From NCBI GenBank assembly GCA_031281155.1, contig JAITFT010000106.1, positions 1 to 36,480 of the forward strand: a DNA stretch of 36,480 bases, in the 5' to 3' direction. The notes below the pieces were generated by a model, which worked only from the letters and a program-made list of their open reading frames with translations, made no database searches and was not told the origin of the DNA. Every line of letters starts with the position of its first letter. Position 1 is the first letter of the stretch. Position numbers and translations under genes: made by a program. This DNA comes from Candidatus Fibrimonadaceae bacterium. GTDB taxonomy: Bacteria > Fibrobacterota > Fibrobacteria > Fibrobacterales > Fibrobacteraceae. Below, piece by piece: positions 1-36,480 of this stretch.

Positions 1-185
1 AAGCCAGCAAAAAACTCTCTCTGCCGTTCAAAACAAGAATCCCAAGAGAATCGCTCTGCATAAGCCCTGCCCTTTGCTCCGAGCACTTGCATTTGAGCTT
101 TGTCTTTTGCAATTTCGCACACCGCTTCGGCAAGTGCTTCCGCTGTCATTTCTTGCAAAATAACGCCGCCCGTCCCCGTTTCCGC
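1..185 (-). pseudogene. Glycosyltransferase C-terminal fragment
   Basis: The minus strand, read from about 185 down to 1, encodes a peptide with GGVILQEMTAEALAEAV, then AKGRAYAERFSWDS and a final FERQREFF block. This matches the C-terminal helix region of GT-B (GT4/GT1) sugar-nucleotide glycosyltransferases, which add sugars to cell-envelope polysaccharides. The C-terminus and stop lie beyond the left edge. The N-terminal donor and acceptor domains are absent: the frame runs only to a stop near 240, and from about 185 onward the plus strand encodes an unrelated MBG-type protein. The gene is therefore cut at its 5' side, either by rearrangement or by a mis-joined assembly. Family assignment is moderately secure; the exact break point is uncertain to within about 30 bp. 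Confidence 0.6.
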
Positions 186-1329
186 AACTAACGGCACAAA
201 CGGAGTCGCATACATATACCGCAGCGCAGACGGAGGCACCTACGGGCCAAGCGAATCCATGCCCGCAAATGTCGGTTTATACACGGTGCAGGCAACCTTT
301 CCCCAAACCGAAAACTACGCCTCCTTCCAAGCCCTCGCAAACTTTGAAATACTCGGTCCAAAAGACCTTCAGGTCGCCTGGGGCGCCCAGCGCACCTTTG
401 AGTACAACAAAATGGTCCAATCCCCAACTGCAACCGCAAGAGACGGCAGCACCGATATATCCCTGCACATCTCCGGCACCCAAAGCGCGGCAGGAACCCA
501 TTCAATCATGGCCATAATCACAGACGAAACGCTCCGCAGAAGATACACCCTGCTCAACAACACCGCAGATTACGAAATCACCAAAAGGCCGCTCAGATCC
601 TACTTCCGCACGAATCTCCCCGACTTCGACTTCAACTCCGACACCCTATGGGTACCCACCGAAGTCTTCGCCGACAGCGTAGCGCTGACTCGGATCCTCA
701 ACCAGATAATATCCTACGAAGGCTTCGCCACCAACACCGAAACCAGCGAAAGCGACAACGCCGAAAACTCCCTAAAAGGCACCCCAAGCATATCGCTAGA
801 GTATGAAGTCGCAGCCGCCCGCTCCCCCATGCTCCTCCCCCGCCGCACCGAAACCACCCAAAAAGCCACCGCCATCATCAGCCCCGAGGGCTTCTCCGCC
901 GACAACTACAGCCTGAACATCAGGCACATCACCGTAATGGAGACCGCCGACCTCGAAGGCTCGGCCGCAGAGCGAATCTCCTGCCGCCGCGAAAGCTACT
1001 GCACCGAGCTAAGCAGAGCGGTCTGCGACTTCATAGACGGCACCGCTGAACAAAGTTGCGCCGCCTTCGGCATATCCTGCCTAATAGGCAGCCGCTGCGT
1101 AAACGGCGTGCACCGCGACGAATGCGCAGGAATAGGCGGCCAAGCCACAGAATCATGCCAAGCAGCCACGCCCATCCTCCAGCAGTCGTACGGGCGCGAT
1201 TTATCGCGTCCATCCCCTCCGCTCTACTACAATCTCAAAGGCACCCCACTCGGCACCCAAAAGCCCACTACCCCTGGCGTATATATCGAAAAACGAGGAA
1301 AATACATGAGGAAAATTGCGGTACGCTGA
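100..1329 (+). CDS. MBG-domain surface protein, 5'-truncated, with Cys-rich segment and sorting-like tail
   Basis: The frame is open from about 97, but the first 30 codons overlap the glycosyltransferase fragment on the other strand and the TTG at 100 is probably not a real start; recognisable protein begins near 190. Residues about 35-85 (DGGTYGP, GLYTVQATF) and 100-165 (FEYNKMVQSPTA, YEITKRPL) look like two MBG/Ig-like repeats found in secreted adhesin-like proteins. Residues about 290-355 hold a cluster of cysteines. The end (YYNLKGTPLG, TTPGVYIEK, RKIAVR) resembles the Por/T9SS-type C-terminal sorting tails common in Fibrobacter. No signal peptide remains. The body is GC-rich with many C-ending codons, unlike the genes to its right. 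Function is probably cell-surface; specificity is unknown. Confidence 0.55.
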   Translation: MSFAISHTASASASAVISCKITPPVPVSATNGTNGVAYIYRSADGGTYGPSESMPANVGLYTVQATFPQTENYASFQALANFEILGPKDLQVAWGAQRTFEYNKMVQSPTATARDGSTDISLHISGTQSAAGTHSIMAIITDETLRRRYTLLNNTADYEITKRPLRSYFRTNLPDFDFNSDTLWVPTEVFADSVALTRILNQIISYEGFATNTETSESDNAENSLKGTPSISLEYEVAAARSPMLLPRRTETTQKATAIISPEGFSADNYSLNIRHITVMETADLEGSAAERISCRRESYCTELSRAVCDFIDGTAEQSCAAFGISCLIGSRCVNGVHRDECAGIGGQATESCQAATPILQQSYGRDLSRPSPPLYYNLKGTPLGTQKPTTPGVYIEKRGKYMRKIAVR

Positions 1330-1342
1330 TCGCACCACCACT

Positions 1343-1370
1343 CTTGGGATTTTTGTATATTTATCCCAAG
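1343..1370. repeat. 7-bp inverted repeat between MBG gene and ubiA
   Basis: CTTGGGA (1343-1349) and TCCCAAG (1364-1370) are perfect inverted repeats around a 14-nt AT-rich spacer containing TGTATATTT. The arms could form a hairpin or an operator. There is no T-run, so an intrinsic terminator is unlikely. The spacer resembles the TAnnTT promoter core seen elsewhere in the window and may serve ubiA. Confidence 0.35.
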
Positions 1371-1393
1371 AATATAGAAGTTTAAAATCTGAA

Positions 1394-2269
1394 ATGTCCT
1401 TCTCAAAAATAACAGAATACGGAAAATTAGTTCGCCTGAGCCACACGCTCTTTGCACTCCCTTTTGCGCTGGCCTCAATGCTTGCAGCAGCAAATGGACT
1501 ACCTTCTGTAAAAGTTTTTTTGCTTATTTTAGGTTGCATGTTTACCGCAAGAAATGGAGCAATGGCGTTTAACAGGCTTGCCGATGCAAAATTCGATGCA
1601 CTTAATCCCCGCACAGCAAACAGGCATTTACCGGCAGGCAAACTGTCAAAAAACAGCGTAATTCTCTTTATAGTGGCAAATGGCTTGGCGTTTATTGCTT
1701 TCTCTTGGCTCTTGAATCCCTTTGCTTTTTATTGCTCGCTACCTGTCTTTTTATTCCTGCTTTCTTACTCGCTTTGGAAACGTTTTTCCTCGCTTTCGCA
1801 TTTTATGCTGGGCTTTGCAATAGGTGCAAGTCCTTTGGGCGCATGGATAGCCGTTAGGGGCGAGCTTGCGCTTTTTCCCGCTGTGCTTGGAATAATGCTA
1901 ATGTTTTGGATTGCTGGCTTTGACATAATTTATGCGAGCCAAGATATCGAAGCAGACAGAACACTCGGTTTACACTCAATTCCAGCGAAATTCGGACTTC
2001 AAAAAGCTATGAAAATTTCTCTATTATGCCATATCGCAATGCTGATAGTTGCCGTATTTATAGGCTTTTATTGGAATTTAGGCTTGTCATGGCAAATTTC
2101 CTTTGCCATTATTTTCATTGCTCTTTTATATATGCATATTTTTAGAAGATCAAATGATTTAGACCTTGTGAACAGAGATTTCTTTTTGGCAAATATTGCA
2201 ATTAGTTTTCTAGTTTTGTTAGGTCTCGGCTGGATTTTTATAGGAGGTTCAAATGCGTTTATTCCCTAA
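1394..2269 (+). CDS. UbiA-family polyprenyltransferase, probably menaquinone pathway (MqnP-like)
   Basis: A 291-residue multi-spanning membrane protein. The first aspartate-rich motif, NRLADAKFDALNPRTANRHL (about residues 60-80), and the second, YASQDIEADRTLGLHSIP, are the Mg-prenyl-diphosphate binding motifs of UbiA aromatic prenyltransferases. The NPRTA...LPAG form and the GLHSIP loop are typical of the TIGR01475 group, which acts in the futalosine (Mqn) menaquinone route by prenylating an aromatic acid in the inner membrane; that assignment is by similarity and no other mqn gene is in the window. The start is set at the ATG at 1394 (MSFSKITEYGK); the frame extends upstream but there overlaps the preceding gene. 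The next small gene overlaps its 3' end by 17 bp, implying translational coupling. Confidence 0.8.
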   Translation: MSFSKITEYGKLVRLSHTLFALPFALASMLAAANGLPSVKVFLLILGCMFTARNGAMAFNRLADAKFDALNPRTANRHLPAGKLSKNSVILFIVANGLAFIAFSWLLNPFAFYCSLPVFLFLLSYSLWKRFSSLSHFMLGFAIGASPLGAWIAVRGELALFPAVLGIMLMFWIAGFDIIYASQDIEADRTLGLHSIPAKFGLQKAMKISLLCHIAMLIVAVFIGFYWNLGLSWQISFAIIFIALLYMHIFRRSNDLDLVNRDFFLANIAISFLVLLGLGWIFIGGSNAFIP

Positions 2270-2465
2270 ATGGCCCGAAAATATAGGCTTTTGGCGCAAG
2301 TGGAACATGTACTGCGTGATGTTTATCGGCGGTTGCTTGCTCGCCGCCCGCTTTTACCAAAGCGTACCGGAGGTAGTGGATTCTGTCGAAAAACTCACAT
2401 GGGTTGGCGGTGTAGGTTTAGCCTTTGGCTTTTTTATGCAATTTTTGAAAAACAAAAAATTGTAG
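2253..2465 (+). CDS. Small membrane protein, function unknown
   Basis: A 70-residue protein starting at an ATG preceded by a strong GGAGG about 7 nt upstream, inside the last codons of the prenyltransferase gene (17-bp overlap). Two hydrophobic stretches (about residues 20-36 and 48-64) suggest two membrane spans or a hairpin, with a basic C-terminal end (KNKKL). I do not recognise the family. Its coupling to the UbiA gene suggests a linked membrane or quinone-related role, or simply co-expression. The nuoE-like gene follows 19 nt later with its own start-adjacent motif embedded across the end of this gene. Confidence 0.6.
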   Translation: MRLFPKWPENIGFWRKWNMYCVMFIGGCLLAARFYQSVPEVVDSVEKLTWVGGVGLAFGFFMQFLKNKKL

Positions 2466-2467
2466 AT

Positions 2468-2477
2468 TTTCTATCTT
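2468..2477 (+). promoter_or_regulatory. Start-adjacent promoter motif for the NuoE gene
   Basis: TTTCTATCTT ends 7 nt before the ATG at 2485. It is one of the exact matches to the motif repeated upstream of genes across the window. If it is a -10 element, the transcript would start at or just before the start codon. Confidence 0.5.
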
Positions 2478-2484
2478 CCCCATC

Positions 2485-3354
2485 ATGACGGAATTCACAG
2501 AAGAAACGAAGGCTAGAATAGAAGCTCTGTTAAAGCAATACCCGGTTAAGCAGAGCGCCTTGCTGGAGGTTTTTTGGATTATTCAAAGCGAGTTTGGCTG
2601 GCTCTCCAAAGAAGCCGTTCGCTGGGCAGCGAATGTTTGCGAGTGTTCCCCAGCTCATGCTTGGGGAGTTGCTACTTTTTACACAATGTATAAACACGCT
2701 CCAACAGGGCGTTTCCTTTTGCAATTTTGCCAAAATGTATGCTGCCACATTGCAGGCGCAGAAGATATAATTTCCATAGCTGAAAGAAAACTAGGCATAA
2801 AAGCTGGCGAAACCACTAGCGATAATTTGTTCACCATAGTAAGAGTTGAATGCATTGGAGCCTGCGGTAGCGGTCCTGCAATGCTCGTAAACGATGACTT
2901 TGCAACAGATGTTAAAAACAATTCTCTTGTTATGGAGCAAGGCATTGGATTAAACGAAGAAAGATTAGATAAAATCATAATGTGGTGCAAAGACAGAGCC
3001 GCAAAATTTCCGCAAGAGCCCAAGAGAGATCCTCTAGGCGGCATAACGGGCGCAATTCACGGAGAACCGCACTCTCTTGATTTTGCCCCGCCACCGCCAG
3101 CACTCGGAGTTAAAGCCACAGTAGTTGAAAGCGGAGTTAGCATTATTTGGAAAATCGCTCCAGAAGTAACTGCGCTCACAGTTGAGCGCAAAAACGGCAG
3201 CAAATGGGAAGCAATCGGAAACCCCAGCACCAAAGATAAAGAATTCACCGATACAACCGGCAAAGCTGGCAGCGAATACCGCATAATAACAACCAGCGGC
3301 GAGAACCGCACGCGAGTTAGTTTCTGTTTTTCCGCGGCAGCAAAACCCAAATAA
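2485..3354 (+). CDS. NuoE-type [2Fe-2S] subunit fused to an FN3-like C-terminal domain
   Basis: Residues 1-165 are the thioredoxin-like [2Fe-2S] subunit of complex I or NAD-linked hydrogenases (NuoE/HndA), which passes electrons between NADH and the enzyme in the cytoplasm. All four cluster ligands are visible: C82 and C87 (FCQNVCCH) and C123 and C127 (ECIGACGSGP). Family members are usually about 150-180 residues; this one has 289. After a proline-rich hinge (APPPPALG, about 201-208) the remaining 80 residues (SIIWKIAPEVTALTVERK, then SEYRIITT) look like a fibronectin type III fold. No nuoF follows, as would be usual; instead the 3' end overlaps a convergent transporter gene by 38 bp. The NuoE assignment is firm; the FN3 call is moderate. 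Confidence 0.82.
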   Translation: MTEFTEETKARIEALLKQYPVKQSALLEVFWIIQSEFGWLSKEAVRWAANVCECSPAHAWGVATFYTMYKHAPTGRFLLQFCQNVCCHIAGAEDIISIAERKLGIKAGETTSDNLFTIVRVECIGACGSGPAMLVNDDFATDVKNNSLVMEQGIGLNEERLDKIIMWCKDRAAKFPQEPKRDPLGGITGAIHGEPHSLDFAPPPPALGVKATVVESGVSIIWKIAPEVTALTVERKNGSKWEAIGNPSTKDKEFTDTTGKAGSEYRIITTSGENRTRVSFCFSAAAKPK

Positions 3355-4303
3355 CAACAGGCGCACCCATTAAACTCGCAACGGCGTTGAGCGGCAAAGG
3401 CCGCATTCCCCACAAACCTTGCGATAAAAGCCCTGCTACAAGAGCAAGTAAAGCACCCATTAAAAGCGAAGCAGGGATTAAAATTCTCTGATTATCGCTA
3501 TTGAAAAAACCCCTTGCCAAATGCGGAGTTGCCATTCCTATAAAACCTATAGGTCCGCAAAAAGCCGTTGCTACCGCCGCTAAAACCGCCGCTGCCAAAA
3601 GCGACAGCAGGCGTTTTTGCTTAACATTTATACCCAAGCTTTTCGCTCCTTCATCGCCAAGAGCTATGGCATTTAAATATTTAATGCAGAAAATGGAAAT
3701 AATTAAACCGAGCAAAACGCAAATAACAAAATAAGGCAACTCTTCCCAGCGAAGCCGCCCGAAAGAGCCAAAACCCCAAGATATAAAGCCTCGCAAAGCC
3801 TCTGAATTTGTGCCGTGCATTAAAATTGAAACAACAGCATCGGCAAAATAACCTGCCATTAAACCAAGCACCAAAAGCCCGGCATTGCCTCTAATAAATT
3901 TGGAAAAGAGGGCTATAAAGGCAAGCACCGCCATTGCGCCCAAAGCTGCCGCAGAAAGAAAGCCGAGCGAGCCAACACCTAAACCCGCAAGCAAAAAAAG
4001 CGCAATGCCAAGTGAAGCACCAGAACTAATGCCGAGCACATAGGGCCCCGCAAGCGGGTTCCTGAAAACGCTTTGCAGCAAAAGCCCGCTCAGCGAAAGC
4101 GCGGCACCAGCCAGCGTAGCGGCGAGTGCGCGCGGCAAACGAAAATCCCAAATAATGCGCCACTCTGCCGCCATAGTCTCTGGCGCAGGATTAAGAAGAA
4201 TTTTAACTATCTCAACTGCCGCTATTTCTGCAGAACCACTGAATATGGTTAAGAGAAATGCGGTGAGAAGCAGCGTTGCTAAGATTGAGAAGCGGAGCGA
4301 CAT
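3317..4303 (-). CDS. FecCD/BtuC-family ABC transporter permease
   Basis: A 328-residue polytopic membrane protein. WRIIWDFRLPRALAATLAGA, GLLLQSVFRNPLAGPYVLGI and SSGASLG near residues 45-110 are hallmarks of the FecCD permeases that import iron-siderophore, heme or cobalamin. CGPIGFIGMATPHLAR and RPLPLNAVASLMGAPV near the C-terminus fit the same family. The start ATG lies within the last codons of rplT (25-bp overlap), so it is probably the last gene of the infC-rpmI-rplT transcript. No ATPase or binding-protein partner is in the window, so the substrate cannot be assigned. Its 3' end overlaps the convergent NuoE gene by 38 bp. Confidence 0.87.
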   Translation of the reverse strand: MSLRFSILATLLLTAFLLTIFSGSAEIAAVEIVKILLNPAPETMAAEWRIIWDFRLPRALAATLAGAALSLSGLLLQSVFRNPLAGPYVLGISSGASLGIALFLLAGLGVGSLGFLSAAALGAMAVLAFIALFSKFIRGNAGLLVLGLMAGYFADAVVSILMHGTNSEALRGFISWGFGSFGRLRWEELPYFVICVLLGLIISIFCIKYLNAIALGDEGAKSLGINVKQKRLLSLLAAAVLAAVATAFCGPIGFIGMATPHLARGFFNSDNQRILIPASLLMGALLALVAGLLSQGLWGMRPLPLNAVASLMGAPVVIWVLLPRKNRN

Positions 4304-4647
4304 TTCTTAGCCACTTCCACTACTTTTGCAAATGCTGCTGGATCTGTGATTGCCAAGTCTGCCAGAACTTTGCGGTTCAGGTTTATGTTGGCGACAGAAA
4401 GCAAATGGATAAACTCGCTGTATTTAAGGCCATGCTCACGAACTGCGGCGTTTAGGCGAGTGATCCACAATGAGCGGAAATCACCCTTTCTATCGCGACG
4501 ATGTACGTAAGCATATTCGCCAGCGCGAGTTGTTGCTTCTATGGCTAAACGCAAATTGCTTTTGCGGCGACCATAGTAACCCTTTGCTGCTTTGATTACC
4601 TTTTTGCGGCGAGCGCGGCTCGGAACACTTGTTTTTGCTCTAGACAT
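4279..4647 (-). CDS. rplT: Large ribosomal subunit protein bL20
   Basis: 122 residues, near the usual length for L20, an early 23S rRNA-binding assembly protein. The basic N-terminal helix (RARRKKVIKAAKGYYGRRK) and the folded segment with LWITRLNAAVREHGLKYSEF are diagnostic. It sits 9 nt after rpmI in the conserved infC-rpmI-rplT order. The last residues (KKCRSASQS) overlap the start of the transporter permease gene, so the two are likely translationally coupled. Confidence 0.97.
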   Translation of the reverse strand: MSRAKTSVPSRARRKKVIKAAKGYYGRRKSNLRLAIEATTRAGEYAYVHRRDRKGDFRSLWITRLNAAVREHGLKYSEFIHLLSVANINLNRKVLADLAITDPAAFAKVVEVAKKCRSASQS

Positions 4648-4656
4648 ACAGGCTCC

Positions 4657-4854
4657 TTATGCTAACACCAGCATACGTTTAACGTGGTAAACTTCGGTTT
4701 CTCTCAAAATTCCAGTTTGGCGCAAATTGCGTTTGCGCTTTGTCGTTTTTTTGGTGAGAATGTGGCGCGCCCCGGAATGTTTATATTTAACATCGCCGGA
4801 ACCTGTTACTCGGAAGCGCTTTTTTGCTCCGCTGTGCGTTTTCATTTTAGGCAT
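4657..4854 (-). CDS. rpmI: Large ribosomal subunit protein bL35
   Basis: 65 residues, the normal size for L35, a small basic 50S protein. The N-terminus [20 protein letters not shown] and the central [18 protein letters not shown] are characteristic. It lies 11 nt downstream of infC and 9 nt upstream of rplT in the conserved operon. Confidence 0.97.
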
Positions 4855-4865
4855 TTTGTCCTCTC

Positions 4866-5534
4866 TTAGGAAGCGGGGTTTCCCCCTGTTAAAGCCTCAC
4901 CTGCAGCCTTTTGCTCGGTTTCGTGCTTTGCTTGCTCACTTATCGGTTTCACCGACTCGTTCGCAGGCTTGTTTGTTTCCTTTTTTTTGCCACCCTTGCG
5001 AGGTGTTACTGCAATGGCGAAACATTTATCCACTTTCAGTTCTTCTATGTCTCCAAACGGAGCCAAGTCCACTCGGGCTTGGTCTATTAAGGGGTGCCCA
5101 AATTCCATTCGGGAAAGCTCTCTGCCCCGAAACTGCACCAAGACCTTTACCTTGAAGCCCTTTTCCAAAAATTCCTGAGCTTGCACCATGCGGTAGCGGT
5201 AGTCGTTTGTGGCGGTTTGGAAATGCAATTTTATTTCTTTCATTTGCCCGGTTGCTTGTTGATGGGCTTTTGCTGCTTTTTGTTTTTTTGCTTGGTCAAA
5301 GCGGTATTTTCCGTAGTCTATAATTTTGCAGACAGGTGGATTTGCATTTGGTGAAATCTCTACTAAATCTAAGCCTATATCGCGAGCCATTTGCAAAGCC
5401 CTTTGAGCATCTATAACCCCTACTTGTGCTCCCTTGGCGTCTATGAGGCGAACCTGAGGAACTCTTATTTCTTGGTTGATGCGGATTCCGTCTTTAGGAC
5501 GGTTTGGTTGAGGGCGCCCTCGTAATTGAAGCAT
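4866..5534 (-). CDS. infC: Translation initiation factor IF-3 with charged C-terminal extension
   Basis: 222 residues. IF-3 binds the 30S subunit, prevents premature 50S joining and proofreads the initiator t[23 protein letters not shown] marks the N-domain and [18 protein letters not shown] with [18 protein letters not shown] the C-domain. The family core ends near residue 182; about 40 more residues rich in K, E and A follow, longer than typical. The gene begins with ATG rather than the rare AUU used in some bacteria, and its ATG overlaps the stop of the upstream barrel gene (TAATG), implying translational coupling. Confidence 0.95.
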
Positions 5535-6244
5535 TACTGCAGATCCCTCTCACGCTTCTGGAATTTATTAAGCATTGTCCAGGAGAGTTTCAAACCAATA
5601 AAAGCTTTGTCTGAGTTAACATCGCCTGTGTATGGGCTGCCGTCAGGAAAAATATCGTCGTTCGCGCCATCGTGGCGAACAAACTTGTAGCCACCATATA
5701 TACCGGCGGAGAACTGCGAAAATTGCAAGCGAAGCTCAAGCTCTGTGTTAAGCGTTGCTCCAAGGCTACTCTCAACTCTGTTAAAGCGTGAAGTACGAAC
5801 ATTCAACAGCTCAAGGCCAGGACCAACAGCTGGGATAATGTTTACCTTACTGTCTGTTGGCAATAGCTTGTAGCCCCACATCCAGGTAAGGCCATAGGTG
5901 TACCAGCTAGTAGCAGGGTCATCAGATCCTTTTTTGCTTGGAATGCTACCAAACAAAGAATGGAACACCATGTGCTCAATATCAAACCAAGTTCTAAGTT
6001 GGTCGTACTCGGCGCCAATCTCTATATGTGTACCGATGTAATTTCCTTTATACTCATTGACATCTAGCATACCTGTGGCTCGATTTATGAATTCAATACC
6101 TGTAGAGTTCATGCCTCGGTAATCGACTTTCCCAGAAAGAAAACCACGGACGAGGTCACGGTCGTAGATACCGCTTGATGCAAAAGCCGTAGAGGTAAGC
6201 AATACGGATAAAGCGAAGGGCAGAATTTTAGAAAAAATACGCAT
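5534..6244 (-). CDS. Secreted outer-membrane beta-barrel-like protein, function unknown
   Basis: A 236-residue protein with a signal peptide (MRIFSKILPFALSVLLTSTA, cleavage near AFA-SS) followed by alternating aromatic and polar strands such as YIGTHIEIGAEYDQLRTWF, SWYTYGLTWMWGYKLL and AFIGLKLSWTML, as expected for a transmembrane barrel. I do not recognise a specific family. It is the first gene of the infC transcript and its stop codon overlaps the infC start. An envelope protein leading a translation-factor operon is unusual. The start is supported by a TATATT core 7 nt upstream. Confidence 0.7.
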   Translation of the reverse strand: MRIFSKILPFALSVLLTSTAFASSGIYDRDLVRGFLSGKVDYRGMNSTGIEFINRATGMLDVNEYKGNYIGTHIEIGAEYDQLRTWFDIEHMVFHSLFGSIPSKKGSDDPATSWYTYGLTWMWGYKLLPTDSKVNIIPAVGPGLELLNVRTSRFNRVESSLGATLNTELELRLQFSQFSAGIYGGYKFVRHDGANDDIFPDGSPYTGDVNSDKAFIGLKLSWTMLNKFQKRERDLQ

Positions 6245-6251
6245 ATCGGTA

Positions 6252-6257
6252 AATATA
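6252..6257 (-). promoter_or_regulatory. TATATT core upstream of the barrel-infC operon
   Basis: Read on the minus strand, an A-tract followed by TGTATATTT places TATATT 7 nt before the ATG at 6244. The same arrangement of an A-run then TGTATATTT occurs before the LysM gene (15733-15738). Confidence 0.45.
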
Positions 6258-6289
6258 CATTTTTTTTTAGGAAATAATCAAACTTTTAG

Positions 6290-8065
6290 CTATTTACCTA
6301 CATCTATTTCAGGAATTTGCAGTTTTTCGCCACTTTTTTGTGCTTTTTGGAGCTTTTTTGCCTTTTCAGGACTGTACCACCAGTAAATCGGGATAGCTTC
6401 TTCACGGTTAAACTTGCCATAAAGCGATTTTGGGTGGCCAAAACGGTTCCAATGCAGTATTTTATTATTGTCAGATTGCCAAAGCAATATATTTGGCACT
6501 ATTTCTGTTAGGCGAGTGTCTAGCTTTCTCAAAATTTCATTGCGGGCATTCAAGTCTTGCTCTGTTTTCTGCAGCTCTATCAAGCTATCCACTATGCTAT
6601 CTTGCAACCCAGACACGTTATTAGTAGCTTTATCGTTTGCAGTCCTGGAGTGCCAGCTCGCCTCAGGGTCGCTTAAACGGCCAGCACCCCAAGCTAGCCA
6701 GCATAGGTCAAAGTCTGCATCGTCTATGCGCTGGCGAAAGGTGGAAAGAGACACCTTCTCTATTTTAGAGCCTATACCCACAGCTCTAAGGTCTTCTTGA
6801 AATTTGGTTGTATGGCGAATATCTTCCATGTAGGTTAAAAAGGTAAGCTCAAATAATTTACCATCTGCGTCTATAAGCTTGCCCTGCGCATTCACCGTGT
6901 AACCAGCCTCCTGTAGAAGCTGCCTTGCAGAATCTGGCGCATAAGGATATAGAGGAGCGTTTGGGTTTTTATGCTGCGGCCACAAGCTTGGGTAGTAGGT
7001 ATTAAGCAGGAAATATTCATTGAACATAAATTTATCATTCATCAATTCTCGGTTTAGCAAAAGAGAAAGTGCTTGGCGAACGCGAAGATCTTTGAATTTA
7101 TCACGGCGCAGATTAAGCGCAAAACCTTGGAAGCCTTTGGGTTCTTCGTTGAATACTCTGTTCTTCAAAACATAGCCTTTTTTTACTGCATCAAAATCGG
7201 TTTGCTTCATCCATATAGATGAAGTGTAAATTGGATATGCATCAAAGTCGCCTTTTTTCAGAGCCTCCAATGCCTTGTTGCGATCTCCCATAAAGCGGTA
7301 AGTTATTTTATCGAAATTATATTTGCCTGCATTATATTTTTTTTCTCTGCCCCACCAGTCCTCTCTGCGAACGAGCTCCAACGAACGATCCATGCGCATT
7401 TGCCTTATGGCATAGGGCCCGCTTACAACAGGGAAATCAAAGCGAATGGAATTGAAATCCACATTTTCCCAAATATGTTTTGGAAACGCAACCATTCCTG
7501 CAGCTGTCCAGAAATTTGCCCAATGCGAATCTTTTGCACTTATTGTAAAATTAAGCGAGTCCGTTACCTCCGGCCTTTCAAGGCGGGAAAGCCCTACTTT
7601 AAAAATAGGCGTTAAATTTTTCGGATCCATAATAACATCGTAATAAAACTGTATATCATAAGCAGTTACTGGCTTTCCATCGCTCCACCTTGCGCGAGAA
7701 TCTATTTCAAAAGAATAGCTCATGCCATCTGGGGCAATTTCCCAATTAGCCGCCAAAATACCAACAGGCCGATTTTCCGTTGAGTGAAGCTCTGCAAGCG
7801 GCTCAAAAAGCATGCTCATAATAGACACGGAAAAAGAATTATAATCTTGCCACATATTCAGAGAAAACGGTGCAGCAGAGCCCCAAAGCGTTATATCTCC
7901 GCAGCGAACAGCTTCGCTCGGAACTGCTATAGGGTCGAATTCGCCGGTAGCATCTTCGTAGCTAGGCGGTGTTTCAGGGCAAACCGCTAAGGGCTTGATG
8001 GACGATTTTTTTTCCACGCAGGAGGAAAAAAAGAGGAGGAAACAAACTAACAGTAATTTACGCAT
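6290..8065 (-). CDS. Peptide-type extracellular solute-binding lipoprotein (SBP_bac_5)
   Basis: Starting at the internal ATG at 8065 gives 591 residues with a lipoprotein signal (MRKLLLVCFLLFFSSC, lipid-attached Cys at 16). The rest matches the oligopeptide/nickel-binding family 5 of ABC transporters: LAANWEIAPDGMSYSFEI, WSDGKPVTAYDIQFYYDVI, and RDKFKDLRVRQALSLLLNRE are standard motifs. It would capture peptides or a similar ligand in the periplasm. A TTTCTACATT motif ends 6 nt before this ATG, the same spacing as at other genes in the window, which argues for an independent start even though the cellulase frame now runs through. No permease or ATPase gene is adjacent. The protein ends in a basic tail. 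Confidence 0.82.
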   Translation of the reverse strand: MRKLLLVCFLLFFSSCVEKKSSIKPLAVCPETPPSYEDATGEFDPIAVPSEAVRCGDITLWGSAAPFSLNMWQDYNSFSVSIMSMLFEPLAELHSTENRPVGILAANWEIAPDGMSYSFEIDSRARWSDGKPVTAYDIQFYYDVIMDPKNLTPIFKVGLSRLERPEVTDSLNFTISAKDSHWANFWTAAGMVAFPKHIWENVDFNSIRFDFPVVSGPYAIRQMRMDRSLELVRREDWWGREKKYNAGKYNFDKITYRFMGDRNKALEALKKGDFDAYPIYTSSIWMKQTDFDAVKKGYVLKNRVFNEEPKGFQGFALNLRRDKFKDLRVRQALSLLLNRELMNDKFMFNEYFLLNTYYPSLWPQHKNPNAPLYPYAPDSARQLLQEAGYTVNAQGKLIDADGKLFELTFLTYMEDIRHTTKFQEDLRAVGIGSKIEKVSLSTFRQRIDDADFDLCWLAWGAGRLSDPEASWHSRTANDKATNNVSGLQDSIVDSLIELQKTEQDLNARNEILRKLDTRLTEIVPNILLWQSDNNKILHWNRFGHPKSLYGKFNREEAIPIYWWYSPEKAKKLQKAQKSGEKLQIPEIDVGK

Positions 8066-10570
8066 GGCTGAAATGTAGAAAAATACTTGTTTCCTAACTG
8101 TTATAACCTGGCTTCCATCTGATGGGCGAATTTGATAAACGCCGCTGGATACATGGCGAGCGTTCCAGATAAATTGATTACGGCTGTTTCTGTAAAGGGT
8201 TGCGATATGCCTGCCCTGAACATTGAGAACCGTTAAGCTTTCCGCTTTGCAGAATTGAGAAGGAGTGAAGAAAAACAAATCGTTTACCCTGTTTACAAAT
8301 AATGAAACAGGACCGCGCGACACTACTTTTGGAGGCAAAATAGCGGTTGGAATATACGGAGGTTGCTCATTATAGCTATAAGCTATTACGCTTTCGATTC
8401 TTATAGCTATTTCTTGCCCAGGCACTTGATTTACAAACTCAATTTCTCGAACCTTGGAGACATCTAATTCTCTGCTGGGAGAAAAAGCAGGGCTAACTGC
8501 GCTGAATTCTATCCAATATTCACCTTGCCCTTTACCTAAAATTTGTTTGCCATGGTAAGCATAGTTGGTAATATCATCTTGCACCAAGTTAAACCGAACC
8601 ACCATACCTTCTGGCAAATCCATAACCAAGCGAATCCCATGCGCTTCATCTAAAAGGAATGTATTTGGGAAAGTGCCTTTCAAACCGCTGTAAGCATAAC
8701 CTAAGGTACTATTGGCACGGGTGTCGAGTGTAGCAAGGACATTAGTACCGAAACTAATTGGGGTAGTGACTTCGGAATTGCCTCCCTCGCTTTTATCATC
8801 GTAGGTTATCCAGCTGAGATCGCTTGCTTGCAGGGGAATTTCTTTATCGGGTTGATAAAGCGAAGTAGGAACCGTTCCGGAATCCGGCGCAGGGCTGAGG
8901 TTTTTCGCTGAAGCCAGCGCAAGCATCAAAATAAAATCGCCTTGACCGCCTATGGTGCTTTCTTGAATCATAAAATCATTGGCATTATCGTAGAATACGC
9001 CGGCAGAGGTATTGAATTCTTCAAAAGGGCTATTTGCAGGAACAGTAAAATATTGGCTCATTTCGTTGTGAGTTTTTCTATCGCCCGGTCCCTCAGATAA
9101 AGCGCCAACTGGAAAAGCCTCAGTTAAACGGTAAATACCGTTGTAAATATTGCGAATGCTATAAGGCAAATCGGCGGAAGCAATCATGGCTATGCCCCAG
9201 TTATTGCGGCCAAAAGCATAATCCAAAACGCCAAGGAAAGGAGCGGTTAATTCTTCGGTCCCTTGCAAACGCCGCGCTCGCAAATGAGCATTTGCCGCGC
9301 CTATCCAGCGATGCAAACTGCCCCATATATATTCACCCGGAAGATTCCAAACGTTATCTCGTTCATAGCGCCCAATCTCAGTTAGCAAACGAGCCATTGC
9401 AGCTTCGTCTCCCGACTGTGCCAAACGATGGTTAGCAAACGCATTCCAGCTACCCCAGCTCACCTCATACCCTGCAGGCGGTGCGTAATGTTCCAGGTAA
9501 CTTTGCTCTTGAGTTAAGTGGTAAAGTTCTGCTGCTGCAAGAGCCATGTTGTCTGTGTCGGTTTGGTCGAAGTAGAAATCGTTGGTTTGGTCACGTTCAA
9601 ATGCGGAGCGTTGAGTATCGCTTTGCCTTGCTCGGGCATAAATTGCTTTTGCTTTTTCTTCGTAAAGAGCGGCAGCATTTGCATCTAAAGTTTTGAACAC
9701 CTGCGCTCCCAAAGCCAAAGCGGCGGCGGTGCTTCCCATGTGTACGCGGGACAAAGCGCACAGGGCAGGTCTTTTGCCTTCGAGCGCATCCATATTTGGC
9801 ATACGCCACCCTTGTTTGTGGTCATTGCCGTCTCCCACCTGTATTACAAAAGTATTTTCATCTGGGAATGTTTTTAGCAAGTAATCAAGGCTATACTTTG
9901 CTTCGTCCAAAATATCTGGCAAATCGGAGTAACTTTGAACTTTAACAAAGAGAGAGGGGTTTTCCTGATAAGCCGTTAATAAATGCCAAGCGAGATATGC
10001 TTCGTTTAATGTAAATTTGATATAATCGCCTGCATCGTAATGACCGCCTTGCATATCCACCGTTCTGCGGGGCGCAGCTTCTTCCCAAGCCCCCTGCTCC
10101 CAATCGCCTTTGACGATGTGCACAATGGCCGCACTATCTCCCAAATGCGAGGGCTTGCGCAGGCGGGCTTGCCCGCCGCTACGCATAGCGCGCAGGTGCA
10201 TTAGGGCTTGCGTTGCAAACAGTGAATAAGGATCTTCACGAATAAGCACTTGCTGTGTTTGTGCACCAGCCAATTCCAATGCATAAATTCCTATTTCTTT
10301 TAAGGAGCTGAAATCGATGGTATAGGTATATGCTTGGGCAACATAAAAATCATCGCCAGGCTTGCCAGCGGCAAGCTGACCGCTCAAAACCTCTGTGCCG
10401 CCGTTTTTCAGGCTCCAGCTTTCCCCTGCAATATCAGTATTGGAAAGAACCACCGCCGTTTTAGCACGTTCAGGAACATAACCCGCTTGATTTACCCGAA
10501 CCCAAACGCCAGCTTGGGAAAAGATAGATAAACCCATAATCACCACCGTAAATAGTTGAAGTACTCTCAT
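6290..10570 (-). CDS. GH9 cellulase with CBM-like module and sorting tail, open in frame into the downstream solute-binding lipoprotein
   Basis: The uninterrupted frame is 1426 codons, but only the first 827 (10570-8090) are cellulase. They contain a signal peptide (residues 1-20), an N-terminal Ig-like domain (22-105), a GH9 catalytic domain from about 110 to 555 with GGHYDAGDY at 176-183 (catalytic Asp region) and IQESTIGGQGD near the end, a CBM11/CIA30-like beta-sandwich from about 575 to 735, and a Por/T9SS-type tail (WNARHVSSGVYQI, VITVRK) near 800-826. The next codon is CAA (8089-8087), one base from TAA; after it the frame crosses 7 codons into the lipoprotein start at 8065. I infer that the cellulase should end there and that the stop was lost by mutation or sequencing error. 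It hydrolyses beta-1,4-glucan outside the cell. A GAGG sits about 9 nt before the start. Confidence 0.8.
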   Translation of the reverse strand: MRVLQLFTVVIMGLSIFSQAGVWVRVNQAGYVPERAKTAVVLSNTDIAGESWSLKNGGTEVLSGQLAAGKPGDDFYVAQAYTYTIDFSSLKEIGIYALELAGAQTQQVLIREDPYSLFATQALMHLRAMRSGGQARLRKPSHLGDSAAIVHIVKGDWEQGAWEEAAPRRTVDMQGGHYDAGDYIKFTLNEAYLAWHLLTAYQENPSLFVKVQSYSDLPDILDEAKYSLDYLLKTFPDENTFVIQVGDGNDHKQGWRMPNMDALEGKRPALCALSRVHMGSTAAALALGAQVFKTLDANAAALYEEKAKAIYARARQSDTQRSAFERDQTNDFYFDQTDTDNMALAAAELYHLTQEQSYLEHYAPPAGYEVSWGSWNAFANHRLAQSGDEAAMARLLTEIGRYERDNVWNLPGEYIWGSLHRWIGAANAHLRARRLQGTEELTAPFLGVLDYAFGRNNWGIAMIASADLPYSIRNIYNGIYRLTEAFPVGALSEGPGDRKTHNEMSQYFTVPANSPFEEFNTSAGVFYDNANDFMIQESTIGGQGDFILMLALASAKNLSPAPDSGTVPTSLYQPDKEIPLQASDLSWITYDDKSEGGNSEVTTPISFGTNVLATLDTRANSTLGYAYSGLKGTFPNTFLLDEAHGIRLVMDLPEGMVVRFNLVQDDITNYAYHGKQILGKGQGEYWIEFSAVSPAFSPSRELDVSKVREIEFVNQVPGQEIAIRIESVIAYSYNEQPPYIPTAILPPKVVSRGPVSLFVNRVNDLFFFTPSQFCKAESLTVLNVQGRHIATLYRNSRNQFIWNARHVSSGVYQIRPSDGSQVITVRKQVFFYISAMRKLLLVCFLLFFSSCVEKKSSIKPLAVCPETPPSYEDATGEFDPIAVPSEAVRCGDITLWGSAAPFSLNMWQDYNSFSVSIMSMLFEPLAELHSTENRPVGILAANWEIAPDGMSYSFEIDSRARWSDGKPVTAYDIQFYYDVIMDPKNLTPIFKVGLSRLERPEVTDSLNFTISAKDSHWANFWTAAGMVAFPKHIWENVDFNSIRFDFPVVSGPYAIRQMRMDRSLELVRREDWWGREKKYNAGKYNFDKITYRFMGDRNKALEALKKGDFDAYPIYTSSIWMKQTDFDAVKKGYVLKNRVFNEEPKGFQGFALNLRRDKFKDLRVRQALSLLLNRELMNDKFMFNEYFLLNTYYPSLWPQHKNPNAPLYPYAPDSARQLLQEAGYTVNAQGKLIDADGKLFELTFLTYMEDIRHTTKFQEDLRAVGIGSKIEKVSLSTFRQRIDDADFDLCWLAWGAGRLSDPEASWHSRTANDKATNNVSGLQDSIVDSLIELQKTEQDLNARNEILRKLDTRLTEIVPNILLWQSDNNKILHWNRFGHPKSLYGKFNREEAIPIYWWYSPEKAKKLQKAQKSGEKLQIPEIDVGK
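8072..8081 (-). promoter_or_regulatory. Start-adjacent promoter motif inside the fused frame
   Basis: TTTCTACATT on the minus strand ends 6 nt before the ATG at 8065. It lies between the presumed lost cellulase stop and the lipoprotein start. Confidence 0.5.
8087..8089 (-). other. CAA codon at the expected cellulase stop
   Basis: The cellulase tail reads ...VITVRK and then CAA. Tails of this type usually end within a residue or two of this point. A single C-to-T change would give TAA. The sequence after it is the presumed intergenic promoter rather than protein. Confidence 0.5.
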
Positions 10571-10590
10571 TTTTCATCCTCGCTACGGGT

Positions 10591-10600
10591 AAGGTAGAAA
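10591..10600 (-). promoter_or_regulatory. Promoter motif for the minus-strand GH9 gene
   Basis: TTTCTACCTT ends 20 nt before the ATG at 10570, leaving room for a leader with GAGG. It lies in the 95-bp divergent region between the two cellulase genes. Confidence 0.45.
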
Positions 10601-10648
10601 ATTTTAGCATAGAACGTCTGAAGGTGGCTTTTGCCAATGCCAACCAGT

Positions 10649-10658
10649 TTTCTATATT
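10649..10658 (+). promoter_or_regulatory. Promoter motif for the plus-strand GH9 gene
   Basis: TTTCTATATT ends 7 nt before the ATG at 10666. A TTGCCA at 10631-10636 lies 16 bp upstream of the TATATT core and could be a -35 element. The two cellulase promoters are back to back, about 50 bp apart, so a shared regulator is possible. Confidence 0.5.
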
Positions 10659-10665
10659 AAAGAGC

Positions 10666-12843
10666 ATGAAAGCATTCCTTCTTCTTCCGTTGCTCGCTAC
10701 TCTCTGTTTTTCCCAAAACTTGAGCGATTCTATAGTGATAGACCAGTTTGGCTATCGTGAACAAGCAAAGAAAACTGCGGTTATTAGAGCTCCGCAACTA
10801 GGCCACGACGCACCCAGTTCCTACGCTCCCGGAACAGAGTTTCAAATTATAAACGAAACTTCCGGCACAGCGGTTTTTGATGGAGCGCCAGTGGCTTTCA
10901 ACTCAGGGCAAACAGATGCTGCCTCTGGAGATAGAATTTGGTACTTTGACTTTTCAAGCGTAACGCAGCCCGGGCGCTACTACGTTTTGGATAAAACAAA
11001 TAATCTTCGCTCCTTTACTTTTTTCATAGCAAACGATGTGTATAACAATGCACTTAAAGCCGCTGTTAAAATGCTCTATTATCAACGTGCCGGCACCGAT
11101 AAGCCAGCAGAATATGCCGGCGAAACCTGGAAAGATGGCTTTAACTTTTCGCAAGATGCACAAAGCAGAGATTTTTTTGACAGAAATAATGCCTCAAAAG
11201 AAAGGGATTTGAGCGGTGGCTGGTTTGATGCCGGCGATTACAACAAATACACAAAATGGACTGCCGACTATGTTGAAAATTTGCTGCTTGCCTTTGAAGA
11301 AAATCCGGCAGCTTTCGCAGATGACTATGGCATTCCAGAATCTGGCAATGGAGTTCCCGATATTTTAGATGAAGTAAAATGGGGAATAGCATGGCTTTTG
11401 AAAATGCAAAATGAAGATGGCTCTGTGTTAAGCGTTCAAGGTTTAAGCCACGCTTCACCCCCATCTTCCGTTACAGGGCCAAGTTACTATGGCCCGGCAA
11501 ATACAACTGCCACCCTAGGAACAGCCAAAGCCTTTGCCACAGCCGCTCGTATTTTTGGCGCGCTCGGCGAAGTTGATTATTCAGAACAATTGAGAACCGC
11601 CGCTTTCAAAGCATGGGACTGGGCAGAGGCTTATCCCGATTCAATTTTCCACAATAACTGCGGAGATACTTGGAATAAAAATTTATGCCCAAATTATGAT
11701 TCCAGAGGTTTAGCGGCAGGCGATCAAGAACTCACAGATTCTTGGGATAGAGTTGAGAACCGCATAAGCGCAGCGCTTTCTTTGTATGAAATAACCGGCG
11801 AAGAATCTTTTTTAGAAATTTTTGAAAATAACTGGACTGCGTTTCCACTGCGAGCTTGGGGTGCTTATATGCAGCAGTATAGATTTCAGCAACACATGCT
11901 CCTTATTAGGTATTTGAAAAGTTCTTATGGCAAAACTAATATTAAAAACGCTATCAGAAGCGAATTTATAACAGCTTTTGCAAAGCCAAACAGCAATGCT
12001 AATCACTTTGGCAATGGATACCAAAGCGATGGCTACCGTTCTTATATATACGATTACCAGTGGGGCTCAAACAAAATTAAGGCAGATCACGGTTTAACCT
12101 ATTACAAATGGAATATTGTTGATCCAACTAAAGACTATAAAGATGTTGCAGAAGATTATATGCATTATATTCATGGTGTAAATCCATTTAATATGGTTTA
12201 TTTAACCAACATGGAAAGTTACGGAATTTCAAAAAGTTTAAACGCTATGTATCACGAGTGGTTTGGAGAAGGCAACACAATCCCTCCAATACCGGGATAC
12301 TTGGCTGGCGGCCCAAATAAAGGCTATGGACTGGACGGCTGCTGCCCATCTTCTTGCGGTTCTGTAGCTAACAATGCAAGATGCAATTTGGTAGATGTTC
12401 CGAACAAAGATACCGAACCGCCCGCAAAAATGTACGTGGATATAAACTATAGCTGGCCTGTCAATTCCTGGGAAATTACGGAGCCTCACAATGCCTATCA
12501 GATATCTTATATTAGATTGCTATCCAAATTTGCAGAAAAGAAAGGCCCAATATCAGTAGTGCCACCGTATGAGCCTAAACCTAGACCTGATCCTGTACCC
12601 ATAAAACAGCAAAATAATATTCAGAATTTTAAAATAGTACAAAACAGAAATTCTCTGCAAATTTTTGGCGAGTCTTTGCAAGTTTCCGTCTATAATCCAA
12701 GCGGAAAATTGCTACTCAGGGAACAAAGCAGCAACGGCGCTATTAACGTAAATTTGCAAAAATTTCCAAATGGCGTTTATATTGTGCGAATTTCAAACGG
12801 CTCCACAAAAGATATCGTGTTTCTACGGGCTCTAAACTTCTAA
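10666..12843 (+). CDS. GH9 cellulase with sorting-like tail
   Basis: 725 residues from the ATG at 10666, which begins a clean signal peptide (MKAFLLLPLLATLCFS) and sits 7 nt after the promoter motif; the frame also opens at a TTG at 10624 that I reject. An N-terminal Ig-like domain (SDSIVIDQFGYREQAKKTAV onward, about 18-120) precedes the GH9 (alpha/alpha)6 barrel, about 125-640. GGWFDAGDYNKY holds the catalytic Asp, and NSWEITEPHNAYQISY near 615 holds the conserved Asn-Glu-type acid region. A proline linker (PPYEPKPRPDPVP) leads to a Por/T9SS-type tail (SVYNPSGKLL, NGVYIVRISNG). It is a secreted endo- or processive beta-1,4-glucanase, divergent from the other GH9 gene. Its last 12 bp overlap the convergent kinase gene. 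Confidence 0.92.
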   Translation: MKAFLLLPLLATLCFSQNLSDSIVIDQFGYREQAKKTAVIRAPQLGHDAPSSYAPGTEFQIINETSGTAVFDGAPVAFNSGQTDAASGDRIWYFDFSSVTQPGRYYVLDKTNNLRSFTFFIANDVYNNALKAAVKMLYYQRAGTDKPAEYAGETWKDGFNFSQDAQSRDFFDRNNASKERDLSGGWFDAGDYNKYTKWTADYVENLLLAFEENPAAFADDYGIPESGNGVPDILDEVKWGIAWLLKMQNEDGSVLSVQGLSHASPPSSVTGPSYYGPANTTATLGTAKAFATAARIFGALGEVDYSEQLRTAAFKAWDWAEAYPDSIFHNNCGDTWNKNLCPNYDSRGLAAGDQELTDSWDRVENRISAALSLYEITGEESFLEIFENNWTAFPLRAWGAYMQQYRFQQHMLLIRYLKSSYGKTNIKNAIRSEFITAFAKPNSNANHFGNGYQSDGYRSYIYDYQWGSNKIKADHGLTYYKWNIVDPTKDYKDVAEDYMHYIHGVNPFNMVYLTNMESYGISKSLNAMYHEWFGEGNTIPPIPGYLAGGPNKGYGLDGCCPSSCGSVANNARCNLVDVPNKDTEPPAKMYVDINYSWPVNSWEITEPHNAYQISYIRLLSKFAEKKGPISVVPPYEPKPRPDPVPIKQQNNIQNFKIVQNRNSLQIFGESLQVSVYNPSGKLLLREQSSNGAINVNLQKFPNGVYIVRISNGSTKDIVFLRALNF

Positions 12844-14526
12844 TTTTCTAAACACAACCGTAAACACAGCGCCCTTTTCAGGGGCGCTTTTTAGTATAAT
12901 CTGCGCTTTGTGCGCATCTGCATAGCGTTTCACAATAGCCAAGCCAAGCCCAGCGCCCTTTGTTTCTCTCGTGGATTCATCGCCTATTCTATAAAAACCT
13001 TCAAATATATTCTTTTGCTCTTTTGCCGGAATACCCTTGCCCGTATCTGCAACGGAAAGGGAAACGCCTTGGGCATCAGCCCAAAGCTTAACGGAAATAT
13101 ACCCTTCTGCGGTGTATTTTATAGCATTATCCACCAAGTTTTGCACAATACTGTAAATAGAAGAATAATCTCCTGTTATGGTGCAATCGCTTTCTATCTC
13201 TTTCCTTATTTCCAAACCCTTGCTATTGGCAATAACATCCAAAGAATTGCAAACACTCTCAACGCACTCCGAAAGATTTATGCTCTCCCAACTGAAAATC
13301 TTTTTGCCGCTCTCCATTACGGTATAATTAAGAATCGCATCTATAAGGCTTTTTTGGCGATTGACTTGCTTTTCTATAACGTCTGTGTGATATATCACCT
13401 TCTCTGGCTTATTAATTTGAATATTTCTTTTTATAAGATAAGAAGACTGCTCTACCGCTGTTAGCGGCGTTTTAAGCTCATGCGAAATAGCAGATAAAAA
13501 ATTATCTTGCATCAATCGCAATTGCCTTTCTCTGGAAAAGCCCCTATATACAACCACAACGCCAATTACTGGGATTATTAAAGAGAAAATCAGCATTAGA
13601 TATAAAATAATTATCCTTTTTTGCGACTCCTCGTGAATAGTTCTGGAATCTTCTTCAATAAATATTTCCCATTCGCCAAAGGGAAAATTACCGGAAATAG
13701 AAAAGGGAATGTAACTCCACTCTCTTGCGGTTTCGTTTATCGCCCTGTTCATTGCCTCTGTGTAAAAAACGGAATCTATCTCGGCTATAATTGCTTTTTT
13801 CGCAGTTAAATTCATATTGGAAAGCGTTAAAAAAGTTTTGCCATTATTTTGTATAAAAAAATGGCCAGCGCTTAAATAGCTCGCATAATTCCCAAGAGCG
13901 AGCAGGAAATTTCTATGCTCCTGATAAGTATTTAATTTTTTCAAAAGCCTTTTTGTTTTTTTCAACCTATCCCAATTTCTTCTCCTCTCAACTTCGCTCA
14001 AATTTTCATAAGAAAGAATATCGTTTAGCATTTTTTCCAAAACATAGCTATCCCAATTCAAACGAGCAATGCTCGGTTTTTCCAAAAAAGAATCGACTTT
14101 TTTCACAGCGTAATCTATAGACTCGGCAAATTTACCAGCCTCTTGCAAATCTAAAAATTCTTTTAAAACCAAGGCTTCCGCCCTTTCCAATAAATATATT
14201 TCGCTACTTTCTTCTTCAACTATAAAAGGAAATAAAGCACCGTCTTTAAAAACGAATACCGATGAAATGCCTGGCAAAGAATCTTGCAAGTCTTCGGCAA
14301 TTTTCTGAATTTCTTCAATTACCCTTTCTGTCTCAGTTTTAGCCGTTTTAAGCACGGCGTTTTTGAAATCGAGTTTTGCTTCTTCGTATTTTTTTTCAGC
14401 TATTAATTCTTCGTTTTTAATGCTCCTAAAACCTATAACTGCAAGCACAAGAGTAGCGAGCAAAATACCCGCCAAAAAAAGCAACAACCTGAATGGAACC
14501 GCTAATGAAGCAAGTCCGCGAACCAT
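12832..14526 (-). CDS. Membrane sensor histidine kinase
   Basis: 564 residues from the ATG at 14526 (MVRGLASLAVPFRLLLF); a start further upstream is possible but would place extra residues before the membrane segment. One transmembrane helix lies at about 14-33, a long mostly helical extracytoplasmic sensor region runs to about 305, and a second helix lies at about 306-328. HisKA follows with SAISHELKTPLTAVEQ (phospho-acceptor His near 348), then HATPase_c with NLVDNAIKY (N box), DTGKGIP (G1) and GAGLGLAIVKRYA (G2). No HAMP domain is evident. No response regulator is adjacent, so it is an orphan kinase here. It lies downstream of the LysM gene and convergently overlaps the GH9 gene by 12 bp. 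The ligand is unknown. Confidence 0.88.
   Translation of the reverse strand: MVRGLASLAVPFRLLLFLAGILLATLVLAVIGFRSIKNEELIAEKKYEEAKLDFKNAVLKTAKTETERVIEEIQKIAEDLQDSLPGISSVFVFKDGALFPFIVEEESSEIYLLERAEALVLKEFLDLQEAGKFAESIDYAVKKVDSFLEKPSIARLNWDSYVLEKMLNDILSYENLSEVERRRNWDRLKKTKRLLKKLNTYQEHRNFLLALGNYASYLSAGHFFIQNNGKTFLTLSNMNLTAKKAIIAEIDSVFYTEAMNRAINETAREWSYIPFSISGNFPFGEWEIFIEEDSRTIHEESQKRIIILYLMLIFSLIIPVIGVVVVYRGFSRERQLRLMQDNFLSAISHELKTPLTAVEQSSYLIKRNIQINKPEKVIYHTDVIEKQVNRQKSLIDAILNYTVMESGKKIFSWESINLSECVESVCNSLDVIANSKGLEIRKEIESDCTITGDYSSIYSIVQNLVDNAIKYTAEGYISVKLWADAQGVSLSVADTGKGIPAKEQKNIFEGFYRIGDESTRETKGAGLGLAIVKRYADAHKAQIILKSAPEKGAVFTVVFRKLEV
12868..12892 (+). terminator. Intrinsic terminator of the plus-strand GH9 gene, inside the kinase coding region
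   Basis: AGCGCCC (12868-12874), a 7-nt loop, GGGCGCT (12882-12888) and a T-run follow the cellulase stop by 25 nt. The same bases encode the final SAPEKGAVF segment of the histidine kinase on the other strand. Confidence 0.75.
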
Positions 14527-14652
14527 ATACCTGCGCTGGGAAAATTGAAAAATATTAAAGAACCGAGCAAAAGCACAAGGCAAATGCTAAAGGCAAAGAA
14601 AAAGAAAGAAACCGTTAAACGAAAAGCCAAATTCTTTTTCATTTCTGCAAAA

Positions 14653-15726
14653 TTATTTTACCGGCAAATGAGTCAGAGAAACCGGAGTGCCAGCATCTAT
14701 GCGACGCGAAGCATTGTAGATGTCCCTTATTAAGACTGTTGAACGCCCATTATCTGCATACACTACTATACCTCTACCCAAGAGTCTCGGAGGCAGGGTA
14801 ACATCGCGTTTGTCTAAGTCCCAAAAAGCAACCGCTGCACCAGGCTCATAGTTCTGGCCTTTGCCTTTGTCTATTAGAACATAAGAGTAAAGGCTTGCTA
14901 CAAGGCTCTTATCTAAAACAACAAGCACTCGCGACATATCTTCTACTCGAACCCTGTTGACTGGGGTAAATGATTTTAAATCTATGGTTTCAACAGGAAC
15001 TTGCGGACGAGCGCGAGCCGTTTCTATAGGAAGCAAATTTAAAGACTGCACGATGGTAGCGCGGGAAAGCGAATCGCCAACAGCGGTAATTTTTGCGACA
15101 GCAGCTAAACGGCGCATGTAGTATTCATCGAATGAACCGGCGCTATTGGGAACTCTGATTTTATCGTTGCTCCAAATATCAGCCAAATCGCCAGCCTTCA
15201 AGTTTGGGAAAGCCCTCCTGCCAAAACCCAAAAGAACTTCGTGTTCAAGGAAGTGATTAACTGGCCTGCTAGGCTCTTCACTAAACACGTGGTACCAGCC
15301 TCTGGTGCTGCCCTTTGAGGAGGCAGGCTCCACAATCGGCATAAGCCTCTGGTAGTAGGCATTGAACATTTTTGGCGGCTCATGCCTTCTGAACCCAGGA
15401 CCTGAAGCAGCGCCTTCGCCTCCAGCGACAGAACCTGAAGCTACCACCTGACCATCTTCGCCCACCGCCGTAGCAGCGGCTCCAGAAGCTGCTGCGCCAC
15501 CAGGCTGCGGACATGGTGCTTGGCCTGGAATACAAAGAGAATCGCCTGGGAAAATCAGATGGGGATTTTCAATATGCTGGTTGGCCTGCCATAGGTCTTG
15601 CCAAGCAAAGGGATCTTTCAAATACTCAGCACTCAAGTCCCAAAGGGTGTCACCCCTCTGCACAATATAAGCTGAGACCAGAAGGGTGCAGACTGCAACA
15701 GACAAAACGATTTTTTTAAAGCTCAT
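14653..15726 (-). CDS. LysM-domain secreted protein
   Basis: 357 residues from the ATG at 15726 (MSFKKIVLSVAVCTLLVSAY), chosen because it starts a signal peptide and lies 6 nt after a TATATT core; an in-frame ATG at 15741 would fall inside that promoter. A single LysM motif (YIVQRGDTLWDLSAEYLKDP to PHLIFPGDSLCIPG, about 19-65) should bind peptidoglycan. An Ala/Gly linker (about 75-105) joins a 240-residue C-terminal region of unknown fold, with beta-rich stretches such as VRVEDMSRVLVVLDKSLVA. Probably a periplasmic or cell-wall-associated protein. The sensor kinase gene follows after a 126-bp gap. Confidence 0.8.
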   Translation of the reverse strand: MSFKKIVLSVAVCTLLVSAYIVQRGDTLWDLSAEYLKDPFAWQDLWQANQHIENPHLIFPGDSLCIPGQAPCPQPGGAAASGAAATAVGEDGQVVASGSVAGGEGAASGPGFRRHEPPKMFNAYYQRLMPIVEPASSKGSTRGWYHVFSEEPSRPVNHFLEHEVLLGFGRRAFPNLKAGDLADIWSNDKIRVPNSAGSFDEYYMRRLAAVAKITAVGDSLSRATIVQSLNLLPIETARARPQVPVETIDLKSFTPVNRVRVEDMSRVLVVLDKSLVASLYSYVLIDKGKGQNYEPGAAVAFWDLDKRDVTLPPRLLGRGIVVYADNGRSTVLIRDIYNASRRIDAGTPVSLTHLPVK

Positions 15727-15732
15727 AGGGGA

Positions 15733-15738
15733 AATATA
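15733..15738 (-). promoter_or_regulatory. TATATT core upstream of the LysM gene
   Basis: On the minus strand an A-run then TGTATATTT puts TATATT 6 nt before the ATG at 15726. It overlaps the short gap after glgP. Confidence 0.45.
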
Positions 15739-15754
15739 CATTTTTTTTTTGCCT

Positions 15755-18331
15755 TTAGTTAATTTTTACGCTTGGAACGCGCCAAATTTCTCCATTATAC
15801 TGCCTAATTGTGCGATCTGAGCTAAATCCGCCCATTCTAGCCACATTTAAGATGCATTTACGAGTCCAAAGTTTTTTATCGGCATACTCGCGAGCAACCA
15901 AGTCTTGAGCTTCTATATAAGAGGAGAAATCTGCCAAAAGCAGATACTGGTCTCTTGAAAGCAGGCTTTCGACTATGGGCGCAAACGGACATTCCGGGTA
16001 GTTTAACGTGCGGATAAAGTCTAAAACTTCGCGAATATCCGAAGAAGACTCATAATATTCCCTTGGATGATAGCCATGAGCCACTATGCGATGCACTTCT
16101 TCAACAGTTTTTCCAAATATGTAGATATTTTCATGACCAACGGCCTCGCACATTTCAACGTTAGCACCATCGAGCGTTCCTATGGTCAAGGCTCCATTAA
16201 GAGCAAATTTCATGTTGCCTGTACCGCTGGCTTCTGTACCGGCAGTTGAAATTTGTTCCGAGAGATCGGCAGCGGGGATAATTTTCTCTGCATAAGAAAC
16301 CCGATAGTTTTCGAGGAACAGCAATTGCAAAACGCCCTTGGCGCGAGGCTCTTCCTTTATTTTATCTGACACGGCATTTACAAGCCAAATTATTTGCTTT
16401 GCCATCCAGTAGCCTGGCGCAGATTTTCCGCCTATTAAAATAGTTCTGGGCTGCACAACCTGCCCTTTCTGAATTCTCTTTAGCAGGTAAATGGCATGCA
16501 TAATATTCAAGAGCTGACGTTTGTATTCATGAATTCGCTTTACCTGAACATCAAAGATAGAATCGGGATTTATTATATCTATGCCTTGCGTATTTTTTAT
16601 AATGCTTATCAGTCTTTTTTTGTTCTCGACTTTTGCTTTCACAAAATCTTCCATAAATGCGGCGTCGTTTGCATAGGCTTCCAGCTTGCTTATATCGTCT
16701 AAGTTGCCAATCCAGGAATCGCCTATTTTTTTGGTGACGATGCTTGTCATTACGGGGTTTGATTTTGCAATCCAGCGGCGCGGGGTTACGCCATTTGTTT
16801 TGTTGTTAAAGCGTTCTGGCCATAGCTCGTAAAAATCCTTAAACAGGTGGCTCTTTATGAGTTCGCTGTGAAGCGCGGCAACTCCGTTAATGCTGTGAGA
16901 GCCTATAACCGAGAGATAACCCATGCGAACCATTTTCTCGCTACCCTCTTGAATTATGGACATACGCGCGACTCTATCGTTTTCGCCTGGCCACTTTGTC
17001 CAAACCGTACCGAGGAACTTCGCATTGATTTCATAAATTATTTGCAAATGCCTTGGCAGCAATTCTTCAAAAAGACACACCGACCATTTTTCCAGAGCCT
17101 CTGGCATAAGGGTGTGGTTGGTGTAGGCAAAGACCTGCGTTGTGATGGCCCAGGCATCTGCCCAAGAAAGCCCGTAAACATCCATAAGCAAGCGCATTAG
17201 TTCTGGAATTGCTACTGCCGGGTGAGTGTCGTTCAGTTGTATGGCAACCTTGCTTGGGAAATTCAAAAGAAGCTCTCTACGAACCTCTTGACCAAGACTA
17301 AGAAGGTTTAGCTCGGAAGAAGAAATTTTATTCATCTTCGCAAATTTTTCAATTGCAGAACGAACGTCATCGCCGCGTTCATAGCGGCGGATTATATCTT
17401 GAAGCGATGCGGAGCAAAGGAAGTACTGCTGTTTTAAACGCAGCTTTTTGCCGTTAACCGAAGAGTCGTTTGGATACAGAACCTTTGTTATGGATTCCAA
17501 TTCTTCCATTTTGCCAACAGCATCTACATATTTTCCTTCGTTAAATGTTTGCAGATTAAAGGAATTTGATTGCGCGCTCCATAAGCGAAGCGTATTAACG
17601 GTATTGTTTTTGTAACCTGGCACTGGCGTATCGTAGGGCATTGCTTCTACGTTTTCAGAGGGATGCCAGTGGTAGCGGGTCTCGCCGTTCTCAATATAGC
17701 TTTCAACGCGGCCGCCAAAGTTAACCTGCATAACGCCTGCTGTTCTGGCAAATTCCCATGGATTGGGGAAACGGAGCCATTCATCGGGGTACTCCGCTTG
17801 CTGCCCTGCTTCAATTTTCTGGTTAAACATTCCAAACTCATAGCGAAGCCCCATACCCATAGCTGGTAGCTCTAGGGTAGCCATTGAGTCGAGGAAGCAA
17901 GAAGCCAAACGACCCAAGCCACCATTGCCAAGCCCTGCATCGCGCTCTACATCGCGCAGCTCTTCCAAATTCAAACCGAGCTCATCAAGAGCCTCTGCCA
18001 CTTCTTTCTCTACATCTATATTTAGAATAGCATTGCCAAGAGAACGCCCCATTAAAAATTCGAGAGATAAATAATAAACTCTTTTCACATTATGATTGTA
18101 ATAGGTTTGCTGGGTCTTAATCCAGCGGTCAATCAAGCGGTCGCGCACAGCATAGGCTATTGCCTGGAATTTTTCATAATCTGCAGCCTCGTAGCGATCG
18201 CGCGCAAGCGTGTGATGCAGGTGCAAATTGAAAGAATCTATGAAAGCCTTTTTAGAATACCCTAAATCTATAGCATCAATAGCTGAATTTTTAGCGGGGT
18301 CTTTTTTAGCAGTGGTACTTTTTGTTGCCAT
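15755..18331 (-). CDS. glgP: Glycogen/maltodextrin phosphorylase (GT35)
   Basis: 858 residues, normal for the family. It cleaves glucose from alpha-1,4-glucan with phosphate to give glucose-1-phosphate in the cytoplasm. LGNGGLGRLASCFLDSMATL and the VKRIHEYKRQLLN block are family signatures; EASGTGNMKFALNGALTIGT contains the PLP-binding Lys. The start ATG has AGGAG about 7 nt upstream and a TTTCTACATT motif 29 nt upstream. Fibrobacter species are known to store glycogen, so this likely mobilises reserves. LysM gene follows with its own promoter core. Confidence 0.96.
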   Translation of the reverse strand: MATKSTTAKKDPAKNSAIDAIDLGYSKKAFIDSFNLHLHHTLARDRYEAADYEKFQAIAYAVRDRLIDRWIKTQQTYYNHNVKRVYYLSLEFLMGRSLGNAILNIDVEKEVAEALDELGLNLEELRDVERDAGLGNGGLGRLASCFLDSMATLELPAMGMGLRYEFGMFNQKIEAGQQAEYPDEWLRFPNPWEFARTAGVMQVNFGGRVESYIENGETRYHWHPSENVEAMPYDTPVPGYKNNTVNTLRLWSAQSNSFNLQTFNEGKYVDAVGKMEELESITKVLYPNDSSVNGKKLRLKQQYFLCSASLQDIIRRYERGDDVRSAIEKFAKMNKISSSELNLLSLGQEVRRELLLNFPSKVAIQLNDTHPAVAIPELMRLLMDVYGLSWADAWAITTQVFAYTNHTLMPEALEKWSVCLFEELLPRHLQIIYEINAKFLGTVWTKWPGENDRVARMSIIQEGSEKMVRMGYLSVIGSHSINGVAALHSELIKSHLFKDFYELWPERFNNKTNGVTPRRWIAKSNPVMTSIVTKKIGDSWIGNLDDISKLEAYANDAAFMEDFVKAKVENKKRLISIIKNTQGIDIINPDSIFDVQVKRIHEYKRQLLNIMHAIYLLKRIQKGQVVQPRTILIGGKSAPGYWMAKQIIWLVNAVSDKIKEEPRAKGVLQLLFLENYRVSYAEKIIPAADLSEQISTAGTEASGTGNMKFALNGALTIGTLDGANVEMCEAVGHENIYIFGKTVEEVHRIVAHGYHPREYYESSSDIREVLDFIRTLNYPECPFAPIVESLLSRDQYLLLADFSSYIEAQDLVAREYADKKLWTRKCILNVARMGGFSSDRTIRQYNGEIWRVPSVKIN

Positions 18332-18360
18332 GTTGTTCTCCTATGGTAAACTTGAATGGC

Positions 18361-18370
18361 AATGTAGAAA
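18361..18370 (-). promoter_or_regulatory. Promoter motif for glgP
   Basis: TTTCTACATT ends 29 nt before the glgP ATG. This is one of the longer-leader cases, and here a Shine-Dalgarno (AGGAG) is present. Confidence 0.45.
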
Positions 18371-18395
18371 ATTCCTAAGTCAATTGTTAGGTGCT

Positions 18396-19316
18396 TTACT
18401 TATTAACTATTGAAACCTTGCCACGAGAATTCACCCTGACTTCTTTTGAAGCCGCATTCTCCACTACTGGAGGAGCAGGCGGCGGTGGCGGAGCTGGAGC
18501 TGGAGGCGCGGCAGCGGCCTGCCTAGCTTTGACTTGTTCTGCTACTTGCTTCTCTAACTGCTCTTTTGTTTGCTCAACTTGTGCTTGAGGTTGTGGCTGC
18601 CGAGGCGCAGGAGGCGGCGCAGGTGCTGGCGCAGGTTCTGGCTTGGGTTGCGGCGGCGGAGCCTGCGGTGCTGGCGTTGCTGGTGGTGCTGGCGGCGCAG
18701 CAGCTGGTGCTACTGGTGCTGGCTCAGGCGCTTTCGGCTGAGCTACAGATTGCGCTACTACCGGCGCTGACACAGACGGGCTCCCTAATCTGTCGTTGCT
18801 AGAGCGGTCTATCCACCATTCGTAGCCAAGCACGCTTAATCTGGTTCTGCCAAAATTTTCAGCAGCAGCTCTTTCATTGAAAAAACCAACTCTAACACGA
18901 TGATAAGAACCCATCAACTGTGCGGGGTTGTTTACTCTAGCGCCATAAGCGCTTATTCCATCTGTTGCCAATTTGTTAATGAGAGCTCTGGCTCTGGATT
19001 CGCTTGGAAAAACGCCAACTTGAATGGTATATCTGCCAGCATTCAACTGCCCTGCATCTGAATGAATTACTGCTCTTGGCTTCGCAGGAACTGCGACAGC
19101 AGCTGGCGCTGGAACGGCAACAGGCTTTTCCTCTTTTGCCTCTACTGCGGTTTCTTCGGAAATTTTCAAGCCATCGGGCAGTTCCTGTTCATCTGCTGCC
19201 TCTGCTACAGGCACGGAAGATAATGGAGGCGGAGGTGGAAGCACAACAGGCATGGGCTCGTCTTCGCAAGCGACAAGAAATAGGGATGCTACAGCGATAA
19301 TAAGAATCTTTTTCAT
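18396..19316 (-). CDS. SPOR-domain lipoprotein with Pro/Ala-rich linker
   Basis: 306 residues beginning with a lipoprotein signal (MKKILIIAVASLFLVAC, Cys 17). A SPOR domain at about 92-170 (RYTIQVGVFPSESRARALIN to YHRVRVGFF) would bind denuded glycan strands, often at the division site. Residues about 180-290 are a low-complexity P/A/Q linker containing one charged helix (QTKEQLEKQVAEQVKAR), and the end is VNSRGKVSIVNK. The start is set by a TTTCTATCTT motif 8 nt upstream. The linker DNA is a GC-rich imperfect repeat that produces long spurious frames on both strands. Confidence 0.88.
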   Translation of the reverse strand: MKKILIIAVASLFLVACEDEPMPVVLPPPPPLSSVPVAEAADEQELPDGLKISEETAVEAKEEKPVAVPAPAAVAVPAKPRAVIHSDAGQLNAGRYTIQVGVFPSESRARALINKLATDGISAYGARVNNPAQLMGSYHRVRVGFFNERAAAENFGRTRLSVLGYEWWIDRSSNDRLGSPSVSAPVVAQSVAQPKAPEPAPVAPAAAPPAPPATPAPQAPPPQPKPEPAPAPAPPPAPRQPQPQAQVEQTKEQLEKQVAEQVKARQAAAAPPAPAPPPPPAPPVVENAASKEVRVNSRGKVSIVNK

Positions 19317-19324
19317 ATTGGGGT

Positions 19325-19334
19325 AAGATAGAAA
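19325..19334 (-). promoter_or_regulatory. Start-adjacent promoter motif for the SPOR lipoprotein
   Basis: TTTCTATCTT ends 8 nt before the ATG at 19316. Confidence 0.5.
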
Positions 19335-19358
19335 ATAAATACTTGCTGAATTAGTCGC

Positions 19359-19532
19359 TCAAAACCAAATATGCACCGCTATTCCCGTAGCGAGCAAGGC
19401 TCCGCCTACTCCATAAGCTATGTTCCGCATGGTTTTTGCGTTATTTATTTTGCTCATTTCATCTGCTTTTTTTCTTTGCAATTCCTGATATTCCGCTTCG
19501 TTTTTCGGAGCCTCAAAGTTCCGTTGTTTTTT
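19359..19532 (-). pseudogene. Remnant of a small membrane protein
   Basis: On the minus strand 57 codons are open between TGA at 19533-19535 and TGA at 19359-19361. The peptide has a charged coiled-coil-like part (EAEYQELQRKKADEMSKIN) and then one clean membrane segment (IAYGVGGALLATGIAVHIWF) at the very end, which looks like real protein. There is no convincing start; internal ATGs would give only 32 or 23 residues, so it seems to be the 3' end of a 5'-truncated gene. The layout resembles the C-terminal membrane segment of the small protein at 25211-25519, without clear sequence identity. The rest of the 19317-19619 gap holds only two promoter motifs. Confidence 0.45.
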
Positions 19533-19552
19533 TCATGCGGCGTTTCTCCGTT

Positions 19553-19562
19553 TTTCTATATT
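19553..19562 (+). promoter_or_regulatory. Promoter motif upstream of the Rpn gene
   Basis: TTTCTATATT lies 57 nt before the ATG at 19620, further than usual, and just past the truncated end of the membrane-protein remnant on the other strand. Confidence 0.35.
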
Positions 19563-19619
19563 ATCGGTTATAGGACTGGGGGCGGTACTTATTATATGAT
19601 TTAAAATACAGGGGTTGTT

Positions 19620-20591
19620 ATGCCCAAAAACAAAAACGCTTCCAAAAAGGAGCCTGCGCAGCAAGCTCGTTTCGCTAAGCTCACGCTGGATTTCACGTTC
19701 AAAAGGGTATTCGCGAGCGAAAGCGAGCAGAGCAGCAAGTTTCTCATATCGCTTATAGAAAGCTTCTTGGGAGAATACCTGCAGGCAAAGGTAAAGGCGG
19801 TTCAGCTGCTTCCAAGCGAAAGAACCGGCAAAGGCAGCAAGCGAAGAGCGGCAGTGTTCGATCTGCACTGCACGGACAGCAACGGGAACAGGTTCATAAT
19901 AGAAATGCAGCTTGCCAAGCAGGACTTCTTCATGGGAAGGATGCTCTTCTACGTAAGCGCGACTATTACCGGGATTGTGAAAAAGGGCAAAGGCTACAAG
20001 TTCAACCTGCCAAGGATCTTCTCTCTGAGCTTTCTCAACTTCGAGCCTGACCTAGAGAATGAGGCTGACGACCTTATCTACCATATCGGGCTTACCAACC
20101 TCAAGCACCCTCGAAGGCGGCACGGGAGCATACATTTTGCCCTTGTTGTTCTTCCTAGGTTCAAAAAGGCTTTGGAGCAGTGCGAAACGACCTTGGACCT
20201 GTGGCTCTATCTGTTCAAGAATCTTCACAAGCTTGACAGCATTCCGGCTAGGTTTCGGCGTTCTAAGTTCAGGGGCGTGTTTGACATTGCGGAAATTTCT
20301 AATTTCACGGAGAGTGAACTTCGTGATTATGAGGCAGCTATGAAAGAGATTGATGTTTACAACGCTACTATTGCTTACGCCAAAAGGGAAGGCGTGCTGG
20401 AAGGTTTTGGGCGGGGCGAGAAAGCTGGTTTTGGGCGGGGCGTGAAACAAGGCTTTGGCGAAGGCGACAAGGCTGGCTTCGGGCGAGGCATGAGACAAGC
20501 TGCCAGCAATTTCAAGTCCATGGGCTTTTCTGCTGCTCAGATTTCCAAGGCTACCGGGCTTACGAGGGAAGAAGTTTTGGCGTTGAAGTAA
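19620..20591 (+). CDS. Rpn-family PD-(D/E)XK nuclease / putative transposase
   Basis: 323 residues of the recombination-promoting nuclease family (PDDEXK_2, TIGR01784). TLDFTFKRVFASE marks the N-terminus, and AVFDLHCTDSNGNRFIIEMQ (about 77-97) supplies the D...ExQ active site. A SLSFLNFEP segment and the C-terminal SAAQISKATGLTREEVLAL helix are also typical. Before that helix are four imperfect 8-residue repeats of the form GFGRGEKA (about 260-292), corresponding to 24-bp DNA repeats. Related E. coli proteins promote RecA-independent recombination with DNase activity. It is a single accessory gene between a gene remnant and the FISUMP cassette. No terminal inverted repeats were seen. Confidence 0.85.
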   Translation: MPKNKNASKKEPAQQARFAKLTLDFTFKRVFASESEQSSKFLISLIESFLGEYLQAKVKAVQLLPSERTGKGSKRRAAVFDLHCTDSNGNRFIIEMQLAKQDFFMGRMLFYVSATITGIVKKGKGYKFNLPRIFSLSFLNFEPDLENEADDLIYHIGLTNLKHPRRRHGSIHFALVVLPRFKKALEQCETTLDLWLYLFKNLHKLDSIPARFRRSKFRGVFDIAEISNFTESELRDYEAAMKEIDVYNATIAYAKREGVLEGFGRGEKAGFGRGVKQGFGEGDKAGFGRGMRQAASNFKSMGFSAAQISKATGLTREEVLALK

Positions 20592-20633
20592 ATTGCTCAT
20601 ATCATGTTAATCCTTTGATAGGTGGCACTGCAG

Positions 20634-20689
20634 TTAACTCCACGGCAAATCCAAAGATTCTCCGCAAACTCGCCAGCTCGTTTGCTAGG
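20634..20689. repeat. 56-bp direct repeat, copy A
   Basis: Runs from TTAACTCC to TTTGCTAGG and matches copy B at 21710-21765 at 53 of 56 positions, same orientation. It lies just past the FISUMP stop codon. The two copies bracket that gene exactly. Confidence 0.85.
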
Positions 20690-20698
20690 TTCAGACAA

Positions 20699-21625
20699 TT
20701 AATCCTTAACACAGCGAACACTGAACAGATTCGACTTATCGTTGAAGCCGTGGTGCACCTCGCCGCTGTAGCTGTCCATGCGCCTGTACCATGCGAGGCT
20801 GGTACCGTTCTCAGTAGTGCTCCACCAGCCACCGATGAGGCCGACATTGACGAAAACGCCATTAGAATGGCCGGAGCCGCCCGGGAGGGCCGAAAAGCCG
20901 AAAACGTCAGTGCCCCTCATGGAAACCCAAAGACTGCTATTAGCCTTGAGCTTGGTTCCTACTGACAACTCAACATGATTCGTCAGCGCAGTCCATTCGG
21001 CACTGCTAGGCAAATGCCAGCCGGGAGGGCAAACGCCTTGAATGCCGCTAGGAGTGGCGCTTGAGCTCGCTGCGTTATTCATAGCCGCATTCCAGTTGTA
21101 AAGACGACCATAGGTGTCGCATCTGTTTTGGCCATCGCCGCCTGTATTGTCGCCATAGCACCTGCTGCTACTTGCATCGAAATTCAAATTCTCAGCCATC
21201 CAAGTTTCAGCGCCGATTGTTACGTACACATATTTTTGACCATCGCGCTCATCGCAAAACTGAGCTTTTGACTGCCCGAAATGCTCCCTCGCGGTTCCAT
21301 CCGCAAAACCAGCGCACAAACCGCCGCCGACTGAACTGCTGCTAGGCACGCTGCTCGAAGACGATGCCACGGAGCTAGAACTGGCGACTGAGCTTGAACT
21401 AGCAACGCTAGACGAGCTACTAGCTTCCACAGAACTGCTGCTTGATTCCACAGAACTACTGCTGGACTCCGCAGAACTGCTGGACTCGGCAAAACCCTCC
21501 CGCCATTTCGGGTCGCTCCAGTCAAAGGGCTCAACATCGCCGGCGCATGTCTGGACCCCGATACCCACGATTACCAGGATTGACAGGATGAAAATATTTT
21601 TGAATATGAATTTAAGCCTGCTCAT
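20699..21625 (-). CDS. FISUMP-domain surface lipoprotein with serine-repeat linker
   Basis: 308 residues from the ATG at 21625 (MSRLKFIFKNIFILSILVIV); the frame is open to a TTG at 21703 but that adds no plausible signal. The N-terminal segment is a signal peptide or lipoprotein signal with Cys at 27 (VQTC, an imperfect lipobox). Residues 48-99 are repeats of four or five Ser separated by VE, VA or VP, a linker characteristic of Fibrobacter exported proteins. The C-terminal half is the FISUMP domain (TIGR02145): ETWMAENLNFD, CYGDN, YGRLYNWNAAMN, GVCPPGWHLPSSAEWTALTN, FGFSALPGG, WWSTTENG and FSVRCVKD. The domain is highly paralogous in these genomes; function is unknown. Flanking 56-bp direct repeats suggest a duplicated or mobile unit. 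Confidence 0.9.
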   Translation of the reverse strand: MSRLKFIFKNIFILSILVIVGIGVQTCAGDVEPFDWSDPKWREGFAESSSSAESSSSSVESSSSSVEASSSSSVASSSSVASSSSVASSSSSVPSSSSVGGGLCAGFADGTAREHFGQSKAQFCDERDGQKYVYVTIGAETWMAENLNFDASSSRCYGDNTGGDGQNRCDTYGRLYNWNAAMNNAASSSATPSGIQGVCPPGWHLPSSAEWTALTNHVELSVGTKLKANSSLWVSMRGTDVFGFSALPGGSGHSNGVFVNVGLIGGWWSTTENGTSLAWYRRMDSYSGEVHHGFNDKSNLFSVRCVKD

Positions 21626-21872
21626 GACAAACCTCTGTGGTTGAAAATGAATGAAGAAAAATCCTGAAAATCCCAAAAATCGGGGGTATCGGGGTTCTGA
21701 CAAATGCTATTAACTTCACGGCAAATCCAAAGATTCTCCGCAAGCTCGCCAGCTCGCTTGCTAGGGGGGGGGGTGCGCCTTTCAAAATGCCGGCTATTGG
21801 TCTGGACATAAGCGAGAGAGCCTCCACGTGGGGCTCGCTAGCTCGCTTTTCTGACTTGGCTGTGCAATGCAT
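21612..21872 (-). CDS. Candidate 86-codon leader ORF overlapping the FISUMP start
   Basis: The ATG at 21872 lies 8 nt after a TTTCTATCTT motif, the same spacing as at convincing genes, and the frame ends (TAA at 21612-21614) 14 nt inside the FISUMP gene, so translation could be coupled. The peptide (MHCTAKSEKRASE, LASELASLRRIFGFAV) is not like any family I know and part of it is simply the translated 56-bp repeat. It contains a run of ten C. It may be a true leader, a gene remnant, or untranslated leader RNA; confidence that a protein is made is low. Confidence 0.3.
   Translation of the reverse strand: MHCTAKSEKRASEPHVEALSLMSRPIAGILKGAPPPLASELASLRRIFGFAVKLIAFVRTPIPPIFGIFRIFLHSFSTTEVCHEQA
21710..21765. 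repeat. 56-bp direct repeat, copy B
   Basis: 53 of 56 bases match copy A. This copy is upstream of the FISUMP gene, within the candidate leader ORF, and runs directly into the C10/G10 tract. A shorter related sequence (GCTCGCTAGCTCGC) occurs at about 21835-21848. Confidence 0.85.
21764..21773. repeat. Ten-base G (C on the coding strand) homopolymer
   Basis: A run of ten G, the longest G/C homopolymer noticed in the window, about 140 nt upstream of the FISUMP start codon and inside the leader ORF. Such tracts are prone to slipped-strand length changes; a sequencing artefact is also possible. Confidence 0.6.
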
Positions 21873-21880
21873 TTGGGGGT

Positions 21881-21890
21881 AAGATAGAAA
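21881..21890 (-). promoter_or_regulatory. Promoter motif upstream of the FISUMP leader
   Basis: TTTCTATCTT begins one base after the PAS gene stop and ends 8 nt before the ATG at 21872, 255 nt before the FISUMP ATG. Confidence 0.45.
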
Positions 21891-21891
21891 A

Positions 21892-22251
21892 TTAAACAGT
21901 GCTAGGCTGAAGGTAGATGGCTGTCTCTTTTAGGCGAATTATTGAATGCCTTAAGAGCGGAATGCCTTCTAAAGATTTGGTTGCTTTGCGGGTTAGAAGG
22001 CAGGCGAAGATGCGGCCAGAGCGTTTTCTCATTTTAGTTTGAAGAATGTCTTCGTGTTCTGGGATGTTTTCTAGAATGCGGTTAAGCTCGTGCTTGTGGC
22101 GATATAGGTCGCGCAGGTAGTGCCATTTGATTTCGCTTTGCTCAAAGCCAAACATTTTGCAAAAGCGTTTATTCGCTGTGATTATGCGGCCAGAGTCATT
22201 GGATATGCACACGGCTTCTTCTGCATCGCTTATGTTTTCGTTTATGGTCAT
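21892..22251 (-). CDS. Stand-alone PAS-domain protein
   Basis: 119 residues forming essentially one PAS domain: AVCISNDSGRIITANKRFCK, MFGFEQSEIKWHYLRDLYRH and a closing beta-strand segment with LEGIPLLRHSIIRL. No kinase, cyclase or DNA-binding domain is attached, so it would act by binding a ligand or partner in the cytoplasm. Its start overlaps the stop of the LamG-like lipoprotein gene by 4 bp (ATGA), and that gene in turn overlaps the TIGR02147 gene the same way, so the three form a tight operon. Confidence 0.75.
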   Translation of the reverse strand: MTINENISDAEEAVCISNDSGRIITANKRFCKMFGFEQSEIKWHYLRDLYRHKHELNRILENIPEHEDILQTKMRKRSGRIFACLLTRKATKSLEGIPLLRHSIIRLKETAIYLQPSTV

Positions 22252-22898
22252 AATGCCTCCGTGTTAAGCGAAAGTTTATCGATGGCAAAGGGAATGCCAG
22301 ATTTGCCAAAATAAATAGGAGACTCGGAGAGAGGCAAAACTGCGAAAATTCTTTCTTCTTTTGCCATGGGAACGCCATCTTGGTAAAGCGTTAGGTAGCG
22401 CCCATCCCATTTTACTCCTATAAAAGTCCATGTTCCTGCCTCTACAGGCTTGCTGGACAAAACAGCGTGCTCGCAGGCAATTGTGGCTCCTTCTGTTAAA
22501 AAGAAGGCGAAAACCGGTGCTTTGGTTCCGCAAGCTCCGTTTAAAAGGGCAAGGCTGAACTCTGCCGGCAGGCTGGAGGAGTCTGCGCTGAATTTGCCTA
22601 TTAAATTGTGGGGAAATTCGGATTTTTGCGGCAAGCTATCTATTTTAACCAATGCGTTGATTTCAAAGGAAACAGCGGCAGCGGTAGCTGAGAATTTTTT
22701 TCCGTGTTTTTCTGACATAACAAAGCTATAAGGCGTTTCAAAAGAAAGCACGGTTTGGTTGTGAGCCAGTGCATTGGTTTCTTCGCTGGTGCCGCCGCCT
22801 GCGGCAAGTGCAGCAGGCGCGGTTTTTGCAGGATTGGTGCAGGAGAGCAACGCGAGCTGCATTGCGAGCAATGGTAATATGTAGCTGAAATTTCTCAT
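22248..22898 (-). CDS. LamG/concanavalin-like lipoprotein
   Basis: 216 residues with a lipoprotein signal (MRNFSYILPLLAMQLALLSC, Cys 20). The rest reads as a LamG-type jelly roll: TPYSFVMSEKHGKKFSATA, then AGTWTFIGVKWDGRYLTLYQ and DGVPMA, the usual penultimate strands. Such domains bind glycans or proteins at the cell surface; the ligand is not predictable. It is the middle gene of the TIGR02147-lipoprotein-PAS operon with 4-bp overlaps on both sides. A TIGR02147 gene paired with a surface lipoprotein is a pattern I associate with Fibrobacter genomes. Confidence 0.75.
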   Translation of the reverse strand: MRNFSYILPLLAMQLALLSCTNPAKTAPAALAAGGGTSEETNALAHNQTVLSFETPYSFVMSEKHGKKFSATAAAVSFEINALVKIDSLPQKSEFPHNLIGKFSADSSSLPAEFSLALLNGACGTKAPVFAFFLTEGATIACEHAVLSSKPVEAGTWTFIGVKWDGRYLTLYQDGVPMAKEERIFAVLPLSESPIYFGKSGIPFAIDKLSLNTEAL

Positions 22899-23731
22899 TT
22901 TTTTGCCCTCTCCTTTGTTTTGCGTGTTTTTGAAAGCGGGAACAACTGTAAGTTTATTCTATATACTGCTTCTTCTTCGCTTTCGCTTGCACTTGCGATT
23001 TCTTTAACCTTGCGCCTAAAATTGGCAATTTCTGCTTTTAGAGCCTCAAAACCCTCTTTTGACAAACCCATTGTTATGCCGGAAATATCTCGCTCTTCTT
23101 TTAGAATGCCTTCTAAGGCTGCTACTGCCAGCGTTCCCATATTTTCGTGGTGTTTGCGAACAGCCATTGAGCTTATGTTTTCTCCGGTTGTTAAATGTTT
23201 GTTTGTTTGGTGGTATTTGCCATTGGAATCTGTTTCCAATAAGCCCAATTTGAGCAAGAGAGCCAAGGAGGCTTTAATTTGCGGCAGGGGAATTTTTGGA
23301 ACCAATAGTTTTGCAATTTCGCTTTCTGATGATACATTTGGAGCTAGTTCTCGTATCACGGAATGGTGCCATTCTTTATAGTAGTCGTATTGGTTTGCTT
23401 CTAAAATGCAGCTCTTGCAGGTGGCAGCTATTTTTCTCATTTCGTTGAATAGCTTTTGTTTTTTGGCGTTGTTTGTTTCGTGAGTAAAAGGAACCAACAG
23501 CCTGAAAAATGCTTGCTCTTTATTGGTTAAACCTAGTGCCAAGCCGACTCTTTCGATGCCTTGTTCGCTGAGAGAGCTTTTTTCTTCTGCTACCAGCTTT
23601 AGGAAAACGGGGGAGGCATAACCGGCTCTTTTTGCAAATTCGCGCCAGGAAAAGCGGCTAGATGCCTTTTTCTCGGAAAAGGCATCGCGCATAAAGGCGC
23701 GGTAATCGGAATAAGCAAAAATGCTTGGCAT
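22895..23731 (-). CDS. TIGR02147-family regulator
   Basis: 278 residues from the ATG at 23731 (MPSIFAYSDYRAFMRDAF); an in-frame start 13 codons upstream would lie in the promoter. The family is largely restricted to Fibrobacter and relatives. SRFSWREFAKRAGYASPVFL (about 24-43) looks like a helix-turn-helix, followed by LSEQGIERVGLALGLTNKEQ and a C-terminal helical region, so DNA binding is plausible but unproven. The protein ends in a basic tail (KTRKTKERAKK). It heads the operon with the LamG-like lipoprotein and PAS protein. Upstream are two direct ATGATACA repeats that could be its own operator. Confidence 0.82.
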   Translation of the reverse strand: MPSIFAYSDYRAFMRDAFSEKKASSRFSWREFAKRAGYASPVFLKLVAEEKSSLSEQGIERVGLALGLTNKEQAFFRLLVPFTHETNNAKKQKLFNEMRKIAATCKSCILEANQYDYYKEWHHSVIRELAPNVSSESEIAKLLVPKIPLPQIKASLALLLKLGLLETDSNGKYHQTNKHLTTGENISSMAVRKHHENMGTLAVAALEGILKEERDISGITMGLSKEGFEALKAEIANFRRKVKEIASASESEEEAVYRINLQLFPLSKTRKTKERAKK

Positions 23732-23739
23732 ACGTCTAT

Positions 23740-23745
23740 AATATA
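23740..23745 (-). promoter_or_regulatory. TATATT core for the TIGR02147 operon
   Basis: On the minus strand TGTATATTAT puts TATATT 8 nt before the ATG at 23731. Confidence 0.45.
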
Positions 23746-23761
23746 CATTATTTTTTCTCAA

Positions 23762-23792
23762 ATGATACAAAAAAAAATGAATCCATGATACA
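23762..23792. promoter_or_regulatory. Direct 8-bp repeats, possible operator
   Basis: ATGATACA occurs at 23762-23769 and 23785-23792, a 23-bp period close to two helical turns, just upstream of the TATATT core and separated by an A-rich spacer. The placement would suit a -35 region operator for the adjacent TIGR02147 regulator. Confidence 0.4.
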
Positions 23793-23824
23793 TTTTTGCG
23801 TTTTTGTCATTTTTGTGTGATATG

Positions 23825-24130
23825 TCAGCTTATTTTCACCGTTTTCACGGCAATTTTTCCTAAAATGTGATTGCAGGTGGTTATGATACTTGTTTTTATA
23901 GCAACCGTTTCTGCTCGCCAAACTGAGGAATCGACTTTTAGCAGGAGGGTGCCTTTGCTTAAAGCGGTGATTTTTACCTTCGTTTGCAATTTTTTCGGCA
24001 ATATTTGATTTCTATTGGTTTCTAAAATTATTATGTCTTTTTGTTCCTGGCTAAGAAGGCTGTCTAAAAGGTTCATTGCCAAAACACTTGCTTTAAGCGG
24101 TTCGCTTTGTTTGCGTTTTGTTTTTATCAT
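23825..24130 (-). CDS. DUF721 / DciA-like protein
   Basis: 101 residues. The central pattern KVKITALSKGTLLLKVDSSV followed by WRAE is typical of DUF721, the family of DciA, which loads or assists the replicative helicase in bacteria lacking DnaC. The N-terminal basic stretch (MIKTKRKQSEPLK) fits. It overlaps the upstream beta-helix gene by 4 bp (ATGA) and so is probably translated from that transcript. The helicase role here is an inference from the family. Confidence 0.7.
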   Translation of the reverse strand: MIKTKRKQSEPLKASVLAMNLLDSLLSQEQKDIIILETNRNQILPKKLQTKVKITALSKGTLLLKVDSSVWRAETVAIKTSIITTCNHILGKIAVKTVKIS

Positions 24131-25191
24131 AGGCTTATGGGCTTGTTGAACCTGCCTAGCTGGCCTCCGTAAAGGCCAATGTCGCCTTGGCTGCCGTCTT
24201 TGTTTCTGAAGAAATCTGTTCTGGGAGCGGCGTTTAAAGCGGGGGAATATCTTGAGGGGCCGAATGGACGATTAACGTTTCCTTCTGGGCGGGGCGTGTT
24301 GCCTTGAGCTCTTTCGTAGATTTGGCGCAAAACAGTGTCTTTAACGTCTTCTATTGGAGTCGGCAAGGTAGGGTCTCTTTTTGTGAGGGTACCTTCTTGC
24401 TCGCTTCCAACAAAAATTGGATCTGAGTAAATGTTTCCGAATCTGTCGGTTGGAACGGTGCTTTTTTTATTTTCAACAATTCTTGAAACGCCAACGGGGC
24501 AGAGGCGACAGTCGGTGTCGGCATTGCCGAAAAAGATGTTGTTTTGTATGCGCACTATCCTTGAGTCACTCCATATTCCGAAGTTTGAGTTTTTGTAAAA
24601 AATATTTGCAGCTATGATTGGCCTTGAATTGCTGATATAAATGCCTGAGCTTAGATTTTCAGTGAAAACATTGTTGTAAATTGCCAAATCTGCCTCGTTT
24701 TCCAGCCAAATTCCTGTGCCGTTGCCCATAAATAGCGAGTTTCCAACGTTAAACCTGCCAAAAGAAGCATTGATGGCTTTGTTTGCGCCCATTATGTGCA
24801 AATGCTCTATAGCAGCAGCGGATCTGTCTTTTGTTGGCAGTCTAATTCCATCCCACTGGATTTTGCCTGGAATGTGATTTTCTGGCATAATTCGCACAGG
24901 CTCTTCCTCTGTGCCTCTTATAATCAGTTGCCCGAAAGCTTTTATGCTTATATACATTGAGTCTGCCCAATCCAGCTGCCTGGTTTCGCCGCATGCTTCG
25001 CCTGTTGCTACAAGCACGGTTACGCCAGCTTCTATTGTGAGCCTTGCCGCCGGGGAAATTTGAATATCGCCTGTTATGCGGTAGGGGGAATTTTCCTTTG
25101 TCCAGGTTGTTGGCAAATCCAATATGCCGCAAACATCTTCGGCAGCAGCCATTACCGCAAGAAAACACAGAATTTGAAAACAACGTTTCAT
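24127..25191 (-). CDS. Secreted right-handed beta-helix protein
   Basis: 354 residues with a signal peptide (MKRCFQILCFLAVMAAAEDV). Residues about 40-260 contain successive short strands with the NNVF/NNIF pattern (IYNNVFTENLSSGIYISNS, AANIFYKNSNFGIWSDS, IQNNIFFGNADTD) typical of NosD/PbH1 parallel beta-helices. The C-terminal part (RFGNIYSDPIFVG, DIGLYGGQLG) resembles the end of DUF1565-like repeat proteins. Likely periplasmic or surface-exposed; carbohydrate binding or cleavage is possible but no catalytic motif is evident. The start is supported by TTTCTACATT 6 nt upstream. DciA-like gene overlaps its stop. Confidence 0.8.
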   Translation of the reverse strand: MKRCFQILCFLAVMAAAEDVCGILDLPTTWTKENSPYRITGDIQISPAARLTIEAGVTVLVATGEACGETRQLDWADSMYISIKAFGQLIIRGTEEEPVRIMPENHIPGKIQWDGIRLPTKDRSAAAIEHLHIMGANKAINASFGRFNVGNSLFMGNGTGIWLENEADLAIYNNVFTENLSSGIYISNSRPIIAANIFYKNSNFGIWSDSRIVRIQNNIFFGNADTDCRLCPVGVSRIVENKKSTVPTDRFGNIYSDPIFVGSEQEGTLTKRDPTLPTPIEDVKDTVLRQIYERAQGNTPRPEGNVNRPFGPSRYSPALNAAPRTDFFRNKDGSQGDIGLYGGQLGRFNKPISL

Positions 25192-25197
25192 ATTGGT

Positions 25198-25207
25198 AAT
25201 GTAGAAA
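25198..25207 (-). promoter_or_regulatory. Start-adjacent promoter motif for the beta-helix gene
   Basis: TTTCTACATT ends 6 nt before the ATG at 25191, immediately after the stop codon of the preceding small gene. Confidence 0.5.
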
Positions 25208-25210
25208 ATT

Positions 25211-25519
25211 CTACCGCACCCCTGGTTTAGGATTATAATTATTATTCGCTATCATAGCCAATGCTACGCAAAGCATAACTACTCCGCCAACTATAACCTG
25301 CTGTTTATAATTATATTCATGTACATTATGCTTTGGGTTTTGCTCAAATCTTTGCTGCGGGGTTAGGTTATCTAAATAAGCGTCTTCAGTAGTGCTTGGA
25401 AGTTCTGATTGTGCAGCTTGCACAGCCTCTTGCAGCATAGCTTGCGTTTCGGAGATTGGCTCGTTCTCTTGCGCGCAAAGAATTGAGAAAAATAAAATAA
25501 TGCACAAGGCCTTTTTCAT
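25211..25519 (-). CDS. Small secreted or membrane-anchored protein, unknown
   Basis: 102 residues: a signal peptide (MKKALCIILFFSILCAQENE), an acidic helical middle (ISETQAMLQEAVQAAQSEL) and one C-terminal membrane segment (VIVGGVVMLCVALAMIA) with a short basic tail (NPKPGVR). I do not recognise a family. It follows queF with a 4-bp ATGA overlap, so it is translated as the third gene of the hisS-queF unit, which says little about its function. Confidence 0.6.
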   Translation of the reverse strand: MKKALCIILFFSILCAQENEPISETQAMLQEAVQAAQSELPSTTEDAYLDNLTPQQRFEQNPKHNVHEYNYKQQVIVGGVVMLCVALAMIANNNYNPKPGVR

Positions 25520-25896
25520 AGTTCCGCCGTTACTGTAGTTTGTATTCCGCCTCTTGAATTGAAAATTCCTATTACTTTCATTTGCTTCGGCTTAACGGCT
25601 TTTACGCAGTCTTTTAATATTTTATTTACTACATGTTCATGGAAAATTCCAAGCTCGCGGTAAAAAAGCAAATATTCTTTGAAGCTTTTTAACTCAATGC
25701 AATACTTTGTAGGCCGATATTCTATCACAAGCGTTGCGAAATCAGGGAGCCCAGTTTTTGGGCAAATGCATGTAAATTCCGAAGTTTCAATCCGCAAGTC
25801 TGTTGCGGAATTCGGATACATAAATTCCCACTTCTCAATCCCTGGCGTTTTAAGCAAGGGAATGTGGTTTTGTCTGTCGTCGTAAGAGCTTTTCAT
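25516..25896 (-). CDS. queF: NADPH-dependent 7-cyano-7-deazaguanine reductase
   Basis: 126 residues from the ATG at 25896 (MKSSYDDRQNHIPLL); the frame is open 39 codons further upstream but that part lies within hisS. It is the short, single-domain type of QueF, which reduces preQ0 to preQ1 in queuosine biosynthesis. SEFTCICPKTGLPDFATL carries the nucleophilic Cys and Asp, and KYCIELKSFKEYLLFYREL is the QueF motif that distinguishes it from GTP cyclohydrolase I. The ATG overlaps the hisS stop (ATGA), so it is coupled to hisS; both act in tRNA function. Confidence 0.93.
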   Translation of the reverse strand: MKSSYDDRQNHIPLLKTPGIEKWEFMYPNSATDLRIETSEFTCICPKTGLPDFATLVIEYRPTKYCIELKSFKEYLLFYRELGIFHEHVVNKILKDCVKAVKPKQMKVIGIFNSRGGIQTTVTAEL

Positions 25897-27164
25897 ATTT
25901 TGGTTCTCCTTAGTATGTTTTCTAAACTTTCTACTCCTTGTTCTCCGGTTGCTAGGATTTTGTATTCCCAAGTTCCGTTTTTTGATTCTTTGCCATCTGC
26001 GAAAATAACGCATTTTGCGTTTGCTGCATTTGCTAGCTCCAGCTGCTTGCTGAATTTAACGGCATTTAAGGAATGTGAGCAACTTATGCCTTTTTTGCGA
26101 AGTTCTGTTGCCGTTTTGAAAAGGATTTTCATGTCGTTGTTGAAAGATGCTATAAATATTTGCAAATCGGAGCGACTTTGCGAGAGCAGATTTTTTTCGG
26201 CAAGCAAATCGGCAAGCACAACATCGCCCATTCCAAAGCCAACGCCTGTGGCACGTTGCCCACCCAAGGTTTCTGTTAAACTGTCGTAGCGGCCGCCGCC
26301 TGCGATTGCGCGCATATTTTTTGCTTTGTCGAAAACTTCAAACACAATGCCTGTGTAGTAGGCAAGCCCACGCACAACGGATAAATCCAGCTTAACGCAA
26401 TTTTCAACACCGGCAGCTTTTAGAAGTTCAAATAATTCTTCGAGTTCAGCAATGGCATTAGAAAGGTTGTCAAAATTTTTTAATTCTTCAATGCTTGCGC
26501 AAGACATAAAAGCATTTAATGTCTTTGCTTTTTCTTCGCTCAAACCAGCATTAAGCAATTCTTTTTCAAAAGCTTCTGCTGGCATTTTCAAGCGTTTATC
26601 TAAAATGGGGTAAATTGAGTTAGGTTCTGCGACTTCTAGGCTTTCCAAGAATGCTGCGAGCAATCTGCGGCTGGAAACTCCAATTGCAAAGTCCTTTTCG
26701 TTTAAGCCGAAATCGAAAAGCATGGTAGCTATGGCAACAAGCAAGTCTGCTTCTGCGCTAATGCTGTCTGTGCCTATTATATCTAAATTAAGTTGAAAAA
26801 ATTCACGCAAGCGCCCTTTTTGCGAGCGTTCATAGCGAAATAAGCGAGGAATTGAAAACCATTTGAAAGGCTTTTTTAATTCGTTTCCTCTTTGTATAAC
26901 CAGCCTTGCAAGCGTTGGCGTCATTTCAGGGCGCAAAGCTAGGGCTCTGCCGCCTTTGTCTGTGAAATTGTACAGTTGCGCAACGATTTCATCGCCGCTT
27001 TTGCCTGTGTAAAGCTCCAAATGCTCAAAAGTCGGGCCTTCGTATTCTTCGTAGCCGAATTTCAAGGCAGCTTGCCGCCAAATTGAGAATATATGATTTT
27101 GCACCCTCATATCTGTGGGGTAAAAATCTCTGGTTCCTTTTGGCAGTTGCGGGGTTTGCTTCAT
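25893..27164 (-). CDS. hisS: Histidyl-tRNA synthetase
   Basis: 423 residues, a typical bacterial HisRS, charging tRNA-His in the cytoplasm. LPKGTRDFYP is the classic N-terminus; ALRPEMTPTLARLV and IPRLFRYERSQKGRLREFFQ form class II motif 2; GLAYYTGIVFEVF and IAGGGRYDSL are the HisA/HisB-type histidine-binding motifs; GVGFGMGD is motif 3 region. A TTTCTACATT motif ends 8 nt before the ATG and there is no Shine-Dalgarno in the short space. queF overlaps its stop. Confidence 0.96.
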   Translation of the reverse strand: MKQTPQLPKGTRDFYPTDMRVQNHIFSIWRQAALKFGYEEYEGPTFEHLELYTGKSGDEIVAQLYNFTDKGGRALALRPEMTPTLARLVIQRGNELKKPFKWFSIPRLFRYERSQKGRLREFFQLNLDIIGTDSISAEADLLVAIATMLFDFGLNEKDFAIGVSSRRLLAAFLESLEVAEPNSIYPILDKRLKMPAEAFEKELLNAGLSEEKAKTLNAFMSCASIEELKNFDNLSNAIAELEELFELLKAAGVENCVKLDLSVVRGLAYYTGIVFEVFDKAKNMRAIAGGGRYDSLTETLGGQRATGVGFGMGDVVLADLLAEKNLLSQSRSDLQIFIASFNNDMKILFKTATELRKKGISCSHSLNAVKFSKQLELANAANAKCVIFADGKESKNGTWEYKILATGEQGVESLENILRRTKI

Positions 27165-27172
27165 TGATGGGT

Positions 27173-27182
27173 AATGTAGAAA
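27173..27182 (-). promoter_or_regulatory. Start-adjacent promoter motif for hisS
   Basis: TTTCTACATT ends 8 nt before the ATG at 27164, in the 36-bp gap after rbfA. Confidence 0.5.
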
Positions 27183-27200
27183 AATGAAGCAGGAACAAAT

Positions 27201-27551
27201 TTACAACTCCCCTTTCTCCTTTAAGCCATGCAATATTTCGTCTATACGGGCGGCGTGCTGCTGGTTTTCGTCTATTGCAAAACGGAGTTCTGGGATTTTG
27301 CGGATTTTTATGATTTTTGAAAGATGAGTGCGTATAAAGCCTGAGGATTTTTGCAAAGCGTTCAGGCTTTTCATTTGCTCCTGCTTTGAACCCATAACGG
27401 AAACTCGCACAGTCGCATAAGATAAGTCTGCGCTTACATCTACTCTAGATATGGAAGCAAGCCCCACATTCGGGTTGTTAAGCCCGTTGCGCAAAAGACT
27501 TGCAATCTCGCGCTGCATAAGAACGCCTAATCTATCGGTTCTGAGACTCAT
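27201..27551 (-). CDS. rbfA: Ribosome-binding factor A
   Basis: 116 residues, the family size. RbfA helps mature the 30S subunit and the 5' end of 16S rRNA, important in cold. RLGVLMQREIASLLRNGLNN, ISRVDVSADLSYATVRVSVM and FIRTHLSKIIKIRKIPELRF are its KH-like signature. It starts in a 4-bp ATGA overlap with the infB stop, in the common nusA-infB-rbfA order. Confidence 0.96.
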   Translation of the reverse strand: MSLRTDRLGVLMQREIASLLRNGLNNPNVGLASISRVDVSADLSYATVRVSVMGSKQEQMKSLNALQKSSGFIRTHLSKIIKIRKIPELRFAIDENQQHAARIDEILHGLKEKGEL

Positions 27552-30319
27552 TTGCTCTCCTTTGCCACATCAGCAAGAGTGCGGGCAACGTTAACTTGTT
27601 TAAAGAATATAAGAGAATCGCCTTCTTGAATATTTTCGTAGCCACGAAGACCAATACCGCATTCATGGCCTGACCTAACAGAAGAAACATCGTCTTTGTT
27701 TCGCTTTAGAGACTGAACTCTTGTTACGCCAAGCTCAACGCCTTCGCGATAAACACGCACTTGAGATTCTCTATCGACGTCACCGGCTTTAACCATGCAG
27801 CCAGCAATCAAGCCGATTTTCGGAATTCTGAATACTTGACGAATTTCAGCTTCGCCAGTGACTTCTTCTTTATTCACCGGTTTTAGCAAGCCTTCAATTG
27901 CGCCTTTGATTTCTTCTATAACATCGTAAATTACGCGATAGGTTTTGATTTCAACGCCTTCTTGTTCAGCAAGCTCTCTTATTGAATGAGATGGCATTAA
28001 ATGGAATGCAATTATAATGGCATTGGAGATAGAAGCCAAATGCACGTCGTCGTCGTTTATGGCGCCTACGCCCTTGCGAACAATTTTAATTTTAACTTCG
28101 TTGTTTGAAAGAGCAGCCAAGGATTCCGCCAAAACTTCGCAAGAACCTGCCACATCGGTTTTTATAAGCAAGTTCAATTCGGATATTTTACCGGTTTTTG
28201 CTTCGTCGTAAACTTGCTCTAGCGACATACGAGCACGGAAGCGCAAAGCTCTTTCATGAGCAGCTTGCTGCCTCTTTGAGGAAATTTCAGATGCTGCCTG
28301 ATCGCTTTCTACAACCACTAAATCGTCGCCTGCTTGCGGTGTTCCTGTGAAACCTAAAACCTGGCACGGAGTGCTTGGGCCAACCTCTTTGAGTGCTTCG
28401 CCTCTTTCGTTGAGCAAAGCACGAACTCTGCCGGAATAATTTCCGCAAACAAAGCAATCGCGAACTTTCAATGTTCCGTTTTGAATTAAAATTGTGGCTA
28501 TGGTTCCTTTGCCCGCATCTAAACGGCTTTCCACAACAACGCCTCTCGCATTGGTATCTGGATTTGCCTTTAGTTCCAGAACTTCGGATTCCAAAGCCAA
28601 AGTTTCCAGCAATTTGTCTATGCCTTCGCCTGTTTTAACAGATACTCTAACACAGCTGATATTACCGCCCCATTCTGCTACCTGCACTCCCCTTTCAGAG
28701 AGTTGAGCCATGATTTTATCGGTGTTTGCTGTTGGCAAGTCAACTTTTGTTATGGCTATAACTAGTGAAACTTTTGCATTTTTGGCAAGTTCAATACATT
28801 CGACCGTTTGCGGCATAACCATTGAGTCTGCAGCAACCACCAAAACTATTACATCGGTAACCTGGCTGCCTCTGGCGCGCATAGCGGTAAATGCTTCGTG
28901 ACCTGGGGTATCCAAAAATGTGATTTTCCCGTTTGGGGTATCGACTTCGTAGGCACCTATATGTTGAGTTATGCCGCCAGATTCACCGCGCACAACATTG
29001 GCTTTGCGAATGTAATCGAGCAGAGAGGTTTTACCGTGATCTACGTGCCCCATAACGGTTACAACCGGATGCCTTGGCTTTAGGTTTTCTGCGTCGTCGC
29101 TTTGAATACCGAGAGTTTCTTCTTGATATTCTTCCATAAGCTGGGCTTCAAAGCCAAATTCATCGGCTATAATTTGCACAACTTCAAAATCGAGCTGGTT
29201 ATTTATGGTAACCATTTTGCCCATTTCCATGCACTTGCCAATAACGCGCGCTGGCGGCTGTTCTAAAAGCCCTGCCAATTCACCAACGGAAACAAGAGCG
29301 GAAACATTGATGACTTTTGATGGTGCTTCGCCTTCAACACGAGCTTTGTCTTTATTGTAAACTTTTTTAACCGGGGTTTTGGATAGAGATACCAAAACGC
29401 TCTCAACTCTCTTTTGAGCTTTTTCAACGTCTTCTTTTTTAGCCTCTCTTTCTCTTTGGGAATCTCTGCCCTTTTTATTCTTGCCTTTGCTATGAAAATC
29501 GCTATGCTGCTGCCCGCTGCGCGTTCTGTTATCCAGAAAATCCTTGTGCGCTGGCGTGCTCGCAGACAAAACGTCTTGAAGGGTTGTGCCAAAACCAGGC
29601 CGCCTGCTTTGTGCGCCACCTGCTTGCGCTTTGTTTTCTGTTTGCCTTGGTTGAGCGCGCAAATTTCCGCTGTACCCAGTTGCTGAAGGCTTGCCTTTGT
29701 TCCCTTGCTTTCCGCCACGCGGCTGATTGCTGCGCATTGCCTTTTCTTGCTGGCTTTTTTGAATACGCGCTAAAACTGCAGGATCAACTACTCTAGATAC
29801 ATTTGCCGTAAATGCCGCAGGTTTTTTGGGAACTTCTATAGAACGCCTTATTTCAGGCTGCGAAGCAAGCTGTGGTTTTTCACTTTTTCTTTCCGTTGCA
29901 AGCGGTTTTAAGATTTCTTTAACTGGCTCTTGTTTTTCAACAGCTTTAGTATTTAAGCTCGCGGTTGGCTTTTCAACCGGCGTAAGCTGCGACTCAACTG
30001 CTTTTTCTACGGGCTTTTTTGGAGCTACAGCTTTTGCTGGCGGCTTGTCTATTTTTTTCAGCTTAATATTGCTGCTGGCCGCACTTTTTTGCTCATCGCT
30101 TTCTACCTTGGCTTTCTTTTGGCCTTTATTGGGCGGCTTCCTTTTTTGAGCAGCGCGGATATCGTTTATATAGGAGTTTAAAGCCGCTTCAGAAACTTTT
30201 GAATTCGCCGACCTCACAACCGTGCCATCCAAGGTTCTTCCGGCCAAAAAGTTAATGGAATCCCTTAGATCAAAGGAATGTTTTTCTATCCAGGCTTTGA
30301 CTGAAATTAATTCACTCAT
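27548..30319 (-). CDS. infB: Translation initiation factor IF-2
   Basis: 923 residues from the ATG at 30319 ([17 protein letters not shown]); the frame is open further upstream but only inside nusA. IF-2 is the GTPase that brings initiator tRNA to the ribosome. A short N-terminal helix domain is followed by a long charged linker rich in K, A, P and Q (about 60-330). The G domain shows HPVVTVMGHVDHGKTS (G1, near 417-432), DTPGHEAF (G3) and ITKVD (G4), then the beta-barrel and C-terminal domains. Its start overlaps the nusA stop by 8 bp. Confidence 0.97.
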   Translation of the reverse strand: MSELISVKAWIEKHSFDLRDSINFLAGRTLDGTVVRSANSKVSEAALNSYINDIRAAQKRKPPNKGQKKAKVESDEQKSAASSNIKLKKIDKPPAKAVAPKKPVEKAVESQLTPVEKPTASLNTKAVEKQEPVKEILKPLATERKSEKPQLASQPEIRRSIEVPKKPAAFTANVSRVVDPAVLARIQKSQQEKAMRSNQPRGGKQGNKGKPSATGYSGNLRAQPRQTENKAQAGGAQSRRPGFGTTLQDVLSASTPAHKDFLDNRTRSGQQHSDFHSKGKNKKGRDSQREREAKKEDVEKAQKRVESVLVSLSKTPVKKVYNKDKARVEGEAPSKVINVSALVSVGELAGLLEQPPARVIGKCMEMGKMVTINNQLDFEVVQIIADEFGFEAQLMEEYQEETLGIQSDDAENLKPRHPVVTVMGHVDHGKTSLLDYIRKANVVRGESGGITQHIGAYEVDTPNGKITFLDTPGHEAFTAMRARGSQVTDVIVLVVAADSMVMPQTVECIELAKNAKVSLVIAITKVDLPTANTDKIMAQLSERGVQVAEWGGNISCVRVSVKTGEGIDKLLETLALESEVLELKANPDTNARGVVVESRLDAGKGTIATILIQNGTLKVRDCFVCGNYSGRVRALLNERGEALKEVGPSTPCQVLGFTGTPQAGDDLVVVESDQAASEISSKRQQAAHERALRFRARMSLEQVYDEAKTGKISELNLLIKTDVAGSCEVLAESLAALSNNEVKIKIVRKGVGAINDDDVHLASISNAIIIAFHLMPSHSIRELAEQEGVEIKTYRVIYDVIEEIKGAIEGLLKPVNKEEVTGEAEIRQVFRIPKIGLIAGCMVKAGDVDRESQVRVYREGVELGVTRVQSLKRNKDDVSSVRSGHECGIGLRGYENIQEGDSLIFFKQVNVARTLADVAKESK

Positions 30320-31631
30320 TAGAGTTTGCTGCCTCGCTTGAAGAAGGTTCTTCTGTGGTATTTTCCATAGTATCTTCTGTGATGTCTGTGATGTCTGTGG
30401 TATCTTCAGCAATATCTTCGCTCTTGTTGAAAAGCGTATCTAAAGATGCCGCTCTTTTGCTTACTATGCGAGGATCTTGCGAATGCATTAAATTTTCTCT
30501 TTCTTCTTCGGAAAGACTCGACCAGTCAGTTTCGCTAAATACGCAAATTTCTTTTGAAAACAGCTGACCTGCCAAGCGAACCGCCTGCCCTTTATCCCCT
30601 ATAACAACGCCAACATCTTCGTCTCCAACTATAACGATGGTGCGAGGAGGGCTGAAATCGGGAACTTCGAAAGATTTTATTATGTTTACATTGCTGGTTG
30701 CGCTGAGTGCTCTGCGCAGGTATAAATCGGGATCGGGATCCCAGTGCACAACGTCTATGCGTTCGTTGTTGAGTTCTCTTGTTATGGCTTGTATGCGTTG
30801 CCCTTTAACGCCTATGCAGGCACCAGATGGATCTACCCGATCGTCTCTGGAATAAACCGCAACCTTGGCTCGGTAGCCTGGAATACGAGCTATGCCCTTA
30901 ATTTCTATTGTGCCATCGTAAACTTCGGGAATTTCCTGCCGGAATAATTCACGAACGAAATCCTTATTTACCCTTGAAAGAGTTACTTGCGCACCGACTC
31001 CCTTTGAAGGCTCGGAAATGCCGGATATAACGGCTTTTACAGACTGCCCTATTTTCCAGCGATCTTTGCTCATGCGCTCGCTGTTTGTAAGGATAGCTTC
31101 GGTGCTGCCTATGGAGATTATAGCGTTGTTTTTTTCAATTCTTAAAACTTGCCCGTTTATAAGGGTGCCTATTTTATTCTTGTAATTTTCAAATATGCGA
31201 TTTCTTTCTACTTCGTTTATACGATGCTTTAAACGGTTGCGAGCTTCTTGTATGGCATAGCGGCCAAATTTTTCAAAGGGCAGGGTAACTTCGAGCATAT
31301 AACCCGCCTCTGCTCCAGCATGATATTCTTTAGCTTCGTCTTCAAGCATGTAGTTTTCGTCCATTTTACGGACATCTTCAGCGGTCATGTTTGGATCGTA
31401 ATCGGGAAAATCTTCCACTACCTCAACACGCAGCACAACCTGAATATCCTCGGTAACAGGATCGACATCAACCTCTATGTTTTTATGCAGCTTCATGCAC
31501 TGACGCGCTGCAACTACGAGAGATTCTTTAAAGGCACCAAATACCTCTTCTATGGCAACATTTTTTTCCTTTGCCAAGAGTTCCAAAGCTTCTTTTACTT
31601 CGTTGGTTTTTTTTGCTGTTTTTTTTGCCAT
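30312..31631 (-). CDS. nusA: Transcription elongation/termination factor NusA
   Basis: 439 residues. NusA binds RNA polymerase and nascent RNA to modulate pausing, termination and antitermination. The N-terminal domain ([20 protein letters not shown] to about 165) is followed by the S1 domain ([20 protein letters not shown]) and two KH domains ([38 protein letters not shown]). The C-terminal 40 residues are acidic with a T-D-I/E-D-T repeat, coming from short tandem DNA repeats near 30370-30410. The start lies inside the end of rimP (37-bp overlap). Confidence 0.96.
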
Positions 31632-31912
31632 TTTTGTCCTTCTTTTGGGGTTTCACTGGTGTTTTCCAAAGACCTGTCTATGCCTGGAGATGAAACTTCT
31701 AACGTATAAGACGTTTTGATTAAATTTGCATTCTCCTCTTTATCGAGCTCTTCGCTTAAAAAGCGGCTGGTGCTTGCGCAATCTTCAACGCTAATACCGC
31801 CGCTCTTATTTATAAATATTCTCAAAATTTTTCGTTTGCATAAACCGAGTAAATCCATCTCAACTAAATCAACGCCGGCACGCTCGCACGCGCCAAGCAC
31901 CAAAGAATTCAA
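31595..31912 (-). CDS. rimP: Ribosome maturation factor RimP lacking its C-terminal domain
   Basis: About 105 residues. The N-terminal RimP domain is clear ([50 protein letters not shown]), but the protein ends about 20 residues later in a basic tail that overlaps nusA, so the SH3-like C-terminal domain of the usual 150-residue protein is missing. RimP acts in 30S assembly with the S12-binding function partly in the C-domain. No ATG start exists: choices are TTG at 31912 or CTG at 31930, the latter 5 nt after a GAGG, with a stop just upstream. It lies between mdh and nusA, the normal place next to nusA. Confidence 0.82.
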
Positions 31913-31946
31913 TTGAGATGTGTTTTCCAGATTTACCTCTAAAATT

Positions 31947-32888
31947 TTAACCCTTCATTTTTGCATCAACCCAATCTATGAGCTCTTTCACAGCTCCGGC
32001 AGATTTGGCAAATGCAGCCTTTTCTTCGTCTGTCATTGAAATTTCAATGATTTTTTCAACGCCGCCTGCACCAATAACAACAGGAACGCCGCAGTAAAGA
32101 TCGTTAAAGCCATATTGCCCTTTGAGCAATGCGGCGCAAGTGAGAACGCTCTTTTTGTCTAGTAGATAGGCTTCTGCCATTCTAACGGAGCAAACTGCAG
32201 GGCTGTAGTATGCAGAACCTGTTTTCAAGAGATTAACGATTTCTGTGCCTGCTTCTGCAGTGCGCACTGAAAGCTCATTAAACTTTTCTTTGCTCATAAG
32301 CTGCGGGAGCGGAATGCCGCCAACGGAGACAAAGTTGTAAAGGCTAACCATGGTAGGACCATGACCGCCAAGAACCGTTGCCTGAACATCGTCAGCCGCT
32401 ACACCAAGCTCCATTGCAACAAAGCAAGCGAGACGAGAGCTGTCTAAAACGCCAGCCATGCCAACAACTCTTTCTGGTGGAAGGCCGGTTACTTTCTGCA
32501 TTGCATAAACCATTGCGTCTAGCGGGTTGGTTACCACTATAACGAATGCATTGGGAGCCGTCTTTTTAATTGCTTCGCCAACTACTTTAACTATATCGTA
32601 GTTTACGGTCAAAAGGTCGTCTCTGGTCATGCCAGGTTTACGTGGAACGCCTGCGGTAACTATAACGACATCTGAACCTTTAATGTCGTCGAAGTTGTTG
32701 CTACCGGCTAAAACTGTGCTAGTGCTGATTGGGAGTCGCCCTTCCATGATATCTAGAGCCTTGCCCTGAGGCACGCCCTCTACAATATCTATAAGCACAA
32801 CATCGCCCAATTGTTTCTGTGCCAAAACAAGTGCCAGCGTGCCGCCTATCTGCCCTGCGCCTACAAGCGCGATTTTCTTTCTTGCCAT
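31947..32888 (-). CDS. mdh: Malate dehydrogenase, LDH-like type
   Basis: 313 residues. It interconverts malate and oxaloacetate with NAD; in rumen-type Fibrobacter it lies on the route to succinate. [13 protein letters not shown] is the NAD-binding loop and the Asp of VVLIDIVEG favours [34 protein letters not shown] and LGGHGPTMV (catalytic His) are type 3 MDH signatures. A TTTCTATATT motif lies 31 nt upstream with GAGG before the ATG. rimP begins about 16-35 nt after the stop, so mdh is probably the first gene of the rimP-nusA-infB-rbfA transcript. Confidence 0.95.
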
Positions 32889-32919
32889 AATGAACCTCTT
32901 TTCTGAAATTTACAAAGGG

Positions 32920-32929
32920 AATATAGAAA
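32920..32929 (-). promoter_or_regulatory. Promoter motif for mdh and probably the nusA operon
   Basis: TTTCTATATT ends 31 nt before the mdh ATG; this leader carries a Shine-Dalgarno-like GAGG about 5 nt before the start. Confidence 0.5.
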
Positions 32930-32942
32930 AAAGAATTTCCTT

Positions 32943-32968
32943 CTTGGGGTGGAGGCTTGGGGTGGAGG
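32943..32968. repeat. Two tandem copies of a 13-bp G-rich unit
   Basis: CTTGGGGTGGAGG is repeated head to tail with no change. A related GGCTTGGGGTG occurs near 33455-33464 upstream of mazE. Origin is unknown; it lies at the edge of the accessory island. Confidence 0.6.
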
Positions 32969-32997
32969 GTTACCATCATATATTATTCTTAAACTAT

Positions 32998-33327
32998 TCA
33001 TTTTCTCACCCGCTTTCTTTTGATTCTTAATTTGGCGGTTTTTCGCTCTATCTCATATTTTTGCATGGGAGTTAATTCGGCAGCTTCGTAGGTTCTAAGC
33101 AGTTGCTGCAAGAGGTTGTATTTTCGTGAAATTGCCACGAGAGTTGCCAGGGTTGTTTTTCCCGTGCGTTCAATTTTGGAAAGCTGGTCTTTGGAAATGC
33201 CAATGGCATTGGCAAATTCCTGTTGCGTAAAATTATTGTTGATACGCCTCTGCTTTAACATGCCGCCAAGTTCCCTAAGGATCTCGTTGTCTGTTTTCGC
33301 ATAAACCGGATTCAGCAAATTTATCAT
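32998..33327 (-). CDS. XRE/HipB-like helix-turn-helix protein, orphan
   Basis: 109 residues from the ATG at 33327 (MINLLNPVYAKTD); a TTG two codons earlier is less likely. The Cro/C1-type helix-turn-helix is at about 27-78 (LKQRRINNNFTQQEFANAIG, ISKDQLSKIERTGKTTLATL). The end is very basic (TAKLRIKRKRVRK). The form resembles the HipB-like antitoxins that precede HipA-type kinases, but no hipA follows: the next sequence is the 13-bp tandem repeat and mdh's promoter. It may be a lone regulator or a leftover antitoxin. The upstream region includes a 34-bp sequence duplicated at 34805-34838. Confidence 0.8.
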   Translation of the reverse strand: MINLLNPVYAKTDNEILRELGGMLKQRRINNNFTQQEFANAIGISKDQLSKIERTGKTTLATLVAISRKYNLLQQLLRTYEAAELTPMQKYEIERKTAKLRIKRKRVRK

Positions 33328-33350
33328 TCTCAACCTTGCTTATAAATAGG
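33317..33350. repeat. 34-bp dispersed repeat, copy 1 (start of the XRE gene)
   Basis: Matches 34805-34838 at 31 of 34 positions. It covers the first four codons of the XRE gene and its immediate upstream region. Both copies are followed further on by AAATTGCGGCGT (33417-33428 and 34854-34865). Confidence 0.75.
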
Positions 33351-33470
33351 CAAAAATACCTATTTATTATTAAAAACCTACTGTAAATATAGATAATTAA
33401 CTTTTTCTGCTGCACGAAATTGCGGCGTAGAGGGTAAGCAGGCTTGGAATGGGGGCTTGGGGTGAAAAAG

Positions 33471-33480
33471 TTTCTATATT
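33471..33480 (+). promoter_or_regulatory. Start-adjacent promoter motif for the MazEF-type pair
   Basis: TTTCTATATT ends 6 nt before the ATG at 33487. Confidence 0.5.
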
Positions 33481-33486
33481 GTTGGT

Positions 33487-33720
33487 ATGGAAACTTCATT
33501 GTTTATCGAAACCGAAATTTCAAAAGACGTTGAGCAAATTGCGAGGCGTCGAGAGGTTCCCGTGGAAACCATTTATATTATCGCAATAAAAGAGTTTGTT
33601 AAAAATCATAAAAATGATAATATCCTAAATTCCTTAAATAGAGTTTATTCAGAAACTAATTCCGAGTTAGATAAAGATATTGGACTTGCTCAAAGTTCAA
33701 TTTTAAGCGAGGAGTGGTAA
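33487..33720 (+). CDS. Antitoxin of a MazEF-like pair
   Basis: 77 residues with a ribbon-helix-helix-like N-terminal half (SLFIETEISKDVEQIARRRE, then VETIYIIAIKEFVKN) and an acidic C-terminal half ending ILSEEW. The half-and-half layout, DNA-binding then toxin-binding, is usual for type II antitoxins. The stop codon directly abuts the toxin start, so translation is likely coupled. Family name beyond antitoxin is uncertain; position before a MazF toxin is the main support. Confidence 0.72.
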   Translation: METSLFIETEISKDVEQIARRREVPVETIYIIAIKEFVKNHKNDNILNSLNRVYSETNSELDKDIGLAQSSILSEEW

Positions 33721-34065
33721 TTGATAAAAGGCGAAATTTGGTGGGCAGATCTACCTGTCCCTAGAGGCTCTGAACCAGCTAAGAGACGGCCTGTTTTAAT
33801 AGTTCAAAACGATATTTTTAATAGGAGTAAAATTAGTACTGTTATATGCGCAGTGATAACATCAAATTTACATTTGGCAAATGCTCCATTCAATATTCTA
33901 TTGGAAAAAGGCGTTTCAAAACTTGAAAAATCTTCCGTAATAAATGTTTCTCAAATTATAACTTTGGATAAAGTATATCTGACCAATTTTGTTTCTATGC
34001 TTCCAAAATATGTTATTTCTCAAGTAGATTACAGTTTGAAACAAATTTTTGATATTTCTATTTAG
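33721..34065 (+). CDS. MazF/PemK-family mRNA interferase toxin
   Basis: 114 residues with the MazF fold signature: IKGEIWWADLPVPRGSEPAK, RRPVLIVQNDIFN, STVICAVITSN and the C-terminal SVINVSQIITLDKVYL. MazF toxins cut mRNA at short sequences in a ribosome-independent way. The gene starts with TTG immediately after the antitoxin stop, an arrangement that would lower toxin yield relative to antitoxin. Forms a type II toxin-antitoxin operon with the preceding gene. Confidence 0.88.
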   Translation: MIKGEIWWADLPVPRGSEPAKRRPVLIVQNDIFNRSKISTVICAVITSNLHLANAPFNILLEKGVSKLEKSSVINVSQIITLDKVYLTNFVSMLPKYVISQVDYSLKQIFDISI

Positions 34066-34084
34066 TTTTTAACGCAGCGAAAGT

Positions 34085-34094
34085 TTCTATATTA
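34085..34094 (+). promoter_or_regulatory. Start-adjacent promoter motif for the PIN remnant
   Basis: TTTCTATATT lies about 7 nt before the start codon of the PIN-type fragment, showing that the 5' end of the original gene is intact. Confidence 0.45.
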
Positions 34095-34101
34095 CCCATG
34101 G

Positions 34102-34305
34102 ATGAAAATTTATTTGGATAATTGTTGCTTTAACCGCCCCTTTGACTTGCTTGAGTCTGAGCAATTTATTCATATTCTTTTGAGCCAACCTTTTGATTAC
34201 ACCGAATGGCGCAAACAAAATTTGTGCATAGGTATGTCTGTAGAAGAAATCAGTAACGCAGCTGTTGAATACTGCTCTCGCACCACCTCATTGCCTTCTT
34301 CTTAG
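34102..34305 (+). pseudogene. Chimeric PIN-toxin / antitoxin remnant
   Basis: 67 codons. The first 15 residues (MKIYLDNCCFNRPFD) are the typical start of PIN-domain toxins, including the first catalytic Asp (D6), but the other acidic residues and the remaining 100 or so residues are missing. After a few residues the frame continues as QPFDYTEWRKQNL and GMSVEEISNAAVEY, which I associate with the C-terminal end of small antitoxin-like proteins that accompany PIN genes. I infer a deletion that fused the two parts of a former toxin-antitoxin pair. A CCGCAT-C-ATGCGG palindrome lies just downstream (34316-34328). Unlikely to be an active nuclease. Confidence 0.55.
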
Positions 34306-34339
34306 AGATAAGGGGCCGCATCATGCGGTCATAGCGGCG

Positions 34340-34356
34340 TTTATTGCTTTTAGGCT
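34340..34356. repeat. 17-bp dispersed sequence, copy 1
   Basis: TTTATTGCTTTTAGGCT also occurs at 36136-36152 in the same orientation. Both copies are close to the 3' ends of gene remnants. Confidence 0.5.
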
Positions 34357-34367
34357 TGGGTAGAAAA

Positions 34368-34784
34368 TTATTCCCCAATAATCTTCACAAGCACGTGCTT
34401 TTCTCGCTTTCCATCAAATTCGCCGTAGAAAATTTGTTCCCAGGTTCCAAAATCCAGTTTTCCGTTTGTAATTGCAACAACAACTTCACGGCCCATTACG
34501 GAACGCTTTAAATGCGCATCTGCGTTGTCTTCGTAACCATTGTGCTCGTATTGCTCGTGGGGCTTTTCCGGAGCAAGCTTTTCCAGCCAACGCTCAAAGT
34601 CTTGATGCAATCCGCTTTCATTGTCGTTTATAAACACGCTTGCAGTGATGTTCATAGCATTCACAAGGCACAAGCCTTCGCGAATGCCGCTTTCGTTAAT
34701 GGCAGTTTGTACCTGTGAGGTGATATTGACATAAGCACGGCGGGTTTTGGTATGAAAGGCGAGCTTTTTGCGAAATGATTTCAT
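34368..34784 (-). CDS. YjbQ/UPF0047-family protein
   Basis: 138 residues, the family length. [40 protein letters not shown], and the C-terminal [31 protein letters not shown] are conserved blocks. E. coli YjbQ has been linked to a weak thiamine phosphate synthase activity; the physiological role is not settled. The start ATG lies 6 nt after a TATATT core. A truncated paralogue lies 900 bp away at 35688-35858. Confidence 0.88.
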
Positions 34785-34804
34785 GATTGTAATATATAAA
34801 TATC

Positions 34805-34838
34805 AAATTTATCATTCTCAACCCCGCTTGTAAATAGG
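34805..34838. repeat. 34-bp dispersed repeat, copy 2 (partial copy of XRE promoter and start)
   Basis: 31 of 34 bases match 33317-33350. This copy carries the first four XRE codons (MINL) and then diverges into the YjbQ promoter, in the gap between the YjbQ and HEPN genes. Confidence 0.75.
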
Positions 34839-34870
34839 TAGATCTGTTGGGCAAAATTGCGGCGTGAGCG

Positions 34871-35290
34871 TTATGAGTTCGTGGAGGGGGTCTGAGTATT
34901 AGCGGGAACCTCAATTTTAAATATGCCTTCAATTTTCTTTGCAAAATCCAAAACCTCTTTTACCTTTTCTGTGCTTGGCAACTGGCCATCTACTAAACCA
35001 ATATTACTGGGATAACGAGACTCCGAATATATCCTGTTAATAGCAAACAACATTTTTTCATCTATATTCCAATCTTTTATTGCTTTTACAAAATCATATA
35101 ATTTGATTAAGTCGTGAATTTTAGGAAAAGCAAAGTCAAATTCCGTTAAATATGCTTTGAAATATTTTTCAATGGTTTGTTGCGAATGAAACGCTACCTG
35201 CCCTGTTAATCTGGAATCACTAATTGCCGTTTCTGCCATAAGCATATCTCTTTCTGCAAAAAATACCCAGCCCTTAGTTTTTTCTTTCAT
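34871..35290 (-). CDS. HEPN-domain protein of a HEPN-MNT pair
   Basis: 139 residues of mostly helical HEPN fold: WVFFAERDMLMAETAI, then AFHSQQTIEKYFKAYL and KIHDLIKLYDF, then NRIYSESRYPSN, the last being the RYP-like motif of this family. HEPN proteins of such pairs are usually the RNase-type or toxin partner, controlled by the MNT protein. It overlaps the upstream MNT gene by 17 bp, so the two are translated together. It ends in a short flexible tail (NTQTPSTNS). Confidence 0.85.
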   Translation of the reverse strand: MKEKTKGWVFFAERDMLMAETAISDSRLTGQVAFHSQQTIEKYFKAYLTEFDFAFPKIHDLIKLYDFVKAIKDWNIDEKMLFAINRIYSESRYPSNIGLVDGQLPSTEKVKEVLDFAKKIEGIFKIEVPANTQTPSTNS

Positions 35291-35615
35291 ACAGCACCTT
35301 TCCGGTATCTACAACTTCTTTTACAAAAAAATCGTTCTCTTTTAAAAGATACTCATACTCTGCTTTTGAGTATGTTATCACATCCAAGGCTACTTTGCGA
35401 TTCGTCTCCAATACAAAAGGATATATCATATTCCATCTATCCATTCTTTCATCAAAAGTTTTCGCAAATTCATTTGAATCTAATACTACCATCACATCTA
35501 AATCACTGTCTTTTGTTACGGGACCTTTGGCATAAGACCCAAACAAAATAACTTTATACGGCTTTAATTCTTTAAGCCTTTCGGTCATTTCGTCTATTAG
35601 GTGCTGGTTCTGCAT
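35274..35615 (-). CDS. Minimal nucleotidyltransferase (MNT) of a HEPN-MNT pair
   Basis: 113 residues. VILFGSYAKGPVTKDSDLDV (about 23-42) is the GSxAxG...DxD nucleotidyltransferase active site, followed by a second acidic strand (KVALDVITY). In studied systems the MNT partner modifies and neutralises the HEPN toxin by adding nucleotides. A TTTCTATATT motif ends 7 nt before the ATG at 35615. The HEPN gene overlaps its 3' end. Confidence 0.88.
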   Translation of the reverse strand: MQNQHLIDEMTERLKELKPYKVILFGSYAKGPVTKDSDLDVMVVLDSNEFAKTFDERMDRWNMIYPFVLETNRKVALDVITYSKAEYEYLLKENDFFVKEVVDTGKVLYERKN

Positions 35616-35622
35616 AAAGGAT

Positions 35623-35632
35623 AATATAGAAA
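35623..35632 (-). promoter_or_regulatory. Start-adjacent promoter motif for the MNT-HEPN operon
   Basis: TTTCTATATT ends 7 nt before the ATG at 35615. Confidence 0.5.
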
Positions 35633-35687
35633 ATCACAAGCTAGTCCAGACATCCCACAGAGCCAGTTTGTGAGAAAGGAATCACCT

Positions 35688-35858
35688 TCACAAAAAACTT
35701 CCTTTCCCTTGGCGGGTCAAACTCGCAAAAATAGTGTGCGGGCAATAAACAACAGCGATTCCGTCTTTTACGCCGCTTTCAGCGATGGCCTCGCGGATTT
35801 TTGGCGTGATGTCGTAAAAGTCTAGGCGTGGAGTGGAAATGCGGTATTCAAGAAGCAT
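35688..35858 (-). pseudogene. Truncated YjbQ/UPF0047 paralogue
   Basis: 56 codons on the minus strand starting at an ATG 11 nt after a TTTCTACCTT motif. The sequence YRISTPRLDFYDITPKIREA, then ESGVKDGIAVVYCPHT, is the N-terminal third of YjbQ, ending where the family would continue TAxxTINE. It instead reads IFASLTRQGKGSFL and stops at 35688-35690. The rest of the gene is not found downstream; the MNT-HEPN promoter follows about 55 bp later. It is a different paralogue from the intact one at 34368-34784, cut by a deletion or insertion. Confidence 0.7.
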
Positions 35859-35869
35859 AGCTGGCAGGG

Positions 35870-35879
35870 AAGGTAGAAA
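35870..35879 (-). promoter_or_regulatory. Promoter motif for the truncated YjbQ
   Basis: TTTCTACCTT ends 11 nt before the ATG at 35858. Confidence 0.4.
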
Positions 35880-36062
35880 AATTTATTAACATGGTTTTCT
35901 ATCCCTGGTTTTGGCTTAGGTTCTTTTCTTGTTATGGGTGATATCAAAGGAGGAATTATTCAACTGGGATTAATGGGTACTGGAGTTACATTAATGGGAT
36001 TTAATTGTCCGCAGGACAGCCCTAAGGGCGAAAGGCATTTCAATAAACGAAATAGCAGATAG
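35877..36062 (+). pseudogene. Remnant of a small membrane protein with a GFGLGSF...GDIKGG motif
   Basis: Plus-strand frame open from 35877 to a TAG at 36060-36062. The section SIPGFGLGSFLVMGDIKGG and then QLGLMGTGVTLMGFN is a glycine-rich hydrophobic pattern I associate with small integral membrane proteins of the P13/TM2-like kind found in spirochaetes and Fibrobacter. There is no start codon before it apart from an internal ATG at 35934, and after N (near 36005) the reading frame runs into the palindromic sequence described next, so both ends appear lost. The rest of 36063-36180 has a T-rich stretch and no gene that I can see. Confidence 0.45.
36006..36029. repeat. Two adjacent small palindromes
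   Basis: TGTCC-GCA-GGACA (36006-36018) is followed directly by GCCCT-A-AGGGC (36019-36029). Paired GC hairpins of this kind resemble REP-type elements. They sit where the membrane-protein remnant loses similarity. Confidence 0.5.
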
Positions 36063-36135
36063 AATTAAGAAAAAGAAAAAATGTCAAGTAAGAGTCTCTC
36101 ACTAGCTTTTTTGAAAAAACAGCCTTTTTGCATTT

Positions 36136-36152
36136 TTTATTGCTTTTAGGCT
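36136..36152. repeat. 17-bp dispersed sequence, copy 2
   Basis: Same 17 bases as 34340-34356, here 29 bp before the stop codon of the OmpA-domain gene on the other strand, inside a T-rich stretch. Confidence 0.5.
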
Positions 36153-36180
36153 ACCACTTTCGCTTTAGTATCTTGCCGCA

Positions 36181-36480
36181 TCAATCATCCACCCTAATCA
36201 TTTCAATACGGCGGTTAAGTTCACGACCCTCGGCGGTTGTGTTGTCTGCCACGGGAACGTCTTGCCCAAAGCCAACCGCTTTCATTCTGCGCATTTGAAT
36301 ACCCTTGGTAGCAAGGTAGCCAACAACGGCTCTCGCTCTGCGCTCGGAAAGATCCATGTTTGACCTAGGATTGCCAACATTGTCTGTGTGGCCATGAATC
36401 TCTATTTTGACATTGGGAGCCGCCAGCAACTGCTCGGCAACTCCATCTAATACGCGCCTTGCATCGAGGGTAAGCTCTGC
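36181..36480 (-). CDS. OmpA-family C-terminal domain, partial at right edge
   Basis: The last 99 codons of a minus-strand gene that begins beyond the right edge. LTLDARRVLDGVAEQLLAAP, VKIEIHGHTDNVG and SNMDLSERRARAVVGYLATK are the OmpA/MotB peptidoglycan-binding core; GREELNRRIEM-like GRELNRRIEMIRV closes it. The conserved Asp and Arg that bind meso-diaminopimelate are visible (HTDNVG; NRRIE). The protein anchors the outer membrane or an envelope complex to peptidoglycan. The N-terminal part, which would tell porin from lipoprotein, is not in the window. Confidence 0.9.
   Translation of the reverse strand, partial: AELTLDARRVLDGVAEQLLAAPNVKIEIHGHTDNVGNPRSNMDLSERRARAVVGYLATKGIQMRRMKAVGFGQDVPVADNTTAEGRELNRRIEMIRVDD

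Follow-up and report, generated by a model that had tools for sequence, protein, structure and literature searches.

The window, a 36,480-nt stretch of a Candidatus Fibrimonadaceae genome, carries the sequence TTTCTAYMTT in front of many of its genes, often only 6-8 nt before an ATG. The question that this raises is whether the motif is a promoter element, in which case transcription would begin at or next to the start codon and the messages would be leaderless, or whether it serves translation or a special set of genes.

A motif at start codons in the window and throughout the genome

The window contains 16 exact matches to TTTCTAYMTT, compared with 0.45 in dinucleotide shuffles (n = 100; sd 0.69, maximum 2), in keeping with the original prediction that fewer than about one would arise by chance. 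The 15 sites listed in that prediction are all real, except that the one placed at 34085 begins at 34084, and one further match in the window (30100, +) had been overlooked. Its count of ten copies ending 6-8 nt before an ATG is exact (2468, 10649, 33471, and 34084 on the plus strand; 8072, 19325, 21881, 25198, 27173, and 35623 on the minus strand), and the other listed copies either belong to leadered genes (10591, 18361, 19553, and 32920) or have a gap of 11 nt (35870). It also holds that the longer-leader copies at mdh, glgP, and the first GH9 gene are followed by a Shine-Dalgarno (SD) sequence, and that a looser box, ATGTATATT, lies at a similar spacing of 6-8 nt before an ATG at 6252, 15733, and 23740. 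The putative -10 boxes are as follows, where the gap is the number of nucleotides between box and ATG.

2468..2477 (+): start-adjacent -10, gap 7 to ATG 2485; nuoE-like 2Fe-2S protein, 2485-3354, Pfam PF01257
6252..6257 (-): variant -10 (ATGTATATT), gap 7 to ATG 6244
8072..8081 (-): start-adjacent -10, gap 6 to internal ATG 8065; solute-binding lipoprotein
10591..10600 (-): -10 of a leadered GH9 gene, gap 20 to ATG 10570; SD GAGG
10649..10658 (+): start-adjacent -10, gap 7 to ATG 10666; GH9 cellulase, 10666-12843
15733..15738 (-): variant -10 (ATGTATATT), gap 6 to ATG 15726
18361..18370 (-): -10 of a leadered gene named glgP in the original prediction, gap 29 to ATG 18331; SD GGAG
19325..19334 (-): start-adjacent -10, gap 8 to ATG 19316; SPOR-domain protein
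19553..19562 (+): -10 of a leadered gene, gap 57 to ATG 19620
21881..21890 (-): start-adjacent -10, gap 8 to ATG 21872; 86-aa ORF
23740..23745 (-): variant -10 (ATGTATATT), gap 8 to ATG 23731
25198..25207 (-): start-adjacent -10, gap 6 to ATG 25191; beta-helix protein
27173..27182 (-): start-adjacent -10, gap 8 to ATG 27164; hisS
30100..30109 (+): motif match antisense within ORF 27548-30412 (-), no ATG within 60 nt; probably not a coding-gene promoter
32920..32929 (-): -10 of leadered mdh, gap 31 to ATG 32888; SD AGAGG
33471..33480 (+): start-adjacent -10, gap 6 to ATG 33487; 77-aa ORF
34084..34093 (+): start-adjacent -10, gap 8 to ATG 34102; 67-aa ORF
35623..35632 (-): start-adjacent -10, gap 7 to ATG 35615; nucleotidyltransferase
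35870..35879 (-): -10, gap 11 to ATG 35858; 56-aa ORF

Two of the small ORFs have recognizable surroundings. The 77-aa ORF is antitoxin-like and is directly followed by a MazF-like ORF at 33721 (TTG start; named by eye), the two lying within 33471-34065 (+), and the 56-aa ORF (35688-35858, -) resembles the start of a second copy of the YjbQ-like gene at 34368-34784 (-; also named by eye).

In the genome as a whole (2.57 Mb, 219 contigs), scanned with the reversed pattern as the control, TTTCTAYMTT occurs 735 times versus 87 times for the control. An ATG lies 6-8 nt downstream of the motif in 346 cases versus five in the control, and 13-15 nt downstream in 35 cases, some of which have another ATG nearer the box. 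The genome-wide scan that had been proposed thus reveals a sharp peak at starts and not the lack of enrichment that would have spoken against the idea. An A-tract followed by ATGTATATT was considered as a separate promoter class and proved to be a minor variant only (13 in the genome versus two in the control).

Spacing, reading frame, and Shine-Dalgarno sequences

The distance from box to start codon was analyzed in a 300-kb sample of the genome, the first contigs of which were chosen from the list of contigs with motif matches. The first ATG after the motif was found at 6, 7, or 8 nt at 47 of 107 sites (15, 21, and 11, respectively) and almost never at 13-19 nt, and from 20 nt onward the sites form another, broad group. 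Sites of the near peak share the frame of long ORFs: among those matching at least nine of the ten motif positions, 43 were in frame at gaps of 6-8 nt versus one out of frame. An SD core precedes one of the 67 start-adjacent genes versus 89 of the 187 other genes. The genes of the far group mostly have GAGG or GGAG at the usual distance before the ATG, and in leadered genes these cores, when located at 5-8 nt, are in frame 20-26 times per spacing versus 1-3.5 times out of frame. Start-adjacent genes begin with ATG (64) or GTG (3), TTG not being permitted in that test, and the SD genes with ATG (74), GTG (5), or TTG (10). Of the genes of 100 aa or more, 26% are start-adjacent, as are 26 of the 56 genes with a divergent neighbor (46%); these fractions are approximate because the gene caller is a simple longest-ORF routine. 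The bias from the choice of contigs is small, since a TTTC-type TAnnTT lies near the start in 14-16 of 81 genes when contigs are chosen solely by number.

Three further observations concern the surroundings of the box. The spacer between the -10 box and the ATG is C-rich (ACCC/CCCC) at the start-adjacent sites of G000 and of G136 (Fibrobacterales bacterium MS499-38), a genome of a sister genus, and the same C-rich signature is seen downstream of leadered promoters. A second peak of TAnnTT at gaps of 13-18 nt was rejected as a distinct signal, as it is largely the TA of TA(A/T)TTTTCTAYMTT and so represents the same promoters. A 16S rRNA gene, sought in order to read the anti-SD sequence, was not found in any of the 12 congeneric genomes.

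Promoter identity

RNase P RNA is never translated, and its gene (rnpB) was found in 10 of the 12 congeneric genomes and across most of the phylum. Each of the ten has a TTTCTAYMTT-like box whose end lies 5-9 nt (mode 6-7) before the Rfam 5' end of rnpB, and the other genera of the family differ only slightly from this arrangement. In genus g2, which includes Fibrobacter, a TTG precedes the hexamer by exactly 17 nt, the classical -35 distance, in 11 of 18 rnpB promoters. When the sites of the window's genus and of G136 are pooled, TTG likewise peaks at 17 nt (15 sites versus 3.9 expected, P = 1.5e-5). It should be noted that this peak is small and that most sites in the window's lineage have no -35 information; TTTTC upstream is common to most promoters, and we infer that this conserved element probably substitutes for the -35. 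Based on the distance to rnpB and the TTG at 17 nt, TAYMTT is assigned as the -10 box with start sites 6-8 nt downstream. Judged by sequence, therefore, the motif is the -10 box of a promoter and not a translation signal. The original prediction that TAnnTT would be a -10 box and the start-adjacent genes leaderless is supported by the peak at starts, the position before rnpB, the reading frame, the absence of an SD, and the nearly empty interval at 13-19 nt that sets these genes apart from the SD-bearing group.

How close to the AUG the messages would begin deserves consideration. Gaps of 9-12 nt are found at 16 of the 67 start-adjacent genes and would leave leaders of 2-5 nt, and hence some messages would be near-leaderless; at hisS of Fibrobacter the gap is 10 nt and the leader would therefore be a few nucleotides. 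Taken further, most transcripts might start 2-6 nt upstream of the AUG, with the very short leader being what matters. We regard this as unlikely, since the mode of the gap at start-adjacent genes, 6-7 nt, is that found before the 5' end of rnpB.

A second alternative is that the motif is bound by a transcription factor or an alternative sigma factor and serves a special regulon rather than being a general promoter. The motif is unusually strict, and besides three short RpoD-like paralogues the window's genome encodes one more sigma factor, as such a reading would have it. However, the box exists in 735 copies, the TTG lies at the standard spacing of 17 nt, and the genes served are as varied as rnpB, hisS, mdh, the nuoE-like gene, a cellulase, a nucleotidyltransferase, and toxin-antitoxin-like ORFs, which together make a special regulon very improbable. 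In a third reading the motif would be a translation element acting inside a true leader, as in Bacteroidota, either as an enhancer or as a ribosome-binding sequence of the non-SD type, and the promoter would lie further upstream. This would fit the motif's closeness to start codons and the frequent lack of an SD in FCB relatives (PMC3155529, PMC9581028), but has next to no chance of being correct: the same box stands at the same distance before an RNA that is never translated, it is also found 20-57 nt ahead of SD-bearing genes, again with the C-rich signature downstream, and the TTG at 17 nt marks a sigma-70-type -10.

Proposed mechanism

We propose that this lineage uses TTTTC-TAYMTT as its housekeeping core promoter, consisting of the -10 box TAYMTT and a T-rich upstream extension that ends in C, and that most copies would work without a -35 box. 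RNA polymerase would initiate 6-8 nt downstream of the box, and in about a quarter of genes (46% of those with a divergent neighbor) the start codon would sit at that very point, so that the message would start at the AUG or no more than 1-2 nt from it. The ribosome would then initiate on the 5'-terminal AUG, as in leaderless mRNAs elsewhere, while the remaining transcription units would have leaders with an SD. The identity of the promoter, its spacing and in-frame position, the absence of an SD, and the distribution across genomes can all be read from the sequences themselves, and to these we add, by inference, where exactly the RNAs begin, that the leaderless messages are translated, and the sigma factor reading the box. 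In about a quarter of genes, the message almost certainly begins at the start codon and would be translated without an SD, and we assign a probability of about 0.92 to this promoter, and the leaderless mRNAs it would give at start-adjacent genes, being the correct explanation.

Distribution in the family and sigma factors

The matches of hisS group the window's lineage with Candidatus Fibrimonas (such as G134, Ca. Fibrimonas termitidis GUT221) and other termite-gut Fibrobacteres, uncultured relatives of the fiber-digesting Fibrobacter. Of the 61 genomes of the family, 60 yielded hisS (25893-27164 in the window); 30 of these loci were fetched, and in most of them a TAnnTT box precedes the start by 6-10 nt. 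This box spans genera g1, g11, g10, g7, g5, and g2 with freely varying flanks, and three loci of g1 (L099, L102, and L104) have no good box at the expected place. In comparison, nuoE (loci L126-L155) was a poor choice of gene, as its frame extends further upstream in most relatives. In G000, G075, and G129, nuoE has its own start with an adjoining -10-like box, possibly a recent gain of a start-adjacent promoter.

The share of start-adjacent genes was estimated from samples of 60-233 genes, with ATG starts only and a relaxed TAnnTT at gaps of 6-9 nt, after subtraction of out-of-frame counts. It is about 22% (G000) and 27% (two congeners) in the window's lineage, about 23% in G136 of the sister genus, about 11% (G001, g2) and 15% (G033, g5) in other genera of the family, about 10% in another family of the class (G025), and about 3% outside the class (G008). 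An on/off reading of the genus counts was rejected, as with the relaxed TAnnTT the Fibrobacter-like genera also have about 11-15%, and the window's lineage is therefore about two-fold higher, not unique. The two-fold variation within the family, which is greater still across the phylum, provides a natural series for the spread of leaderless expression.

Matches to the RpoD model TIGR02393 do not exceed 194 bits in any of the 15 genomes of class Fibrobacteria, and their open frames are no longer than 317 aa; in most genomes of other families the match is at least about 300 bits with a frame of 512-566 aa. A long RpoD is also missing from three genomes outside the class (G002, G003, and G005), and the class, like a few genomes outside it, has several short RpoD-like paralogues (L079-L095) instead. 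L021, the best sigma candidate encoded by the window's genome, can be aligned with primary sigma factors whose structures are solved and has WWIRQAIQK where these have WWIRQAITR. Loss of ribosomal protein bS21 was rejected as a correlate, as bS21 is present nearly throughout the phylum, this genome included. We tentatively suggest, at a little short of even odds, that in class Fibrobacteria, which has no long RpoD, a short divergent sigma factor reads TTTTC-TAYMTT as a -35-independent extended -10, and that in the Fibrimonas lineage the compactness of this promoter allowed start codons to move into the transcription start, roughly doubling the number of leaderless genes within the family. If true, the shift of one lineage from SD-led toward leaderless expression could be traced here.

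Relation to known systems

The promoter of Bacteroidota has the form TTG-N(19-21)-TAnnTTTG. It shares with the promoter described here the TAnnTT core, and both groups have short RpoD-like sigma factors; indeed, several Fibrobacter rnpB promoters read TAnnTTTG. It differs in that the TTG here peaks at 17 nt or is absent, rather than 19-21 nt from TAnnTTTG, the upstream TTTTC is added, and most copies have no -35. The closest parallel is found in the start-adjacent -10 boxes and leaderless mRNAs of Deinococcus-Thermus (PMC12340547, which cites de Groot et al. 2014). There, roughly 30% of genes have a -10 box about 6-7 nt ahead of the start and no SD. In both cases SD-led genes coexist and the motif explains wrongly annotated starts. 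The two belong to different phyla, the Deinococcus-Thermus consensus is TANNNT (often TACACT) where the present one is TTTTC-TAYMTT followed by a C-rich spacer, and it is class Fibrobacteria that has no long RpoD.

Zheng et al. (2011) take genes with a TA-type signal some 12 bp ahead of the start to be leaderless (PMC3160421). The genes described here resemble their TA-led genes in having such a signal near the start, with the box at the corresponding position, a predicted promoter start site 6-8 nt downstream of it, and no SD. The groups found positive by Zheng et al. include no Fibrobacteres and, in Bacteroidetes/Chlorobi, one of 37 genomes, at 2.4% (PMC3160421). GeneMarkS-2 predicts leaderless transcription in 21.6% of bacterial species, with up to 40% of transcripts, and assigns to the FCB group AT-rich non-canonical ribosome-binding sites rather than leaderless starts (PMC9581028). 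The present lineage is like the leaderless species in the kind of expression and the similar fraction of genes. It does not show FCB-type non-SD translation, in which leadered mRNAs are generally without an SD, since its leadered genes carry GAGG or GGAG. The less obvious yet detectable SD reported for Fibrobacteres (PMC3155529) agrees with the mixture of leaderless and SD-led genes. In the open-licence literature we found no paper on leaderless genes or promoters of Fibrobacter, although earlier reports elsewhere are possible, and a phylogenomic paper on the phylum mentions neither sigma factors nor promoters. Leaderless expression is of a known kind, and the lineage and the form of the promoter seem undescribed in the open-licence papers searched. 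The analysis adds a lineage with about a quarter of its genes predicted to be leaderless to the FCB group, in which leaderless starts were thought rare.

Gene starts and a fused ORF

With a promoter consensus this strict, misplaced gene starts can be corrected and fused ORFs separated in uncultured genomes rich in cellulases. The 1426-aa ORF at 6290-10570 (-) fuses a GH9-type cellulase and a solute-binding lipoprotein with no stop between them. The lipoprotein (SBP_bac_5) has its own signal peptide and its own start-adjacent promoter at 8072-8081, and the ORF is probably two genes, the first of which is missing its stop. At 10624-10666, 15726-15741, and 22895-23770, the longest ORF begins either within the promoter box or ahead of it; specifically, the GTG start called at 10624 for the GH9 cellulase (+) is upstream of the promoter at 10649..10658. 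By the motif, the true starts are likely 10666, 15726, and 23731.
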